Positions 1 to 64,000 of a DNA stretch of 64,000 bases are shown here, piece after piece. The stretch covers positions 1 through 64,000 of the forward strand of contig JADLHM010000098.1 in NCBI GenBank assembly GCA_020848745.1, read 5' to 3'. Within the stretch, counting starts at the first letter, position 1, and every line of letters starts with the position of its first letter. The notes under the pieces were generated by a model. That model saw nothing but the letters and a program-made list of their open reading frames with translations, was not told where the DNA came from and ran no database searches. Position numbers and translations under genes: made by a program. The stretch comes from Deltaproteobacteria bacterium. GTDB lineage: Bacteria > Desulfobacterota > Binatia > UTPRO1.

Positions 1-520
1 CGACGATCGCCTGGCGGCACTCGGCGAGGTTGCCGCCGGTCGAGAGGTCCATCAGCGTGTCGGCGCCGAACTGCTGCGCCCAGTGCAGCTTCTCGACCTC
101 GGCGGCGGTGCCGCTCGCGACCGGCGACGCGCCGATGTTGGCGTTGATCTTGGTGGTGATCATGCGGCCGATGCCGGTCGGGTCGAGGCGCTTGGGCGCG
201 TACGATCCGCGCAGGACGGCGGGGTCGTCGATCAGCGCGCGCCGCTGCGCGACCGTCTGGTTGACCCAGTACGCGCCCCGCGGCTCGGCGCCGGGATGGC
301 CGACCGGTGCGGCGGCGGCGCCGGCGGGAGCCGCGATCGGGGCGCGTCCGCCGCTGCCGGCGAGGTGGCGGAAATTCGCGGGGATGACGAGCCGCCCGCG
401 CGCGACCTCGGCGCGCACGACCTCGGGGGTGACGCATTCGCGCGTCGCCACGCGTTCCATCTCCGGCGTGACGACGTTCGCGCGCGCTGCTTCCAGCTGG
501 GTTCGTGTCTTCGTGGTCAT
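1..520 (-). CDS. thiC: Phosphomethylpyrimidine synthase ThiC, N-terminal part (cut by window edge)
   Basis: ThiC is the radical-SAM enzyme that rearranges aminoimidazole ribotide into the hydroxymethylpyrimidine phosphate of thiamine. The first ~173 residues are visible, read leftwards from ATG at 520; the catalytic barrel and the C-terminal Cys motif lie outside. Recognisable family stretches are TQLEAARA near the start, VNQTVAQRRALIDDPAVLRG, the NANIGASPVASG segment and GADTLMDLSTGG, all typical of the ThiC N-terminal half. The gene sits directly behind a TPP riboswitch (526-617), which both confirms the identity and indicates repression by thiamine pyrophosphate. The ribosome site GGAGGGAAG lies just upstream of the start. 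Confidence 0.93.
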   Translation of the reverse strand, partial: MTTKTRTQLEAARANVVTPEMERVATRECVTPEVVRAEVARGRLVIPANFRHLAGSGGRAPIAAPAGAAAAPVGHPGAEPRGAYWVNQTVAQRRALIDDPAVLRGSYAPKRLDPTGIGRMITTKINANIGASPVASGTAAEVEKLHWAQQFGADTLMDLSTGGNLAECRQAIV

Positions 521-525
521 GGCGC

Positions 526-617
526 TTCCCTCCGCCGGTACGAACCGGGTCAGGTTCGAGGGGTCGGCAGCCCCGCGCTACCCTCTCAGCCGCATGGCCC
601 GATCGCGGCTCCCCCAG
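526..617 (-). promoter_or_regulatory. TPP riboswitch (THI box) upstream of thiC
   Basis: On the minus strand the stretch reads with the conserved THI-box blocks in order: GGGGGAGCC, then GCTGAGAGGG, then GACCC, then GAACCTGA followed by CCGGTTCGTACCGGCG and the GGAGGGAA ribosome site. These are the P1/P2/P4/P5 conserved elements that bind thiamine pyrophosphate. The element ends only a few bases before the thiC start, so ligand binding probably hides the ribosome site or stops elongation. Confidence 0.95.
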
Positions 618-719
618 CGTTCGAGTCACCATGCGCAGCGCGCGCCGCGACAGTCAAGTTGAACGGTTCGGGGGATGCTTCGCTTGGAATCGACGGGCTC
701 GCTGGTAGCATGCGCATCC

Positions 720-1913
720 GTGGCCGGCCGCGTTCTCGAAGGCATCCGGGTGCTCGACCTCACGCGCGTGGTCGCGGGGCCGTTCGCGACCGCCATCCTC
801 GCCGACCTCGGTGCGGACGTGATCAAGATCGAACGCCCGCGGACCGGCGATGACTATCGTCACGGCCCTTCTCGGGAGGGGCACACGTCGCTCGCCTTCG
901 AGAACACCAACCGCGGCAAGCGTTCGGTCACGCTCGACGTCGGGACGCCGGCGGGGCGCGACGTCTTCCTGCGCCTGGTCGAGCGGGCGGACGTGGTCGT
1001 CGACAACTTCCGCGCCGGGTGGATGGCGGCGCACGGCCTCGGTCCCGACGTGCTGCGGGCGCGCAACCCCCGTCTCGTGGTCGCGGCGCTCTCGGGCTTC
1101 GGAGCGACGGGGCCGCGCGCCGGGCAGGCGTCGTACGACATCGTGGCGCAGGCGAGCGGCGGCCTCATGGCCATGACCGGCTTTCCCGACGGGCCTCCGG
1201 TCCGCGGCGGCGGAGCGCTCGCGGACTTCGTGGGCGGGCTCTATCTCGCGCTCGGCGTCGTCGCGGGCGTGTGCGACCGCGACCGCACGGGCAGCGGGCG
1301 CACGCTCGACCTCTCGAACCAGGATGCCGTGTTCGCGATCACCGATTCGTGGGCCACGATCGCCGCCGGGCTCGGTATGCGCGCCGAGCGCGTCGGCAAC
1401 CAACACTCCTTCAGCGCGCCCTACGACGCGCTCGAAGCGCGTGACGGCTGGATCGCGGTCGGCACGGCGAGCAACAAGCTCTTCCGGAGGCTCTGCGCCG
1501 CGATCGGACGTCCGGAGCTCGCGCGCGACGAGCGCTACAAGCACCACCGCGCCCGGGCGCGGCACCGGCGCGAGGTGAACGCGCTCGTGGGCGCGTGGGT
1601 ACGCGAGCGGACCTGCGACGAGGTGCTGCGGGCGCTCGGACCCGACGGCGCCGACGTGCCGTGCGCCAAGGTCGCGCGCCCCGACGAGCTCATCGACGAC
1701 CCGCAACTCCACGCACGCGGCATGATCGAGCGTCATCCGCATTCCGCGCTCGGCGAGATCGTGCTGCACGGCAATCCGTTGCGGTTCTCCGGGGCGGCGC
1801 CGCGGGCGCGCGCGCTCGCGCCGGCGCTCGGTGAGCACAATCGGGAGGTCTTCGCCGAGGTCGGCCTCGATGCGGCCGACCTCGAGCGCCTGGCGGCGGA
1901 CGGCGTCGTCTGA
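720..1913 (+). CDS. CaiB/BaiF family (class III) CoA transferase
   Basis: Class III CoA transferases move CoA between carboxylic acids through an aspartyl-CoA intermediate. The protein has the family opening (LEGIRVLDLTRVVAGP, LADLGADVIKIE), the NRGKRSVTLD block, the catalytic Asp in SYDIVAQA (Asp at about residue 140 from GTG 720) and the late NPLRFSG motif. GTG 720 gives the N-terminus usual for the family; an in-frame ATG at 675 would add 15 poorly conserved residues. About 397 residues, a normal length. The substrate cannot be read from sequence. It stands alone, convergent with the next gene. Confidence 0.88.
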   Translation: MAGRVLEGIRVLDLTRVVAGPFATAILADLGADVIKIERPRTGDDYRHGPSREGHTSLAFENTNRGKRSVTLDVGTPAGRDVFLRLVERADVVVDNFRAGWMAAHGLGPDVLRARNPRLVVAALSGFGATGPRAGQASYDIVAQASGGLMAMTGFPDGPPVRGGGALADFVGGLYLALGVVAGVCDRDRTGSGRTLDLSNQDAVFAITDSWATIAAGLGMRAERVGNQHSFSAPYDALEARDGWIAVGTASNKLFRRLCAAIGRPELARDERYKHHRARARHRREVNALVGAWVRERTCDEVLRALGPDGADVPCAKVARPDELIDDPQLHARGMIERHPHSALGEIVLHGNPLRFSGAAPRARALAPALGEHNREVFAEVGLDAADLERLAADGVV

Positions 1914-1927
1914 CCGCGGCGGGCGGG

Positions 1928-1962
1928 GCGCGCGCGCCGACCGGGGCGAGCACGCGCGCGCG
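1928..1962. terminator. GC hairpin between convergent genes
   Basis: Alternating GC arms around 1928-1937 and 1953-1962 can pair across a ~15 nt loop between the convergent CoA transferase and glycosyltransferase genes. There is no T-run, so its role as a terminator is only suggested by position. Confidence 0.3.
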
Positions 1963-1968
1963 GGTCCG

Positions 1969-4017
1969 TCACGAGGCGCCGCGCTTGCGGTAGATCGTGA
2001 ACAGGCGGCCGTTGGAGAGGCGGGTCGCTTCCCACTCGCCGCGGTCGCGAAACGCCGAGGGCTCGACCGCGCTGACGACGATGCAGGGCTCGAGACCCTC
2101 GGGCGCGAGGCGCGCCGTCTCGTTGGTGACGCCGACGCTCTGGATCCGATACGCACCCGCCCCGGCGGTCTCGCCGAGCAGCCGCCAGAAGGGATACTCC
2201 CAGTCGTCGCGGTCGAGCTCGAGGCCGACGTTCGTGCACCCGGAGGCGCGTACCGCGTCGACGGCGGCGAGATAGGCGGCGGAGACACCGCGGTTGCTAC
2301 GGAACAACACCTCGGTGTTCGAGGCGCCGAGCACGCTCCGGGCGTGCGCCGTGTGGCGCTCGACGGCCTCCTGCGCGCGCTCGCCGCCGAGCGCGGCGAG
2401 CGCGGTCTGCGCCGCCGGCATGCGCGCGACCGCGTCCATGCCGATGAGCGGCCGATGGACGGCGAGCGTGAGCGCCGGCAGCGCGCCGAGCACCCAGCTC
2501 GCGATCACCAGGCTCGCGGCGCGCGTGGTGGTCCGTCCCATGGCCAGCCCGAAGGGAACGCAGAGCGCGGCGAACAGCGGGAGGTCGAAGCGCGAGGTCC
2601 ATGCCTGCCACTTGAAGGGCAGGCTGAACAACGCCCAGCCGGCGACGCCGAGCACGGCGATCGCGAGCGCCGTCGCGGCGCGCGGACTCCAGCCTCCGGG
2701 CCGTATCAAGGCCGCGAGCAGCAGCACGATCGCGGTCAGGAAGTGCGCCGGGTTGCCGACCGAGTTTTCGCTCGGGATGAGGGGCCGGAACCACTGCGCC
2801 GCGACCTGCGTGAAGGAGAGGTCGTGGAGATGCGTCGTGCGCGGGTCGTCGGGGTCGATGCCGAGCCAGCGGTGGACGTGGATCAGCCCCTCGGCGTATC
2901 CCGGCAACGGCACGTGGACCGCGGTCGCCCGCGCCAGGTTCGAGAGCCACGAGCGGGGTCCGAGGAACTCGTTCTGCATCCGCGCCACCTCGTTCCCGCC
3001 GCCCCACGGCGCGCCGAAGGTCTCCTCGTTGCGGAACGCGTGCGGCGCCTGGAGGGCGAGCGGGATCGCGACGAGCGCGATCGCGGCCGCGGCGGCGGAC
3101 CGCAGCCGCGAGCCGGCGGCGCGGGCGCGGACGTGGCGGGCGAGGAGCGCGAGGACGAAGGGGATCGCATAGAGCGCGAAGCTCGGCTTCGTGAGCAGGC
3201 CGAGTCCCACGGTGGCCCCCGCCCAGAGGGGCGTGCGGCGGGTCTCGGGGCCGACGATCAACGCCAGCAGCGCGAGCAGCCAGTACGCGGTCAGCAGGTC
3301 GGCCTGCGCCGTGGCCGCCTGCGCGATCGCCATCGGCAGCGTCAGGAACGCGAGGGCGGCGGCGAGCTCCGCGGTCGGGCCGCCGTGGAGGCGGCGGACC
3401 ACCAGGGAAGCGATCGCCGCGCCCCCGACGTAGGCGACCCACTGGACGAGGTTCGCCCACGCATCGCTTGCGGCCAGCACCTGCAGCGTCGCGATCGCGT
3501 AGGCGTTCAGCGGCGGCATGAAGAGCTGTTGGGTGCGTGCGGTCGGGTAGTGGTGGAGCGAGCCGTTCGCGAGCCAGTGGGCGACGCGCGGCATGTGGTA
3601 CGTCATCGCGTCCCAGTTGTTCGGCGGGGTCGCCATGGCGGTCACGGCGGTGAGGGCGACGAACACGGCGACGAGCGCGAGCAGGACACGACGCTGCGTC
3701 GCGGCCGCGTAGTCGCGCGCCGCGGCGGCCGGCCAGCGCGCCGCGTCCGGGCGGACCGTCCTGCCGGGCGCGCGCGCGGCGACGATCGTCGCGCTCAGCG
3801 CGACGCCGGCCCAGAACGCGGCGACGGGAGCGGTCGCGAGCCGCGTCGCGGCGCTCGTGAGCTCGACGCCGACCACGAGCAGCACGCCGAGCAGGATCGA
3901 CGCCTCGAGGAGCGCCGATCGCAACGGGGCGTCGTCGTCGCGCCGAACGCGCGCGACGGCGGCCGTGACGGCGACGGCGGTGAGCGCCAGCGAGGCGAGT
4001 CCGAGGATCTCCCGCAT
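1969..4017 (-). CDS. Polytopic membrane glycosyltransferase (GT-C / GT39-like)
   Basis: 682 residues with an N-terminal membrane segment and roughly ten further hydrophobic helices, followed by a soluble C-terminal tail of ~130 residues. The loop after the second group of helices carries PNNWDAMTYHMPRV, the acidic motif expected in the first large periplasmic loop of GT-C enzymes that use polyprenyl-phosphate sugars (PMT/ArnT type). It lies 9 bp downstream of rmuC on the same strand and is probably cotranscribed. The sugar and acceptor are not deducible. Confidence 0.62.
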   Translation of the reverse strand: MREILGLASLALTAVAVTAAVARVRRDDDAPLRSALLEASILLGVLLVVGVELTSAATRLATAPVAAFWAGVALSATIVAARAPGRTVRPDAARWPAAAARDYAAATQRRVLLALVAVFVALTAVTAMATPPNNWDAMTYHMPRVAHWLANGSLHHYPTARTQQLFMPPLNAYAIATLQVLAASDAWANLVQWVAYVGGAAIASLVVRRLHGGPTAELAAALAFLTLPMAIAQAATAQADLLTAYWLLALLALIVGPETRRTPLWAGATVGLGLLTKPSFALYAIPFVLALLARHVRARAAGSRLRSAAAAAIALVAIPLALQAPHAFRNEETFGAPWGGGNEVARMQNEFLGPRSWLSNLARATAVHVPLPGYAEGLIHVHRWLGIDPDDPRTTHLHDLSFTQVAAQWFRPLIPSENSVGNPAHFLTAIVLLLAALIRPGGWSPRAATALAIAVLGVAGWALFSLPFKWQAWTSRFDLPLFAALCVPFGLAMGRTTTRAASLVIASWVLGALPALTLAVHRPLIGMDAVARMPAAQTALAALGGERAQEAVERHTAHARSVLGASNTEVLFRSNRGVSAAYLAAVDAVRASGCTNVGLELDRDDWEYPFWRLLGETAGAGAYRIQSVGVTNETARLAPEGLEPCIVVSAVEPSAFRDRGEWEATRLSNGRLFTIYRKRGAS

Positions 4018-4026
4018 CGCGGAGCC

Positions 4027-5463
4027 TCAGTGCTTCGGCGACGACACCGTGGGCTCGGCGACCGCGAACGTCTCGGTCGCGAGGTCGGTCGCGGCGTCCG
4101 GCGCCTGCAGCCGGCGCGTCCGCCGGCCGACCGGCTCCAGGTCGGGAAGCTCGCCGCACGTCGAGGTGCCGAGCTCGCGGAACCGGCGTGCCGGCGGAAG
4201 GACGCGGGTCTCGAGGGAGCCGACGGCGGCGTTGTAGGCGTCGGTCGCGCCGTCGAGGGCCCGGCGCAGGCTTTCGAAGTGGCCGGCGAACACCCGCAGG
4301 CGGTCGTAGAGGGTCTGGCCGAGCTCCCAGATCTGCAGGGCTCCGTCGGCGATGCGCTGCTGCTGCCAGCCATGAGCGACGGCGTACAGGAGCGCGATCA
4401 GGTTCGTCGGGCTCGCCAAGACGACCCGTCGGGCGGCCGCGTGCTCGAAGAGCGACGGGTCGTGCTCTACGGCCGCGTTGAAGAACGGCTCGCCGGGCAG
4501 GAACATGACGACGAAATCGGGCGCGGTCGCGAGCTGCGACCAGTAGGCCTTGGCGCCGAGCTTGGTGACGTGGTCGCGCACCTGCCGCGCGTGGTCCTTC
4601 AGGCGGGCGTCGCGCCGGGCATCGTCGGTGGCTTCGACGGCATCGAGGTAGGCGTCGAGCGGAGCCTTCGCATCGACGACGACGTGGCGGCCGCCCGGCA
4701 GGTGCACGATCAGGTCGGGACGCGCCCGGCCGTCCTCGGAGACGAGCGTGGCCTGTTCCTGGAAGTCGCAGTGCGGGAGCATCCCGGAGAGCTCGACGAC
4801 GCGGCGTAGTTGCAGCTCGCCCCAGCGGCCGCGGGTGGTCGGGGCGCGCAGCGCCTTCACGAGGTTCAGCGTCTCGCCGTGCAGCTGGCGTTGGGTGTCG
4901 CCGAGCGAACGCACCTGCTCGGTGAGCGTGTGGTAGGCGCCCTGGCGCTCCTTCTCGACGGCCTTCAGCTGCTGATCGACCTGGTGCAGCGATTCCCGGA
5001 TCGGGCGCACGAGCTCGTCGACGGCGATGCGCCGGCTCTCGAGCTCGCCGGTCGCCGCCTGCTGCAGCTCGCCGAGCGTCGCGCGCGCGAGCGTCACGAA
5101 CGATTCGTTGTTGTGCCGGAGCGCCTCGGCCGAGAGCGACTGGAACGCCTCGCGGAGGCTCGCCTCCGCCTGGGCGAGAAGCGCGACCTTCCCGGCGCTC
5201 GCCGTGCGCTCGTTGGCGAGGTCGGCGGCGAGCCGCGCTTCCCGGGCGTGCGCGGCGGTGAGATCCTCTGCGCTGCGCGTCAGCTGGGACTCGAGCCGTT
5301 CGACGCGGGCGGAACGCTCCGCGAGCACCGCGTCGAGCCCGGTGCCGCGGGCGACCTCGGCACGCAGCTCGCGGGCGGCGCGCAGTCGGGCCCCGAGCCA
5401 CCCCGCGACGGCGCCCACGACCACCCCGGCGACCACTCCCAGCAGCGCGTGCTCCATCGGCAT
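4027..5463 (-). CDS. rmuC: DNA recombination protein RmuC
   Basis: RmuC family proteins limit recombination at inverted repeats and contain a nuclease-like fold. From ATG 5463 the protein has ~478 residues: a membrane-anchor helix in the first 25 residues, a long coiled coil to about residue 200, then the RmuC domain with GRWGELQLRRVVELSGM (about 212-228), VVDAKAPLDAYL and FLPGEPFFNAAV. A further in-frame ATG lies at 5457; the open frame extends to 5505 but the extra residues are not family-like. The C-terminal ~60 residues are low complexity. Confidence 0.93.
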   Translation of the reverse strand: MPMEHALLGVVAGVVVGAVAGWLGARLRAARELRAEVARGTGLDAVLAERSARVERLESQLTRSAEDLTAAHAREARLAADLANERTASAGKVALLAQAEASLREAFQSLSAEALRHNNESFVTLARATLGELQQAATGELESRRIAVDELVRPIRESLHQVDQQLKAVEKERQGAYHTLTEQVRSLGDTQRQLHGETLNLVKALRAPTTRGRWGELQLRRVVELSGMLPHCDFQEQATLVSEDGRARPDLIVHLPGGRHVVVDAKAPLDAYLDAVEATDDARRDARLKDHARQVRDHVTKLGAKAYWSQLATAPDFVVMFLPGEPFFNAAVEHDPSLFEHAAARRVVLASPTNLIALLYAVAHGWQQQRIADGALQIWELGQTLYDRLRVFAGHFESLRRALDGATDAYNAAVGSLETRVLPPARRFRELGTSTCGELPDLEPVGRRTRRLQAPDAATDLATETFAVAEPTVSSPKH

Positions 5464-5611
5464 TGGTTCGCGAGCACTATCGTCTCGCTCCGCGCGAAAG
5501 GTCAACCGCGCTCGTCAACCGTTGGCGCGCCGAGACCTCGCGGGTTCGCCCCTTCCATGGGCGCGCGAGGAGAGATAGCAGGCACCCCCGGACCCGCGCG
5601 AGGAGGCGACC

Positions 5612-6544
5612 ATGAAGATCGGCATCGGCATCGGTGAGCTCGGCGGCGCCCCCGCCGACGTGGACGGCATGATCGCGCAGGCCAGGCGGGCCGAGGCCGA
5701 CGGCTTCGCGAGCGCGTGGCTCGCGCACATCTTCGGCTTCGACGCGATCATGATGAGCGCGCTCTGCGCCCGCGAGACGAGCCGCATCGAGATCGGGACC
5801 GCGGTCGTACCAACCTTCCCGCGCCATCCGACCGCCATGGCGCAACAGGCGATGACGGCGCAGGCGATCGCCCGCGGCCGCTTCACGCTCGGCATCGGCC
5901 TTTCGCATCAGGTCTTGATCGAGACGATGCTCGGCCTCTCCTTCGCGAAGCCCTACAGCCACATGAAGGAGTACCTCGAGGTCCTCGTCCCCCTCATGCG
6001 GACCGGGACCGCGATGCACCAGGGCGGCGAGTATCGGGTGGCGGCGAGCTTGAACGTCCCGGGCGGCCAGCCCTGCCAGATCCTGGTGGCGGCGCTGGCG
6101 CCGAAGATGCTGGCCCTCACCGGCACCGTGGCGGACGGCACGATCACCTGGATGACGGGTCCGAAGACGATCCGCGATCATACGGTGCCGCGGCTCGACG
6201 AGGCGGCCGCGGCGGTCGGCCGACCGAAGCCGCGCGTCGTGGTCGGGCTCCCCGTCGCGATCACCAAGGATCCGGCCGCGGCACGGCGGGCGGCCGCGCG
6301 GCAATTCGCGATCTACGGAACCCTCCCTTCGTACCGCGCGATGCTCGATCGCGAAGGCGCGCAGGGCCCCGGCGACGTCGTCATCGCCGGAGACGAGTCG
6401 GCCGTCGGGGCCGAGCTCGCGCGGCTCGCCGCCGCCGGCGCGACCGACCTCTTCTGGGCGCCGTGTCGGGTCGAGGGCGACGACGACGCGATCGCGCGTA
6501 CGCGGGAGTTCCTGGCGAAGCTCGGGCGCACTTCAGCCGTCTGA
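5612..6544 (+). CDS. LLM class (F420-type) oxidoreductase
   Basis: A 310-residue luciferase-like TIM-barrel oxidoreductase. It opens with MKIGIGIGELGG and has family blocks such as RIEIGTAVVPTFPRHP and RFTLGIGLSHQ, followed by LVAALAPKMLALTG, which resemble the F420-dependent subgroup (TIGR03564-like). A good ribosome site (GAGGAGG) stands 6-7 nt before the ATG. It converges on a TetR gene. Such enzymes reduce or oxidise alcohols, ketones or lipids with F420; the substrate here is unknown. FMN use cannot be excluded. Confidence 0.85.
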   Translation: MKIGIGIGELGGAPADVDGMIAQARRAEADGFASAWLAHIFGFDAIMMSALCARETSRIEIGTAVVPTFPRHPTAMAQQAMTAQAIARGRFTLGIGLSHQVLIETMLGLSFAKPYSHMKEYLEVLVPLMRTGTAMHQGGEYRVAASLNVPGGQPCQILVAALAPKMLALTGTVADGTITWMTGPKTIRDHTVPRLDEAAAAVGRPKPRVVVGLPVAITKDPAAARRAAARQFAIYGTLPSYRAMLDREGAQGPGDVVIAGDESAVGAELARLAAAGATDLFWAPCRVEGDDDAIARTREFLAKLGRTSAV

Positions 6545-6551
6545 AGCCGCA

Positions 6552-7187
6552 TCAGCCGGCGTCGGAGGCGAGGGCGCACGCGAGTTCGCGGAGCTCGCGT
6601 TCGAGGAAGGGCAGCGGCAGCTCGCGGCTCGCTCCCCGGCTCCGGAAGAGGGTGAGGCCTTCGAGCGTCGCGATCAAGAGGGCGGCGCGCCGCTCGGCCC
6701 GCGGCCGCCCGAGCGCGGGGTTGGCGCCGAGGAGCGCGTCGACGAGCCGCCGCCAGTAGGTTCGGTAGAAGGCGTGCATCGCGTCGGCGATCGCGCCGTC
6801 GCGCGCCGCGAGGGCCCAGAGCTCCCAGAAGAAGCGCGCCCGGTCACCTTCGCGCTGGTCGCGGAGGACCGCGTCGAGGAAGAGATCGACGCGTCCCTCG
6901 GCGTCCGGCGCCGTCGCGGCTTCCCGTTCGAAGGCGAGGCTCGCGCGCTCGAGATAGCGCTCGAGGAGCCCGCGCACGACGTCCTGCTTGGTCGGGTAGT
7001 AGTACTGGAGGTGCCCGGGACGGATGCCGGCCCGTGCGGCGATCTTGCGGGTCGAGAGGTGCGCGTAGCCGTCGTCGATCAGGAGGGTCGTCGCCGCATC
7101 GAGGATCGCCTCCATGCGGATGCGTCCCTTCGGGAGGACGGCGGTGCCGGGGCGGTGTCGCGGCGGCTTCTCGTTGGTTCCGGTCAT
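6552..7187 (-). CDS. TetR/AcrR family transcriptional regulator
   Basis: 211 residues. A classical TetR DNA-binding domain occupies about residues 22-70 (ILDAATTLLIDDGYAHLSTRKIAARAGI then LQYYYPTKQDVV). The rest is the helical ligand-binding domain. It is divergent from the acyl-CoA dehydrogenase pair, with a 345 bp spacer holding a perfect palindrome, so control of the pair is a reasonable guess. Confidence 0.9.
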   Translation of the reverse strand: MTGTNEKPPRHRPGTAVLPKGRIRMEAILDAATTLLIDDGYAHLSTRKIAARAGIRPGHLQYYYPTKQDVVRGLLERYLERASLAFEREAATAPDAEGRVDLFLDAVLRDQREGDRARFFWELWALAARDGAIADAMHAFYRTYWRRLVDALLGANPALGRPRAERRAALLIATLEGLTLFRSRGASRELPLPFLERELRELACALASDAG

Positions 7188-7532
7188 GGATCGCGCCGTC
7201 GCGGTTCGGCGCCAAACCGACGCAGCGGGTCGAGATTACGCCGGAGGTACGCGTCGAGCCCGCCGTACCCGTCGTAGGGCCGGCTACCGGCTACCATGAT
7301 CGGTCGATCGACCACATTCGATAGGTCGGACGCCCAATTCATCGGTTCGTCACTAGAGGGGCAAATGATCACTGTCAATCCCGAGGCGAGCCGTGATCGA
7401 GGCCTTCGAGCATCCGCTTTCCCGCGACGCGCGATTGATTCGGCTGGGAGCGTTGCGTACACCGCGCCCTGCGTCCGCTCGCCCCGTCTCGTTCCCGCAT
7501 TCGACCCGAAAAGCCCGACCAAGGAGCCGCTC
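7188..7532. promoter_or_regulatory. Divergent control region between tetR-type gene and acyl-CoA dehydrogenase pair
   Basis: 345 bp without a convincing gene. It contains the perfect 12-bp palindrome GGTCGATCGACC at 7302-7313, a candidate operator for the TetR protein. On the minus strand a 52-codon open frame (ATG 7342) ends in an ATGA overlap with the tetR start; it has no clear ribosome site and is not annotated as a gene. The + strand frame of the dehydrogenase also stays open far upstream but the family match begins only at 7533. Confidence 0.4.
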
Positions 7533-8711
7533 ATGGACCTGCACCTGGCGCCGACACACCTCGAGTTCCGCGACCAACTGCGCGCGTGGCTCGCCGACAA
7601 CATGCGGCGCCCCTGGCGCGAGGAGTTGCGCGACCCCGCCACGACCGAAGATGGTCTCATGGAGTTCCGGCGCGCCTGGCAGAAGAAGCTCTACGAAGCC
7701 GGCTATCTCGGGATGGACTGGCCGCGCGAGTGGGGAGGGCGCGGCGCCGGCGAGGTCGAGAAGTCCATCTTCGAGGAGGAGATGGCGCGCGCGGGCGCGC
7801 CGCCCATCCTCAATACGCTCGGGATCGGGTTGCTCGGTCCGGCGCTCATCCACCACGGCAGCGAGGAGCAGCGCCGCCGCTTCATTCCGCCGATGCTCTC
7901 CGGCGACGAGATCTGGTGTCAGGGCTTCAGCGAGCCCGGATCCGGCAGCGATCTCGCCTCGCTGCGCACGAGCGCGCGGCTCGACGGGGACCACTTCGTC
8001 CTGAACGGCCAGAAGATCTGGACGACCTTCGGTCCGTGGGCCGACTGGATCTTCGTGCTCGCCCGTACCGACTCGAAGGACCGCTACGGCGGCATCTCGT
8101 TCATCCTCTGCAAGCTCGACACGCCGGGTGTGACGGTGCGGCCGCTGCGGCAGATCACCGGCGAGAGCGAGTTCGGCGAGGTCTTCTTCGAGGATGCGCG
8201 CGTGCCGCGCGCACAGCTCGTCGGGCAGATCGGCGAGGGGTGGCGGATCGCCATGACGGTGCTCGCGTACGAGCGCGGCGCCATGTCGCTGGCGGCGTCG
8301 GTGCGCTACGGCCGCGACCTCGATTGTCTCGCGGCGGCCTGCAAGGAGTACGGCCGCACCGACGCCGCGGTGCGTGAGAAGCTCGCGCGGCTCCTCGTCG
8401 AGAACGAGGTGATGCGCGCGAACGGCATCCGCACGCTCGCGTCCTTCGCCGAGGGCAAGACGCCGGGGCCCGAGTCGTCGATCGAGAAGATCTACTGGAG
8501 CGAGTTCGACAAGCGCTTCCGCGACGCCGCGCTCGATATCCTGGGCCCGGGCGGACAGCTGCTGCGCACGAGCCCCGACGCGCGGCCCGACGTCGACTGG
8601 GCGCGCGAGTTCCTCTGGTCTCGCGCGGGGACGATCTACTCCGGCTCCTCGGAGATCCAACGCAACATCATCGCCAAGCGGGTGCTGAACCTGCCGCAGG
8701 ACGCACGATGA
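7533..8711 (+). CDS. Acyl-CoA dehydrogenase, subunit 1 of a pair
   Basis: 392 residues with N-terminal helical, middle beta (GFSEPGSGSDLASLRTSA, the FAD/acyl contact motif) and C-terminal helical domains, ending with the conserved TIYSGSSEIQRNIIAKR. The ATG at 7533 was chosen because family similarity starts there and GGAG lies 6-9 nt upstream. The stop overlaps the ATG of the second dehydrogenase (ATGA), so the two are translationally coupled. The arrangement and the subtype (no canonical RTRQAFG block in this copy) match heterotetrameric FadE26/27-type dehydrogenases of steroid side chains. Confidence 0.88.
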   Translation: MDLHLAPTHLEFRDQLRAWLADNMRRPWREELRDPATTEDGLMEFRRAWQKKLYEAGYLGMDWPREWGGRGAGEVEKSIFEEEMARAGAPPILNTLGIGLLGPALIHHGSEEQRRRFIPPMLSGDEIWCQGFSEPGSGSDLASLRTSARLDGDHFVLNGQKIWTTFGPWADWIFVLARTDSKDRYGGISFILCKLDTPGVTVRPLRQITGESEFGEVFFEDARVPRAQLVGQIGEGWRIAMTVLAYERGAMSLAASVRYGRDLDCLAAACKEYGRTDAAVREKLARLLVENEVMRANGIRTLASFAEGKTPGPESSIEKIYWSEFDKRFRDAALDILGPGGQLLRTSPDARPDVDWAREFLWSRAGTIYSGSSEIQRNIIAKRVLNLPQDAR

Positions 8712-9760
8712 GATTCGCGCTTTCCGACGACCAGGCCCTGTTGCGCAGCTCGACGCGCGACTTCCTCGGTAGCGAGCTCCCCATCGAGAAGAGCCGCGCG
8801 GTCATGGAGCATTCCAAGGCGGGCTACGACCCGGCGGAGTGGCGGCGGCTCGCCGAGATGGGCTACGTCGGCCTCGTGCTGCCGGCGCGCGTCGGCGGGC
8901 AGGGGCTCGGCGCCGTCGAGCTCGCCATCGTCCTCGAGGAGATGGGCCGCGTCTGCGTGCCGGGCCCGTTCCTCGACGTCGTGCTCGCCGCGTCGCTGGT
9001 GGCGGATGGCGGTGTCGACGACGCGCTCGTGCGCGACGTCGTGGCCGGCGAGAAGCTCGTCGCGATCGCGCGTCACGACGCGCCGTTCGCGGGACCCGCC
9101 GCGACGACCGTGCGCGCGAACGGCGGACGCGTGCGCGGCGTCAAGTATTTCGTGCCGTTCGCGGCGAGCGCCGACGCTCTCGTGGCGACGACGGTGGACG
9201 GGCTCGTCCTGGTCGACGGACCGTTCGAGGCGACGCCGCTCCAGACGCTCGACCTCGCGCAGCGCTTCGGCGACATCGTCCTCGATCACGCGGCGAAGCC
9301 GCTCGGCGCCTCGGCGGACCTCGTGCGCGTCGATCGGTTGGGGGCGGTCGGCGCGAGCGCGATGCTGCTCGGGCTCATGAGCCGGTGCCTCGAGACGACG
9401 CTCGAGTACGTGCGGACGCGGCAAGCGTTCGAGCGGCCGATCGGCGCCTTCCAGGCGCTGCAGCACCGCATGGCCGACATGCTGTTGAAGGTCGAGTCGA
9501 CGCGCTCGGCGGTCTATCGCGCCGCGTGGAGCTTCGACACCGACGCGCCGGAGGCGCCGCTCGCGTGCGCCGCCGCGAAGGCCTACGCCGGCGACTCGGC
9601 GCGCCACGTCTGCGGCGAGGCGATCCAGATGCACGGCGGCATCGGCTTCACGTGGGAGCTCGACTTGCACTTCTATTTCAAGCGCGCGAAGACGCTCGAG
9701 CAGCACTACGGCTCGACGGAGGCACAGCTCGAGGCGGCGCTCGTCGCGGCGGGCTACTGA
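8708..9760 (+). CDS. Acyl-CoA dehydrogenase, subunit 2 of a pair
   Basis: 350 residues, overlapping the preceding dehydrogenase by 4 bp. It keeps the FAD-contacting block VRTRQAFERPIG (235-246) and the C-terminal MHGGIGFTWELDLH motif, but its middle domain is short and lacks a clear SEPGSGSD motif. The complementary losses in the two partners are what is known for alpha2beta2 acyl-CoA dehydrogenases, in which FAD is held at the heteromeric interface. Substrate unknown; sterol or branched acyl-CoA is a guess by analogy. Confidence 0.85.
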   Translation: MRFALSDDQALLRSSTRDFLGSELPIEKSRAVMEHSKAGYDPAEWRRLAEMGYVGLVLPARVGGQGLGAVELAIVLEEMGRVCVPGPFLDVVLAASLVADGGVDDALVRDVVAGEKLVAIARHDAPFAGPAATTVRANGGRVRGVKYFVPFAASADALVATTVDGLVLVDGPFEATPLQTLDLAQRFGDIVLDHAAKPLGASADLVRVDRLGAVGASAMLLGLMSRCLETTLEYVRTRQAFERPIGAFQALQHRMADMLLKVESTRSAVYRAAWSFDTDAPEAPLACAAAKAYAGDSARHVCGEAIQMHGGIGFTWELDLHFYFKRAKTLEQHYGSTEAQLEAALVAAGY

Positions 9761-9791
9761 CCGTCCGATACTCGATCAGGAGGATCGATTC

Positions 9792-10436
9792 ATGGCTCGC
9801 ACATCCATGTTCCGTCTCGCTCTCGGCGCGGCCTTGCTACTCGGCGCGCCGGGTTGCCTCATGTTCCCCGCGCCGACGCCGCCCGTGCCGCTCGGCAAGG
9901 CCGAGGTCGGCGCGATCGCGAAGTGCCAGAAGGGAGTGAAGAAGGCGCAGCGCGCGCTCGTGAAGACGACGGTCGCGTCGCTCGGAGCCTGCGTCGACGG
10001 CGTGCTCGCCGCACGCTTGGCATTCGAGAACGGCCTCACGACCCAGGAGGAGTTCGACGCCGGCCTCGTGAAGCTACGCGGCAAGTGCGCCAAGAACTAC
10101 GCCAAGGTGGGCGCCGCGACGACGAAGCTCGTCGATGCGGTTCTGAAGGCGTGTGCACCGGCCGACGCCGCCATCGCCGACGCGTACGACGCGCTGCGCT
10201 TCCAGGCGGCGTTCGGGGACTTCACGAGCCCGGCGACCGGGCTCGCGGAGTTCGCGGCCGAGTTCTGCACGGCGACGGTGGAGACCGCGCAATTGCAGGT
10301 GTGGCAGGCGGCGCCCCGGCTGCTCGAGCTCCTCGGATACCTCGGCGTCGAGTACCTCGTGGTGTTCGACGAATCCGAGGGCCTGCCGAACGTGCCGCTC
10401 GATCCGCGCTGTCTACCGCTGCAGGGACCGGTGTGA
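9792..10436 (+). CDS. Secreted/lipoprotein-like protein with CQK-type helical cysteine module
   Basis: 214 residues. The first ~22 form a signal sequence ending in GAPGC, a weak lipobox. The mature part is rich in Ala, Lys and spaced cysteines (KCQKGVKKAQRAL, LGACVDGVL, KCAKNYAKV, LKACAP), resembling the cysteine modules at the ends of the two large proteins downstream. No enzyme family is recognised. A GGAGG ribosome site precedes the ATG. Confidence 0.6.
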   Translation: MARTSMFRLALGAALLLGAPGCLMFPAPTPPVPLGKAEVGAIAKCQKGVKKAQRALVKTTVASLGACVDGVLAARLAFENGLTTQEEFDAGLVKLRGKCAKNYAKVGAATTKLVDAVLKACAPADAAIADAYDALRFQAAFGDFTSPATGLAEFAAEFCTATVETAQLQVWQAAPRLLELLGYLGVEYLVVFDESEGLPNVPLDPRCLPLQGPV

Positions 10437-10441
10437 TCCAG

Positions 10442-10481
10442 GCCGGCCCGGCGTCGCGCGGCTAGCGCGCGCCGGGCCGGC
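10442..10481. terminator. Bidirectional hairpin terminator
   Basis: Perfect 12-bp arms GCCGGCCCGGCG (10442-10453) and CGCCGGGCCGGC (10470-10481) enclose a 16-nt loop between two convergent genes. No U-run follows on either strand, so it may need Rho or work as an mRNA end protector. Confidence 0.5.
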
Positions 10482-10533
10482 ATTCGTTGCTTCGGCGGGG
10501 GTTCGTGAGGACTCCGTCGAGAGGCTCGCGTGC

Positions 10534-13500
10534 TTACGGCGTGCAGGTCGAGCTTTCGTACTTGCTGCACAGAAGGCCCGACGCGCCGGACGCGCCGGAC
10601 GCGCCGGCGGTGCCTCCCGACGAGGTGCCGCCGCCGCTGGCGCCCTGGGTGCCGCTGCCGCCGATGTTCCCGACGCCCGCGTTGCCGCCCGAGCCGCCAC
10701 CGCCGCCCGCGGCCGCGCTGCCGGCACGGGTGAGGCTGCCGCCGGAAACGCTGAGCGCGCCGGTGCCGGCATGGAATGCGCCGATGGACGGGCCGCCGGC
10801 TCCACCGCCGGCACCCCCGCCGCCGCCCGCGCCGCCCCCCGCACCGCCGCCGCCACCACCACCGGCCGAGCAGCAGGACCGCGTACCGCCGTTGCCGCCG
10901 ACGCCACCGGCGCCGGCGTTGCCGCCGCTCGCGCCGCCGCCGCCCGCGCCGCCGCTCGTCGCGGTCGCATCCACGCTCGTGAGGATGACGGTTGCATTGA
11001 AGGCATAGACGCCGAACGAGCCGCCGCCGTGGCTGCCGCCGCCGGTCGCACCGCCACCGCCGGCGCCGCCGCCGCCGCCCGCGCCGCCGCCGCCGCCGGA
11101 CGCGCTCGCGGACTTGCCGCCGCCACCGCCACCACCGCCGCCGCCCGCGCCGCCGTTCCCGCCGGCGCTGCCGTTCTGTCCGATCCAGATCGCCGCCGCG
11201 GAAGCCGTCGAGTTGGTGCCGCCCGCGCCGGCCGCGCCCGCGCCGCCGCCCGCGCCCGCATTGCCGCCACCGGCGTTGGTGCCGCAACCGAAGAGGCTGC
11301 CACAGCCCCCGTTGCCGCCGGCGGCACCGCCGCCGCCCGCGCTGCCGCTGGCGCCCGCACCCGAGTAGTTGCCGCCGGTGCCGCCGCCGCCGCTCGCCGC
11401 GACGCCGGTGCCGCCGCACGATCCAGCGCCGCCTCCCGGCGACGACGGACCGCTCGCGTTGCCGCCGTTGCCGCCGGTGCAGCCGGCGCTCGCAGCCGGA
11501 GTGGTTGCCGTGTTGTTGGCGCCCGCGACGCCGGCCGACGCGTTGATCGTGCAGTTCGTCGCCTCGACGGCCGCGCCGCTGATCGCGCGCACACCGTACG
11601 CGCTGCTGCCGTCGCCGCTCGGCGCGCCGCTGGTGATGATGAGCTGCTGGAGCTGCGCGCCGAAGGTCGAGACCAGCACGCCGGTCGACTGCGATCCGCC
11701 ACTGCCGTTGATGGTGACCACGTTCGAGCCGACGGCGGCGCGCTTGAAGGCCGGATCATAGCCGCCGCGCACGATGGTGGGGTCGGCGGCGCCGCTGCTG
11801 ATCGTGACGGTGGCGGTGTAGGTTCCGAGCGCCACCGCGACCAGCGGCCGCGTATCGGTTGCGATCGCCACGCCGGCGCCCACGGTCGCCTTCGCGGTCG
11901 CAGGCGTCAGGCCGCTGTTGGCGTCGCTGCCCGAGCCGGCGTCCACGAAGACGGTCTTCGCCGGATCGTAGTCGACGTTGAACGCGACGCTGCTGCCGGT
12001 GTGCGCGTTGCCGGCGACGTCGGTCACCTGGACACGCACGGAGTAGGCGCCGCCCGCGGGGAAGCTCGCGCCGGCGAACGCGAGCGACCACGAGGTCGTA
12101 CCGGTCGCGGTGAAGAAGAGCTCGGCGCCGCTCCCGAAGCCGGAGCCGTTCCAGTAGCTGCCGGTGCTCTCCTGCCGGATGCTCACTTCCACGAGCGCCA
12201 CGCCCGAGGTCGCGTCCGCGGCGGTTCCGCTGATGCTACCGGGCCACGCGGTCTCGCCGGGGTAGTTGCCGGTGGCGGCGTAGGTCGTACCGCTGCTCGA
12301 GTAGAGGTCGGATGCCGCCGGCACGGTGGGGGCACCCGTGGGCGACGTGTTGTCGATCAGGATCGTCTGCTTCGCCGACGTCGCCGGGTTCGCGTGTACG
12401 TCGAGCGCGGTCGCTGCCACCTGGTAGGTGCCGTCGGCCGGCTGGCCCGACCACACGACCAGATAGCTCGGTCCCGACGTGCTCGAGCCGATCGAGGTCG
12501 CGGGCGTGCACGAAGCGCCCGGACAGTAGAGGTACTCGACGGACGCGACGCCCGACGGATCGGTCGTGCCGGTAGCGGTGAGGCTCTGACCGTTCCGGAT
12601 CGCCCCCGGAAGCGGATTGAAGACGACCGTCGGCCCCGTCGTGTCCGGCGTCGGCGTAACGGTCGGCGTCGCCGTCTCGGTCTCCGTCGGGGTGGGCGTC
12701 TCCGTGGCGGTGGGCGTCGCCGTCTCGGTCGGGGTCCCCGTCGGGGTGGGCGTCTCCGTGGCGGTGGGCGTCACCGTCTCGGTCGGCGTCCCCGTTGGAG
12801 TCTCCGTCGGCGTCGCCGCCGGTGTGGGCGTCGCCGTCGCGGTTGGACCCGGAGTCGGCGTCGCCGCCATCGGGGGCTCGTAGACGTCGACGAAGAGCTC
12901 GTCCGCCGCGGCGGAGCCGGCGGCGTCGATGCACGCGGCCTCGGTCGGGTGGGTGGTGCCGCAGCTGCCGAGCGTGGTGAGATCGCTCGCCGTGCACTTT
13001 CCGTTCAGGAGCCCCAGGATGCTCGCCGCGACCTTCGCGACCTTCCCCTTCGGGTCGTAGGTCATGCAGTCCGCGGAGAGCGATCCGCGATCCTCTTGGT
13101 ACTGGCACTTCTGTTGGATCTTCAGGATCGTGAACGTGAGCTTCCTGGACACGCTTCCGATCGCGCTCTGGCAAACGACCGTGTCGTTCGGCTCGCTCTG
13201 CACGGCAGGATCCGGCGGCGTTCCGTAGAGTCCGAGGTCGAGCTCCGAGACGAGCCCACGAACCTGGCACGACAGACACGCCGCCACGCTCGCGTAGGAG
13301 CTGGTGATCGGTACCGACTCACACGGCGGTCCACAGGTAACGAACCCGAGGGCGGAGGGTAGGCTCGCGCGGCCCTCGCACTTCTTCTGCGCGGCGCCGG
13401 CGAGCTTCGTCTGCGCCTTGGTGATCTTGTCCTGCGCCTTCGAGCTCAAGGCGCCGATGTCGTTGCAGTCGACGGTCGGCGGATAGTTCACCGGATCGGT

Positions 13501-13680
13501 GTTGCTCATCCGGACCTTGTGACAACGCTGCTGCTCCTTGAGGACGGTCGCCGCGAGCTTGGTCGCGGCGGCGGCGAGCGCTTTCCGACATCCCGCGTCG
13601 GCGGGCGTCAGCGCATGGACCGGGACGGAAGATCCGAGGACGAGCGTCAAGAGCGCGAGTAGGGACAACGGACGAGTCAC
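10534..13680 (-). CDS. Large secreted modular protein: Cys module, TP linker, Ig-like, beta-helix, glycine-rich tract
   Basis: About 1048 residues from GTG 13680, which is preceded by AGAGAGG at a good distance; an in-frame ATG at 13719 would put 13 residues ahead of the signal peptide. Order: signal peptide (to ~23), cysteine/lysine helical module (~25-260), Thr-Pro-rich linker (~267-354), Ig-like repeats with DTTGPTVVF and DNTSPTGAP starts (~355-570), a beta-helix start (VFVDAGSGSDANSGL, ~575) and a ~320-residue glycine-rich tract (~730-1048) with GG-A/N-GG repeats, ending in CTP. Likely extracellular or surface exposed. No catalytic motif seen. Confidence 0.75.
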   Translation of the reverse strand: MTRPLSLLALLTLVLGSSVPVHALTPADAGCRKALAAAATKLAATVLKEQQRCHKVRMSNTDPVNYPPTVDCNDIGALSSKAQDKITKAQTKLAGAAQKKCEGRASLPSALGFVTCGPPCESVPITSSYASVAACLSCQVRGLVSELDLGLYGTPPDPAVQSEPNDTVVCQSAIGSVSRKLTFTILKIQQKCQYQEDRGSLSADCMTYDPKGKVAKVAASILGLLNGKCTASDLTTLGSCGTTHPTEAACIDAAGSAAADELFVDVYEPPMAATPTPGPTATATPTPAATPTETPTGTPTETVTPTATETPTPTGTPTETATPTATETPTPTETETATPTVTPTPDTTGPTVVFNPLPGAIRNGQSLTATGTTDPSGVASVEYLYCPGASCTPATSIGSSTSGPSYLVVWSGQPADGTYQVAATALDVHANPATSAKQTILIDNTSPTGAPTVPAASDLYSSSGTTYAATGNYPGETAWPGSISGTAADATSGVALVEVSIRQESTGSYWNGSGFGSGAELFFTATGTTSWSLAFAGASFPAGGAYSVRVQVTDVAGNAHTGSSVAFNVDYDPAKTVFVDAGSGSDANSGLTPATAKATVGAGVAIATDTRPLVAVALGTYTATVTISSGAADPTIVRGGYDPAFKRAAVGSNVVTINGSGGSQSTGVLVSTFGAQLQQLIITSGAPSGDGSSAYGVRAISGAAVEATNCTINASAGVAGANNTATTPAASAGCTGGNGGNASGPSSPGGGAGSCGGTGVAASGGGGTGGNYSGAGASGSAGGGGAAGGNGGCGSLFGCGTNAGGGNAGAGGGAGAAGAGGTNSTASAAAIWIGQNGSAGGNGGAGGGGGGGGGGKSASASGGGGGAGGGGGAGGGGATGGGSHGGGSFGVYAFNATVILTSVDATATSGGAGGGGASGGNAGAGGVGGNGGTRSCCSAGGGGGGGAGGGAGGGGGAGGGAGGPSIGAFHAGTGALSVSGGSLTRAGSAAAGGGGGSGGNAGVGNIGGSGTQGASGGGTSSGGTAGASGASGASGLLCSKYESSTCTP
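10560..11490. repeat. GC-rich degenerate repeats encoding poly-Gly tract
   Basis: Near-continuous GCC/CCG triplets that encode GGxGG runs on the minus strand. The repeat unit is degenerate, and the Gly tract is interrupted at about 10965-11020 and 11170-11215 by short beta-strand-like segments (FGVYAFNATVIL, AAIWIGQNG), as in a beta-helix with glycine-rich loops. Confidence 0.7.
12617..12880. repeat. Tandem degenerate repeats encoding a Thr-Pro linker
   Basis: Repeats of roughly 18-24 bp (GTCGGCGTCGCCGT variants) encode T-P-T-x-T-P-T on the minus strand. It is a flexible, probably extended inter-domain linker of the secreted protein, not a CRISPR array: repeats are contiguous and in frame. 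Confidence 0.8.
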
Positions 13681-13890
13681 GGCACACCTCTCTACAAAAG
13701 CGGCGGGATGCGTGGCCATAGTCTGAGCGTGGGGTCCTGGTCAAGGAGTTTCGCGGAGTTTCGCGGGGCGGCTGGGTGCACGAGCGGGCGGAGCCTATCG
13801 CGAAAAGATCAGCGTTCTCGATGAAGGGCCGCTCGGGGTTGGGTGCGCGAGGATGGAAACCGGGGTTCGTGGGCCCCGCGATGTCGCTTC

Positions 13891-16800
13891 TTAAGGCGTC
13901 ACGCCGCCGGCGTCGAGCAGCTCGCCGAGCCGCGGCGTTTGATTCTCGAGGAGCTGGAGCGCGCGGCATTCGTGGAGCCGCGTCGTGCACGCGGCGACGT
14001 CGTCGAGCGTCGCGAGCGCCGGGACGCCCATGCCGGCGCAGGTCGAGGTGTGGATCGCGAAGCCGAGGCCGTCGGCCGCGAGCACGCCCGCCGCCGCGAC
14101 GGCGCCGCAGCTCTTGGCGACGGTCGTGCCGACCTTGGTCTCCGCGGCGGCGATCTTGAGCGCGAGCTTGCCGCACGTCGTCCGGGCCTTTGCGAGGCAC
14201 GCCGGGTCGCCCGCTTTGAGCTGTACGCATGCCGCGACGGCGGCGACGCACTTCTGCAGGAGCTTCTGCTCCTTCCCCGCAAATCCCGCGCCCGCCTTCG
14301 CGAGGCCCTTCTGGCACTTGACCGCGGCTTTCGCCGCGCTGCCCGCGAGGCCCTGACCGGCGCCGTTCGTCGTGTCGCCGAGACACGGCGTATCGGCCGC
14401 GGCGTCGCGTCCGAGGGCGGCGAGAAGCTCGCCGCCGCGCGGCGACTCGGCGGCGAAGATCGCGTCGGCGCGGCATTCCGCGGTCGCCCGGACGCACGCG
14501 GCGACGTCGCTCACCGACGTGAGCGTCGCGACGCCGCGATCGGCGCACGGCTCCGCTTCGGCGTCGAATCCGAGGCCGGCGTCGCCGAGGAGATCGGCCG
14601 CCTCGAGCACCGGCGGACCGCACGCTTTGCCGAGCGCGGCCGCGAGCTTCGCGCGGTCGGCCGCGAGGCCGGCGAGCGCCTTCCCGCACTTCGCGGCCGC
14701 CTTCACGGTGCAGGCCGCGTCGCCGGGCTTCTGCTGCACGCACGCGAAGCCGCTCTGCGCGCAGGCCTGGAGCCGCTTCAGCTTCGCGGCGGAGAGCTTC
14801 GCGCCGCTCTTGGCGAGCGCCTTCTGGCACTTGATCGCCGCCTTGCCGAGCGTCTTCGGCGCGCCGAGGCCGGCCCCCGCGCCGTCGGCCGGCTCCGGAC
14901 AATCGGGGTCGGCGCGGTCGACCGCCGCGTCGCCGTCGTCGTCGAGGCAGTTGTCGCAGACCTCGTCCGGCAGGATCGGCGTGCAAACCGGCGCCGGCGG
15001 GAAGCCCGACGGGCCGACGGCGTAGAGATCGCGCTCGGCGTCCGTATCCGCCGGCAAGAGCTGCTCGTCGGAGAGGAAAAAGACGACGTCGCCGTTCTGA
15101 GCGGTGCCGCCGAAGAAGGTCGTGACGTTCCCGGTGCCGCCGGCGACGAGTGCCACGCCGCCGGCGCCGCGCTCGTAGACGTCGATGCCGGTGTCGGTGT
15201 CCTCGGCCACGAGTGGTTCGGCCGTGCGGAAGAAGACGCGTTCCGTGTCGGCGGCGGCGCCTTTGAAAACGGCGTGGACGTCGGCCGTGCCAGGCGTCAG
15301 CAAGGCGAGCGTGCCGCCGTCGTTCACGTAGACGTCAGTCGTCAGATCGGTGTCGGCCGGGAGGAGCACCTCCGTCGTGGCGAACACGACGCGGAGCGCG
15401 TCGGCCGAGATCGCGGCGAACGTGACGGCGACGTCGCCGCCGCTACCGGAGAGCAACGTGAGCGTCACGCCCTCGCGGCGATAGAGGTCGACGGCGCCGT
15501 CGGTGTCGGCGGGCAAGAGCGCTTGCTTGGTGGCGAAGACGACGCGGCCGCCGTCGGTCGAGGCGCCGACGAAGCTCGCGTTCGCGCCGACGGGGGTACT
15601 GGTGCCGGCGCTCCAGTCGTAGAGCGTGAAGCTCGTCTCGCCGACCGCACGCGGGCCGCCGGTCGCGGTACCGCCTCCTACGCCGATCGCCATGGGGGCT
15701 TTGTCGCTTATGTAATAGACGTGCGAGCCGTCTGCCGACGCGCCGGCGAATCCCGTCGAGAAGCCGAGTCCGTTGGGGGTGATGCGCGTGAGCGTTCCGC
15801 CGGCCCGCTGGTAGACGTCGGCGACGCCGTCGCTATCGCCGGAGAGGAGGGCCTTGTTGGTGGTGAACCAGACGATGGTGCCGTCGGCCGTCGCGCCGCC
15901 GAAGCCGACATAGGGGAGCGCCGTCGCGACCGGCGCCGAGATCAACGTGAGCGTGGCGCCGTGGCGCTCGTAGAGGTCGCGGACGTCGTCGGTGTCGGCG
16001 GGCACGAGCCCGTCCGACGACGTGAACCAGACGCGGCTGCCGTCGGCCGTGGCTCCGCCGAAGTACGAGTCGCGATTGGTGCTGCCGCCGGAGATCAGTC
16101 GGAGCGTGCCGTTCGCGCGCTCGTAGACGTCGTAGGCGGTATCGGCGTCGCCGGTGCCGGGTAGCGCCTCGGTGGTCTCGAAGAAGACGTGCGCGCCGTC
16201 GGCGCTGATCTTGTCGAACGCGACGTCGACGTTGGCGGTGCCGCCGGAGACGAGGCGCACGCCGTCGACCGTGAGCTCATAGACGTCGAGCGCGGTGTCG
16301 CCGTCGGTCGGGACGAGGGCCTCCTTGGTCGAGACGAAGACGCGGCTGCCGTCGGCCGACGCGGCGAGGAAGGTCACGTTGCCGAGCCCGCACGACACGA
16401 GGGCGAGCGCCGTCGTGTCGGGCGCGCCGCCCGTGCCGCCGGGGTTCACGCTCTCGCAGTCGGCGTTCACCGTGTCGCCCTGATCGGCATGCACGACGTC
16501 GGCGTCGGCGCCGCAGTCGAGGGTGTCGTCGCGCTCGTTCCGCATGTCGATCTCGTCCATGCCGGCGCCTCCGTGCACGGTGTGGAGCCCGCCGTTCAGG
16601 ACGAACGTGTCGTTCCCGGCGTCGCCGTTCAGCGTGTCGACGAAGAGGAGGGCGATGAGCGTGTCGTCGTCGGCGCCGCCGTTCGCGGTCGCGCCGCCGG
16701 CGAGCGTGATCGTGTCGTTGCCGGCGTCGCCGTTCACGACGTTCGAGAAGTCGCCGTACATCGTGTCGGCGCCGGCGCCGCCCGAGAGCACGATGCCGCT

Positions 16801-18480
16801 CCCGCTCTTGCCGATCATCGTGTCGTCGAAGGGCGAGCCGATCACGCGCGTCACCTTCTTCACGTCGTCGGTGCCCTCGCCGGTCGCGACGCCGGTCGCG
16901 AGGTTCACGTGCACCGGACCGGGTGCCGCGGCGTAGGTGAGGGTGCCGCCCGAGAACGTGTCGTTGCCGGTACCGCCCGCGACGAGCGTCGCGGTGTTGC
17001 TCGCACTCAGCGTGTTGTCGCCGTCGTTGCCGGTCACCGTGTCGGCGTTCGAGCCCGCGAGAACGTTCTCGAAGTTCGCGAATTGCCCGGCGGCGCCGCT
17101 CTGCACGATCTGCCGCGCCGGCCCGCCGCCCGGGCCGACCCGCACGAGCTCGGCGTCGCTCCGCAGGTCGAAGGTCGACGTCGAGCCGGCGACGCAGGTC
17201 GTGCGCGTATGGGAGATCGTGTCGCTGCCTTCGTTCGGGAGCTCGACGACGGTCTTGGTCTCGAGGCTCGCACTCTGCCGGCACCCGAATTGATATGTGT
17301 CGTCGCCGTCGCCGCCCTCGTAGCGGTCGTTGCCGCAGTCGACGAACTCGCTGGCGCCGGGGAGGCGGAGGAAGCCGGTCATCTCGTTGAAGGTGTCGGC
17401 GCCGTCGCCGCCGACGTAGACGTCGTTCCCGAGGCAGTCGTTGAAGATGTTGTCCTTGGCGTTGCCGGTGATCGTGTCCGATCCCTCGGTGCCGAAGATG
17501 CGGACGAACGATCCCCCCGTCGCGAGGGAGCCGTTGATCACGGTCTGGTTGCTCGCGGTGTGCCCGAGGACGCCGCCGCCGAGCCCGTTCGTCAGATCCA
17601 TCGTCATCGGGTCGTTGGCCGGCAGCCTGAGGAAGTCCATCGAGTTGTCGCCCGCCGTGTCGGTGATCGTCGCGGTCGTGCTCTGGATCGGCGTAATGTA
17701 GCCGAACAGGTAGATGTCCTTCTCGGTTCCGCCCGTGAACGCATCCGTGCCCGCGAAGACGTAGAAGACCGTGCCTTGATCGGACCCGACGAGCGTGTCG
17801 TCGCCGGTGCCGCCGACGATGCCGGCCGGTTTGAACGTGCTCGCGGGGTCGAGCTTCAGGACGCGGCCCGCGTGGGACGCGATCGCGTCGGGGTCGCCGC
17901 CGACGCCGCCGTTCAAGTCGACGGTGACGGCGTCGCTGATGCGGAAGTCCAGATACGTCCCGACGCCGGTCACGAGCAGCGTGTCGACCTCGCCGCTTGC
18001 CGGCTGCATCGGGAAGTCCAGGATCCCGAGACCGCTCGCGAGCGTGTCGCTTCCCGCGCCGCCGCCGACGACCTCGTCGATGAGACCGTCGTCGCTCCCG
18101 ACGTAGGTGTCGTCGCCGGGTCCGAGATCGACGCCGATGCCGTAGCCGCCGCTTGCCGCGGCCGCCGGGCCCGATACGAGGGTGCTCGAACCAAGGCGCG
18201 CGTTGCTGAAGCCGGCGGCGCGCGTGAAGCCCGAGAGATCGACCAGATTCGGAAAGCCGCCGCTCGCCGTCACGAGGACGCTCGTCACGGCCGTGCAGGC
18301 GGTCGAGGGCGTCGGATCCGCACCGTTCACCTTGGCCTGGCCGCCGCTGCAGGTGACGGCCGCGTCGTCGGCGGCGCTGAGCGTGACGGTGAGCGTCCCG
18401 CCGGAGACGGTCGCGGTGAGCGCGGCCGACGCGTCCGTCGCCGCGGCCAGGAGGAGCAGGAGGGCGATCGCGATGCGCAC
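13891..18480 (-). CDS. Giant secreted protein: RTX-type repeats, beta-propeller-like repeats, two Cys modules
   Basis: 1529 residues. A signal peptide (MRIAIALLLLLAAATDASA) is followed by ~650 residues of calcium-binding RTX-type nonapeptide repeats (GGTGDDTLVG, GGAGADTMYG, NGDAGNDTF), then about nine ~50-residue repeats of the form ADGSRVFF..D.DVYER..G.L.LIS (about 697-1150) likely to fold as propeller blades. The C-terminus has CDNCLDDDGDAAVD, a Ca-binding-like loop, and two tandem ~140-residue cysteine modules (about 1200-1345 and 1375-1527), each beginning KCQK(A/G)LAK. Probably exported and calcium stabilised; no enzymatic site seen. Confidence 0.78.
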   Translation of the reverse strand: MRIAIALLLLLAAATDASAALTATVSGGTLTVTLSAADDAAVTCSGGQAKVNGADPTPSTACTAVTSVLVTASGGFPNLVDLSGFTRAAGFSNARLGSSTLVSGPAAAASGGYGIGVDLGPGDDTYVGSDDGLIDEVVGGGAGSDTLASGLGILDFPMQPASGEVDTLLVTGVGTYLDFRISDAVTVDLNGGVGGDPDAIASHAGRVLKLDPASTFKPAGIVGGTGDDTLVGSDQGTVFYVFAGTDAFTGGTEKDIYLFGYITPIQSTTATITDTAGDNSMDFLRLPANDPMTMDLTNGLGGGVLGHTASNQTVINGSLATGGSFVRIFGTEGSDTITGNAKDNIFNDCLGNDVYVGGDGADTFNEMTGFLRLPGASEFVDCGNDRYEGGDGDDTYQFGCRQSASLETKTVVELPNEGSDTISHTRTTCVAGSTSTFDLRSDAELVRVGPGGGPARQIVQSGAAGQFANFENVLAGSNADTVTGNDGDNTLSASNTATLVAGGTGNDTFSGGTLTYAAAPGPVHVNLATGVATGEGTDDVKKVTRVIGSPFDDTMIGKSGSGIVLSGGAGADTMYGDFSNVVNGDAGNDTITLAGGATANGGADDDTLIALLFVDTLNGDAGNDTFVLNGGLHTVHGGAGMDEIDMRNERDDTLDCGADADVVHADQGDTVNADCESVNPGGTGGAPDTTALALVSCGLGNVTFLAASADGSRVFVSTKEALVPTDGDTALDVYELTVDGVRLVSGGTANVDVAFDKISADGAHVFFETTEALPGTGDADTAYDVYERANGTLRLISGGSTNRDSYFGGATADGSRVWFTSSDGLVPADTDDVRDLYERHGATLTLISAPVATALPYVGFGGATADGTIVWFTTNKALLSGDSDGVADVYQRAGGTLTRITPNGLGFSTGFAGASADGSHVYYISDKAPMAIGVGGGTATGGPRAVGETSFTLYDWSAGTSTPVGANASFVGASTDGGRVVFATKQALLPADTDGAVDLYRREGVTLTLLSGSGGDVAVTFAAISADALRVVFATTEVLLPADTDLTTDVYVNDGGTLALLTPGTADVHAVFKGAAADTERVFFRTAEPLVAEDTDTGIDVYERGAGGVALVAGGTGNVTTFFGGTAQNGDVVFFLSDEQLLPADTDAERDLYAVGPSGFPPAPVCTPILPDEVCDNCLDDDGDAAVDRADPDCPEPADGAGAGLGAPKTLGKAAIKCQKALAKSGAKLSAAKLKRLQACAQSGFACVQQKPGDAACTVKAAAKCGKALAGLAADRAKLAAALGKACGPPVLEAADLLGDAGLGFDAEAEPCADRGVATLTSVSDVAACVRATAECRADAIFAAESPRGGELLAALGRDAAADTPCLGDTTNGAGQGLAGSAAKAAVKCQKGLAKAGAGFAGKEQKLLQKCVAAVAACVQLKAGDPACLAKARTTCGKLALKIAAAETKVGTTVAKSCGAVAAAGVLAADGLGFAIHTSTCAGMGVPALATLDDVAACTTRLHECRALQLLENQTPRLGELLDAGGVTP

Positions 18481-18642
18481 GGGGTGTGTCCGTCTTGTGC
18501 CCCGCCTCGTCGCGCGCAGTCAACGAGAAAAGCGCGGTGCGGCGCCTGCTATGGCGTGATGCGCGCCAGAACTCGTCCGCAGCGCTACCGTCGGCACCGG
18601 GAAGTTGCACGAGGGGCGCTGACCTGGGCAGCCAAATGAAGC

Positions 18643-18672
18643 GGGGGGCACGGGCCGGCGCCCGTGCCCCCC
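18643..18672 (-). terminator. Strong hairpin terminator after the beta-helix protein gene
   Basis: Perfect 13-bp arms GGGGGGCACGGGC (18643-18655) and its complement (18660-18672) with a 4-nt loop lie 28 bp after the stop of the minus-strand gene. On that strand the hairpin is followed by GCTTCATTT, a weak U-tract. Confidence 0.7.
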
Positions 18673-18699
18673 GTCGAGCCTAACGCTCGCGCGTTCGCG

Positions 18700-21600
18700 T
18701 CACAGCGCGTGGTCGAACAACCAGCCGTGACTGGTCTGTCGCCACATCGCGTGCACCGTCCACTCCACGTCGCCGACCCCGATGCGGGTGATCATCTCGG
18801 CCGCGGCCTCGCGGAGGTTTCCGTAGGCCACGATCGTCACCTTGAATGTCCCATCGCTGGTCCGCGCGGCGCTCAGGGTGTAGATGCCGCCGTCCACCTT
18901 GGCGAGCTTGTTCTTGTACTTGAAGCCGCCGTTCGGCCGCGCCGTCATCGAGCCCGCCGGCAGGCTGGTCGTGAAGATGACGGTGTCGACGCTCCGCTCG
19001 GGCGCCACGACCGGCGTCGTGAGCGAGAGCGTGACCGCCTGGCTGAAGTCGAGAGACTGCCCGGCCATCGGCACCAGGACACCGTGCGCCTTGAACTGAT
19101 CCAGCCTGTTCGTCTTGAAGCGGATGTTCGACGGATCCTTGCAGATGAGGCCCTGACACATGTTGTTGCAGGTGTCGCCGTTGAACGGCTTCTGCGGGTG
19201 GATCGGGTCGCACTCGAACTGGTTGCCGTCGTCGCACGACTCACCCGGGTCGACGACGCCGTTGCCGCAGAACGGCGTGGACGTCGGCGTCGGCGTCGGC
19301 GTCAGCGTGGCCGTGGCGGTCGCCGTGACGGTCGGTGTCGCCGTCACGGTCGGTGTCCCCGTGACGGTCGACGTCACGGTGGCGGTCGGCGTCGCCGTGA
19401 CGGTCGGCGTCGCCGTGACGACCGGCGTCATGGTCGGCGTCGGGCAGACCTGCGGCTCGAGGTCATAGGTCGCCCCGCAAGCCGAGAGGGCATCGACGTT
19501 GCCGTCGAAACCGGCCCACGCCGCGCCGCCGCCCCCGGTCTGCACCCGGAGCGAGTTGTTGTCGGTCGCGACCCGCGCGCCCGGGTACTGCGCCGCATAC
19601 CCCGCGAGCGTGGTGAGCGGCGGACCGCCCGCGCTGTCGTTGTCCGACCACCAGCCGCCGGCGGCCGCGTCCCACTGCTGCCAGACCCCGAGCGAGACGC
19701 AGCTCGGGTTGCCGCCGCACTGGTTCGGCACGATGCCGCTGTACGGCAGGAGGCCGTAGGTGCCGTTCTGATAGACCGGCTCGAAGAAGAGGCGGTCGTC
19801 GGTCGATCCGTTGCCGTCCAGGTCGACGCGCAGCTGGATGTACGTCGCCTGGCCGCCGCTGCCGAAGCTCGTCACGTACGTCCAGTACGTGAACGGCTCA
19901 TCGATGATGTCGGAGAGCAGCGTCCCGTTGCAGTCGCTCGTCCGGATGCGGGTGGCGTCGTCGCCGCTCGGCGGGTTGCCCGCCGTGCCGACGAACTGGT
20001 GCAAGCTGCCGCTGCCGAGCGGCGGAGTCGGCGGACCGGCGACGAAGTCGGCATCGGTGCCGCCCGCCGTGGTCGCGTCGCCGATGTCGGCGCCGAGCGT
20101 CTGGTCGTAGTTCACGAGTTCCCAGTTGCCCATCACGCACGGGGTGACGATGTCGCCGACGCACGACGGGATCGTTGCGCTGAAGGGCGAGAAATCGACG
20201 TTCGCCGTCACCGGGTCGCCCGAGCCGGGACCGACGCCGCTCGGACCGTCCGCCGCGCCCCAGTAGTTGTTCTCGGCGTTCAGCAGGCCGGCGCTGATGG
20301 CGCTGCCGTCGACGCCGGTCGCGTTGCCGTCGATGAGGTTGTCGTTCACGACGTTGGCGGCGGCATCGGTCGACACACCGACCTCGTACGCGAAGGCGTT
20401 GTCGTCGGTGACCACGTTGCAGGTCGCCGAGTTGCCGGTGCTGTCCTCCGGGATGCACAAGCCGAACGACCCACCCTCGAAGACGATGCCGTTGTTGTTG
20501 GAGCCGATCTGGTTCCCCGTGATGACGTTGTTCTTCGAAGAGAAGATCAGGATGCCGGTCGCGGTGCCGTTCGCCGGCAAGCCGGTGTAGCGGTGGCCGT
20601 TGACGGAGTTGCCCGTGATGGTGATCGGACCCCCGCCGAAGCCGACCTGGATGCCGTTCTGCGCGATCTGCGAGGTCGGACCGGCGCCGATCAGCGAGTT
20701 GCCGACGGCCGAGCCGGTCGTCGTGCCGGCGGGGGTGTCGGCGCAGCCGCAACCGTTGAACGTGAGCCCGTTCTTCTGGTAGCCGCTGATGGTCATCCCG
20801 GTCACGTCGACGTCGATCGCGTTGCCCGTGCTCGACTGGATGTACACGCCGAGTCCGTTCTGCATGCCGTCGAGCGGGTCGTTGCGGATGTGATCCACCG
20901 ACCCTCCGTTGATCGCGCCGGACGCGTTTCGATAGTAGACGCCGATGAAGCGCGCCGGCATCGGGTTGATGAGGGCGCCGCTCACGTTGACGTCGTTCAA
21001 CGTGACGCCGGTCACGCCCGAGACGAGCACGATTGCGGTGCCGAGACCGTTACTGCACGGACTCCCCTGGGTGTTGTCGGTGACGACCGAGCTCGGCTGG
21101 ATCAAGGCGCCATTGCCGTTGACCGTGATGCCGTTCTTCGTGATGTGCACCTGCTCGTCGTAGGTGCCGGGATCGACCTCGATGGTGTCGCCGTCGCACG
21201 CGACGTCGACCGCCTTCTGGATGGTCGCGCACGGCGCGCCCGCCTCACGGCAGTCGTTGTAGGTGTCGTCGCCCGTCGTCGACACGTAGCGGGTCGCCGC
21301 GAAGCACGGGCCGCTCGTGTACGAGATGTCGTCGAAGTGGAAGCCCTGACCCGCGACCCCCTCCGCCGCGCCGGAGACGCGGAAGAGCAGCGAGTCGACC
21401 GGGCGGGTCGGGTTGCCTTCCTGGTTACGGAAGTAGTCCTCCCACGACGTGCCGCGGAAGGCCGGGTTGCCGTCGACACTCACCCGCACGACGTCGTTCT
21501 GCGCGCCCTCGTAGAACTCCATCTCGAAGTCGATGCGGTGCCATTGCGTGCGGCTCAGATTGGTCGCGACGACGGCGAACTGGAAGTTGTCGGGAGGATT

Positions 21601-22185
21601 ACGGTAGTCGTAGAAGCTCACCGACAATCCCTGGCGGCCGTCACCGGGATCGACGACGTTGTCGCTCACCTGGACCCAGCTCATGCGCGCGCCGTCGCCG
21701 CGGTCGGGGCTGAGGACGACGTGCGAGTTCTGCGCCACGGCGGTCGCCGACGTGAACCATACCGTGCCGGTGATGCGCTGCTGCAGCGTGCCGCCCGCAA
21801 AGCCGTCAGCGGCGGAGCTCACTTCTCCGGCGCGATCGATCAGCGAGGGCGAGAAGGTCTGGTCGCCGAAGGATCCGATCGTGTAGACGCTGGACTCGCG
21901 GTAGCTCTGGCTCCCCGACAGCGCTTGCGCGCTCGAGACCTCCTGGTCGATCGAGGCGTTGATGGGAATCCCGGGAGGATTCTGCCCGCCCCAGCCGTCC
22001 TGACCGTCGATGCTGCCGGTCGTGTACGGCGGATTCTCGAAGTCGATGCTGCGAGTGTCGGCATTCGCCGCGCCGGTCGCGAGCACCAGCATCAAGGCCG
22101 CCGCGATCGCGGTCGTGCGCGCGACGCGGACGGGCAGGTTCGTGAGCGATACGCTCGGGCTCGGGCACGAGGATGAAGCACGCAT
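18700..22185 (-). CDS. Secreted parallel beta-helix protein with TP linker and DUF4215 repeat
   Basis: About 1161 residues. ATG 22185 is chosen because AGGAGGT lies 7 nt upstream. After a signal peptide with a long N-region (cleavage near ANA, ~40) there is a lectin/laminin-G-like jelly-roll domain (to ~290), a right-handed beta-helix (RYVSTTGDDTYNDCREAG start ~295, many N-x-I-xGN rungs to ~670), a second beta-rich domain, a Thr-Pro linker (~913-970), a DUF4215 cysteine repeat (CGNGVVDPGESCDDGN, ~972) and a ~145-residue C-terminal domain. Such beta-helices are carbohydrate-binding or -cleaving surface proteins; no catalytic residues can be assigned. Confidence 0.78.
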   Translation of the reverse strand: MRASSSCPSPSVSLTNLPVRVARTTAIAAALMLVLATGAANADTRSIDFENPPYTTGSIDGQDGWGGQNPPGIPINASIDQEVSSAQALSGSQSYRESSVYTIGSFGDQTFSPSLIDRAGEVSSAADGFAGGTLQQRITGTVWFTSATAVAQNSHVVLSPDRGDGARMSWVQVSDNVVDPGDGRQGLSVSFYDYRNPPDNFQFAVVATNLSRTQWHRIDFEMEFYEGAQNDVVRVSVDGNPAFRGTSWEDYFRNQEGNPTRPVDSLLFRVSGAAEGVAGQGFHFDDISYTSGPCFAATRYVSTTGDDTYNDCREAGAPCATIQKAVDVACDGDTIEVDPGTYDEQVHITKNGITVNGNGALIQPSSVVTDNTQGSPCSNGLGTAIVLVSGVTGVTLNDVNVSGALINPMPARFIGVYYRNASGAINGGSVDHIRNDPLDGMQNGLGVYIQSSTGNAIDVDVTGMTISGYQKNGLTFNGCGCADTPAGTTTGSAVGNSLIGAGPTSQIAQNGIQVGFGGGPITITGNSVNGHRYTGLPANGTATGILIFSSKNNVITGNQIGSNNNGIVFEGGSFGLCIPEDSTGNSATCNVVTDDNAFAYEVGVSTDAAANVVNDNLIDGNATGVDGSAISAGLLNAENNYWGAADGPSGVGPGSGDPVTANVDFSPFSATIPSCVGDIVTPCVMGNWELVNYDQTLGADIGDATTAGGTDADFVAGPPTPPLGSGSLHQFVGTAGNPPSGDDATRIRTSDCNGTLLSDIIDEPFTYWTYVTSFGSGGQATYIQLRVDLDGNGSTDDRLFFEPVYQNGTYGLLPYSGIVPNQCGGNPSCVSLGVWQQWDAAAGGWWSDNDSAGGPPLTTLAGYAAQYPGARVATDNNSLRVQTGGGGAAWAGFDGNVDALSACGATYDLEPQVCPTPTMTPVVTATPTVTATPTATVTSTVTGTPTVTATPTVTATATATLTPTPTPTSTPFCGNGVVDPGESCDDGNQFECDPIHPQKPFNGDTCNNMCQGLICKDPSNIRFKTNRLDQFKAHGVLVPMAGQSLDFSQAVTLSLTTPVVAPERSVDTVIFTTSLPAGSMTARPNGGFKYKNKLAKVDGGIYTLSAARTSDGTFKVTIVAYGNLREAAAEMITRIGVGDVEWTVHAMWRQTSHGWLFDHAL
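19270..19445. repeat. Tandem degenerate repeats encoding a second Thr-Pro linker
   Basis: Contiguous ~18-24 bp repeats (GTCGGCGTCGCCGTGACG variants) encode TPTVTAT-type sequence on the minus strand, separating the main body from the DUF4215 repeat. Confidence 0.8.
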
Positions 22186-22381
22186 CGGTAAACCTCCTGG
22201 TAGGGATGGTGGGTGACGGACCAATCACCGTGTGAGGTCCCACGGTGAACCTCCGGAGGTCAACGAAAATGCGCGCGACGTACGACGAAACATAGCGCCA
22301 AATCGGCGCATCTCATGCGTGGGCACGCGACCGCCGACGCGAGGTCGGCGCGCGTCGGCGGTCGGCCCGGGGCCGGCGCGG

Positions 22382-22726
22382 TCAGCTCTCGGCGATCGGT
22401 TGGCCGTCGACCCGCGTCTGGCCGGCCTTGTTGTCCACCGTCAGGTGCGCGTCGTACCAGGTCAGCGTGGGCCGCACCCCGAAGGTCTGCGTGTACTCCT
22501 GCAGCTTGCTCTCGGTGAACCAGGCTTCGGCGGCGGCGCGGCTTTCCCAGACGTAGATACCGCCCGCGCCGTCTTTGCCGCGCACGTAGTCTTTGCTGAT
22601 CAGGCCGCGCTCACCCATCTTGCGGAACTTCGGTGCGGAACCTTTGGCGATCGCGATGAACGCTTCTCCGTCGGGCACCGGAACGGTGAAATGACAGATG
22701 ACGATGCAGGGGGCCATGGGCTTCAT
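22382..22726 (-). CDS. YdhR-like putative monooxygenase / dimeric alpha-beta barrel protein
   Basis: 114 residues of the ferredoxin-like dimeric alpha-beta barrel fold, with the pattern of YdhR-type proteins: IVICHFTVP, then LISKDYVRGKDGAGGIYVWES and AAAEAWFTESKLQEY. These small proteins are linked to aromatic oxidation or act as stress-related monooxygenases; the role here is not established. GAGGAGATG lies 3-9 nt upstream of ATG 22726 region; a second in-frame ATG is at 22717. A GACAGT inverted repeat lies ~80-90 bp upstream. Confidence 0.75.
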   Translation of the reverse strand: MKPMAPCIVICHFTVPVPDGEAFIAIAKGSAPKFRKMGERGLISKDYVRGKDGAGGIYVWESRAAAEAWFTESKLQEYTQTFGVRPTLTWYDAHLTVDNKAGQTRVDGQPIAES

Positions 22727-22800
22727 CTCCTCGCTTTCGAATGACCGCGCCGACGATGCCGCCGGCGCCGTGGCAAATGGCAGTAGAGATCCGAACGTCC

Positions 22801-22818
22801 GACAGTTGGCATACTGTC
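22801..22818. promoter_or_regulatory. Inverted repeat upstream of the YdhR-like gene
   Basis: GACAGT (22801-22806), 6-nt spacer, ACTGTC (22813-22818), a perfect dyad. Its right half overlaps a minus-strand TTGACA (22820-22815) that could be a -35 box, though no good -10 is seen at 16-18 bp. Candidate operator. Confidence 0.35.
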
Positions 22819-22952
22819 AACGCGCCCTTGCGAAAAGCCCCGTGGAGCTGCCCCGAGCGTCATGCGCTGACGCGTAGGATGGAGGCCGTCCCGCCGGTCG
22901 TTCACGAGCGATGCCCGGCCCGCCTCGCGCCCGGCCCTGATCGGGATCGGGC

Positions 22953-23569
22953 TCACCGCGACTTCGCGACCGCCGTGAACGGCACCACCTCGGCGCGCGG
23001 CTTCTCGACCCCGCCCTCGACGAGGAAGAAGCGCCAGAACACGAGCCCGAAGGCGCGCCCCTCGGTATCGAGCCAGTTCGGGTGCCCGGGGTCGCGGTGG
23101 GCGAGCACGATCTCGAAGCTGCCGTCGGGACGCGCAGCTCCGGGTCGAGCGCCAGGAGCTCGAAGAGGATCGTCGTGCCGGAGCGCGCCGGACCGGTGAC
23201 GATCACCGGCGCGACGACGGGCGCGTGGGCGATCGCGGGCTGCGCGTCGACCTCGCCGATCAGGAGGAGCCGCGTGCGGAGAGCGCGCAACAGCTCCTGC
23301 CGCATCATCAGTCGGCCGACGACGTGCATCGGGGCGGCGTCGAGCGCGTCCGCGAGCTTCGTGAAGCGCTCGCGCCAGGCGGGGTCGCCGAAGTCGCCGC
23401 GTGGCGCCGCGCCGTCGAGCGAGCGTTCCGCCTCGGCGAGGAGCATCGAACCGTCGAGCGGCACGATGCGCCGCGCGTCGCCGCCGACCGAATCGGCTAT
23501 CGCGTTCAGGCGCCGTACCCAATCCGGACGGCGATAGCGTTCCGCCATCGGCCGCAGTCGCTCGCTCAT
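22953..23569 (-). pseudogene. Sulfotransferase N-terminus joined out of frame to a DUF1214 C-terminus
   Basis: The first ~143 codons (23569 to about 23140) encode the start of a PAPS-type sulfotransferase with the P-loop VIVTGPARSGTTILFELLALDPE. Sequence similarity to sulfotransferases stops there. In the next frame, from about 23130 to the stop at 22953, the reading is DGSFEIVLAHRDPGHPNWLD, FWRFFLVE and PRAEVVPF, the C-terminal end of a DUF1214-type protein. The simplest reading is a deletion that removed the end of one gene and the start of its neighbour. Neither frame alone encodes a complete protein, so this is annotated as a broken composite. Confidence 0.7.
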
Positions 23570-23675
23570 CTCGCTGTCCCCGGGCGTATCCGTCGAAAAG
23601 GCGCCCGACGGCCGAGCTACGCCAGACGCCGCGGCAGCGTCAACGGGAGCGGGAAGCCCAGCTTCGCGGCCCAGA

Positions 23676-24191
23676 CTAGCGAACGGCGCTCATCACCAGC
23701 GGACAGCCGCCAATCATCGGGTCGGCGGTCGCGGTCCGCTTCAGGCTCCCGGTGCAGGTGAAGGTGGCGTCGGTCACGCCGACGCCGCTCAAGTTCTTGC
23801 CCGCCACCACCGCGATCAACTTGATCGTGCCCTTGCCCTTGCTCGGCGTCGTGGACACCTTGGCGCGCACGGTGACGCCGAAAACGGGATCGGGTTCGTT
23901 GCCGCATGCGACGAATCCGGCCTCGCCCTTGTCGGGCTTCTGCGCGTTCGCGACCGTGATGCCGACCGCATGGGTGAGGAACGAGAAGCCCTGGAACATG
24001 ACGTAGACGTCGCGTCCGCTCTGCGAGACGTCGGCGAGGATCGGGGTCTTGCCCGTGAACTTCGCGCCGTCGCCGAGCCCCTTGCACGTCGCCTTGCCGC
24101 TCCAGGTTCCGGTCAGATCGAACGCTCCGGCCGTGCTCGCGCCCAGGGTCAGCGCCAGCGCCGCCACCATGGTGATGGGTAGGATTCGCAT
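23676..24191 (-). CDS. Secreted hypothetical protein with signal peptide
   Basis: 171 residues. A clear signal peptide (MRILPITMVAALALTLGASTAGA) leads into a beta-rich mature domain beginning FDLTGTWSGKATCKGL, which looks like a small beta-barrel with four cysteines in the mature part. No named family is recognised. It is divergent from the MATE gene. Confidence 0.6.
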   Translation of the reverse strand: MRILPITMVAALALTLGASTAGAFDLTGTWSGKATCKGLGDGAKFTGKTPILADVSQSGRDVYVMFQGFSFLTHAVGITVANAQKPDKGEAGFVACGNEPDPVFGVTVRAKVSTTPSKGKGTIKLIAVVAGKNLSGVGVTDATFTCTGSLKRTATADPMIGGCPLVMSAVR

Positions 24192-24347
24192 GCGGGTGGG
24201 TTTCCACGTGACGTGCCAACCCGGGCGCCGGCTGCAAGCCCCCGAGCGGGCGGTGCCCGCGCCGCGCGTCCTTCGCAGGGTTGGGAAGGGCTGGCGGCCG
24301 TGTTTCCGGGACGTGCAAAACGCCGGCGCTCCGGGCATGCCCTCGGC

Positions 24348-25697
24348 GTGAGCGAGCGCGCGCACCCGACCCGGCTCCTCGACGTCGCGCCGCTCGCGGC
24401 GGTGGCGCGCCTCGCCGCGCCGACGACGGTCGTGATGGCGGTCTCCGCGGTCTCGAACGTCGTCTACACGTACTTCGTGAGCCGCCTCGGTGTGGACGCG
24501 ATCGGCGCCGTGTCGCTCGTGTTCCCCGTCTCGCTCCTCGCCGTCACCGCGATGGGCGGCGGCATCGGCGCTGGTGCGACGTCCGCCATCGCGCGCGCGC
24601 TCGGCGCCGGCGAGCGCCATGAGGCCGCGGCGCTCGCCGGGCAGGCGCTCGTCCTCGCGGTGGCGCTCGGTCTCGGGTTCGGCGTCGCCGCCTGGCTCGG
24701 CGTGGGAACGCTCTTCGGCCTCATGGGCGCGTCCGGCGCGGTGCACGAAGGCGCGACGGCCTTTGCCCGCGTGCTCTTCGGCGGCGTCGCCATCACGTTC
24801 TTCGGCATGATGCTCGACGGCGTCATGCGCGCCGAGGGCAACGTGCGGACGCCCGCGACGTGGGCGACCACGTCGCTCGTGGCGCAGATGGCCGTCACCC
24901 CGCTCTTCATGTTCCGCTTCGGCTGGGGCTTGATCGGCGGCGCGCTCGCGATGCTCGCGTGTCAGGCAAGCGCGATCGTGCCGCGGCTCTTCTGGGTGTT
25001 CGGAGGGCGCGGCGCGGTGCGTCCCGCGCTCCGGTCCGCGCACGCGGGGCTCGACCCGGTGCGCGAGATCGTGCGGGTCGGCGTTCCGGCGGCGCTTTCG
25101 ACCTCCGTGAACAACGTCGGCCTGATGGTGCTGACAGGGGTCGTCGCGCGCCTCGGCGCGCCCGACCTCGCGGCGTACGGCCTCGGGACGCGGCTCGACT
25201 TCGTGCTCATGTCGCTCGCCTACGGCGTCGGCGCGGCGGTGCTCACCCTGGTCGGCCTCGCGGCGGGCGCGACCCGCGAGGACCGCATCCAGGAGTTCGT
25301 GGGTCACGGCGTCGTGATCGTCGTCCTGCTCCTCGCCGTGCCGGGTCTCGTCGTCTGGTGGCGGCCGGCGCTCTGGCTCGCCATGTTCAGCGACGACCCC
25401 GGCGTGCTCGCGGTCGGGAGCTCGTACTTCCGGATGATTGCGCCGACCTATCCCTTCGTCGGCGTCAGCATGGTGGTCGCGTTCGCGTTCCAGGGCCTCG
25501 GCCGGGCGGCGCTTCCGCTCGTGGTGTCGATCGCGCGCATCGCCGCCGTGCTGATCGCGGCGATCGTCTCCGTCCGCCTCGGGTTCGACGAGCACGCCGT
25601 CTTCCTCTGCATCGCGCTCGGCAACGTCGCGGGCGCGATCGCGCTCGGCGCGATCTTCGTGGCCACCTGCCGCGCCCGCGTCCCTACCGCGCGCTGA
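24348..25697 (+). CDS. MATE family efflux transporter
   Basis: About 449 residues with twelve hydrophobic helices in two homologous halves, as in MATE (NorM/DinF) antiporters. The first half carries RLAAPTTVVMAVSAVSNVVYTYFVSRLG and the second REIVRVGVPAALSTSVNNVG, the duplicated helix-1/7 signature. GTG 24348 is preferred: residues upstream of it in the open frame are Arg-rich and not membrane-like. It probably exports cationic drugs or metabolites using Na+ or H+. Confidence 0.88.
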   Translation: MSERAHPTRLLDVAPLAAVARLAAPTTVVMAVSAVSNVVYTYFVSRLGVDAIGAVSLVFPVSLLAVTAMGGGIGAGATSAIARALGAGERHEAAALAGQALVLAVALGLGFGVAAWLGVGTLFGLMGASGAVHEGATAFARVLFGGVAITFFGMMLDGVMRAEGNVRTPATWATTSLVAQMAVTPLFMFRFGWGLIGGALAMLACQASAIVPRLFWVFGGRGAVRPALRSAHAGLDPVREIVRVGVPAALSTSVNNVGLMVLTGVVARLGAPDLAAYGLGTRLDFVLMSLAYGVGAAVLTLVGLAAGATREDRIQEFVGHGVVIVVLLLAVPGLVVWWRPALWLAMFSDDPGVLAVGSSYFRMIAPTYPFVGVSMVVAFAFQGLGRAALPLVVSIARIAAVLIAAIVSVRLGFDEHAVFLCIALGNVAGAIALGAIFVATCRARVPTAR

Positions 25698-25923
25698 GCC
25701 GCGTCGGGCTTCCGGGTCGGGCGCCGCGATGCTGACCGCATTTCTCACCAGGTCCCTGCTGCGAGCGTCAATCGCACGCCACCTCGGGCCGTACTCGCGC
25801 CGCGCTCCTCAACGGACTGTCCAGTCCGCCTGCGTCGCTCGGCGCTCCGTGCGGCCCGATCTGCCGCACGCTTGGCGCTCTCGCGACGTGGACCTGGTGA
25901 GAAATGTGGGCTAGCGGACGGCC

Positions 25924-26928
25924 GTGCGCGCGATGCGTCTCGTGAGAACCGGCACGCCGCTCGTGGCGGTGGACCTCGCTCCGCTCGAGCCGGAGCCCGG
26001 CGAGATCGTGATCGCGGTGGCGGCGTGCGGCGTCTGCCGGACCGACCTGCACGTCGTCGACGGCGAGCTGCCCGAGGCGCGGTTGCCCGTCGTGCCCGGT
26101 CACGAGGTGGTCGGGCGGGTCCTGCGGCGCGGCGCCGCCGCGACGCGCTTCGTGGTGGGGGCGCGCGTCGGCGTGCCCTGGCTCGGCTGGACGTGTGGCG
26201 CCTGCCGCGCGTGCGTGAACGGACGCGAGAACCTCTGCGAGCGCGCCCGCTTCACCGGCTACACCCTGGACGGCGGGTACGCGGAAGAGGTGCGCGTCGA
26301 CGAGCGCTACTGCTTCGCGCTCGGCGACGGCCCGGACGATGCCCACGCGGCGCCGCTCCTCTGCGCGGGCCTCATCGGCTATCGCTCGCTCCGCCTCGCG
26401 GGCGACGCCGAGCACCTCGGACTCTACGGGTTCGGCGCGGCGGCGCACATCGTGGCGCAGGTCGCGTTGCACCAGGGACGGCGCGTTTACGCGTTCGTGC
26501 GGCCCGGCGACGCGGCGGCGCGCAGCTTCGCGGAGCGCCTCGGGGTCACGTGGGCGGGCGACGCCGACGCACAGCCGCCCGCGGCGCTCGACGCGGCGAT
26601 CATCTACGCGCCGGTCGGCGCCCTCGTGCCGCAGGCGCTCCGCTCCGTGGCGCCGGGCGGCGCCGTCGTCTGCGCCGGCATCCACATGAGCGACATTCCG
26701 TCGTTTCCCTACGCGCTCCTCTGGCGTGAGCGCTCCGTGCGCTCGGTCGCCAATCTGACGCGCCGGGACGGCGAGGAGTTCCTGGCCCTCGCGGCGACGC
26801 TGGCGCTCGCGACGTCGATCGTCGAGTATCCGCTTGCCGACGCGAACCGCGCGCTCGCGGATCTTCGCGAGGGTCGCGTGAACGGCGCCGCCGTGCTGCG
26901 CCCCGGCCCCGTCGATCCCATCGTTTGA
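25924..26928 (+). CDS. Zinc-dependent alcohol dehydrogenase
   Basis: 334 residues of the medium-chain dehydrogenase superfamily. Catalytic zinc ligands are visible in ACGVCRTDLHV and GHEVVG; the structural-zinc cysteines are in CGACRACVNGRENLC. The coenzyme domain shows LYGFGAAAH, slightly unlike the usual GxGxxG, a feature of the TIGR02822-like subfamily. GTG 25924 or ATG 25933 may be the start. The 226 bp upstream hold no recognisable gene. A link to the sphingolipid cluster that follows is possible but not shown. Confidence 0.88.
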   Translation: MRAMRLVRTGTPLVAVDLAPLEPEPGEIVIAVAACGVCRTDLHVVDGELPEARLPVVPGHEVVGRVLRRGAAATRFVVGARVGVPWLGWTCGACRACVNGRENLCERARFTGYTLDGGYAEEVRVDERYCFALGDGPDDAHAAPLLCAGLIGYRSLRLAGDAEHLGLYGFGAAAHIVAQVALHQGRRVYAFVRPGDAAARSFAERLGVTWAGDADAQPPAALDAAIIYAPVGALVPQALRSVAPGGAVVCAGIHMSDIPSFPYALLWRERSVRSVANLTRRDGEEFLALAATLALATSIVEYPLADANRALADLREGRVNGAAVLRPGPVDPIV

Positions 26929-26991
26929 TTCTCGGCCGCATCCTCCCTACAGGAGAGGCACCGGGTCATCCGGCGGGAGGCGGGGGACGCA

Positions 26992-28254
26992 ATGGATCTT
27001 TTTCAGACCTGCTACGACTACCAAGAACCGGGCTTCGTGCGGTCGGCCGGCGTGTATCCTTTCTTCTTGCCGCTGGAGGGCTCGGAAGGGCCGGTCGTCA
27101 CCTACCAGGACAAAGAGGTGGTGATGATGGGGTCCAACAACTACCTCGGCCTGACCCACCATCCGAGGGTCCGGGCGGCCGCCAAGCAGGCAATCGATCA
27201 GTACGGCACGGGCTGCACCGGCTCGCGCTTCCTGAACGGCAACCTGGACCTGCACGACCAGCTCGAACGCGAGCTTGCGGCGCTCTTCGGCTACGAAGAG
27301 GCGCTCGTGTTCGCATCGGGCTTCCTCGCGAACGTCGGCGTGCTCGCGGCCCTCGGCTCGATCCCGGGCACGGTGATCTTCTCCGAGCGCGAGAACCACG
27401 CGAGCCTGATCGACGGAACGCGCCTCGCGCGCGGCGAGGTGCGGCTCTTCAAGGACCTCGCCGACCTCGATCGCCAACTCGCGGTGGGGGGGACCGACTG
27501 GTCGCATGCGCTGGTCGTCTGCGACGCCGTCTTCTCGATGACCGGGCGGGTGATGGATCTCCGCCGGCTTGCCGAGCTCAAGCGCAAGTACAAGTTCAAG
27601 CTCTACGTCGACGACGCGCACGGCATCGGCGTGCTCGGCCCCGATGGGCGCGGTGCGGTGTTCGATCAGGGCGTGCGTGACGACGTCGACCTGCTGTTCG
27701 GCACGTTCAGCAAGTCGCTCGCGAGCCTCGGCGGCTTCGTGTGCGGCGAGAAACGCGTGATCGACTGGCTCCGACACAAGACGCGCTCGCTCATCTTCAC
27801 GGCTGGCTTGCCGCCGGCATCGGTCGCTGCCGCGCTCGCGGCCCTGGGCGTGATGCGGGACGAAGCGGGGGAGTTGCGGGCCCGCGTCTGGGCCAATACC
27901 CGCTACTGGCACGACGGTCTCGACGCGATCGGCTACTGCACGATGGGATCGACGACGCCGATCGTGCCCGCGATGATCGGCTCCGAGTCCCTGGCCTTCC
28001 GGATCGCGCGCGATCTCCTCGACCTCGGCGTCTTCGCGATTCCGGTGCCGTATCCGGTGGTGCCGTACGGACAGTCGCTCATCCGCACGAGCGTGATGCC
28101 GACCCACACGCGCGCCCACCTCGATCGCGCGCTCGATGCCTTCGCGCAGGTACGCCAACGCTACGCCATTCCCGAGTTCGATCTCGACAATCTGCCGACG
28201 GCGGACCACGAGGACTGGTCGTGGTTCCTGCCTGACCAGGCGAAGTCGGCGTAG
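26992..28254 (+). CDS. spt: Serine palmitoyltransferase-like alpha-oxoamine synthase
   Basis: 420 residues, fold type I PLP enzyme. Family marks: SNNYLGL (48-54), YGTGCTGSRFLNG (71-83), NHAS (His136), YVDDAHG (Asp207, His210) and TFSKSLASLGG with the PLP lysine at 241. The GTGCTGSRFLNGNLDLH block is closer to Bacteroidetes-type serine palmitoyltransferases than to biotin or glycine enzymes, and BioF/Kbl partners are absent. SPT condenses serine with acyl-CoA/ACP to 3-ketosphinganine, the committed step of sphingolipid synthesis. Context (ceramide synthase-like, CerR-like, desaturase, kinase) supports this. GGGAGG lies upstream of the ATG. Confidence 0.82.
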   Translation: MDLFQTCYDYQEPGFVRSAGVYPFFLPLEGSEGPVVTYQDKEVVMMGSNNYLGLTHHPRVRAAAKQAIDQYGTGCTGSRFLNGNLDLHDQLERELAALFGYEEALVFASGFLANVGVLAALGSIPGTVIFSERENHASLIDGTRLARGEVRLFKDLADLDRQLAVGGTDWSHALVVCDAVFSMTGRVMDLRRLAELKRKYKFKLYVDDAHGIGVLGPDGRGAVFDQGVRDDVDLLFGTFSKSLASLGGFVCGEKRVIDWLRHKTRSLIFTAGLPPASVAAALAALGVMRDEAGELRARVWANTRYWHDGLDAIGYCTMGSTTPIVPAMIGSESLAFRIARDLLDLGVFAIPVPYPVVPYGQSLIRTSVMPTHTRAHLDRALDAFAQVRQRYAIPEFDLDNLPTADHEDWSWFLPDQAKSA

Positions 28255-28258
28255 CCGC

Positions 28259-28282
28259 GCGCGCGGAGCCGGCTCCGCGCGC
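28259..28282. terminator. Palindromic terminator between spt and the reductase gene
   Basis: GCGCGCGGAGCC immediately followed by its complement GGCTCCGCGCGC forms a perfect 24-bp palindrome in the 37-bp space between two convergent genes. No T-run. Position suggests a bidirectional terminator. Confidence 0.5.
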
Positions 28283-28291
28283 AGGCGCGCG

Positions 28292-29260
28292 TCAGAGCCA
28301 GCCGCTCCGGCGATACCACGCGGCCGTGCGCGCGAGCCCGGTCGCGAGATCGGTCGCCGCGCGCCACCCCGTCGCCGACTCCAGCGCGGCCGGCGAGCAG
28401 AGCCACGCGTCGGCGAGAATCTCGTTGGCCTTGTCGCGCGAGAGGAGCGTCGCGCGGCGCGCGAGCCGCGCGCTCGCCCCCGTCACGAAGAAGAGCGGCC
28501 GGACGATCGCGCGGGGCAGGGGCACCACGCGGACGCGGGCGTCGAGCGCCGCGGCGATCGCCTCGACGAGCGCCCGCGCCGTCGTCGGCGTCGGGTGGGC
28601 GGGGTAGTACACGCCCGCCGGCGGACGCTCCACGCACTCGGCGATCGCGGCGGCGAGATCCGGCGCGTAGACGAGGGACAGGCGCTGTCCGCCGTCGCCG
28701 AACATCGGCGCGACGCCCCGCCGGGCAATGCGGAAGAGGCGGAGGAACTCGCGGTCGTGCGGACCGTAGACGGCCGGCGGTCGGAGGATCGTCCACGGGA
28801 TCGCGAGCGCGCGTACGGGCGCTTCGCCGGCGAGCTTGCTCCTGCCGTAGTCGCTCACGGGATGCGGCGGCTCGTCGCCCGTCGGCGCGCGGCCGAAGAT
28901 CGTGGGGCCGGCCGCCGTGAGGCTGCTGACGTGTACGAAGCTGCGGATGCCCGGCCGCGCGCGCACCGCGTCCACGAGCGCGCGCGTGCCGCCGGCGTTC
29001 ACGGCGAAGAGCTCGGCGCGGCTCCGCGCCGCGACGAGCCCCGCGAGATGGACGACACCGTCGGCCCCGGCGGCGCCGCGCTCGAGTGCGGCGCGGTCGC
29101 CGAGGCCGCCCGCGACGATCGTCGGCGGCGCGTCGCCGAACAGCGCGCCGGCCTTCCGCGCGTCGCGCACGAGGCAGGCGACCTCGTGACCGCGCGCGCG
29201 CAGCGCGGCGACCACGTGGACTCCGACGAAGCCGGTCGCGCCGGTCACGAACACGCGCAT
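28292..29260 (-). CDS. NAD(P)-dependent epimerase/dehydratase, CerR-like (putative ketosphinganine/ketoceramide reductase)
   Basis: 322 residues, extended short-chain dehydrogenase. Rossmann motif GATGFVG at 7-13, Ser-112/113 and Tyr138-x3-Lys142 (YGRSK) form the catalytic set. The C-terminal part has long apolar stretches (LPRAIVRPLFFVTGASARLARR) often seen in enzymes acting on membrane lipids. In Caulobacter a member of this superfamily (CerR) reduces the 3-keto group during ceramide synthesis, and here it converges directly on the spt gene, so the same role is inferred. A sugar-nucleotide or sterol substrate is the alternative. Confidence 0.72.
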   Translation of the reverse strand: MRVFVTGATGFVGVHVVAALRARGHEVACLVRDARKAGALFGDAPPTIVAGGLGDRAALERGAAGADGVVHLAGLVAARSRAELFAVNAGGTRALVDAVRARPGIRSFVHVSSLTAAGPTIFGRAPTGDEPPHPVSDYGRSKLAGEAPVRALAIPWTILRPPAVYGPHDREFLRLFRIARRGVAPMFGDGGQRLSLVYAPDLAAAIAECVERPPAGVYYPAHPTPTTARALVEAIAAALDARVRVVPLPRAIVRPLFFVTGASARLARRATLLSRDKANEILADAWLCSPAALESATGWRAATDLATGLARTAAWYRRSGWL

Positions 29261-29325
29261 CGTGCCGGCGATCGTATCCCATCGCGCGGCGTCCCGTCGC
29301 CTTGACGCTCCGTGGGGTGCGTGCG

Positions 29326-30432
29326 ATGCGAACCGGCTTGCGCACCGCCGTCGCCACCGGCTTTCCGCCGCTGCTCGATCGATACGTGGCGCGCGAGGTG
29401 ACGTCGCACGCGTTCGGCGGCTTCGCGGTCGTGCTCGGGGTATTCCTCGTCACGCGGGGGAGCGTCCTGCTGTCCGACGCGGCCGTGGGGGGCTTGCCCG
29501 GCGGCGTACTGGCGGTGCTCCTCGGGCTCCGCACGGTGATGGCGCTGCCCTCGTTGCTGCCGGCGGTCGCGTATCTCGGCGTGCTGCTCGCGATGAATCG
29601 CCTCTCGCGCGACCGCGAGCTGATCGCGATGGCGGCGACGGGGATCGGGCCCGGACGACTCGAGCGCGCGGTCCTCGGCTGCGGTCTCTGCGCCGCGCTC
29701 GTGGTCGCCGTGCTCTCCTTCGCGGGACGGCCGTGGGCGGCGGCGCGGTACGCCGAGGTCCGTGACCTCGCCATCGCCCGGTCGGGCCTCGACGACATCA
29801 CGCCGGGGGTCTTCTACGAGCTCCGTTCGACGGCGCGCGAGGTGGTGTTCGCCGGCGCGCGGTCGGCGACCGACCCGGCCTACCTCGAGGACGTGTTCGT
29901 GCAGCGGCGTGACGCGAACGGGCTCGCGGTCTTCTCCGCGGCGCGGGCGATCGAGACGCGCGACCCGGCGCATGGCATCCGCAACCTCGTCCTCGAGGAC
30001 GGCTACCAGTACGATCTCACCGTCGAGAGCGACAAGCAGACCGTGACGCGGTTCGAGCGCCTCGCGATGCAGGTGCCGCTGCCTCCGCGCGAGGGCGACG
30101 CCGAGAAGAGCCTCACGTGGCGCGAGCTCTTCGCCGCCGCCGATCCGGAGTCCGTCGCGGAGCTCCAGTGGCGTGCCGCCATGCCGATCGCGACCGTCCT
30201 CCTCTGCCTGCTCGCGATTCCGCTCGGCCGCTTCGACCCGCGCTCGGGCCGGACGGCGCGGCTCTTCACGGCGGCGCTGGCCTACATGGTGTATCGGGCG
30301 CTGCTCGGGACCGCGAAGAGCTGGGTCGCGAACGGGATCCTGCCGGCAGCGGCCGGGCTGTGGATGGTCCATGGCGCCTGTTTCGGCGTGGTGCTCGCGC
30401 TCGCCTGGCGGCAGCGCCGGGCCGCGGGATGA
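29326..30432 (+). CDS. LptF/LptG family permease (first of a pair)
   Basis: About 368 residues with the LptF/G layout: N-terminal LLDRYVAREVTSHAFGGF helix, three helices, a large periplasmic beta-jellyroll-like domain (roughly 130-280), then three C-terminal helices. The block LAMNRLSRDRELIAMAATGIGPGRL matches the cytoplasmic coupling loop. ATG 29326 begins the family similarity; the frame is open upstream but Arg-rich. LptF/G normally extract lipopolysaccharide for LptB2FG, yet no lptB/C/A are near; within a sphingolipid cluster it may serve ceramide-lipid export. Overlaps the next gene by 4 bp. Confidence 0.82.
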   Translation: MRTGLRTAVATGFPPLLDRYVAREVTSHAFGGFAVVLGVFLVTRGSVLLSDAAVGGLPGGVLAVLLGLRTVMALPSLLPAVAYLGVLLAMNRLSRDRELIAMAATGIGPGRLERAVLGCGLCAALVVAVLSFAGRPWAAARYAEVRDLAIARSGLDDITPGVFYELRSTAREVVFAGARSATDPAYLEDVFVQRRDANGLAVFSAARAIETRDPAHGIRNLVLEDGYQYDLTVESDKQTVTRFERLAMQVPLPPREGDAEKSLTWRELFAAADPESVAELQWRAAMPIATVLLCLLAIPLGRFDPRSGRTARLFTAALAYMVYRALLGTAKSWVANGILPAAAGLWMVHGACFGVVLALAWRQRRAAG

Positions 30433-31496
30433 GGCTCCTCGACCGCCACGTCGGTCTCTCGGTCGTGCGGAGCTTCGGCGAGGCGCTCGGGGGGCTCCTC
30501 GCCGTGTTCACGGTCCTGCGCGTCACCGAGGAGCTGCGCGCGGTCGGCGGCGGATGGACGGTCGGTCGCGCGCTCGGCTTCGTCGTCCTCACGCTTCCGA
30601 GCGAGGCCTACGAGCTCTTTCCGGCGGCCGCGCTGCTCGGAGCGGTCCTGGGTCTCGGGCGGCTCGCGAACGACCGCGAGCTCGTCGCCATGCAGGCCGC
30701 GGGGTACTCGCCGCTGCGCGTCGCGCGCGCCGTCTTCGGGGCGGCGCTCGTGCTGGCGCTCGGCGGCGCGGCCGTGGGCGAGCTCGTGGCGGTGCCGCTC
30801 AGCCAGCGGGCGCACGCGCAGCGCGCGCTCGTGCTTTCCGGCGGCCGCGCGCTCTCGACCGCGTCGGGGCTCTGGGTGCGCGCCGGGTCGGGCTTCGTCA
30901 ACATCGGCGCGCTCAACGCCGACGGCTCCCTCGGCGAGGTCTACGAGTTCGATTTCGCGGGCGGCCGCGCGCTCGCGCGCTTCACCTACGCGCGCGTGGC
31001 CTTGCCGACGGCGGACGGATGGCGGCTTCGTGATCTCCGCGAAAGCACCTTCCACGACGACGTCGCGACCACCCGCAGCGCCGCGCTCGAGCCGTGGCGC
31101 GTCGACGTCGCCCCGAAACGGCTCCAGACCCTCTGGCTCGAGCCGCGCGATCTCTCGCTCGCGGAGCTCGTGCGCACCATCGTGACGCTGCGGGCGCAGC
31201 GGCAGAATCCCATCGCGCACGAGGTCGCCTTCTGGCGGCGGGCGAGCGCCCCGGTGTACATGGGGGTGATGGTGCTCCTTGCGGTTCCCATGGTGATGGT
31301 GAGCGGACGCGCGGTGCGCGTCGGCGAGCGCGCGCTCGTGGCGGCGCTCGTCGGGATCGGGTTCCAGATGGCGCGGGAGATGTTCACCAACTTCGGGCTC
31401 GTCGCCGGTGTGTCGCCGCTCGCGATCGCGCTCCTGCCCGCGCTCGTCGCGGGCGTCGCCGTCGTGGCGCTTTTCCGCCGCGCGGGATTGGCATGA
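30429..31496 (+). CDS. LptF/LptG family permease (second of a pair)
   Basis: About 355 residues, overlapping the preceding permease by ATGA. Starts MRLLDRHVGLSVVRSFGEAL and has the ELVAMQAAGYSPLRVARAV coupling loop, a periplasmic beta domain and the late RQNPIAHEVAFWRRASAP segment characteristic of LptG. Six membrane helices expected. It should pair with the upstream protein as a heterodimeric transmembrane unit needing an ABC ATPase supplied from elsewhere. It is also coupled by ATGA overlap to the phosphatidyltransferase gene, which ties lipid export to lipid synthesis. Confidence 0.84.
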   Translation: MRLLDRHVGLSVVRSFGEALGGLLAVFTVLRVTEELRAVGGGWTVGRALGFVVLTLPSEAYELFPAAALLGAVLGLGRLANDRELVAMQAAGYSPLRVARAVFGAALVLALGGAAVGELVAVPLSQRAHAQRALVLSGGRALSTASGLWVRAGSGFVNIGALNADGSLGEVYEFDFAGGRALARFTYARVALPTADGWRLRDLRESTFHDDVATTRSAALEPWRVDVAPKRLQTLWLEPRDLSLAELVRTIVTLRAQRQNPIAHEVAFWRRASAPVYMGVMVLLAVPMVMVSGRAVRVGERALVAALVGIGFQMAREMFTNFGLVAGVSPLAIALLPALVAGVAVVALFRRAGLA

Positions 31497-32716
31497 CGGC
31501 CGGCGGCGCGCCTGCCGTCGCGATCGTCGGCGGCCGCGACGTGCGCCTGTGGGGCATCGACGGCGCCGAACGGCTCGCGCGCCAGCTGCGCGCGGCGGGC
31601 GTGACGCAGGTGGCGCGCGACACGAGTCCGCCGGCGTCCGCGGCCTCCGTACTGTGGCTGCGCGGCGACTATCTCTTCGAGGACCGCACGCTCGCCGACC
31701 TCCTGCGCCAGCCGGGGGTCGCGCTGACCGCCTCCGGCGCGCGCGCGCGCGCGGTCGCGGCGCACGTGAGCGCGCCGGAGGCCGCCGCGGCGCGCGCCGT
31801 CGTCGAGGGCGAGGCCGACCCGACGTCGCTGTCGAACGTCGTCGTGCACAGCCCGGAGGCTTTCTCGACGGCGTTCGTGCGAAAGCTCCACAAGGCGGCG
31901 CCGCCGGTCGTGCTGCGGGTGCGTCCCGAGCGCGCCGCCGCGCTCGAGCGCCATCTCTTCGACGGCTCCTACAAGGGCGTCACCGACCTCGTGACCAAGT
32001 GGCTGTGGCCGGCGCCGGCGCGCGCGGTCGTGCGCGTCTGCGCGCGCCACGGCATCCCGCCGAACGCGGTCACCTCGGTGAGCTTCCTCCTCGTCGTGGG
32101 CGCGACCGTGCTCTTCGCGTCCGGCTGGTTCGGCGTCGGACTCGCGCTCGCCTGGATCATGACGTTTCTCGACACCGTCGACGGCAAGCTCGCGCGCGTC
32201 ACGGTCACGTCGACGCCGTTCGGGCACTACTTCGACCACACGATCGACTCCGTGCACCCGCCCGTCTGGTACATCGCGTGGGCGCTCGGCGTGACCGGGC
32301 CGACGCACGTCCTCACGGTGCTCCCCCTGCTGGTCGTGATCGTCGCCTTCTACGTCGGCGGCCGCTTCTTCGAGAGCTTCTTCAAGCACGCGGTCGGCGG
32401 CGGCTCGCTCTTCGCCTGGCGCCCGTTCGATTCGTACTTTCGCCTGGTCATGGCGCGCCGGAACCCGAATCTGATCGTCTTGACGGTGTCGTGGCTCGCC
32501 GGCGCGCCGCGGACCGGACTCATCGTCGTCGCCCTCTGGACGGTGCTCTCGACGGTGATCCTCGGCGTCCGCTGTCTGCAGGGCATGCGGGTGCGGCGGC
32601 GCTCCGGGTCCCTCCGGCCCTGGATCGAGGAGCTCGGCAACGAGGCCGCCGTCGTGCCGGGCTGGGCGAAGCCGTTCGTCGCAGACCTTGCCGCCGTGCG
32701 CCATCTCGTGCAGTAA
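31493..32716 (+). CDS. CDP-alcohol phosphatidyltransferase with extra N-terminal domain
   Basis: 407 residues. The catalytic signature D-x2-DG-x2-AR-x8-G-x3-D-x3-D runs exactly from Asp227 to Asp252 (DTVDGKLAR ... GHYFDHTID). Membrane helices follow. Residues 1-180 form a separate alpha/beta domain that resembles a nucleotidyltransferase lacking its GxGxR signature, in the arrangement of inositol-phosphate cytidylyltransferase/DIPP synthase fusions. It transfers a phospho-alcohol from a CDP carrier; with the neighbouring kinase and cytidylyltransferases it probably builds the head group of a ceramide phospholipid. ATGA overlap with the upstream permease. Confidence 0.85.
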   Translation: MTAGGAPAVAIVGGRDVRLWGIDGAERLARQLRAAGVTQVARDTSPPASAASVLWLRGDYLFEDRTLADLLRQPGVALTASGARARAVAAHVSAPEAAAARAVVEGEADPTSLSNVVVHSPEAFSTAFVRKLHKAAPPVVLRVRPERAAALERHLFDGSYKGVTDLVTKWLWPAPARAVVRVCARHGIPPNAVTSVSFLLVVGATVLFASGWFGVGLALAWIMTFLDTVDGKLARVTVTSTPFGHYFDHTIDSVHPPVWYIAWALGVTGPTHVLTVLPLLVVIVAFYVGGRFFESFFKHAVGGGSLFAWRPFDSYFRLVMARRNPNLIVLTVSWLAGAPRTGLIVVALWTVLSTVILGVRCLQGMRVRRRSGSLRPWIEELGNEAAVVPGWAKPFVADLAAVRHLVQ

Positions 32717-32724
32717 GCACGGGG

Positions 32725-33807
32725 TTGCCGCCGCGCGGACCACAGGAGGCCCTCGAGGTTCCGGCCGACCCGGCCGTCGTCGATCAGCAGCCGCACCGCC
32801 TCGAGGCGTCGGACGGTCACGGTGAGCGGCCGCGTCGTTATCCGCTGCAGGTCGCGATCATCAGCAATCCGACGAGCGGCCAGAACGCCCGCCGCGGGCT
32901 GCTCGCGAGGATCGAAGGGCTGCTCGCGGGCCATACGGGCGTCCGGCACTACACCGAGCGCACGTTCGAAGGCCTGGCCGAGGCGACGCGCGCGGTGGTG
33001 GACGCCGAGACCGAGATCGTGGTGGTGAACGGCGGCGACGGTTCGGTGCAGACGGTCCTCACCGCCATGCTGTGCGCGCCGCTCGATCGGCTGCCGCTCC
33101 TCGCGGTGCTGCCGGGCGGCACGACCAACACGACCGCGCGCAACGTCGGCTACGGATCGGACCCGCTGGCGGCGCTCGCGCGGCTGCTTCGCGAGTCGGC
33201 GCGCGGCGTGCTCGCCGGCCGCGTCGAGCGTCGGCCGGTCGTGTGCGCGGACCTTCCCGACGGCCCGCAGTTCGCGATGATGTTCGGCGCCGGCGCCGTC
33301 TATGACGGCATCGTCTTCGCGCGCAATCAGCTCGAGAGCCACGGCGTCCGCGGTCAGCTCGGCGGCGGCGTCGCCCTCGCGACCTTTCTCGCCCGCGTCC
33401 TCACCGGCCGCGCCGGCACGATGTTCCCGCCGCTCGCGGCCGAGGTCCGCCTCGACGGGCGGGTGCTCCCGCCGACGCGCTACTTCGGCATGCTCACCTC
33501 GACGATCGATCGGCAGTTCCTCGGCGTGAGGCCGTACTGGGGTGTGGGTCCGGGACCGCTGCGCTTCAGCGCGATGCGCGAGGGGCCGCAACACCTCGCG
33601 CGCGCCATCTTTCCGGCCCTCCGTGGACGCCCGAGCCCGTGGCTCCGGCCGGAGCTCGGCTATTACAGCCACAACGTCGACGAGGTCGACCTCCGGTTCG
33701 ACGGCGGGTTCACGCTCGACGGTGAGCTCTTCGCGCCGAGCGGACGCGAGCGGCACGTCGTGCTGACGGCGCGGCGCTCGGCGTACTTCCTGCGAGCGAC
33801 GCCGTGA
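32725..33807 (+). CDS. Diacylglycerol/ceramide kinase-like lipid kinase
   Basis: About 360 residues. The DAGK catalytic domain starts at VAIISNPTSGQNARRG (about 43) and carries NGGDGS (102-106) for ATP binding and LPGGTTNTTARN (about 129). Eukaryotic sphingosine/ceramide kinases and the Caulobacter ceramide kinase belong to this superfamily. The start is uncertain: TTG 32725, 9 nt after the previous stop, is the only usual start codon in frame ahead of the domain. In this setting phosphorylation of ceramide is more likely than of diacylglycerol, but sequence alone does not decide. Confidence 0.8.
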   Translation: MPPRGPQEALEVPADPAVVDQQPHRLEASDGHGERPRRYPLQVAIISNPTSGQNARRGLLARIEGLLAGHTGVRHYTERTFEGLAEATRAVVDAETEIVVVNGGDGSVQTVLTAMLCAPLDRLPLLAVLPGGTTNTTARNVGYGSDPLAALARLLRESARGVLAGRVERRPVVCADLPDGPQFAMMFGAGAVYDGIVFARNQLESHGVRGQLGGGVALATFLARVLTGRAGTMFPPLAAEVRLDGRVLPPTRYFGMLTSTIDRQFLGVRPYWGVGPGPLRFSAMREGPQHLARAIFPALRGRPSPWLRPELGYYSHNVDEVDLRFDGGFTLDGELFAPSGRERHVVLTARRSAYFLRATP

Positions 33808-34745
33808 CGGGGCCGACGCTCGAGGCCATGGTCGAGCGCGAGCTCGATGCGACGGTTCCGGAGGGCGCCCATCGCCTCGCCGAGAGGCTGCGGCTGCGCT
33901 TCGGGGCCGCGCTCCGCGCGGTGGTCATGTACGGGTCGAACCTCCGGCGGGGCGACGACGATGAGGGGGTGCTCGATCTCTACGCGCTGGTGTCGAGCTA
34001 TCCGAGCGCCTATCCGCAGCGGCCCGGGCTCGCGATGATCAACCGCCTGCTGCCGCCGAACGTCTTCTATATGGAGGTGCAGGGCGAGCGGCATCCGGTG
34101 CGCTGCAAGTACGCGGTCCTCGCCCTCGACGACCTGCCGCGGCTGACCTCGCGCCACACCGCCGAGCCGTATTTCTGGGCGCGCTTCGCGCAGCCCTGCG
34201 CGCTCGTCTGGGCCGCCGACGTCGAGGCGCGCGCGCTCGTCGTCGCGGCGTTCGCGGGCGCGATCCGGACGTTCGTCCGGTTCGCCGTGCCCTTCGCGGA
34301 CGAGCGGTTCGACGCCCGCGCGCTCTGGACGCGCGCCTGGCGGGCGACCTACGGCGCCGAGATCCGGCCCGAGCGGCCGGGGGCCGCCGAGGTGCTCTGG
34401 GCGGCGAACGCGGCGCGCTTCGTGGCCGCGACGGCGCTCGCGCTCCCGAGCGTTCCCTGGCCGGTCGCGGCGGAGGCCGGCGCGTTCACGGTCGCGCTCC
34501 CGCCCCGCGAGCGGCGGCGCGCGCTCCGGGCCTGGCGGGTCCGCCGCTTACGCGCGAAAGCCGCGTTTCTCCTGCGGATCCTGCGAAACGCGATGATCTT
34601 CGAGGGGGGCGTGGACTACGTCCTCTGGAAGATCCAGCGCCATGCGGGTGTCGCCGTCACCTCCGATTGGCGGCAGCGGCGCCACCCGCTGCTCGCGCTC
34701 GGCGCCGAAGCCTGGCGCCTCTATCGGGCCGGCGCTTTCCGCTGA
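33804..34745 (+). CDS. Tam41-like phosphatidate cytidylyltransferase
   Basis: 313 residues; GTG start overlaps the kinase stop (GTGA). It has a nucleotidyltransferase core with YGSN (43-46), DDDEGVLDLYALV (acidic residue pair, Asp58) and then NVFYMEVQGERHPVRCKYAVLALDDL, a layout that matches mitochondrial Tam41 (MMP37), which makes CDP-diacylglycerol. Tam41 relatives are uncommon in bacteria. In this cluster it may activate a phosphorylated ceramide or phosphatidate with CTP. The remaining ~150 residues are helical and Arg-rich, plausibly membrane associated. Confidence 0.66.
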   Translation: MTGPTLEAMVERELDATVPEGAHRLAERLRLRFGAALRAVVMYGSNLRRGDDDEGVLDLYALVSSYPSAYPQRPGLAMINRLLPPNVFYMEVQGERHPVRCKYAVLALDDLPRLTSRHTAEPYFWARFAQPCALVWAADVEARALVVAAFAGAIRTFVRFAVPFADERFDARALWTRAWRATYGAEIRPERPGAAEVLWAANAARFVAATALALPSVPWPVAAEAGAFTVALPPRERRRALRAWRVRRLRAKAAFLLRILRNAMIFEGGVDYVLWKIQRHAGVAVTSDWRQRRHPLLALGAEAWRLYRAGAFR

Positions 34746-34886
34746 CGGAGCCCGACGGTCATCGAAAAGGCACCCGTTCGCTTCGTTTGACGCTCGGGCG
34801 TTTGTCTGTCACACGACCGTAGCACTGCGCTCACCGCGCGGTGACTTCGGCGCTGGCGGGTCAACGGGTCGATTCAAGGACGGGGA

Positions 34887-35720
34887 TTGAAGGGGATCAT
34901 TCTCAGCGCGGGTCAGGGCCGGCGATTGCTGCCGCTGACGACGAATCTTCCCAAGTGTCTGATCCGTATCGGCGGACGCACGGTGCTGGAGTGGCAGCTT
35001 CGGATGCTGGCCGGCGCCGGCATCCACCATGTGGTCGTGGTCACCGGCTTCGGCGCGGCCGAGGTCGAGCGCCGGCTGTCGCAGATCACGCCGCCCGGCA
35101 TGCACGCCCGGACGCTTTTCAACGAGCTCTACGACCGGGCCGACAATCTGGTGAGCTGCGCCGTCGCGAGCCCGGAAATGAGCGAGGATTTCCTGCTCCT
35201 GAACGGCGACACCCTCGCCGAGGCAACCGTGGTCGAACGGCTGCTCGCGAGCACCGAGACTCCGGTCGCCATGGCGATCGCGGAAAAACCGACCTACGAT
35301 GCCGACGACATGAAGGTCTCGCGCGCCGGCAATCGGGTCACGCGCGTCGGCAAAGACCTCACGGCGGACGCGAGCCACGGCGAGGCGATCGGGTTCTCGT
35401 TGTACCGGGGACGCGGTCCAGAGCTCTTCACGCGGGCGCTCGACGAGATCCTGAGCGAGCCGGAGGGCTCGCGGCGCTGGTATCTTTCCGCCGTCGATCT
35501 TCTCGCCGGGCGGGGCCAGGTCCAGGCGGTCGGCATCGGCGACGCCCGCTTCGCGGAGATCGACTATCTGCAGGACGTACCGCGCGCCCGCGCGCTCGTG
35601 AGCGCGTTCGGCGAGACGCCGCTCGCCGCCGCGCGCTGGACGCGAGCGGATGCCGGCGCCGTCGTGCGGGAAGAGGCGGCGGTGGCGCGCGAGGCGCTCG
35701 CCGCGGACGGCGATCGGTAG
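34887..35720 (+). CDS. Nucleotidyltransferase (LicC / phospho-alcohol cytidylyltransferase-like)
   Basis: 277 residues, Rossmann-like NTP transferase. Signature ILSAGQGRRLLPLT...PKCL at 5-24, then LNGDTL (metal-binding Asp) near 110 and GEAIGFSLYRG. It resembles phosphocholine cytidylyltransferase-type enzymes. Start is TTG 34887, supported by AAGGACGGGGA upstream. It is a good candidate for making a CDP-alcohol (for example CDP-glycerate, as described for ceramide phosphoglycerate synthesis in Caulobacter, or CDP-inositol) for the phosphatidyltransferase. The last ~30 residues are helical and acidic/Arg-rich. Confidence 0.78.
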   Translation: MKGIILSAGQGRRLLPLTTNLPKCLIRIGGRTVLEWQLRMLAGAGIHHVVVVTGFGAAEVERRLSQITPPGMHARTLFNELYDRADNLVSCAVASPEMSEDFLLLNGDTLAEATVVERLLASTETPVAMAIAEKPTYDADDMKVSRAGNRVTRVGKDLTADASHGEAIGFSLYRGRGPELFTRALDEILSEPEGSRRWYLSAVDLLAGRGQVQAVGIGDARFAEIDYLQDVPRARALVSAFGETPLAAARWTRADAGAVVREEAAVAREALAADGDR

Positions 35721-35726
35721 AAGCGG

Positions 35727-36722
35727 GTGCGCGCCGACTACCCGGTGAGCGCGGGCCCCAACCCGCACATCGAGCGCGCCAAGGAGATCCTCAAGCGCCA
35801 CCCCGACGTCCGGAAGCTCGTCGGACCGTACCCGCTCTCGGCGCTCTGCGCCGCGGCGGTCGTCGCCGGTCAGCTGCTGATGGCCTACGCGCTCCGCGAC
35901 GCCCATTGGCTCGTGATCGTCGTGGCGGCGTATCTGGTGGGTGCCTTCGCGAGTCATGCGCTCTTCGTGCTCATCCATGACGCGAGCCACAACCTGACCT
36001 TACATGGCACCCTGGCGAATCGGCTGATCGGCCTGCTCTGCAACGTCGGACAGGGGTTCCCGAGCGCGATGTCGTTCCGGACCTACCATCTGCTCCACCA
36101 CTGGCGTCTCGACGAGTACGACTACGACGCCGATCTCGCCTACCGCTGGGAGGCGCGCCTCGTCGGAACCTCGCCGCTGCGGAAGGCGCTCTGGCTCCTC
36201 GTCTTTGCCGGGGTCGAGGTCATCCGGCCGCTGCGCATCCGCGGCCGGTTCGCCGATCCGTGGCTCTTCGCGAACGTCGTGCTGATCGCCGCGACCGACT
36301 ACCTGGTCTGGCGGTGGTGCGGCTTCGCGGGGCTCGCGTACGTGCTGCTCTCGACGTTCGCCGGCATCGGGCTCCACCCGCTCGGCGCCCGCTGGATCCA
36401 GGAGCACTATACCTTCGTGCCGGGCCAGGAGACGTACTCCTACTACGGGATCCTGAACCGGGTGTCCTTCAACATCGGCTACCACAACGAGCACCACGAC
36501 CTGATGCGCGTGCCGTGGGTGCATCTGCCGAAGCTGAAGGCGCTCGCGCCCGAGTTCTACGAGCCGCTGCACGCGCACCGGTCGCTGACGCGCGTTCTGC
36601 TGCGGTGGATCTTCGACCCGGAGCTCGATCTCTTCGCCCGCATCACGCGCGACCGCGGTCGCGCCGCGGCGCCGCCCTCCGAGGAGGACGTCCTCCTCGG
36701 GGATCTGCCCGCGGCGGTGTAG
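35727..36722 (+). CDS. DEGS-type sphingolipid delta4-desaturase/hydroxylase
   Basis: 331 residues with the three histidine boxes of the family: HDASH (84-88), HLLHH (121-125) and HNEHH (253-257). The N-terminus IERAKEILKRHPDVRKLVGPYP matches the lipid-desaturase (Lipid_DES) domain that precedes the desaturase in eukaryotic DEGS1/2, and EHYTFVPGQETYSYYG followed by FNIGYHNEHHD matches the DEGS signature almost word for word. Family members insert the 4,5-trans double bond of sphingosine into dihydroceramide (or 4-hydroxylate it) with a di-iron centre. GTG start 6 nt after the previous stop. Four or more membrane helices. Confidence 0.85.
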   Translation: MRADYPVSAGPNPHIERAKEILKRHPDVRKLVGPYPLSALCAAAVVAGQLLMAYALRDAHWLVIVVAAYLVGAFASHALFVLIHDASHNLTLHGTLANRLIGLLCNVGQGFPSAMSFRTYHLLHHWRLDEYDYDADLAYRWEARLVGTSPLRKALWLLVFAGVEVIRPLRIRGRFADPWLFANVVLIAATDYLVWRWCGFAGLAYVLLSTFAGIGLHPLGARWIQEHYTFVPGQETYSYYGILNRVSFNIGYHNEHHDLMRVPWVHLPKLKALAPEFYEPLHAHRSLTRVLLRWIFDPELDLFARITRDRGRAAAPPSEEDVLLGDLPAAV

Positions 36723-36744
36723 CGCCGGACGCGCCGCCCGCGTG

Positions 36745-37494
36745 TCAGCCCGCCTTGGATCGCAGGAACGCTTCGGCGGCGACGCGTTGCGCGGGGGTGT
36801 CGATGTCGAAGCCGGCCGCGGGGTCGGTCAGGAGGACCGGCCGCACGGAAAGCCCGGTCCGCGCGAACACCACCCCCGTCAGGTCGGCCAGGGAGAGCCT
36901 CCCCAGCGCGAAGCGGGCGAGCGTGCCCCAGCCGAGGATGCGCAGCATGCGCCACGGACGCTTGCGCTCGGCCTCGACCCGGGTCCACTCGCGGAGCGCC
37001 GCGTAGCCTTTCGTCGTGAGGAGCGCGTAGAGGTTGCACCCGCAGAATCCGCCGTCGTGGAAGCGGAACGCCGTACGGCGGATGCCGGGGAACGCCGCGT
37101 GCACGAGACTGACGGGCACGAGCCCGAAGGTGGCGTCGGCATTGATCGCGGTCGCGCGTTCGCAGAAGGCGTCGAGGGTTGCCGCGGAGAGGAGGGGGTG
37201 GTCGGCCGTCGTGATCAGTACGGGCGGCGTGAGGCCGAGCTGCTCGATGGCGAGGGCCGCGCTGGCGCTCGGGGTGCGATCGCCGCGGACGGTCTCGACG
37301 GCCGCTCCGCCGCCGTGCCCGGCGAGCGCCGGATCGAGCCCGCACACCACGACGCGCCCGATCCAGCGGCTCGCGCGCAGCGTCGCGAGCACGCGGTCGA
37401 GCATCGCGATTCCCGCCACCGGCGCCAGCGCCTTGTGCGCGACCCCGGTCGCGCTCGCGATCGGGTCGGCGCCGCCGCGGCTACCCGCCATCAC
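36745..37494 (-). CDS. MobA-like NTP transferase
   Basis: About 249 residues. The Rossmann-like core shows LVMAGSRGG near the start, HKALAPVAGIAMLDRVL, TTADHPLL and GFDIDTPA at the end, typical of MobA/GlmU-type nucleotidyltransferases, with the Gly-rich loop altered from GGxSxRMG to AGSRGG. GTG 37494 trims the first strand; a CTG at 37527, overlapping the upstream gene stop, would keep it and may be the true start. It is downstream of the ceramide synthase-like gene on the same strand, suggesting a role in making an activated head group. Confidence 0.68.
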   Translation of the reverse strand: MMAGSRGGADPIASATGVAHKALAPVAGIAMLDRVLATLRASRWIGRVVVCGLDPALAGHGGGAAVETVRGDRTPSASAALAIEQLGLTPPVLITTADHPLLSAATLDAFCERATAINADATFGLVPVSLVHAAFPGIRRTAFRFHDGGFCGCNLYALLTTKGYAALREWTRVEAERKRPWRMLRILGWGTLARFALGRLSLADLTGVVFARTGLSVRPVLLTDPAAGFDIDTPAQRVAAEAFLRSKAG

Positions 37495-37523
37495 GAGGGC
37501 GGTGAAGAGGGTCGGGGACGCGT

Positions 37524-38732
37524 TCAGGGGAGCGGCTTCTCGTAGACGCGGTAGGTCTTGTACTGGTGGCCGCCGAGGAGACGCATCACGCGGAGCAGGG
37601 GGAAGTTGTCCTCCAGGACCCAGCCCATCTCGATGTGCCGCATGTCCCGTACGGCTGGCGACACCCGCACGGCTTCGATCAGCCCGAAGACGAGCGCCAT
37701 CGCGAGCGAGCTCGACTGGAACTTCTGGCGGACGCCCATGAGCGCCACGCGCGCCGAGCACGTCGGCCGCGTGCGTATGCGCCAGAGGAGCTTCGCCCAA
37801 CCGAAGGGCAGGAGGCGTCCGTCGAGATCGCCGATCAGCTCGTTCAGGTTCGGCACGATGACGAGCATCGCCGCCATCTCCCCGTCGACCTCGGCGAACT
37901 GCACGAAGTCGCGCGGCACGAGGTACTTGAGCGCGCTCGCGAGCTCGGCGAACTCGGCCTCCGTGAACGGCACGAAGCTCCAGTTGTGCGCCCACGCGTC
38001 GCAGAAGATCTCGCTGATCACGGCCGCCTCGGCGCGCAGGCGCGACTTGTCGACCGGGCGGATCGTCACCCGGGCGTCCTCGCGCGCGCGACGCGCGGCC
38101 TCGACCATCGTGCGCGGCGGCGTGCCGTTGGTGTCGAGCGTGTAGGCCACCACGTCCTTGGCCTTGTGGTAGCCGAGCCGCTGTACGCGCGCGTCGTAGT
38201 AGGGACGTCCATGGCCGGTCAGGAAGACCGGCGGGTGCTCGAAGCCGTCGATCAGGGTCCCGATGTCGCCGTTGATCGAGAGATTGAAGGGGCCGAGGAC
38301 GCGCCGCATGCCCTGCGCGCGCAGCCACTCCTCGGCGGCGCCGAGGAGCGCCTCGAACACCGCGTGATCGTCGATCGCCTCGAGCGCGCCGAAGTGGCCG
38401 GTCGCGTCGTCGTAGCGTTCGATCCGGAGCGCATCGACCTGCGCCGTGATCCGGCCGACCGGCCGGCCGCCGCGGTACGCGACGAAGAGCTGCACCTGCG
38501 CGTGCTGGAAGAAGGCGCTCTTCGGCGAGAAATTGTGGCGCTGCTCGGTGCGGAGCGGCGGCACCCATGCCGGGTCGGCCGCGTAGATGGCGTAGGGCAG
38601 CTCCACGAAATCGCGGAGGTCCCGGCGCGAGCGAACCGGCCGGACCTCGACGGGCGCCGACGACCGTTGCTCGCGCTCCCGCGCCTCGAGCGCCTCCGGG
38701 ACCGGTCCCGCCACCCTCGTACCGTGCTTCAC
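37524..38732 (-). CDS. Bacterial ceramide synthase-like GNAT acyltransferase
   Basis: About 402 residues, GNAT fold with long extensions. Matching blocks to the bacterial ceramide synthase family described in Caulobacter are FPKSAFFQHA-type SPKSAFFQHAQVQLFVA, GPFNLSINGDIGTLIDG, GHGRPYYDARVQRLGYHKAKDV and a C-terminal EMGWVLEDNFP. The enzyme N-acylates the sphingoid base, the step after SPT. Start set at GTG 38732; an ATG at 38774 would add 14 residues. Convergent/divergent partners are the spt-cluster genes, and the downstream NTP transferase follows with a possible overlap. Confidence 0.8.
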   Translation of the reverse strand: MKHGTRVAGPVPEALEAREREQRSSAPVEVRPVRSRRDLRDFVELPYAIYAADPAWVPPLRTEQRHNFSPKSAFFQHAQVQLFVAYRGGRPVGRITAQVDALRIERYDDATGHFGALEAIDDHAVFEALLGAAEEWLRAQGMRRVLGPFNLSINGDIGTLIDGFEHPPVFLTGHGRPYYDARVQRLGYHKAKDVVAYTLDTNGTPPRTMVEAARRAREDARVTIRPVDKSRLRAEAAVISEIFCDAWAHNWSFVPFTEAEFAELASALKYLVPRDFVQFAEVDGEMAAMLVIVPNLNELIGDLDGRLLPFGWAKLLWRIRTRPTCSARVALMGVRQKFQSSSLAMALVFGLIEAVRVSPAVRDMRHIEMGWVLEDNFPLLRVMRLLGGHQYKTYRVYEKPLP

Positions 38733-38828
38733 GCGACGAGCGGCATACGGCACGCCCCGCCAAGGGTCAAGCAAGAGCGCAAAACGCGGTTACCACTCCG
38801 GCCCGACCCTTGATACAAGCGCCTCCGG

Positions 38829-40562
38829 ATGAAGCTGCTGCTGCTGATCGTTCGCCGGTATCCGCAGCGGACGCTTCTCGCGCTCGGCTGCCTGGTCTGC
38901 GCGGGGCTCGCCGAAGGCATCGGGATCTCGAGCCTGCTGCCCGTGATCCGCGTCGCGACCCGCGACCAGGCGAGCGCCGCCGCGAGCAATACGGCGCTCG
39001 AGCGCGGGCTCGACACCGCGCTCGGTTTCGTCGGGCTCGCGCCGACCACGACGACGCTCTTCACGATCGTGTTCGCCGGCATCGCGCTCAAGGCCGGGCT
39101 CGTGCTGCTCGCGAACCGGCAGGTCGGCTACGCGGTCGCGCACGTCGCGACCACGCTGCGCCTGCAGCTCATCGAGGCCCTCCTGCGGACGCGCTGGGCC
39201 TACTTCGTCCACAAGCCGGTCGGCGCGATCGCCAACTCGGTCGCGATGGAGGCGCAAGCGGCGGCCGACGCGTATCTGCACGCCACGACCGTCTGGGCGC
39301 TGCTCGCGCAGTGCTTCGTCTTCGCCGCCATCTCCTGCCTCGTGTCGTGGCGGGCGACGCTCGGCGCGCTCGTCGTCGGATCCGTCATCACGGTGCTCCT
39401 GAACCGCCTCGTGCGGGCGTCGCGGAAATCCGGACGGCGGCAGACCATGCGCATCCGCCAGCTCCTTGCTCGCCTCACCGATACGCTGCAGGCCGTGAAG
39501 CCGCTGAAGGCGATGGCGCGCGAGCCGCTGATCGCTCCGGTGCTGGAGGGGGAGACGCGGCGGCTCAACCAGGCGCTCGAGCGGGAGGTGATGGCGCGCG
39601 CCTACCTCGAAGCGTTTCAGGATCCGCTCATGATGCTCTTCCTGGCGGTCGCGCTCTACGTCGGGCTCGGGACGCTCTCGATGCCGTTCGCCGACGTGGT
39701 GATCCTGGTGTTCCTCTGCGCCCGCATCATCGCCGATCTCGCCAAGGTGCAGAAGAGCATGCAGCGCCTCGCCGTGAAGGAGAGCGCGTACTGGGCGCTC
39801 GACGATCTGATCCGCGAGGCGCGCGGCGCGGTCGAGGTGGGGACGGGAACGCAGCCGGTACGCTTTACGCGCGAGATCCGCGTCGACCACGTGTCGTTCG
39901 CGCACGACGTGGCGCCGGTCCTCAGCGACGCCGCCATGGTGATCCCCGCGGGGTCGCTCACCGTCATCACCGGCCCGTCGGGATCCGGCAAGACGACGCT
40001 CGTCGATCTGATCGTCGGACTGCTGCAGCCGCAGGCGGGCGAGGTGCGGGTCGACGGTGTGCCCTTGCGCGAGATCGCGGCGCGCGATTGGCGCACGCAG
40101 ATCGGCTACGTCCCGCAGGAGACGCTCATGCTGCACCAGAGCGTCGCGCAGAACGTGACGCTCGGCGATCCGTCGGTGCCGCTCGCCGACGTGCACGAGG
40201 CGCTCCGCGCGGCGGGAGCGAGCGAGTTCGTCGCGGCGCTGCCCGAAGGCGTCGACACGATCGTCGGCGAGCGCGGGCTCCGGCTCTCGGGCGGTCAGCG
40301 GCAGCGGCTCGCGCTCGCCCGGGCGCTCGTGAGGAAGCCGGCCCTTCTCGTGCTCGACGAGGCGACGACCGCGCTCGATCCGGCGACCGAGCGCGAGATC
40401 TGCGCGACGCTGCGCGCGCTCCGCGGTGCAGTGACCCTGGTCGCGATCTGCCACCACGGCCACCTGATCGACGTCGCGGACCTCGTCTATCACGTCGACG
40501 ACGGACGCATCGCGCTCGCGCGCGGCGCGCTCGCCGAGCGGCGCGACGTCGCGCGCGGCTGA
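38829..40562 (+). CDS. ABC exporter, MsbA-like half transporter
   Basis: 577 residues: six membrane helices in the first ~330, then an ATPase with Walker A GPSGSGKTT (382-390), Q-loop VPQET, signature LSGGQRQRLALARAL (about 486) and Walker B LLVLDEATT (about 506), switch His in AICHHGH. It is a homodimeric fused-domain exporter like MsbA/lipid flippases. Placed between the ceramide synthase-like gene and the LpxO-like gene, it may flip ceramide lipids across the inner membrane. Divergent from the preceding gene, ~96 bp apart. Confidence 0.86.
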   Translation: MKLLLLIVRRYPQRTLLALGCLVCAGLAEGIGISSLLPVIRVATRDQASAAASNTALERGLDTALGFVGLAPTTTTLFTIVFAGIALKAGLVLLANRQVGYAVAHVATTLRLQLIEALLRTRWAYFVHKPVGAIANSVAMEAQAAADAYLHATTVWALLAQCFVFAAISCLVSWRATLGALVVGSVITVLLNRLVRASRKSGRRQTMRIRQLLARLTDTLQAVKPLKAMAREPLIAPVLEGETRRLNQALEREVMARAYLEAFQDPLMMLFLAVALYVGLGTLSMPFADVVILVFLCARIIADLAKVQKSMQRLAVKESAYWALDDLIREARGAVEVGTGTQPVRFTREIRVDHVSFAHDVAPVLSDAAMVIPAGSLTVITGPSGSGKTTLVDLIVGLLQPQAGEVRVDGVPLREIAARDWRTQIGYVPQETLMLHQSVAQNVTLGDPSVPLADVHEALRAAGASEFVAALPEGVDTIVGERGLRLSGGQRQRLALARALVRKPALLVLDEATTALDPATEREICATLRALRGAVTLVAICHHGHLIDVADLVYHVDDGRIALARGALAERRDVARG

Positions 40563-40640
40563 GACGCGCCGGCGTCGCGTCCATGCGCACCGCCGCGTGA
40601 TCGCCGCAGCCGCCGACGCGCCCGCCGCAGCGCCCTACGG

Positions 40641-41495
40641 TTACGCGCGCGCCGCGTCCGGCAGTTGTACGACCGCGTTCTCGCGGAACTTCCGCACCGA
40701 CGGTTCGTAGTACACCGCCTTCAGGAGCGCGCGGTTGTAGAGGTCGAGGGTGCGTGGCAGCTTGCGCGCGACGTCGAGCCAGAGCACGACCCGCACCTCG
40801 TTGCTCTCGTTCGCGGCGTCGTGGAGGTTGGTGTCGTCGAAGATCACGCCGCGGCCGTTCCGCCAGTGGAACTTCCGCGTGCGCGCGATCAGCGACTTGT
40901 CGCGGAGCGCGTTGTCCGCCGGGTCGACGTTGACGCGCAGCCAGCACTCGCGGCCGGCATTGTCGCCCGGGATCACCACGCCGAGGTGATAGCGGACGAA
41001 GCCCTTGTAGTACCCCCAGTGCGGGGTCACGTACTGGCGCGGCTCGAGGATCGAGAAGAACGCGTTGTAGACGTCGGCGAGCGGGCGAAGCACCGCCGCC
41101 GTCCTCGGCGCGAGGGCGCAGTTCTCCTCGATGAAGCTGCCCGACTTCAGCATGAACGCCTTCCACCGGATCGTGTGGATGCCGCGTTCGGTGTACTGGC
41201 CACCGAGCTTCGACATGTCGGTGATGCGCGAGCGGAACGCGAGCAGGCGCTCGCACTCGCCGCGGATGTCGGGATAGGCCGCCTCGAGCGCGAGCAGCTC
41301 CGGATATTCGCGGCCGTAGTCCTCGAGATAGTCCGGAACGCGCGCGATGAGCCCCGCCTCCTCGCAGCGCGCGTAGACGCTGTTGAAGGCGTTCTTCACC
41401 CGCTTCTTGCCCTTCTTGCCCGCGCCGGGCAGGTGCGCGAGCGCCTTCAGGATGTCGACGCTCGAGGATGCGGCGATGCGCAGCGGGGTGAACAT
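40641..41495 (-). CDS. Aspartyl/asparaginyl beta-hydroxylase family dioxygenase (LpxO-like)
   Basis: 284 residues. The iron/2-oxoglutarate site is visible: TPHWG (His159), VRYHLGVVIP (168-176), FDDTNLHDAANES (His225) and VRVVLWLD (Arg235 for 2-oxoglutarate). The same family includes LpxO, which adds a 2-hydroxyl to lipid A acyl chains. Here the substrate is inferred to be the N-acyl chain of ceramide or a related lipid, giving an alpha-hydroxy group. A protein substrate (aspartyl hydroxylation) is the classical alternative. Confidence 0.8.
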   Translation of the reverse strand: MFTPLRIAASSSVDILKALAHLPGAGKKGKKRVKNAFNSVYARCEEAGLIARVPDYLEDYGREYPELLALEAAYPDIRGECERLLAFRSRITDMSKLGGQYTERGIHTIRWKAFMLKSGSFIEENCALAPRTAAVLRPLADVYNAFFSILEPRQYVTPHWGYYKGFVRYHLGVVIPGDNAGRECWLRVNVDPADNALRDKSLIARTRKFHWRNGRGVIFDDTNLHDAANESNEVRVVLWLDVARKLPRTLDLYNRALLKAVYYEPSVRKFRENAVVQLPDAARA

Positions 41496-41532
41496 GCGGC
41501 CTCGTTAACGGCTCGTCCGCGAGTCCGCAAGC

Positions 41533-42537
41533 GTGAACGACCCGGTTGCGGCCGTGCCGGAGCTTCGCCATCATCGCCGCGCCGTGCCGCCGAACTTCAC
41601 AGCGATCGAGGCCGCCGGCCTCGGCCTCGATCGCGCCGCGCTGCTCGCCGCGATGGATCCGTTCATCGCCTGCCGCCTCGCGCCGACCGACCCGCGCTGG
41701 ACGGCGGAGGTGGTCCGCAAGCACGCGAAGGCGCGGCGACGGCTGCGGCGGCGCCGCTGGCTCGGGTGGCTCGGACGGGGCAAGCGCCGCGGCCAGGACC
41801 GCATCGAGTCCGAATACGACCAGGCCTGGGCCCGCAAGCGCCTCGCCCCCTACGAGATGGAGCCGCGACCCCGGGCGGGCGCCGCGTGGCAATACGGCGA
41901 CGCGGCCATGTTCGCGACGAGCGCCGCCGGTGCCCGCGCCCGCCTGCTGGTCCTGATGCGGGCGGTGGCGCTGCTCCGGCCCGCGAGCGTCCTCGAGGTC
42001 GGCTGCGGCAACGGCCTGAACCTCCTCACGCTGGCCTGCCGCTTCCCGGCGACGCGCTTCGCGGGCGTCGAGCTCACCGACGGCGGCTTCGCGACCGCGC
42101 GCGCCGTGCAGGAGGAGGCGGAACTGCCCGCGGTGCTGCGGCGCTTCGCGCCGGAGCCGCTCGCCGACCCGAGTGCGCACCGGCGCGTCGACTTCCGGCG
42201 CGGCAGCGCCGCCGAGCTGCCGTTCGCCGATGCCGCCTTCGACCTCGTCTATTCGTCGCTCGCCCTCGAGCAGATGGAGGAGATCCGCGACCGGGCGCTC
42301 GGCGAGATGTCCAGGGTGGCCGGACGTCACACGCTCATGCTGGAGCCGTTCTGGGACTGCAACGACCGCGGCCTGCGGCGCGACTATCTCCTCGCGCGCG
42401 ATCACTTTCGCGGCCGCATCGACGAGCTGCCGCGCCATGGTCTCGAGCCGACGCTGGTGACGGACGACCTCCCGGGCGAGATCTGGCTGCAGCCCTGTCT
42501 CGTCGTCTGCCGCAAGCGCGCCGCCGTGTCGTGGTGA
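41533..42537 (+). CDS. SAM-dependent methyltransferase
   Basis: 334 residues. Motif I VLEVGCGNG lies at 153-161, with later ELPFADAAFDLVYSSLALEQM as motif IV region, giving a class I Rossmann methyltransferase. The N-terminal 140 residues are basic (RRRLRRRRW) and unlike common families. It overlaps the next gene. Substrate unknown; methylation of a lipid head group in the surrounding cluster is a guess. Confidence 0.72.
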   Translation: MNDPVAAVPELRHHRRAVPPNFTAIEAAGLGLDRAALLAAMDPFIACRLAPTDPRWTAEVVRKHAKARRRLRRRRWLGWLGRGKRRGQDRIESEYDQAWARKRLAPYEMEPRPRAGAAWQYGDAAMFATSAAGARARLLVLMRAVALLRPASVLEVGCGNGLNLLTLACRFPATRFAGVELTDGGFATARAVQEEAELPAVLRRFAPEPLADPSAHRRVDFRRGSAAELPFADAAFDLVYSSLALEQMEEIRDRALGEMSRVAGRHTLMLEPFWDCNDRGLRRDYLLARDHFRGRIDELPRHGLEPTLVTDDLPGEIWLQPCLVVCRKRAAVSW

Positions 42538-43661
42538 GCCAGCCGCGCATCGCGCCGGCCGAGCGCCGCATCTGGGTGCTGACCGGCGACAAGCCGGGCG
42601 ACAACGCGCAAGCGCTCTCGCTCGCCGCGGCGCTCGGCTGGCCGACCGAGGTGAAGCGGCTGCGCTACCTGCGGATCGCGAGGCGGTCGCTCGCGGAACG
42701 CGTCGCGGGGGCGCGCGTCGACCGCTTCCCGCTCGACCGCGAACACTCGAGCCCGCTCGCGCCGCCGTGGCCCGATCTCGTGATCGGCTGCGGCCGGCGC
42801 AGCGTCGGGGTGACCTGGGACATCCGTCGGCAGGCCGGGTCCGCGACGCGGCTCGTACAGCTCGGACGGCCGCGCGCCGATCTCGACGCCTTCGACCTCG
42901 TCATCACCACGCCGCAGTATCGCTTACCGGCGCGGTCGAACGTGCTGCATCTCGCGTTGCCGCTCCATCGTCCCGACCCCGACGCGTGGGCGCGCGCCGG
43001 CGCCGAATGGGCGCCGCGCTTCGCGCGCCTGCCGCGGCCCTGGTTCGCGCTCCTGATCGGCGGGAGCGCGAAGCCGTTCGTGTTCGACGCCGCGGCGGCG
43101 CGGCGGCTCGCGGAGCAGGCGAACGCGCTCGCGCGCGCCGAGGGCGGCTCGTTGCTCGTCAGCACGAGCCGGCGGACGCCGCAGGACGCCGCGCGCACGC
43201 TCGTCGACGCGCTCGCGGTGCCGGCGTACCTCCACCAGTGGAGCGCCGCGGGCGGGCCGAATCCGTATCTCGCGTACCTGGCGCTCGCCGACGGCTTCGT
43301 CGTCACCGGCGACAGCGCGTCGATGTTGACGGAGGCGTGCAGCACGGGAAAGCGCGTGTGGTACGTCGACCTCCCGCAGCGTCGCTCGCCGAGGTCGCAC
43401 GTCAAGAATCTCTTCCGGCGGATCGTGCTCGCTCCGACGCAGCATCCGGAGCTGCTCGGAGGATCGCTCGCGCGGCTCGCGGCCCGGCTCCCCGCCCGCG
43501 GCTGGGTGCGCTACCCGCGCGACCTGCGGAAGCTCCACGCAGCGCTGGTGGCCGTGAATCGCGCGCTGCCGCTCGGCCGATCCTTCGCGGCGCCCCCGCC
43601 GCCGCCGCTCGACGAGACCGCGCGCGCCGTCGGGCGGGTGCGCGCCCTCTTCGGCGAGTGA
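42534..43661 (+). CDS. ELM1 family protein (GT-B-like fold)
   Basis: 375 residues; GTG start (42534, or GTG 42531) overlaps the methyltransferase stop. Opens IWVLTGDKPGDNAQALSLAAALGWP and carries WPDLVIGCGRRSVGVTWDIRR and ADGFVVTGDSASMLTEACSTGKRVW, all typical of the Mito_fiss_Elm1 family (PF06258). The fold is like GT-B glycosyltransferases, with the TGDS-x2-ML-x-EA segment at the sugar-nucleotide site. In bacteria these proteins are associated with cell-envelope clusters; a glycosyl transfer to a ceramide lipid is possible, not shown. Confidence 0.72.
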   Translation: MSQPRIAPAERRIWVLTGDKPGDNAQALSLAAALGWPTEVKRLRYLRIARRSLAERVAGARVDRFPLDREHSSPLAPPWPDLVIGCGRRSVGVTWDIRRQAGSATRLVQLGRPRADLDAFDLVITTPQYRLPARSNVLHLALPLHRPDPDAWARAGAEWAPRFARLPRPWFALLIGGSAKPFVFDAAAARRLAEQANALARAEGGSLLVSTSRRTPQDAARTLVDALAVPAYLHQWSAAGGPNPYLAYLALADGFVVTGDSASMLTEACSTGKRVWYVDLPQRRSPRSHVKNLFRRIVLAPTQHPELLGGSLARLAARLPARGWVRYPRDLRKLHAALVAVNRALPLGRSFAAPPPPPLDETARAVGRVRALFGE

Positions 43662-43712
43662 AGGCTCCGCGCCTATCGCGAAACGACGCCGGACCCGCTA
43701 CTCGTACCCTCG

Positions 43713-44135
43713 ATGGCCGAGACGAGACCGCGTACCCTGCCGGCGGTGGGAATCACCTTCACGAAGGCGCGAGTGAGCAATCCGCGGCGACCGGATCTCG
43801 CCGAACGAAAGATCGAGCTCTTGGTCGACAGCGGCGCCGGTTTCAGCGTCGTTCCCGCGAGCGTGTTGGACGAACTCGGTGTCGTGCGCCAGTCTCGCCG
43901 TGATTTCACGCTGGCCGATGGTACGCATGTTTCGTACGACGTCGGAGAGGTGACCTTCTCGGTGGGCGACAATGAGGCGACCTCGAAGGTCGTGTTCGCT
44001 CCGGAGGGTGTCACCCCGCTGCTGGGCGCCCTGACGCTCGAGGGCCTCACCCTGATGCTGAATCCTGTAACTCGTGAGCTCCTCCCGATGCGGCTCTTCC
44101 TGGCCGGCGCGCGCCACGGCGACGCTGCCGGCTGA
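43713..44135 (+). CDS. Clan AA aspartic protease-like protein
   Basis: 140 residues. A retroviral-type aspartic fold with the catalytic DSGA motif in LLVDSGAGFSVVPASVLDELG and a flap-like ADGTHVSYDVG segment. Single-domain bacterial members would act as dimers. It overlaps the next gene by one base (TGATG). Function unknown. Confidence 0.7.
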   Translation: MAETRPRTLPAVGITFTKARVSNPRRPDLAERKIELLVDSGAGFSVVPASVLDELGVVRQSRRDFTLADGTHVSYDVGEVTFSVGDNEATSKVVFAPEGVTPLLGALTLEGLTLMLNPVTRELLPMRLFLAGARHGDAAG

Positions 44136-44638
44136 TGCCCATCTCGGATTACCTGAAGAACCTGCGGTTGCGGATCGGCAGCGCGCTCGTGTTGATGCCG
44201 TCGGTCACGGCGGTCGTCTTCGACGAGGCCGGACGCGTGCTCCTCGCGCGGCACGCGAACGGCGACGTGTGGGGGACGCCGGGCGGCGCGGTCGATCCCG
44301 ACGAGCCGCCGCAGGACGCGGTCGTCCGCGAGGTGTGGGAGGAGCTCGGGCTCCTGGTCGAGCCGACGCGTTGTCTCGGGACGTTCGGCGGGCCGGAGTT
44401 CCGCATCACGTACGCGAACGGCGACGTCGTCGCCTACGTGATCACGGCGTACGAGTGTCGTCGGACGGGCGGCACGCTGCGCCCCGACGGCGACGAGGTG
44501 CTCGAAGGCCGCTGGTTCCGGAGCGACGAGCTCGCGACCGTCGCGCTCTCGCGCTGGGCGCGGGGGGTGCTGCCCGAGCTCGTGCGGCGCCGCGCGGCCT
44601 GGGTGCCGCCCGTGACCTGGCGTCCGCCGGAGCGCTAG
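44135..44638 (+). CDS. NUDIX hydrolase
   Basis: 167 residues. A perfect Nudix box G51-x5-E57-x7-REVWEELGL is present. NUDIX enzymes hydrolyse nucleoside diphosphates linked to another group, such as sugar or CoA nucleotides and oxidised dNTPs; the substrate here cannot be fixed. It immediately follows the aspartic protease-like gene. Confidence 0.88.
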   Translation: MPISDYLKNLRLRIGSALVLMPSVTAVVFDEAGRVLLARHANGDVWGTPGGAVDPDEPPQDAVVREVWEELGLLVEPTRCLGTFGGPEFRITYANGDVVAYVITAYECRRTGGTLRPDGDEVLEGRWFRSDELATVALSRWARGVLPELVRRRAAWVPPVTWRPPER

Positions 44639-45192
44639 GCGCCCCTAGCGCGAGCGCGGTTCCCTAGCCCTCGCCTAACTCCATTGGCTGCCAATTCAAG
44701 AACCCTCGTTAGCTACCGCGCGTGGATCGACATCGGACGGCCGCTGCCGGGAGCAATCCAGTCGATGCTCTTGAGGCGGTCCTTGCCCACCATGCTCGTC
44801 GGGTTGCGTGCCGAGGTCGAGCGTCGGTCTCCCGCAAACTAGCGGCTGGCTGCCTCTGCGGTAATCGCGCGCAGAGGCAGGCAGAGGCGTTCGCTCGCCT
44901 CCCAGAGCCGAGTGCGCAGCGTTTGATCACGTGCTCAACTGATGTCGCCGCCGCGCGCTGGCCACTGAAATAGCGGCCCGTCATCGTGGACGGCGCGACG
45001 CGCGTCGTGGAGGTCATCCGCGCCCCGCACCGGAGCGCCGTCTACCGGAGCCTGTGAGATCCTACGAACACGCGCCCGCTTTGATCTGCCGCAGAGCGCG
45101 AGTTTGGACACGCCGTCAGGCCAAGTCCCGCGAGGATCGGGGAGGTCCTCCAGGTGATCTTCGCACATGGAAGCGTCGCCGTTCCGGTGCCA
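44639..45192. other. Gene-poor stretch with inverted repeats
   Basis: 554 bp with no open frame that looks like a known protein. The first ~250 bp are less GC-rich than the surroundings. An ATTGGC-T-GCCAAT dyad lies at about 44682-44694, and an 11-bp perfect hairpin (CTGCCTCTGCG / CGCAGAGGCAG, 44850-44860 and 44870-44880, 9-nt loop) follows. Short peptides in several frames (for example VDGATRVVEVIRAPHRSAVYRSL near 44990-45057) have no recognisable family. Probably decayed sequence. Confidence 0.4.
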
Positions 45193-45666
45193 TCACCTCG
45201 GGGCGCTTCCGATCGCTCGGGTCGCGTTCGCGAGGTACGCGCTCACGGCCTGCGCCGCCTCGCCCTGCACGAACGACTTGATGAGGCCCTGGAGGAGACG
45301 CGGCACCGGCGTGTCCGGCGCGAGTAGTTGGCGGAGCGTTACCCGTGTGTGGGAGGCGTCAACGGGCTCGAAGCGGAGGGTGCCTTCGACGTCGGTGTTG
45401 TCGCCGGCGGCGCCCGTGCCGACGAAGCGGATCTCGTCGGTGCCGTTTCCGGTGTAGCGCGCGGTGTAGGCGACGCACATGCTGACCGGGCCGGTCGAGC
45501 GCTCCGCGAAGACGAACCGGTAGACGTCGTCGGCGGTCTTGTCGCAGCGGTCGAGGCCGGGGATGCAGCGCGCCGAGCCGACGACGTCCCAGAAGAATGC
45601 GTAGGCGTCCGCGAGCGACGCGGGAACGACGACGGACTCGGTGACGTCGGTCGGGAACTTCGCCAT
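45193..45666 (-). CDS. SRPBCC (START-like) family protein
   Basis: 157 residues from ATG 45666, with GAGGAGGACGC upstream. The helix-grip fold is suggested by TESVVVPASLADAYAFFWDVVGSARCIPG at the start and a long C-terminal helix (LLQGLIKSFVQGEAAQAVSAYL). Such proteins bind hydrophobic ligands or act as cyclases/carriers. No substrate can be named. Confidence 0.72.
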   Translation of the reverse strand: MAKFPTDVTESVVVPASLADAYAFFWDVVGSARCIPGLDRCDKTADDVYRFVFAERSTGPVSMCVAYTARYTGNGTDEIRFVGTGAAGDNTDVEGTLRFEPVDASHTRVTLRQLLAPDTPVPRLLQGLIKSFVQGEAAQAVSAYLANATRAIGSAPR

Positions 45667-45776
45667 GCGTCCTCCTCGCCGCGTCATTATGAGCTGAAGG
45701 GTCGCGTTGCCAGGGCGGAGGGCGAGCAATCAGCCGCTGCCTTGACGGTCCGGAACCCCGATTGTACGACCGCGCG

Positions 45777-46976
45777 ATGCGCTTCTACGAGTACGAGGCC
45801 AAAGCCCTCTTCGCCAAGCACAACACCCCGCTCTTGAAGGGCCGCGTCGCCAAGACCGCGGCTGAGGCCAAGACCATCGCCGCCGAGATCGGCGGCAAGG
45901 TCGTGCTCAAGTCGCAGGTGCTGACCGGCGGCCGCATGAAGGCGGGCGGCGTGAAGTTCGCCGACACCCCCGAGCAGGCCGCGCGGCACGCCGAGGCGAT
46001 CCTCGAGCTCGTCATCAACGGCCAGTCGGCGCGCGGCGTGCTCGTCGAGGAGTGCGCGCCCGTCAAGAAGGAGTACTTCGCCGCCGTCACGTGGGACGGC
46101 CGCCGCAAGCTCCCCGTCGTCATCTTCAGCGACATGGGCGGCATCGACATCGAGGAGGTCGCCGAGAAACACCCCGAGCACGTGTCGCGCACCCACTTCT
46201 CGACCCTCGTGCCATTCTCCCCCTACATCGCGAAGCAGGCGATCGCCGCGACCGGCGTCACCGGGGACGATCTCAACAAGTTGACCCCGATCGTCGCGAC
46301 CCTGATCGAGATCTTCCTGAAGTACGACTTGACGCTCGCCGAGATCAACCCGCTCGGAAAGACCGAGGACGGCAAGTTCCTCGTGCTCGACGGCCATATC
46401 GACATGGAAGGCGACGCGCGCGACAAGTACGCGAAGCTCCTCGCCGAGCTCGGCATCGGCAAGGAGGAGACGCGCGAGGCGCGCCCGCCGACGCCCTTCG
46501 AGATCGCGGGCGCCGAGGTCGATGCATCGGATCACCGCGGCGTCGCCGGCAACGTGAAAGAATTCGACGGCGATCTCGGGCTCGTGATCGGCGCCGGCGG
46601 CGGTTCGCTCACGCTCTTCGACGCCATCCGCAAGCACGGCGGCAAGCCCGCCAACTATTGCGAGATCGGCGGCAACCCGAGCGTCAAGAAGGCCTGCGGC
46701 CTCACCAAGCTCATCCTCTCGAAGCCTGGCGTGAAGAAGATCGCCGTCATGATGAACGTGGTCTCGAACACGCGCGTCGACATCGTCGCCCGCGGCGTCA
46801 TCAAGGGCTGCGTCGAGTCGGGTCGGAGACCCGCCGACACGATCGCGATCTTCCGCATTCCGGGCGCCTGGGAGGACGACGGCTTCAAGATCCTGAAGAA
46901 GTACGGCGTCGAGTACTGCGACCGCACCGTCTCGATGTACGAGGCGGCGGGCCGGGCCGTCGCCAAGATGCGGTGA
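45777..46976 (+). CDS. Orphan succinyl-CoA synthetase beta-like ATP-grasp protein
   Basis: 399 residues. N-terminal ATP-grasp domain (FYEYEAKALFAKHNTP, VVLKSQVLTGGRMKAGGVKF, LTLAEINPLGKT) and a CoA-ligase half with IGAGGGSLTLFDAIRKHGG and ANYCEIGGNPSVKKA. It fits SucC and the citryl-CoA synthetase/ATP-citrate lyase beta relatives; the altered GAGGGSLTLFDAI loop differs from E. coli SucC. No alpha subunit (SucD) is adjacent, so the partner and the acid used are unknown. ATG 45777 gives the usual N-terminus. Confidence 0.8.
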   Translation: MRFYEYEAKALFAKHNTPLLKGRVAKTAAEAKTIAAEIGGKVVLKSQVLTGGRMKAGGVKFADTPEQAARHAEAILELVINGQSARGVLVEECAPVKKEYFAAVTWDGRRKLPVVIFSDMGGIDIEEVAEKHPEHVSRTHFSTLVPFSPYIAKQAIAATGVTGDDLNKLTPIVATLIEIFLKYDLTLAEINPLGKTEDGKFLVLDGHIDMEGDARDKYAKLLAELGIGKEETREARPPTPFEIAGAEVDASDHRGVAGNVKEFDGDLGLVIGAGGGSLTLFDAIRKHGGKPANYCEIGGNPSVKKACGLTKLILSKPGVKKIAVMMNVVSNTRVDIVARGVIKGCVESGRRPADTIAIFRIPGAWEDDGFKILKKYGVEYCDRTVSMYEAAGRAVAKMR

Positions 46977-47087
46977 CACGTCCGAAGACCGCGGGCGCCC
47001 TTCCGGCGGGCGCGCGCCACGCCCGCCTCGCTGCGATCGGGTCGGCGAGCGAGTGAAGACGCGCCGGCGTCGGAGATCGCGGGCCGT

Positions 47088-47124
47088 TTGACATGCCGTC
47101 GGGCCGTATGTATACGCCGTAGAC
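47088..47124 (+). promoter_or_regulatory. Promoter and palindromic operator of the TetR-type gene
   Basis: TTGACA (47088-47093), a 17-bp spacer and TATACG (47111-47116) form a near-consensus sigma70 promoter. The palindrome GTATACG-c-CGTAGAC (47110-47124) covers the -10 and touches the ATG at 47125, so transcription would start at or within a base or two of the start codon (leaderless or nearly so). The same dyad stands before the next gene (47773-47793), supporting autoregulation by the encoded repressor. Confidence 0.72.
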
Positions 47125-47730
47125 ATGGGGCGGCCGCTCCGCCGTGAGCGCATTCTCGCCGAGGCCGGCGATCTCTTCCTCGCCCATGGGGTCGAGGGCG
47201 TCACCATGCGCGGACTCGCGGCGCGCATGAAAGTCACGCCGATGGCGCTCTACCGGCACTTCGGCAACCGCGACGAGCTGTTGAACGCGATCGTCGCCGA
47301 GGGCCACGCGACGTTTCTGAGCTACCTGAACCGTTCGCTCGCCGCCGAGACGCCCGGGGCGCGGCTACTCGCGGCGGGGGAACAGTACCTCGCCTTCGCT
47401 CTCGCGCACCCCCGGAGCTACGCCGTCATGTTCATGGAGCACGTGCCGGAACACAAGAATGAGAAGGCGGAGAAGCACTGGGGCGACGCGGCGACGTTCC
47501 GGTTTCTCGTCGACCGCATCCGCGACTGCGCCGCCGCCGGCATCCTCCGGTGCGACGACCCCGAGGCGGTCGCGCTCACCGTCTGGGCCCACGTGCACGG
47601 ACTCGCGAGCCTGTTCCTTGCCGGCAAGCTGCCGCTCGCGCGCGCCGAGTTCGTGCGGATCTATCTGAAGTCGGTCGGGGCGGTCCTCGGCGCATACGGA
47701 TGGCCGGGCGGGGCGGAAGCGCGCGGGTGA
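47125..47730 (+). CDS. TetR family regulator with WHG-type ligand domain
   Basis: 201 residues. HTH of the TetR class at about 6-52 (RRERILAEAGDLFLAHG, MKVTPMALYRHFGNRDELL). The C-terminal domain contains VWAHVHGLASLFLAG, the WHG family signature. It is followed by the FAD enzyme gene with a copy of the same operator, so it most likely represses itself and that gene, with an isoprenoid-like or lipid ligand releasing it (inference). Confidence 0.9.
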   Translation: MGRPLRRERILAEAGDLFLAHGVEGVTMRGLAARMKVTPMALYRHFGNRDELLNAIVAEGHATFLSYLNRSLAAETPGARLLAAGEQYLAFALAHPRSYAVMFMEHVPEHKNEKAEKHWGDAATFRFLVDRIRDCAAAGILRCDDPEAVALTVWAHVHGLASLFLAGKLPLARAEFVRIYLKSVGAVLGAYGWPGGAEARG

Positions 47731-47764
47731 CGATCTCCGGCGCGGATGTCGTGACGCCTGTTTT

Positions 47765-47793
47765 TTGACCTGGGAGTATACGACGTACACTCC
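47765..47793 (+). promoter_or_regulatory. Promoter and extended palindromic operator of the RetSat-like gene
   Basis: GGAGTATACG-a-CGTACACTCC (47773-47793) is a 21-bp dyad with 9 of 10 arm positions matching. Its core GTATACGnCGTAnAC repeats the element at 47110-47124 before the TetR gene. TTGACC (47765-47770) and TACACT (47786-47791), 15 bp apart, are a possible promoter that the operator would block. Confidence 0.6.
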
Positions 47794-47825
47794 AGCCGGA
47801 GGGCTGGACGGAAAGGAGAATGCTC

Positions 47826-49439
47826 ATGTCCCAGCACAAGATCGCCGAGCCCTACCGTCGAGCGGAGCTCCGCGGCGACTACGACGTCATCGTCATCGGC
47901 TCCGGCATCGGCGGCCTCGCGACCGCCGCGTTCCTCGCGAAGCACGGCCGGCGGCGTGTGCTCGTGCTCGAGCGCCACTACGCGATCGGCGGCTACACCC
48001 ACGTCTTCCGTCGTCCGGGCTTCGAGTGGGACGTCGGGGTCCACTATATCGGCGACACCGCGCCCGGGGGCCTCATGCGCGCGCTCTTCGACGACGTCAC
48101 GAACGCCGAGCTCGAATGGGCTGACATGGGTCCGATCGTCGAGCGCATGCGGATCGGCGACGAGACCTACGTCTATCCGAAGGGGGAGGCCGCGCTCCGT
48201 GCCGAGCTCGTGCGCCGCTTCCCGTCCGAGACCGGCGCGATCGACCGCTACTTCGCGCTCGTGCACCGGGCCTGCGCGGCGATCCAGGACTTCTTCGCGA
48301 CGAAGGCCTTCCCCCGCCTGATCGGCGCGGTCGTGAAGCCGATGGCGCGCCGCCGCTTCTTCCGGCTCGCGGACCGCACGACGCGCGAGGTGCTGCGCGA
48401 GCTGACGGCGAACGAGAAGCTCATCGGCGTGCTCACCGGCCAGTTCGGCGACTACGGCCTGCCGCCGTCGCGCAGCAGCTTCGCGATCCACGCGCTCGTC
48501 ACCCAGCACTACTTCGGGGGCGGCTACTTTCCGGTGGGCGGCGCGGGGCGGATCGCGGCCACGATCGCTCCGGTGATCCGGGGAGCGGGCGGCGAGCTGC
48601 TGGTGAACGCCGAGGTGGACGAGATCGCCGTCGAGCACGGCCGCGCCGTCGGCGTGCGGATGGCGGCGGACGGCGCTGTGCTGCGGGCGCCGCTCGTCAT
48701 CAGCGACGCCGGCGTCCCCAATACCTTCGGTCGCCTCGTGCCGCGTTCGGTCGCGGAGCAGCACGGGCTCGCGAGGGCGCTCGCGGGCATGGAACCGTCG
48801 GTCGCGCACGCGTGCCTCTATGTCGGCCTGAAGGGCACGACGGAGGAGCTCGGCCTCGAGCGTGCCAACCTCTGGATCTACCCCGACGAGCACCACGACC
48901 GGACGGCCGCGTTCGCCGCCGACCCGACCGCGATCCGCTACGCCTACGTCTCGTTCCCGTCCGCCAAGGATCCCGACTTCGACCGGCGCTGTCCGGGGAA
49001 GTCGACGATCGACGTCCTGACGTTCTTGCCATACGACGCGTTCCGGCGCTGGGAGGGGACGCGTTGGCAGAAGCGCGGCGCCGAGTACGAGGCCTTCAAG
49101 CAGGGCATCGCCGGACGACTCCTGGACCTGCTCCATACGCACGTTCCGCAAACCCGCGGCGCCGTCGAGGTGGTCGAGCTCTCGACGCCCCTCAGCAGCC
49201 GCAACTTCACCGCGCACGGCCACGGCGAGATCTACGGTCTCGAGCACACGCCGGCGCGCTTCCGGAACCCGTACCTCCGGCCGGCGACGCCGATCCGCGG
49301 CCTCATGCTGACGGGCGCGGACATCGCGACGGCGGGCGTCTCCGGCGCGCTCCTCGGCGGCGCGCTCTGCGCGTCCGCGGTCCTGCGGCGGAACCTCGTC
49401 GAGGCGGCGCGGTCGGCGGGCGCGCGCGCGGCCGCGTAG
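47826..49439 (+). CDS. FAD-dependent phytoene desaturase / retinol saturase (RetSat)-like oxidoreductase
   Basis: About 537 residues. N-terminal dinucleotide fold VIVIGSGIGGLATAAFLAKHG and the LERHYAIGGYTHVFRRPGFEWDVGVHYIG block are typical of carotenoid desaturase/isomerase and all-trans-retinol 13,14-reductase proteins; the C-terminus has GLMLTGADIATAGVSGALLGG, the FAD-closing motif. ATG 47826 is preferred over ATG 47820 because GGAG at 47815-47818 is 7 nt from the former. Expected to reduce or isomerise polyene lipids; controlled by the adjacent TetR protein. Confidence 0.85.
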   Translation: MSQHKIAEPYRRAELRGDYDVIVIGSGIGGLATAAFLAKHGRRRVLVLERHYAIGGYTHVFRRPGFEWDVGVHYIGDTAPGGLMRALFDDVTNAELEWADMGPIVERMRIGDETYVYPKGEAALRAELVRRFPSETGAIDRYFALVHRACAAIQDFFATKAFPRLIGAVVKPMARRRFFRLADRTTREVLRELTANEKLIGVLTGQFGDYGLPPSRSSFAIHALVTQHYFGGGYFPVGGAGRIAATIAPVIRGAGGELLVNAEVDEIAVEHGRAVGVRMAADGAVLRAPLVISDAGVPNTFGRLVPRSVAEQHGLARALAGMEPSVAHACLYVGLKGTTEELGLERANLWIYPDEHHDRTAAFAADPTAIRYAYVSFPSAKDPDFDRRCPGKSTIDVLTFLPYDAFRRWEGTRWQKRGAEYEAFKQGIAGRLLDLLHTHVPQTRGAVEVVELSTPLSSRNFTAHGHGEIYGLEHTPARFRNPYLRPATPIRGLMLTGADIATAGVSGALLGGALCASAVLRRNLVEAARSAGARAAA

Positions 49440-49619
49440 CGCCGTCGGGAGGCGCGTCGCGTCCGGTCACGTCGCGCTCGGGCCGAGACGGGCTTCGAGC
49501 ACGCGTTCGAGGAGGCGCGCCGCCGGTGGATTCCGAACAACGGTCGCGATCAGTTCTTCGATGGCGGCCGGCGCTCGCCGACCCTCGACCGCACCCGGCG
49601 CCAGACCAGCAAAGAAGTC

Positions 49620-49637
49620 CCCCCGCTTTGCCGGGGG
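49620..49637 (-). terminator. Hairpin terminator after the HAD gene
   Basis: On the minus strand CCCCCG-GCAAAG-CGGGGG is followed by GACTTCTTTG, a weak U-rich tail, a few bases after the stop at 49642. A simple intrinsic terminator is plausible. Confidence 0.5.
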
Positions 49638-49641
49638 ATCG

Positions 49642-50316
49642 CTACCGGCGCTCGGATCTGCGGGCAGCGAGCGCGTCGAGCACCGTCAGCACGCGCCGCG
49701 TGTCGTCGTAGCGGAGCGTCTGCCAGCCGAGCGCGCGCGCCGACTTCAGGTTCGCGCCGAGATCGTCGATGAAGAAGATCGCCTCGTGCGGCAGTCCGAG
49801 GCGCTCGCGCGTGAGCTCGTAGATGCCGGGTTCGGGCTTGCGCATGCCGACCTCGCACGAGTCGACCACGACGTCGAACAGGCGCTCCACGTCGAGCAGC
49901 GACCGCCAGTCGCTTCGCCACTCCGGGATGTTGTTCGTGAGGAGCGCGGTCGGCATGCGGGTGCGGATACGAGCCGCCGCCTCGACGATGTCGGCGCGCA
50001 GCCGCTGCGCCGGGGCCGTGGCGGCGTTCCCCATGAAGTTCCGCGCGTCGTCCTCCGAGATGTCGCGTCCGTGCTCGCGGGCGAGCTTCCGCAGACGGGC
50101 GACGAACTCCGCGAACGTCGCCTGGCCGCGCTCGACGGCGGACCAGACGCCGTCGTCGTGGAAGAGATCGCCGCGGATGGCGCGCCACGCGTCCGGAGCC
50201 AGGCCGTGCCGGTCGCCGAATGCCCTCACCGACTCGACGCCGCCCGCGAGGAAGACGCCGCCGAGGTCGAAGACGGCGGCCCCGACGCGCTCCGTGTCGA
50301 TGCCCTCGATGACCAT
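49642..50316 (-). CDS. HAD superfamily hydrolase
   Basis: 224 residues. HAD motif I VFDLGGVF (Asp nucleophile), motif II LLTNNIPEW, motif III Lys in RKPEPGIYELTRERLG and motif IV FFIDDLGANLKSARALG are all present, with a C1-type helical cap between. The DLGGVF variant is typical of the epoxide-hydrolase N-terminal phosphatase/ACAD10-like group. Substrate unknown. Confidence 0.85.
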   Translation of the reverse strand: MVIEGIDTERVGAAVFDLGGVFLAGGVESVRAFGDRHGLAPDAWRAIRGDLFHDDGVWSAVERGQATFAEFVARLRKLAREHGRDISEDDARNFMGNAATAPAQRLRADIVEAAARIRTRMPTALLTNNIPEWRSDWRSLLDVERLFDVVVDSCEVGMRKPEPGIYELTRERLGLPHEAIFFIDDLGANLKSARALGWQTLRYDDTRRVLTVLDALAARRSERR

Positions 50317-50432
50317 CGGCCCCGTCCCTACCGGTCGTCCCGGTCCCTGTCCATGGATCGGCCGCCGGTCGCGTCGCCTTGCTCTGTTCCGAGGTGCGGC
50401 GTATCAACGACCGCCCTTCCACGGAGGTCCGC

Positions 50433-51242
50433 ATGACCTACGAAGTCTTCGAGATCGAGCGCGACGGGCATGTCGCGACGCTCTGGTTGTCCAATCCGAG
50501 CAAGCGCAACGCCATGGGCCCGGCGTTCTGGGACGAGCTGCCGCGCGTGATGGACGAGCTCGTCGCCGACGAGTCGGTGCGCGCGGTCGTGATCGCGGCG
50601 CGCGGCGAGCACTTCACGGTCGGGCTCGACCTCAAGAGCATGAGCGGGGGAATCATCGAGGGCGGGCAGGGCGCGGGCGCGCGGAAGCGCCTCCTCGCCT
50701 TCATCTTGAGGATCCAACGCACGGTGACGACGGTGGCGCGTTGCGAGAAGCCGGTCATCGCGGTGGCGCACGGCTGGTGTCTCGGCGGCGGCATCGATCT
50801 CCTGACGGCGTGCGATATCCGCATCGCGGCCGCGGACGTCGTGTTCGGCATCCGCGAGACGCGGATGGCGATGGTCGCCGACGTGGGGACGTTGCAGCGC
50901 CTGCCGGGAATCGTCGGCAAAGGGCACGTAGCGGAGCTCGCCATGAGCGGCGACGACTTCGGTGCGGAACGTGCGCTCGCCCTCGGGTTCGTGAACCACG
51001 TACATCCGGACCAGGCGTCGGCCCTGGCGGCTGCCCGGGCGCTCGCGGCCCGGATCGCCGCCAACTCGCCGCTCGCCGTGACCGGGACCAAGCGCGTGCT
51101 CGAGTACTGCGCCGACAAGAGCATCGAGGACGGTCTCACCTACGTGGCGACGTGGAATGCCGCGTTCGTGGCGAGCGAGGATCTCCGGGAAGCGGTCACG
51201 GCGTTCATGGAGAAGCGCGCGCCGACCTTCCATGGCCGGTAA
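50433..51242 (+). CDS. Delta(3,5)-delta(2,4)-dienoyl-CoA isomerase-like crotonase
   Basis: 269 residues with the crotonase oxyanion loops [11 protein letters not shown] and [17 protein letters not shown]. Asp122, Glu142 and Asp150 match the spacing of the catalytic Asp176/Glu196/Asp204 of rat ECH1 exactly, and [10 protein letters not shown] is conserved. ECH1 isomerises dienoyl-CoA from odd-positioned double bonds in beta-oxidation. GGAGG lies 5-6 nt before ATG 50433. Fits the lipid catabolism theme of the window. Confidence 0.88.
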
Positions 51243-51362
51243 GCCCGGCGGCGCATTGCCGCTTCCGCGCCGGCCGTTCCGTGTGACACACTGTCGGTCT
51301 CCGCGCCTGGCGCCGGCGCGCCGTACGCGATACCCCGAACATTCGAATCCGGAGGTGGCATC

Positions 51363-52340
51363 ATGACGATCGAGCAGGATTTGGCCCGCGAGTTCCTGCG
51401 GGTCGTGGAAGAGGCGGGGATCGCCAGCGCCCGCACGATGGGCCAGGGACAGCGCCGATACTCGGACCAGGTCGCCGTCGAGGCGATGCGCAAGGCGATG
51501 GACACGCTGCCGATGCGCGGCACGATCGTCATCGGCGAGGGCGAGCGCGACGAGGCGCCGATGCTCTTCATCGGCGAGAAGGTCGGACGGCAAATGCCGG
51601 ACGAGCCGGAGGTCGACATCGCCGTCGATCCGCTCGAGGGCACCAACCTCTGTGCGACCGGTGAGCCGAACTCGATCGCCGTGCTCGCGGCCGCCAACAA
51701 AGGCGGCCTCCTGCACGCACCCGACTGCTACATGGAGAAGATCATCGTGGGGCCGGCGGCCAAGGGCGCCGTCCATCTCGACGCGACGCCCAAGGAGAAC
51801 CTCCAGGTCATCGCCAAGCGGCTCGGCCGCCAGGTGAAAGACCTCGTCGTGATCGTGCTCGACCGACCGCGCCACGAACAGCTCATCGAGGAGATTCGCA
51901 GCGCCGGCGCGCGCATCCGGCTCATTTCCGACGGCGACCTCTCGGCGGGCATCTCGGCCGCCGTCCGCGGCACGAACGTGCACGCGGTCATGGGCATCGG
52001 CGGCGCGCCCGAAGGCGTACTCGCGGCCGCCGCGATCCGGTGCCTGAACGGCGGCATGCAGGGCCGGCTGGTGCCCACGAAGGAAGGCCAGGAGGAGCGC
52101 ATGCGGGCGATGGGGATCACGGATCCGCGCCGCATCTTCACCGAGCGCGACCTGGCGCCCGGGCCGGAGATCATCTTCGCGGCCTGCGGCGTCACCGACG
52201 GCACGTTCATGCGCGGCGTCCGCTTCTTCGGTCACGGGGCGCGCACGAGCTCGCTCCTCATGTCGCTCAGCGACCGGATGATCCGCTTCGTCGATAGTGT
52301 GCGCCTCGACGGCACACCCGACGTGGTCGTCGAGTTCTAG
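51363..52340 (+). CDS. glpX: Class II fructose-1,6-bisphosphatase GlpX
   Basis: 325 residues. Metal-site signatures [12 protein letters not shown] and [13 protein letters not shown] (89-94 DPLEGT), [18 protein letters not shown] and the GGMQGRL block identify GlpX. It dephosphorylates fructose-1,6-bisphosphate in gluconeogenesis. GGAGG stands 6 nt before the ATG. Stands alone. Confidence 0.95.
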
Positions 52341-52394
52341 GGAAGCTCTGCACATGATGGTTCCCGGCTGCGACGCGCGATTCATCCGCGCGCT

Positions 52395-52620
52395 TCAGGC
52401 CGAGAGCGGCAGGTCGCTGCGAGGCGCGGTGCGCGTGTCGGACAGGATGCCGAGCTTGCGGTAGCGAGGCTCGGTGCGCTCGGTGATCAGGCCGAGCCGG
52501 ACGAGGTTCGGCACGACCGTGTGCATGTAGACCTCGCTGTTGATCGCCGCCCAGTTCGGGAGGCTGAACATCACGCGCACGCACGCTTCGGGATCGAGCC
52601 CGTACTTGGGGCCTCGATCG
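52395..52620 (-). pseudogene. C-terminal gene remnant of unknown protein
   Basis: The minus strand encodes a protein-like tail: KYGLDPEACVRVMFSLPNW, MHTVVPNLVRLGL, then RYRKLGIL and a stop at 52395. The frame continues upstream only as antisense of queE without sensible sequence, so the N-terminus appears to be missing. The ending pattern (LGLI..R..YRKLGIL) is reminiscent of di-iron AurF-like oxygenases, but that is weak. An ATG at 52573 could still start a ~59-residue peptide. Confidence 0.35.
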
Positions 52621-52731
52621 TGCGGCGTTGCGCCGGCATCAGTCTTCCCATGGATGGCCTGGTTAGGAGACCAACATACCGGATGCAAGGCGGGCCCGTG
52701 CTCCTTCCGGCACGAGGGAGCGTTTGGTAGC

Positions 52732-53448
52732 GTGGCGGTGGTGTCATCCGAGTCGGGCGATCGCCTGCGCATCGCCGAGACCTTCCATTCCATCCAGGGC
52801 GAAGGCGGCCTCGTCGGCGTGCCGTCCTTCTTCATCCGTACGACCGGCTGCAATCTGCGCTGCGAGTGGTGCGACACACCCTACACGTCGTGGGAGCCCG
52901 AAGGGGATTGGCGAACCATCGACGACCTCGTGGCCGCGGTGCCGTCCACGGCGCGGCACGTCGTGGTCACCGGCGGCGAGCCGCTTCTGTGGGCCAATCT
53001 GCCGCGGCTGACGGGGGCGCTCCGCGCGGCGGGCCGCCACGTCACCATCGAGACCGCCGGCACCGTGTACCAAGTGGTGCCGTGCGACCTGATGTCGATC
53101 TCGCCGAAGCTCTCGAACTCCGACCCGGGTCCGAGCCGCGGCGAGGCGATTCGCGCCGACCACGCGCGCAAGCGCCTCGACCCCGGCGTGCTGGCGCGGC
53201 TGCTCGAGCGCTACGCGTGTCAGCTGAAGTTCGTCGTCGCCGCGCCTGGCGACCTGGCCGAGATCGACGATCTGCTGGCTCGCCTGCCGCCCGTCGCGCC
53301 GGAGTCCGTGCTGCTCATGCCGCTCGGCGTCGAGCGCTCCGCGATCGCGCGCCGGGCACCGTGGATCGCCGATCTGTGCAAGGCGCGCGGGTATCGCTAT
53401 ACGCCACGGCTTCACGTCGATCTCTATGGCGACACCCGCGGAACCTAG
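52732..53448 (+). CDS. queE: 7-carboxy-7-deazaguanine synthase QueE
   Basis: About 238 residues, radical SAM. The cluster-binding C-x3-C-x2-C is Cys40, Cys44, Cys47 (CNLRCEWCDT). Other family marks: ETFHSIQGEGGLVG, VTGGEPLLW, SISPKLSNSDP. QueE makes the 7-carboxy-7-deazaguanine precursor of queuosine/preQ0. Three in-frame GTG codons (52732, 52738, 52741) are possible starts; GGAG at ~52716-52719 precedes them. Confidence 0.94.
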   Translation: MAVVSSESGDRLRIAETFHSIQGEGGLVGVPSFFIRTTGCNLRCEWCDTPYTSWEPEGDWRTIDDLVAAVPSTARHVVVTGGEPLLWANLPRLTGALRAAGRHVTIETAGTVYQVVPCDLMSISPKLSNSDPGPSRGEAIRADHARKRLDPGVLARLLERYACQLKFVVAAPGDLAEIDDLLARLPPVAPESVLLMPLGVERSAIARRAPWIADLCKARGYRYTPRLHVDLYGDTRGT

Positions 53449-53457
53449 GAGGGATCC

Positions 53458-54042
53458 ATGAACCGCGTCGAGTTCTTCTACGACTATGCCAGCACGTACA
53501 GCTACCTGGCGCACCGGGAGATCGAAGCGCTGGCGGCGCGCCGCGAGGCCGAGATCGTCTTCAAGCCGATGGTCCTCGGCTTCGTCTTCAAGGCAACGGG
53601 CAACAGCATGCCGGCCGCCGTGCCCGCCAAGGCCGCGTACATGGTCCACGACGTCCGCCGGTGGGTCCGGCACTATGGCCTGCCGTTCCACATGCCGAGC
53701 GTGTTCCCCGTGAACACGATCCGCGCGCTTCGGACCGCGGTCGCGGCGCTGGAGGAGGGAACGTTCGCCGCGTATCATCATGCGGTGATGCAGGCATATT
53801 GGGCGAACGACCAAGACATCGGAGATGGCGAGACGTTGGCATCGATCGCGACCGCGGCCGGCCTCGACGGCGCGCGGCTCGTGGCGCGCGCGGAGGAGCC
53901 GTCCATCAAGGAAGGGCTCAAGGCGAACACGGACGAAGCGATCCGGCGCGGGGTCTTCGGCGCCCCGACGTTCTTCGTCGGCGACGAGATGTTCTGGGGG
54001 AACGACCGCCTCCACTTCGTCGAGGAGGCGTTGTCGGGGTAG
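53458..54042 (+). CDS. DsbA-like thioredoxin-fold protein (2-hydroxychromene-2-carboxylate isomerase family)
   Basis: 194 residues. Begins VEFFYDYASTYSYLAHREIEAL and ends GVFGAPTFFVGDEMFWGNDRLHFVEEAL, the typical HCCA isomerase / GST-kappa arrangement (thioredoxin fold with helical insertion, no CxxC). Such enzymes isomerise aromatic degradation intermediates using glutathione. AGGAGGG lies before the ATG. Substrate uncertain. Confidence 0.85.
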   Translation: MNRVEFFYDYASTYSYLAHREIEALAARREAEIVFKPMVLGFVFKATGNSMPAAVPAKAAYMVHDVRRWVRHYGLPFHMPSVFPVNTIRALRTAVAALEEGTFAAYHHAVMQAYWANDQDIGDGETLASIATAAGLDGARLVARAEEPSIKEGLKANTDEAIRRGVFGAPTFFVGDEMFWGNDRLHFVEEALSG

Positions 54043-54153
54043 CTTCGTGCATGCGTGCGAGCGTCGAAAGCCGTCGGTTTCGTTGGCGGCCCGATGCGGG
54101 CGCGTGATAGGACCGCGCGGGTAGCGGTTGGGGGGAGGGGGTTCCAGCCCAGT

Positions 54154-56514
54154 ATGTCCAAGATCATGCTCATCAACGTCACCCACGCGGAAGAGAGCCG
54201 CGTGGGGATCGTTGACGACGGCCAGCTCGAATCCTTCGAGATCGAATCCTTCAGCCGGGAGCACCTGAAGGGAAACATCTACAAGGGAGTCGTCCGGCGC
54301 ATCCATCCGGCGATCGAGGCCGCCTTCGTCGATATCGGCGCCGATCGCGACGCATTTCTGCCCCTCGACGAGATCTGCTTCCGCAACCTGCCGGGCGGCC
54401 GGAACGGGGGCGCGAGCCAGGAGCGGGGCGAGAAGGGCCGCCGCCGGATCAAGGAAGTCCTCAAGTCGGGGGACGAGATCCTGGTGCAGATCGTCAAGGA
54501 GCAGTTCACCAACAAGCCGCCGACGCTTTCGACGTTCTACTCGCTTCCCGGGCGGTACCTGGTCCTGTTGCCCGGCTCGGAGGACGCCGGCATCTCGAGG
54601 AAGATCGAGGGGGAAGAACGGGTTCGCGTCCGCGAAATGATCGAGAGCCTGCACCCACCGGCGGGCTGCGGCATCATCGTCCGGACCGCCGCCGGGTTCG
54701 ACGACGAGCACCGGGAGCTCGAGCGCGACCTCGCCTACCTCGCGCGGCTCTGGGAGAGCATCAAGCAGAACGCCGAGACCAAGCGCGGCCCCGCCTTGAT
54801 CTACCGGGAGCACGACCTCGTGCTGCGGAACATCCGCGACTACTTCACGCCGGACATCGACGAGGTCTTCATCGACAACGAGGACGTCCACGAACGCGCA
54901 AAGGACTTCCTGCACAACATCATGCCCGGGAAGGAGCACTTGCTGCACCTCTACCAGGGCGATCAACCCATTTTCTCGCGCTTCGGCCTCGAGGCGCAGA
55001 TCGAGTCGATCTACAAGCGGCGGGTCGCCCTCAAGTCGGGCGGATCCATCGTCATCGACGGTACCGAGGCGCTGACCGCCATCGACGTCAACTCCGGCGG
55101 CTCCATGCGCGGGACCACTCAGGAAGAGACCGCGCACAAGACCAACCTGGAGGCGGCCCGCGAGGTGGCGAGGCAGCTGCGCTTGCGCGACCTCGGCGGC
55201 ATCATCGTCGTCGACTTCATCGACATGCGGGTGCAGAGCCACATCGTCGACGTCGAGCGGGCCCTCCGCGAGGCGATGCGGCCCGAGAAGGCGCGGCACG
55301 ACGTTGGCCGCATTTCCAAGCTCGGACTGCTCGAGATCTCGCGCCAGCGCCTGCGCCCGGCGGCGGTCGCGAGTTCGTACACCGCGTGTCCGATGTGCGA
55401 GGGACACGGCTCGATCCGCACGCCGGAATCCGCCGCGCTCGGGACGCTGCGCAAGATCCACCACCGCGTCGCCGAAGGCGACGTCGCCCAGATGAACGTC
55501 ACGCTTCCGCGCGACGTCGCCATGTACCTCCTCAACCAGAAGCGCGACGACCTGGCGACGCTCGAGCGGCGGTACTCGGCGCGCATCAACATCGTCATCA
55601 GCGACAAACTGATGCCGCACCAGAGCGAGATCGAGACCCGCATCCGCGAGGTCACCGCGCCGGTCGCCGTGTTGCGTCCGGGCGAAGTGGCATCCGCGGA
55701 CCGCACCCCGAATGGGCTCGCCGCGAGCGCGCGCGGGGGCGGTCGCAGACCCACGGCGGCGGGCGTGGGATACGGCCGCGGCCCCGCGCTCCCGCTGCGT
55801 GAGGGCGAGGACGAGGCGTCGCAGCGACGTCGGCGTCGGGGCGGTCGAAGTCGGCGCGGCGAGGACGCCGAAGCGGTCCGGCCGGCGGCCGAGGCGCCGA
55901 CCGTTACCGCGGCGCCGAGCACGGGCGCGCCGCTCTCCGAGCACGCCCCGGAATCGGCCGGGAGCGCGACGCGCGCGGGCGAATCGGCGCCCGCAACGTC
56001 GGAAGCGGCGGTGGCTGCCGAAGCGACCGTGGCATCGCTCACGGCCGAGCCGGAGGGCATCGCGCCGCCGCCGTCCCCGGTCGATCGGACCGGGGAGATC
56101 CTGGCCGCGGCGAACGGCAGCTGGATCGAGGCCATCCCGCCGTTCATGCCGGCCGAGGCGGTCGCACCGGGCGCCGACGTGGCGGATCCGAACAGGCGCC
56201 GGCGCCGGCGGGGCGGCCGCCGCGGGGGACGTGGTCGACGCCCGGGTCCGGGCGGTGCGCCCGAGCGTGGCAGTGATGCGGGCGACCCGCCGCCGGCCGG
56301 CGCCGCACTGGCGCCGACCGACGAGGGAGGCACGAGCACCGGCGGGTCGGAGGGGCCCGCGGCCGACGTCCAGCGGACCGGGTCGAGGCGCCGTCGGCGA
56401 CGCGGGGGGAGTGGTCGCCGCCGCACGATGCACGAGGGCCGCGCGGGTGACGGTCCGGAAGGGACGCCGACGGCCGCCGTGACCGCGCCCGCCGAGCCGT
56501 CCCGCGATTCCTAA
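54154..56514 (+). CDS. rne: Ribonuclease E/G
   Basis: 786 residues. S1-type RNA-binding domain in the first ~120, then the RNase E/G core with Asp311 (AIDVNSG) and Asp354/357 (VVDFIDM), spaced 43 residues apart like E. coli Asp303 and Asp346. The Zn-link cysteines are Cys412 and Cys415 (CPMCEG). The last ~270 residues are low complexity with Arg-rich RRRRRGGRRGG blocks, an expected disordered RNA-binding tail. ATG 54154 starts the conserved region. Central mRNA/rRNA processing enzyme. Confidence 0.94.
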   Translation: MSKIMLINVTHAEESRVGIVDDGQLESFEIESFSREHLKGNIYKGVVRRIHPAIEAAFVDIGADRDAFLPLDEICFRNLPGGRNGGASQERGEKGRRRIKEVLKSGDEILVQIVKEQFTNKPPTLSTFYSLPGRYLVLLPGSEDAGISRKIEGEERVRVREMIESLHPPAGCGIIVRTAAGFDDEHRELERDLAYLARLWESIKQNAETKRGPALIYREHDLVLRNIRDYFTPDIDEVFIDNEDVHERAKDFLHNIMPGKEHLLHLYQGDQPIFSRFGLEAQIESIYKRRVALKSGGSIVIDGTEALTAIDVNSGGSMRGTTQEETAHKTNLEAAREVARQLRLRDLGGIIVVDFIDMRVQSHIVDVERALREAMRPEKARHDVGRISKLGLLEISRQRLRPAAVASSYTACPMCEGHGSIRTPESAALGTLRKIHHRVAEGDVAQMNVTLPRDVAMYLLNQKRDDLATLERRYSARINIVISDKLMPHQSEIETRIREVTAPVAVLRPGEVASADRTPNGLAASARGGGRRPTAAGVGYGRGPALPLREGEDEASQRRRRRGGRSRRGEDAEAVRPAAEAPTVTAAPSTGAPLSEHAPESAGSATRAGESAPATSEAAVAAEATVASLTAEPEGIAPPPSPVDRTGEILAAANGSWIEAIPPFMPAEAVAPGADVADPNRRRRRRGGRRGGRGRRPGPGGAPERGSDAGDPPPAGAALAPTDEGGTSTGGSEGPAADVQRTGSRRRRRRGGSGRRRTMHEGRAGDGPEGTPTAAVTAPAEPSRDS

Positions 56515-56520
56515 AGCCGC

Positions 56521-56550
56521 TTGGCATAGGAAAGACCCATCCGGTATACG
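56521..56550 (+). promoter_or_regulatory. Promoter of the RRM protein gene
   Basis: TTGGCA (56521-56526), an 18-bp spacer and TATACG (56545-56550) precede the gene by ~50 bp; the leader ends with AAGGAG (56589-56594). Confidence 0.5.
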
Positions 56551-56600
56551 AGCCCCGAGGTTCCCGCGTTCCATCACCGCCCAACCAGAAGGAGTCGAAC

Positions 56601-57053
56601 ATTTCGAACAAAATTTTCGTCGGCAATTTGAGCTTCGATACCACCCAGGAAGAGCTCTCGGCGTTGTTGTCCCAAGCGGGCAAGGTGTCCCGCGTTCACA
56701 TCGGAACCGATCGCGAGACCGGCCGCTCTCGCGGGTTCGCCTTCGCCGAGTTCGCATCAGACACGGAGGCAGCCGACGCCATCCGGAAGTTCGACGGCTA
56801 CGACCTCGGGGGACGACGGTTGCGGGTGAACGGCGCGGAAGACCGCCCGTCGCGTCCCGCCGGTGGCGGCGCCGGCGGCTATCGCCCTACCGCGCTGCCG
56901 CAGCGTCCGGCGTTCTCGGCTCCTCAGAACATCTTTGCCGCCGGTGATCCCTTCGCGAGCGAAGTCGGCATGGGCGGCGGTGGACGCCCCAACAAGAGCA
57001 AAGGCAGTCGGCGCGGGCTGCGCGCGCGCAAGCGAAGTCTCGGCGGGTATTGA
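56601..57053 (+). CDS. RRM-type RNA-binding protein, apparent ATT start
   Basis: 150 residues if started at ATT 56601. The classic bacterial RRM protein opening (M)[13 protein letters not shown] requires this start: RNP2 is IFVGNL and RNP1 is [14 protein letters not shown] lies 7 nt before the ATT. No ATG, GTG or TTG is in frame within the leader; TTG 56628 would cut RNP2 in half. The C-terminal half is Gly/Arg-rich and ends in [10 protein letters not shown]. Such proteins act as RNA chaperones, often cold-induced. A sequencing error in the ATG is the alternative. Confidence 0.82.
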
Positions 57054-57129
57054 CCGTGCCCCGGCTCCGCCGGGATCGCGTTTTCCGCCGTTGTTCGGCG
57101 CGGCGGCACCGCTGAGGGGGAGGCTCACG

Positions 57130-57318
57130 ATGGAGGACGCGCCGCGCTGTCCGACCTGTCGTTCAGGGGTGCGGTGGGAGGATAATCCCCATCGCCCCTT
57201 CTGCTCCGAGCGGTGCCAGCTGGCCGACCTTGGCGGCTGGGTGACCGAGCAATACCGCATCCCGGGAGCCGTGCTCGGGAGCGACGTGCTCGACGACGAC
57301 GAGAGCGACATCGCGTGA
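57130..57318 (+). CDS. yacG: DNA gyrase inhibitor YacG
   Basis: 62 residues. Zinc ligands CPTC and FCSERC, followed by [17 protein letters not shown], the conserved YacG ending. YacG binds GyrB and inhibits DNA gyrase. Its stop overlaps the lpxA start (GTGA). Confidence 0.92.
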
Positions 57319-58115
57319 TCCACGCGACCGCCGTCGTCGATCCCGCGGCCCAGGTCGACCCGACCGCGTCGATCGGTCCCTACGTCGTGATCGACGGCCC
57401 GGTTCATGTCGGTCCGGGATGCCGGCTCATGGCCCACGCCGTATTGCGCGGCAGCACGCGACTCGGAGCCGGGAACGTCGTGCACCCCGGGGCGGTGCTC
57501 GGCGGGGAGCCGCAGGACCTGGCGTTCGGCGGGGCGGAGTCGTTCCTCGTGATCGGCGACGACAACGTGTTCCGCGAGCACGTGACGGTGCACCGGGGGA
57601 CGAGGCCCGGCAGCGCGACGGTCGTCGGCAACGGCAACTATTTGATGCAGAGCGCGCACGTCGCCCACAACTGCCGCGTCGGCGACGGGACGATCGTCGC
57701 GGGCGGCGCCCTCCTGGCGGGCCATGTCGATCTTGCGGACCGCGCGTTCGTATCGGGGAACTGCGTCGTGCATCAGCACGTGCGGATCGGACGCTTCGCG
57801 TTGTTGCGCGGCTCGTCGCGCACGAGCCGAGACGTTCCGCCGTTCTGTCTGATGGACGGGACGCACACGGTCCGCGGCGTGAACGTCGTGGGCCTCCGCC
57901 GCGCCGGATTCGAGCCCGCGCGCGTGACCGCGATCCGGCGCGCGTTCGCCCGTCTGTTCGGCCGACCGACGCATCTCGGCCGCGCGCTCGACGAGGTCGA
58001 GGCGGGCGCGACGACGGACGAGGTGCGGGAGCTGGTCGCGTTCGTACGCGCGTCGAAGCGCGGAGTCTGCGTCGCGCCGCGCGCGCGCGGATCGGCATCC
58101 GGCGACGACGGGTGA
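57315..58115 (+). CDS. lpxA: Acyl-ACP-UDP-N-acetylglucosamine O-acyltransferase LpxA
   Basis: 266 residues, left-handed hexapeptide beta-helix. Start GTG 57315 overlaps yacG. The catalytic His is His118 in QSAHVAHNC, equal to E. coli His125; [11 protein letters not shown] and GGEPQDLAF are conserved. It adds the first 3-OH acyl chain in lipid A synthesis. No lpxB/C/D are adjacent, but the gene shows that this Gram-negative makes lipid A. C-terminal 60 residues helical, as usual. Confidence 0.92.
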
Positions 58116-58177
58116 TCACCACCCCCGAGTTGCAAAGCCGCTCGGAAGCCGAGTAGATTCACCCGGGTCGCCCTCTG

Positions 58178-58594
58178 ATGGAGAGAAATCGCCGTTTCAT
58201 CGTCGGCGCGAGCATCATCGTCGCAGCCGTCGCCTATCTCGTGTACACCGGTATTCGCGAGACCTCCGTATACTACCTCACGATCGACGAGCTCCTGTCG
58301 CGTCGTGAGGCGGTCGCGGGCGAAGGGCTTCGCGTCGCGGGTCGTGTAGGAACCAAGAGCGTGCAGTGGAACCCGGCGACCCTCGACCTCAAGTTCCGTC
58401 TCGCGAACTTCGAGGACAGCGACGGCGTCCCGGTCGCCTACACTGGCGTCCTCCCCGACATGTTCGCCGAGGGCCGCGACGTGATCGTCGAGGGGACCTA
58501 TGCCCGTGACGGTTCCTTCCATGCCCGCACGCTGCTGACGGCCTGCCCGTCGAAATACGAAGCCGAGGCGGGCGCCGGAGTCGCAAAGGAGTGA
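58178..58594 (+). CDS. ccmE: Heme chaperone CcmE (cysteine-type)
   Basis: 138 residues: membrane anchor at 8-24 and an OB-fold domain. The heme-binding position normally H-x3-Y is Cys123-P-S-K-Tyr127 (CPSKY), the CX3Y variant known from Desulfovibrio and archaeal systems. CcmE carries heme from CcmABC to CcmF. First gene of the ccm run. Confidence 0.92.
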   Translation: MERNRRFIVGASIIVAAVAYLVYTGIRETSVYYLTIDELLSRREAVAGEGLRVAGRVGTKSVQWNPATLDLKFRLANFEDSDGVPVAYTGVLPDMFAEGRDVIVEGTYARDGSFHARTLLTACPSKYEAEAGAGVAKE

Positions 58595-58604
58595 CGAAGG
58601 CATC

Positions 58605-60605
58605 ATGGTCGACCTCGGCCTGCTAGCGCTCCGCCTGGCGTTCGTCGGCGGACTCTACGCCGTACTGACCGCGGTCTACGGCGCGTGGGCGCGGCGTCCG
58701 GCATATGCCCGCTCGGCCCGGCACGCGGCGTACGCGGTTCACGCACTCGTCGCCGTCGCGGCGGCCGTGCTCTGGCACGCGCTCCTCACGGCCAACTTCT
58801 CGCTCGAGTACGTCGCGTCGTACGCGTCCTCGACGCTCTCGCTGCCCTATCGGATCGCGGCCCTGTGGGGCGGTCAGGCGGGATCGTTGCTCTTCTGGGT
58901 GCTCATCCTGACGACGATGAGCACGGTGGTGCATCTCCAGAATCGCGACCGCAACGCCGCGCTCATGCCGTACGTCACGGCCACGTTGATGACGATCGCC
59001 GTGTTCTTCCTGGCGCTCCTCGTTTTCGTCACGAGCCCGTTCGAGCGGCTGCCGGTGCCGGCGGCCGAGGGCGCCGACCTGAACCCGCTCCTGCAGAACT
59101 ACTGGATGCTCATCCATCCGCCGTCGTTGTATCTCGGGTACGTCGGTTGCTCGGTGCCGTTCGCCTTCGCGATCGCGGCGCTCGTGACGGGACGGCTCGG
59201 CGACGTGTGGATCAGGACCACGCGCCGGTGGACGCTCTTCGCGTGGTTCTTCCTCACGCTCGGCAACATGCTCGGTGCGCGGTGGGCGTACGAAGAGCTC
59301 GGTTGGGGCGGGTATTGGGCATGGGATCCCGTGGAGAACGCGGCGTTCATGCCATGGCTCTCGTGCACCGCGTTCCTGCACTCGGTGATGATCCAGGAAA
59401 AGAAGAACATGCTGAAGATGTGGAACATGGTGCTCGTGCTCCTCACCTTCTGCCTCACGATCTTCGGCACGTTCCTCACGCGCAGCGGCGTCGTCTCGTC
59501 GGTGCACTCGTTCACGCAATCGGGTCTCGGGCCGTTCTTCGTCGCGTTCCTGCTGGGCGTCATCGTGGTCGTGAGCGGACTCGTGATCTGGCGCCGCCCG
59601 CTGCTCCGCGGCGAGAACGAGATCGACTCGTTCCTGTCGCGCGAGGCGTCCTTCCTCTTCAACAATCTCCTGCTCGTCGGGATCGCCTTCGCGACCTTCT
59701 GGGGCACGATCTTTCCCGTGATCTCGGAGGCCGTGCGCGGCATCAAGATCACGGTCGGGCCCCCCTTCTTCAACAAGGTGAACGCGCCCCTCGGGCTCGC
59801 GCTCCTCTTCATGACCGGGGTCGGACCGGTCATCGCGTGGCGCCGCGCGAGCGCCCGCAAGCTGCGCCGGAGCTTCGCGGCTCCGCTCGGCGTCGGATTC
59901 GTCACGGGCGCGGTGATCTTCGCCGCCGGATGGCGCAACTACTACGCCGTCGTGTGCTTTTCGCTGGCGGCTTTCGTGCTGGCGACGATCCTCATGGAGT
60001 TCTATCGCGGGACGCGAGCGCGCCAGGCGTTGATGGGCGAGCCCGCGCCGCGGGCGCTCGCGAACCTGGTCGGGAAGAACCGCCGACGCTACGGCGGCTA
60101 CGTGATCCACGTCGGCGTCGTGATGGTGTTCATCGGTGTCGCGGCGTCGTCGGCGTTCCGGCTCGAGGAGCAGGAGACGATCCGCAAGGGCGACGTCGTG
60201 CAGGTGGGGTCGTTCACGCTGACGTACAAGGACATCCACTTCACGGACGATCCCCACTATTCCTCGATGCTGGCGGAGATCGCGGTCGCCAAGGACGGCG
60301 CGCCGGTCGGGACGCTCTTCCCGGAGAAGCGCTTCTACAAGAAGCAGCAGCAACCGACGACGGAGGTCGCCCTTCGCAGTACGCTCGTGGAGGATCTCTA
60401 TCTCGTGCTCGGCAGCTACGACGAGGCGACCGGGCTCATGACGATGATCGTCTTCGTCAATCCGCTGGTGAACTGGTTGTGGATCGGGGGCCTGGTCATG
60501 GTCCTCGGCACCGTCATCGTGATGTCGCCGACGGCCGCTGAGCGGCGCGCGCTTGCGGCGGCGCTCGCGGTCGAGGATCGCGGCCTCGAGGCCGCGCTGC
60601 GGTGA
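58605..60605 (+). CDS. ccmF: Cytochrome c heme lyase CcmF
   Basis: 666 residues, about fifteen membrane helices. The tryptophan-rich WWD motif is WGGYWAWDPVENAAFMPW, and the large C-terminal periplasmic domain with the VGSFTLTYKDI segment is present. It attaches heme to apocytochromes with CcmH. Ends in a GTGA overlap with the CcmH gene. Confidence 0.95.
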   Translation: MVDLGLLALRLAFVGGLYAVLTAVYGAWARRPAYARSARHAAYAVHALVAVAAAVLWHALLTANFSLEYVASYASSTLSLPYRIAALWGGQAGSLLFWVLILTTMSTVVHLQNRDRNAALMPYVTATLMTIAVFFLALLVFVTSPFERLPVPAAEGADLNPLLQNYWMLIHPPSLYLGYVGCSVPFAFAIAALVTGRLGDVWIRTTRRWTLFAWFFLTLGNMLGARWAYEELGWGGYWAWDPVENAAFMPWLSCTAFLHSVMIQEKKNMLKMWNMVLVLLTFCLTIFGTFLTRSGVVSSVHSFTQSGLGPFFVAFLLGVIVVVSGLVIWRRPLLRGENEIDSFLSREASFLFNNLLLVGIAFATFWGTIFPVISEAVRGIKITVGPPFFNKVNAPLGLALLFMTGVGPVIAWRRASARKLRRSFAAPLGVGFVTGAVIFAAGWRNYYAVVCFSLAAFVLATILMEFYRGTRARQALMGEPAPRALANLVGKNRRRYGGYVIHVGVVMVFIGVAASSAFRLEEQETIRKGDVVQVGSFTLTYKDIHFTDDPHYSSMLAEIAVAKDGAPVGTLFPEKRFYKKQQQPTTEVALRSTLVEDLYLVLGSYDEATGLMTMIVFVNPLVNWLWIGGLVMVLGTVIVMSPTAAERRALAAALAVEDRGLEAALR

Positions 60606-61003
60606 AGAACGCCACGCAAACCGAGATCGAGGAGGCACTGACCTGCCAGTGCGGTTGCGGGCTCACCGTGCACAGCTGCAACCACGTGCAATGCCCGTCC
60701 GGCATTCCGCTGAAGCGGGAGATCGCGGCGCAGCTCGGCGAAGGAAGGACGCGCGCCGAGGTGCTGGCGTACTTCTCCACGAAGTACGGCGAGAAGATCC
60801 TCTCGGCGCCGACCACGACGGGCTTCAATCTCGTCGCGTGGGTCACGCCGTTCGCGGCGGTGCTGGTCGCCGGGGCCGTGATCGTGGTCGTGTCGCGGCG
60901 ATGGCGGCGACCGCCGACCGTGCCTCCGCCCTCCAGGCCGGCGCCGATCGACGAGGCGCGCCGCGCGCGCCTCGAGGCCGAGCTCGGCCGGTTCGACGCG
61001 TGA
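60602..61003 (+). CDS. ccmH: CcmH/CycL-type thiol protein (variant)
   Basis: 133 residues. The redox region is unusual: LTCQCGCGLTVHSCNHVQC (Cys15, 17, 19, 26, 31) replaces the normal LRCxxCQ. There is no obvious N-terminal signal peptide; the only membrane helix is at ~67-91, so the N-terminus must cross the membrane by itself (N-out). GTG start overlaps ccmF. Assigned to CcmH from motif, gene order and the flanking sequence LKREIAAQLGEG. Confidence 0.8.
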   Translation: MKNATQTEIEEALTCQCGCGLTVHSCNHVQCPSGIPLKREIAAQLGEGRTRAEVLAYFSTKYGEKILSAPTTTGFNLVAWVTPFAAVLVAGAVIVVVSRRWRRPPTVPPPSRPAPIDEARRARLEAELGRFDA

Positions 61004-61013
61004 GCCGACGGCC

Positions 61014-61298
61014 GTGAGCGCGTTGGTCTACCTCGTCGGACTGGTCGTGATCGCGAGCGTCGCGGCGGCGATCGCCTGGCCGCTGCTGCGTCCTTCCGTT
61101 GCGGGTTCGGCGGGGCCCGTCGGCGATCCCGAGCGCTATCGGTGGGAGAAGGAGAAGGAGCTCGCGTACGCCGCCATCAAGGAGGCGGACTTCGACCTGC
61201 AGATGGGAAAGCTCTCGACCGAGGACCACGCGGCGATACGCGACACGTACGAGGCCCGCGCGCTCGCGGCCCTCGCGGCGCTCGAGAGGTTCGGGTGA
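61014..61298 (+). CDS. CcmI-like small membrane protein
   Basis: 94 residues: one N-terminal membrane helix, then a charged helix AAIKEADFDLQMGKLSTEDH, similar to the first part of CcmI/CycH-type apocytochrome chaperones but without TPR repeats. GTG start; its stop overlaps ccmA (GTGA). Confidence 0.65.
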   Translation: MSALVYLVGLVVIASVAAAIAWPLLRPSVAGSAGPVGDPERYRWEKEKELAYAAIKEADFDLQMGKLSTEDHAAIRDTYEARALAALAALERFG

Positions 61299-62014
61299 CC
61301 GATGCCGATCGTGCCGCGGTGATCGCCGCGGATGCCGTCGGCAAGGCGTTCGGTCGGACCGTCGTGCTGCGCGACGTGACCCTTCGGATCGACGCGGGCG
61401 ACGCGGTCGCGGTCTTCGGACCGAACGGCGCGGGAAAGAGCACCATGCTCCGCCTGTTCGCCGGCCTCATGGCGCCCACGAGCGGGAGGCTGCGGGTGTT
61501 CGACGTGACGGGTCCGGATCCGGCCGTACGGCGTCGGGTCGGCCTGGTCGCCCACCAGAGCTTCCTCTATCCGGACCTCACGGCGCGGGAGAACCTGCGC
61601 TTCTACGCCCGCATGTTCGGGCTCGGCGATGCGGACGAGCGCGTCCGGATCTGGCTCGAGCGCGTGGCGCTCACGGAGGCGGGTGCGCGGCCGGTCCGAC
61701 TCTTCTCGCGCGGCATGGAGCAGCGGCTCGCGCTCGCGCGCGCGCTCATCCACGATCCGGATCTCGTGATCCTCGACGAGCCGTGGACCGGACTCGACGC
61801 CGCGGCCGCGGACTGGCTCGCCGACCTGCTCCGCGAGCTCCGCGATCGCGGCCGCACCATCGTGGTCGCCACGCACGACTTCCGGCGCGGCGTCGACGTC
61901 GCGACGCGCGTGTTGATCGTGCACCGGGGACGGGTCGCGTGGGACGGTCCGGTCCCGACCGTGGCCGCGCTCGACGGGGTCTATCGGCAGGTGACGGGGG
62001 CGGTCGCCGCATGA
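61295..62014 (+). CDS. ccmA: Heme exporter ATPase CcmA
   Basis: About 239 residues, GTG start overlapping the upstream stop. Walker A GPNGAGKST, signature LFSRGMEQRLALARAL and Walker B LVILDEP are present. It drives release of holo-CcmE with CcmB and CcmC. Confidence 0.93.
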   Translation: MTDADRAAVIAADAVGKAFGRTVVLRDVTLRIDAGDAVAVFGPNGAGKSTMLRLFAGLMAPTSGRLRVFDVTGPDPAVRRRVGLVAHQSFLYPDLTARENLRFYARMFGLGDADERVRIWLERVALTEAGARPVRLFSRGMEQRLALARALIHDPDLVILDEPWTGLDAAAADWLADLLRELRDRGRTIVVATHDFRRGVDVATRVLIVHRGRVAWDGPVPTVAALDGVYRQVTGAVAA

Positions 62015-62673
62015 GCGCCGCATGGCGGATCCTGCACAAGGATCTCGTACTCGAGCTTCGGACGCGCGAGGCGCTTTCCGGTCTCGTGGTCCTCATGCTG
62101 CTCGTGCTGCTGACGTTCACCTTCGCGATGGATCCCGAAGGCGCGGCCAACGCCGCTCCCGCCGTTCAGTGGGTGACGTTCGTCTTCGCCGGCCTCATGG
62201 CGATCCAGCGCGCGTTCCTCCTCGAGCGCGAGAACGGCGCGTGGTACGGCCTCCTGCTCTGTCCCATCGACCGCGGCGCCATCTTCGTCGCGAAGATGGC
62301 GAGCAACGTGATCGTGCTCGGCCTCGCGCAGGTCGTGCTGATGGCCTTGCTGGCCTTGCTGCTCGGCGCGTCGGTCCTCGCGGCGCCCGCCGCCGTGCTC
62401 TTCGTGAACCTTCTCGGGCTCATCGGCTTCGCGGCGCTCGCGACGTTGTTCGCGGCGATCTCGGTGCGTCTGCGGGCACGCGAGATGATGCTGCCGCTCT
62501 TGGTGTTGCCGCTCCTGGTCCCGCTCGTGATCTGCGCCGTGGAGGCGAGCCGCGTCGTCATGAGCGGCGGCAGCCTCGCGAGTGCCGGCGCGTGGCTCCG
62601 CGTGCTCGCGGCCTTCGACGTCATCTTCAGCGTCGCCGGATGGATGGTCTTCGAACATGTGGTGCAGGAATGA
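62011..62673 (+). CDS. ccmB: Heme exporter permease CcmB
   Basis: 220 residues with six membrane helices and the CcmB-type LLERENGAWYGLLLCPIDRGAIFVAK loop. Overlaps ccmA and ccmC by ATGA at both ends. Membrane partner of CcmA. Confidence 0.92.
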   Translation: MSAAWRILHKDLVLELRTREALSGLVVLMLLVLLTFTFAMDPEGAANAAPAVQWVTFVFAGLMAIQRAFLLERENGAWYGLLLCPIDRGAIFVAKMASNVIVLGLAQVVLMALLALLLGASVLAAPAAVLFVNLLGLIGFAALATLFAAISVRLRAREMMLPLLVLPLLVPLVICAVEASRVVMSGGSLASAGAWLRVLAAFDVIFSVAGWMVFEHVVQE

Positions 62674-63380
62674 GCGCGCCAGCTTCCTCCGTGCCGGTCG
62701 TCGATCGCGTGCTGCCGATCGCCAGCACGCTCGCCATGCTGGCGGCGCTCTGGTGCGTCTTCGTGTACGTGCCGAACGAGCGCATGCAGGGCGCCGTGCA
62801 GCGCATCTTCTACTTCCACGTGAACTCGGCGTGGGCTGCCTTCCTCGGCTTCTTCGTGGCCGCGGGCGCGAGCGGTCTCTTTCTGTGGCGAGGCCGCCTC
62901 GAGCACGACCGGGTGGCGGTGGCGGCGGTCGAGGTCGGCATGCTGTTCTGTACGATGGTCCTCGTCACCGGTCCGATCTGGGCGCGGCCGATCTGGGGCG
63001 CGTGGTGGACCTGGGATCCGCGACTCACGATGACGGTCATTCTGTGGACGATCTACGCCGTGTATCTGGTGCTGCGATCGAGTGCCCGCGAGGATCCGCA
63101 GATCGCGCGCTATGCCGCCGTGCTCGCGGTGGTCGGGGTGCTCGACGTGCCGCTCATCCAGGTCTCCGTGCGTCTGTGGCGCGGCATGCACCCGTCGGTG
63201 ATCTCCGCGCCCGCGAACAAGGGTGGTCTCGAGGATCCACGCATGGTGGTCGCGCTGCTGGTCACGATGGTCGCGTTCATGTTGCTGTTCGTGTGGCTTC
63301 TGCGGCTGCGCTGCGAGGGCCTGCGCTTGCGCGACGAGTTGCACGATCTGGAGGATCGCGTGGAGGAGGTCGCCCGATGA
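62670..63380 (+). CDS. ccmC: Heme handling protein CcmC
   Basis: 236 residues, six membrane helices. The WWD motif is WGAWWTWDPRLT, with flanking His residues in FYFHVNSAW and GMHPSV. CcmC loads heme onto CcmE. ATGA overlap with ccmD. Confidence 0.93.
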   Translation: MSAPASSVPVVDRVLPIASTLAMLAALWCVFVYVPNERMQGAVQRIFYFHVNSAWAAFLGFFVAAGASGLFLWRGRLEHDRVAVAAVEVGMLFCTMVLVTGPIWARPIWGAWWTWDPRLTMTVILWTIYAVYLVLRSSAREDPQIARYAAVLAVVGVLDVPLIQVSVRLWRGMHPSVISAPANKGGLEDPRMVVALLVTMVAFMLLFVWLLRLRCEGLRLRDELHDLEDRVEEVAR

Positions 63381-63535
63381 GCGCTACGGATCGGTTCTGG
63401 TTCCTGTTCGCCGCCTACGGCGCGATCTGGATCCTGCTGGCGGTGTTCCTGATGCACCTCGGCCGCCGCCATCGGGCGCTCGAACGGGAGTTGCGGGACC
63501 TCGAGTCCCGGGTGCCCCCACGATCCGCGCTCTGA
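63377..63535 (+). CDS. ccmD: CcmD-like small membrane protein
   Basis: 52 residues, one membrane helix (FWFLFAAYGAIWILLAVFL) and a charged tail ERELRDLESR. Size, position after ccmC and tail charge match CcmD, which stabilises the CcmABC-CcmE complex. Last gene of the ccm run. Confidence 0.8.
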   Translation: MSATDRFWFLFAAYGAIWILLAVFLMHLGRRHRALERELRDLESRVPPRSAL

Positions 63536-63623
63536 CGAGTTCCCGCCGCGGTCCCGACGGACCGCATGCGACGAAATCGGCGACCGTTACGCGAATGACA
63601 GTGCAAGCGCGTTGCCGGGTGCG

Positions 63624-63651
63624 CGCGCGCGCGCCCAGGGGGCGCGCGCGC
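63624..63651 (+). terminator. Strong GC hairpin after the ccm operon
   Basis: CGCGCGCGCGCCC (about 63624-63636) pairs over 12 bp with GGGCGCGCGCGCC (about 63640-63651) around a 3-nt loop, ~90 bp after the ccmD stop. No T-run. Likely ends the ccm transcript. Confidence 0.5.
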
Positions 63652-63740
63652 CGACCTTCGTGAGGTTTCCCGGTGGTTTCGGATCGCGATTCCGAGGCGC
63701 GTTGCCAGGCCACTGGCATGTCGCTTGCTGAATACCGGCC

Positions 63741-64000
63741 GTGCGGCGCGTCGTGTCTCGAGGCCTCCGGTCGGCGGATGCCTCTCCGGACCAACCGACC
63801 GCGGTTGCCGAGCTCGAAGCCTCCGACCTCCAGGCCATCAATCACTGGCTCTGCGAGACACGCTGGCGCACCGGGCTGACCGTCGCGATCGCGATGCCGG
63901 CCATCGGATACCTCGGCGGGGTCGCGATGCGGTGGTTGCCCGTGACCCTCGTATGCGTCGCGACCGCCTGCCTCAGCCCGGTCTATCGGCGGATGATGGC
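63741..64000 (+). CDS. Start of a membrane protein gene (cut by window edge)
   Basis: An in-frame run from GTG 63741 (or GTG 63753) reads VRRVVSRGL... then a soluble stretch and two apolar helices (LTVAIAMPAIGYLGGVAM, LVCVATACLSPVY) and is still open at the window end. It resembles the N-terminus of a membrane sensor or enzyme, but the family cannot be told from ~86 residues. Confidence 0.5.
   Translation, partial: MRRVVSRGLRSADASPDQPTAVAELEASDLQAINHWLCETRWRTGLTVAIAMPAIGYLGGVAMRWLPVTLVCVATACLSPVYRRMM

Follow-up and report, generated by a model that had tools for sequence, protein, structure and literature searches.

A fifteen-gene island with a predicted ceramide-phosphoglycerate-type pathway and a DEGS-type desaturase in a Binatia bacterium

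The island and its closest described clusters

The closest described systems are the ceramide-phosphoglycerate (CPG/CPG2) locus of Caulobacter crescentus, CC_1152-CC_1168, and a cluster on plasmid pBYT5-2 of Pseudomonas sp. BYT-5. The Caulobacter locus comprises synthesis genes (spt, cerR, cerS), head-group genes (ceramide kinase, the CDP-DAG-synthase-like CpgC, CpgA, CpgD and a CofC-like nucleotidyltransferase) and transport genes (flippase, LptF2, LptG2) (PMC11324152, PMC12275187). Among their products, the ceramide kinase has an assigned role, CpgD is a CDP-glycerate synthase, and LptF2/G2 are proposed transporters (PMC11324152, PMC12275187). The CC_1158-type phosphoesterase is contributory and non-essential in Caulobacter. 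The pBYT5-2 cluster (SPT-ACP-CerR-AasR-CerS-LptF-LptG-kinase-CpgC-CpgD) corresponds to this locus.

We find a comparable island of ~17 kb, at positions 26992-43661, in a Binatia genome; the window analysed is the 64,000-nucleotide stretch of contig JADLHM010000098.1. Homologues of cerS and cerR both accompany SPT, an LptF/LptG pair is present in addition to the one for LPS, and the head-group set is full (kinase, Tam41/CDP-DAG-synthase-like CpgC, CDP-alcohol transferase, CpgD and CC_1153-like enzyme). The 15 genes are as follows.

26992..28254, + strand: SPT, predicted to condense serine with an acyl thioester (SPT clade, support 100/100; GTFSKSLASLGGF motif)
28292..29260, - strand: CerR-like NAD-dependent epimerase/reductase (PF01370, Epimerase, 1e-33; homology to SPT-cluster reductases)
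29326..30432, + strand: LptF-type permease, second copy, LptF2 (PF03739, LptF_LptG, 7e-60)
30429..31496, + strand: LptG-type permease, second copy, LptG2 (PF03739, LptF_LptG, 1e-59)
31493..32716, + strand: CDP-alcohol phosphotransferase, CpgA-like, with an N-terminal cytidylyltransferase-like domain (PF01066, CDP-OH_P_transf, 1e-9)
32725..33807, + strand: lipid kinase, CpgB/ceramide-kinase-like (PF00781, DAGK_cat, 4e-19; GGDGS motif)
33804..34745, + strand: Tam41-fold cytidylyltransferase, CpgC/CC_1161-like, predicted CDP-ceramide synthase (AlphaFold model, Tam41 match)
34887..35720, + strand: LicC/COG1213-type cytidylyltransferase, CpgD-like, predicted CDP-glycerate synthase (homology, motif)
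35727..36722, + strand: predicted DEGS-type sphingolipid Delta4-desaturase (PF08557 and PF00487; three histidine boxes)
36745..37530, - strand: MobA/CofC-like nucleotidyltransferase, CC_1153-like (PF12804, 3e-13)
37524..38774, - strand: bacterial ceramide synthase-like GNAT N-acyltransferase (homology to GNATs of SPT and lipid clusters)
38829..40562, + strand: MsbA-like ABC exporter, predicted flippase (PF00005, ABC_tran, 3.5e-32; PF00664)
40641..41495, - strand: LpxO-like Asp/Asn beta-hydroxylase, predicted acyl-chain hydroxylase (PF05118, Asp_Arg_Hydrox, 1e-29)
41533..42537, + strand: SAM-dependent methyltransferase, accessory (Methyltransf_11, 7e-13)
42534..43661, + strand: putative glycosyltransferase of ELM1/GtrOC1 type (PF06258, Mito_fiss_Elm1, 2e-66)

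The first-pass annotation had read fifteen genes of these families as one pathway; the families are confirmed and the pathway reading is supported. An ORF check confirmed all 15 frames; a Pfam scan supports 13 of the families, and homology or an AlphaFold model the other two (the GNAT and Tam41-like proteins), which match no family above its curated cut-off. Counterparts of 13 of the 15 genes lie in the single contiguous pBYT5-2 cluster. This cross-phylum linkage supports a shared pathway, and the core of the island is thus a known kind of system. Identities to the Proteobacterial enzymes are about 29-48%, and orthology to the Caulobacter genes is drawn through the pBYT5-2 cluster and published descriptions.

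The gene sets differ at their margins. Both the island and pBYT5-2 carry LpxO-like (35% identity) and ELM1 genes; the island ELM1-type protein is 40% identical to the ELM1 half of its counterpart, which has an additional N-terminal part (~430 aa). The plasmid cluster has AasR, ACP, phosphoesterase and zinc protease genes that the island lacks, whereas the island has DEGS and methyltransferase genes that the plasmid cluster lacks. Compared with the Caulobacter locus, the island adds DEGS, LpxO-like, ELM1 and methyltransferase genes but is without AasR, AcpR and the phosphoesterase, and no LptC2 was recognised in it. As previously noted, neither an acyl-CoA/ACP synthetase gene nor one for an acyl carrier protein was found in the island. 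AasR and AcpR have no match in the window, and an AasR homologue is located in the cluster of genome G011. The CC_1158-type phosphoesterase also has no match in the window and is present in f5 relatives. Among the loci examined, the methyltransferase occurs only in the window and in its closest relative, G001, and may lie outside the core of the pathway.

Ceramide core, head-group and export genes

The island SPT groups with known SPTs and apart from E. coli BioF and Kbl, so assignment to either of the latter is ruled out by the tree and its identification as an SPT is upheld. Its motif is as in the Sphingobacterium SPT, and Pfam assigns it to Aminotran_1_2 (1e-50). Among NCBIfam models it scores highest with the one for CFB-type SPT, at 393 bits, which is under the strict cut-off. 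The CerR-like protein shows 31-36% identity to the epimerase/reductase of SPT clusters. Its NAD-binding motif starts near residue 3, too close to the N terminus for a signal peptide to precede it; the Caulobacter CerR, by contrast, is reported to be periplasmic.

At 18.9 bits, the GNAT protein falls short of the Pfam cut-off of 20.7. It is 44.7% identical to the GNAT of the Pseudomonas SPT cluster, 43.7% to E. coli YghO, 47.9% to a Roseomonas homologue and 37.5% to one from Sphingomonas, with homology spanning ~90% of its length. The Pseudomonas and E. coli homologues adjoin SPT, CerR, acyl-AMP ligase and ACP genes, and others lie in a Sphingomonas SPT cluster and in Roseomonas lipid clusters. 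Its placement among ceramide synthases is supported by this homology to GNATs of SPT/AasR/ACP/CerR clusters. A profile search returned no solved relative.

Three nucleotidyltransferases are encoded in the island (Tam41-like, CpgD-like and CofC/MobA-like). The Tam41-like protein has no Pfam match. Its AlphaFold model (pLDDT 88.6) has the Tam41 fold, matching CTP-bound Tam41 (7ecd) with a Z score of 17.7 over 230 residues and a further Tam41 structure at 16.4; the next unrelated family reaches 7.5. It shows 34% identity to the product of a pBYT5-2 gene that has no name and follows the kinase gene there. The motifs YGS...D-x-Y and K-Y, candidates for the catalytic residues, are invariant in ten relatives. 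Since Tam41 has a CDP-DAG-synthase fold, a CDP-ceramide intermediate is predicted. We know of no sphingolipid pathway with CDP-ceramide activation by a Tam41-fold enzyme. The fold suggests a specific hypothesis, open to assay, for the CpgC step, which in Caulobacter has been described as proceeding by an unidentified mechanism (PMC12275187).

The remaining head-group enzymes resemble those of known clusters. NTP_transf_3 matches both MobA-like nucleotidyltransferases (1.5e-12 and 3e-13), and the MobA/CofC-like protein is 35-43% identical to nucleotidyltransferases whose genes adjoin CerS in Pseudomonas and Roseomonas. The CpgD-like protein shows 44% identity to a phosphocholine-cytidylyltransferase-family gene of pBYT5-2. 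The CpgA-like protein carries the motif DTVDGKLAR-x8-G-x3-D-x3-D, is 45% identical to its pBYT5-2 counterpart, and has a structure model that matches AF2299, PIP synthase and IPCT-DIPPS. The lipid kinase is 32-34% identical to cluster kinases, and alignment with the G001 start places its own start probably at the TTG at 32725.

The island LptF/LptG is an extra pair, because the genome also carries LpxC and another LptF/LptG pair. LptF2 scores 110 bits to an SPT-linked LptF versus 44 bits to the genome's other pair; for LptG2 the values are 140 and 87 bits. The MsbA-like exporter is 44% identical to the ABC transporter encoded next to SPT on pBYT5-2 and occurs in most clusters of the class. The lineage keeps its LPS genes, and the idea that sphingolipid has replaced LPS here is not supported. 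With nearly the whole gene set contiguous and a dedicated LptF/LptG included, the island offers a compact system for tests of sphingolipid outer-membrane transport.

The DEGS-type desaturase

The desaturase is new relative to the known core system. It matches FA_desaturase (3e-24) and the N-terminal Lipid_DES domain (PF08557; 5e-8, 32.7 bits against a cut-off of 23), and PF08557 was found in all 11 desaturase relatives scanned. The histidine boxes HDASH, HLLHH and HNEHH are intact and conserved. Eukaryotic DEGS1/DEGS2 share this arrangement of Lipid_DES, fatty acid desaturase domain and three histidine boxes; unlike them, the island protein is bacterial, 331 aa long, and encoded among bacterial-type CerS/CerR genes. 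A profile search found no DEGS in the PDB. Carriage of DEGS by a virus or plasmid was rejected, as no match was found in viral contigs or plasmids.

In two distinct lineages, the desaturase is associated with ceramide genes through linkage and co-occurrence with SPT/CerS. In one Bdellovibrionota class, ceramide synthase is present in 42 of 43 genomes with the desaturase and in 30 of 86 without it, and in five of these genomes the two genes lie within ~7 kb of each other. One Bdellovibrionota cluster (SPT-CerS-hydroxylase-like-DEGS) has SPT, CerS and DEGS side by side, as in the content of the island, but no adjoining phospho-head-group or Lpt genes were seen there.

A recent paper in the field takes the enzyme class behind the animal sphingolipid double bond as missing from bacteria. 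The linkage of a DEGS-type enzyme to ceramide genes across several bacterial lineages contradicts this, and it becomes testable whether the sphingosine double bond arose in bacteria or in eukaryotes. Within a full-text literature search that covered few subscription papers, no published work on bacterial DEGS was found.

Proposed lipid and conservation of the island

We consider it very probable that the island specifies a sphingolipid of the Caulobacter ceramide-phosphoglycerate type, from its synthesis through desaturation/hydroxylation and addition of a phospho-head-group to its export. What we infer for this lipid comprises all substrates, the Delta4 site of the double bond, a phosphoglycerate head group and the route of export. 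SPT would yield 3-ketosphinganine, probably from acyl-CoA, followed by CerS N-acylation and CerR reduction, to which we assign no order. The DEGS-type enzyme would act on the long-chain base, desaturating it at Delta4 (or hydroxylating it at C4), and the LpxO-like enzyme would hydroxylate the acyl chain. The kinase would then form ceramide-1-phosphate, which the Tam41-fold enzyme would convert to CDP-ceramide; the CpgD-like enzyme would supply CDP-glycerate, and the CDP-alcohol phosphotransferase would join the head-group units. Finally, the MsbA-like exporter could act as flippase for the lipid, which a dedicated LptF2/LptG2 pair could then hand to the outer membrane via the cell's Lpt machinery. 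Counting against this reading are the missing AasR, AcpR and phosphoesterase genes, the lack of a recognised LptC2, an SPT below strict NCBI cut-offs, the low identities and a CerR without a signal peptide.

The head group itself could differ. Several phospho-substrates are in use in the COG1213 family (PMC12275187), and the best solved match of the CpgD-like enzyme is CTP:phosphocholine cytidylyltransferase (1jyk), which makes CDP-choline, so the island enzyme might activate a choline, glycerol or amino acid phospho-compound. We regard this as somewhat unlikely, because the CpgD residues contacting CTP and glycerate are apparently kept, as judged by motif alignment with the published description, and the remaining head-group genes are the Caulobacter set. 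Use of another amino acid by the SPT-like enzyme, giving a 1-deoxyceramide, sulfonolipid or related aminolipid, is very unlikely. Related alpha-oxoamine synthases do differ in the amino acid used, and 1-deoxysphingolipids have been found in Black Sea bacteria (PMC11334938); however, the SPT scores 300 bits to a serine-using enzyme against 235 bits to cysteate acyltransferase, a solved relative, and a C1 hydroxyl, absent from 1-deoxy lipids, is required by the kinase, the Tam41-fold enzyme and the CDP-alcohol transferase encoded alongside.

Two alternatives concern the desaturase. The pathway may be right with the DEGS-type enzyme acting as a C4-hydroxylase and yielding phytoceramide rather than sphingosine-type ceramide, as mammalian DEGS2, described as bifunctional (PMC10140171), partly does. 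The two activities are not separated by sequence alone here. Desaturation is nevertheless the commoner activity of the DEGS family, and we saw no hydroxylase-specific feature, making this alternative unlikely. It is more doubtful still that the substrate is an acyl chain (N-acyl group or phospholipid): the protein does belong to the fatty acid desaturase family PF00487 as well, and the Caulobacter N-acyl chain is hydroxylated by a DesA-family enzyme (PMC11324152), but the sphingolipid Delta4-desaturase domain recurs throughout the members scanned, and in genome G060 DEGS adjoins a separate Sphingomonas-type desaturase that is a better acyl-chain candidate. On Delta4 desaturation, we give about even chances to a wider proposal. 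In it, bacteria of three or more lineages, among them this one, Bdellovibrionota and Bacteroidota, would use DEGS orthologues associated with ceramide genes to form true Delta4-unsaturated, sphingosine-type ceramides, and the Tam41-fold enzyme would then activate the island ceramide to CDP-ceramide.

The island is carried by two related genomes. G001, a second genome of the genus, has all 15 genes in identical order at 83-93% identity, and another genus of the family has most of them; chance is thus excluded. The expected conservation of gene order was found in G001 and G003, and other families of the class have reduced clusters. The island, together with aspartyl protease and NUDIX genes, forms a module that varies in presence among relatives.

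26921..44629, no strand: whole presence/absence module (colinear with G001 at 88%)

In G002, of the same genus, ~1.2 kb stands in place of this module, with colinearity on both sides.

The island as a probable variant of the ceramide-phosphoglycerate cluster

The host genome comprises 4.88 Mb in 155 contigs, with a G+C content of ~71%, and window positions 26992-43661 are filled by fifteen ORFs, with both strands in use. The first-pass annotation had assigned these genes to sphingolipid synthesis, head-group formation and export, and its assignments were right: 13 of the 15 proteins exceed curated Pfam cut-offs, and the remaining two, which lack an accepted Pfam family, were assigned through homology (the GNAT, ceramide synthase-like protein, CerS) or structure (the Tam41-like protein). 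Its reading of a single pathway is also supported, as one Pseudomonas plasmid cluster (pBYT5-2) matches 13 of the 15 genes.

Identity of island genes to the Pseudomonas plasmid cluster
Backbone: serine palmitoyltransferase (SPT) 37%, CerR 32%, CerS 45%
Lpt and ABC genes: LptF 29%, LptG 31%, ABC 44%
Other: CDP-alcohol transferase 45%, kinase 32%, Tam41-like 34%, CpgD-like 44%, CC_1153-like 35%
Other: LpxO-like 35%, ELM1 40%

The gene composition agrees with the published Caulobacter CPG2 locus (PMC11324152; PMC12275187). The island probably works like a CPG/CPG2 cluster; however, the dedicated acyl-ACP synthetase and carrier, AasR and AcpR, were sought in the island and had no match there, and it is thus a variant rather than a strict member. 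Its core is a known kind of cluster in a new taxonomic setting.

Backbone, head group and export

A 53-row tree unites the island SPT, at 100/100, with the SPTs from Sphingobacterium, Sphingomonas, Pseudomonas and the yghO cluster of E. coli. Identity as Kbl or BioF was rejected, since the Kbl and BioF proteins of E. coli and a paralogue from the host itself all fall outside this clade. The GTFSKSLASLGGF motif is common to the island and Sphingobacterium SPTs, and the highest-scoring NCBI model is the CFB-type SPT (393 bits, against 331 for the beta-type and 245 for the alpha-type). Because AasR and AcpR are missing from the island, acyl-CoA rather than acyl-ACP is a reasonable inference for the acyl donor. 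In the window's class, an AasR-like acyl-AMP ligase was seen in one cluster only, where it adjoins a divergent SPT (L095:10177-11661, genome G011).

The GNAT protein shares 43.7-47.9% identity with YghO, an SPT-adjoining Pseudomonas protein and a Roseomonas protein, and 37.5% with its Sphingomonas counterpart. A second CerS-like GNAT paralogue, 34% identical, occurs in the host (G000:C57:107354-108487), with other island genes absent nearby. On an E. coli plasmid (L124:4525-10122), yghO lies within an SPT-ACP-CerR-AasR cluster having its own LptF/LptG pair; yghO matches also occur in two chromosome-size E. coli records. In CerR the nucleotide-binding motif stands at the N-terminus, leaving no place for a signal peptide. 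The point is relevant to the site of reduction, which in Caulobacter is reported to be the periplasm (PMC11087976).

The AlphaFold model of the Tam41-like protein (pLDDT 88.6) aligns over 230 residues with CTP-bound bacterial Tam41 (Z 17.7); mitochondrial Tam41 gives Z 16.4, and the next family only Z 7.5. This modelled fold supports the suggestion that the Caulobacter counterpart may activate ceramide-1-phosphate (PMC11324152). For the CDP-alcohol transferase, the structural model has matches in AF2299 and IPCT-DIPPS, N-terminal cytidylyltransferase-like domain included. The CpgD-like protein groups with CTP:phosphocholine cytidylyltransferase, and by motif alignment alone the residues reported for CpgD are apparently kept. 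Each of three f5-family clusters (L046, L049, L051) has a pair of CDP-alcohol transferase genes together with a phosphoesterase gene and a desaturase gene of the Sphingomonas type; the CpgD-like gene is absent from them, and this gene set suggests a different head-group route.

The host has LpxC and a second LptF/LptG pair outside the island. The island's permeases resemble SPT-linked pairs more than they do this other pair, and so look dedicated.

Presence and absence among relatives

All 15 genes occur in the same order in a member of the same genus (G001, Deltaproteobacteria bacterium SJ588; 83-93% protein identity). A genome of the same family (G003) has 13 of the 15, twelve at 62-87% identity and ELM1 at 45%; the ABC transporter and methyltransferase had no match there. 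The island is absent from another congener, G002, whose contig remains colinear with that of G001 on either side; ~1.2 kb stands where G001 has ~18 kb. This makes the island a discrete presence/absence module, at roughly 26921-44629. Elsewhere in the class (families f5, f7, f11, f16) the same genes occur in reduced or rearranged clusters.

A sucC segment (window:45201-46985; G001:C44:138400-140189) is on one side of the island in the window genome and on the other side in G001; the neighbourhood has thus been rearranged within the genus. Retropepsin-like aspartyl protease and NUDIX genes (window:43713-44638) accompany the island in G001, and in the Pseudomonas cluster a similar position is taken by a zinc protease. 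An apparently repetitive 1174-aa protein with a Thr/Pro-rich linker is encoded at window:18700-22224 (minus strand).

A DEGS-type desaturase alongside ceramide genes

The surprising part of the island is its sphingolipid Delta4-desaturase (DEGS)-type enzyme and the wide co-occurrence of such enzymes with ceramide genes. In recent papers, eukaryotic-type enzymes other than SPT are taken as absent from bacteria (PMC11087976) and DEGS1 as eukaryotic (PMC12993136); sphingosine d18:1 is not among the products of B. thetaiotaomicron (PMC7235224). The island enzyme has three conserved histidine boxes and both PF08557 (Sphingolipid Delta4-desaturase) and PF00487, as do all 11 members scanned.

Such desaturases are rare in the window's class (6/145 genomes). 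A strong CerS match is also present in five of the six bearers (Fisher p 3e-4); in the sixth, G060, the gene stands within an SPT-kinase-Tam41 cluster, adjoining a Sphingomonas-type desaturase. In G050 its neighbour is the Tam41-like gene, beyond which lie kinase, LptG, LptF and SPT.

In one Bdellovibrionota class, 43 of 129 genomes carry DEGS, and CerS occurs in 42/43 of these versus 30/86 of the rest (p 3e-13, which overstates independence given the kinship of the genomes). DEGS lies within ~7 kb of CerS in five members of this class, with SPT there too in four. One locus (L200:6255-10266, genome G597) has the order SPT, CerS, a sterol-desaturase/fatty acid hydroxylase-like gene on the opposite strand, and DEGS; related linkage is seen at L201, L202 and L204. 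At other Bdellovibrionota loci (e.g., L102-L104), DEGS does not adjoin ceramide genes.

In a midpoint-rooted tree without eukaryotes, the window's DEGS clade (f1, f11, f16) forms one group (99/100) amid Bdellovibrionota sequences, and the G073 enzyme sits in another, suggesting that DEGS entered the window's class twice.
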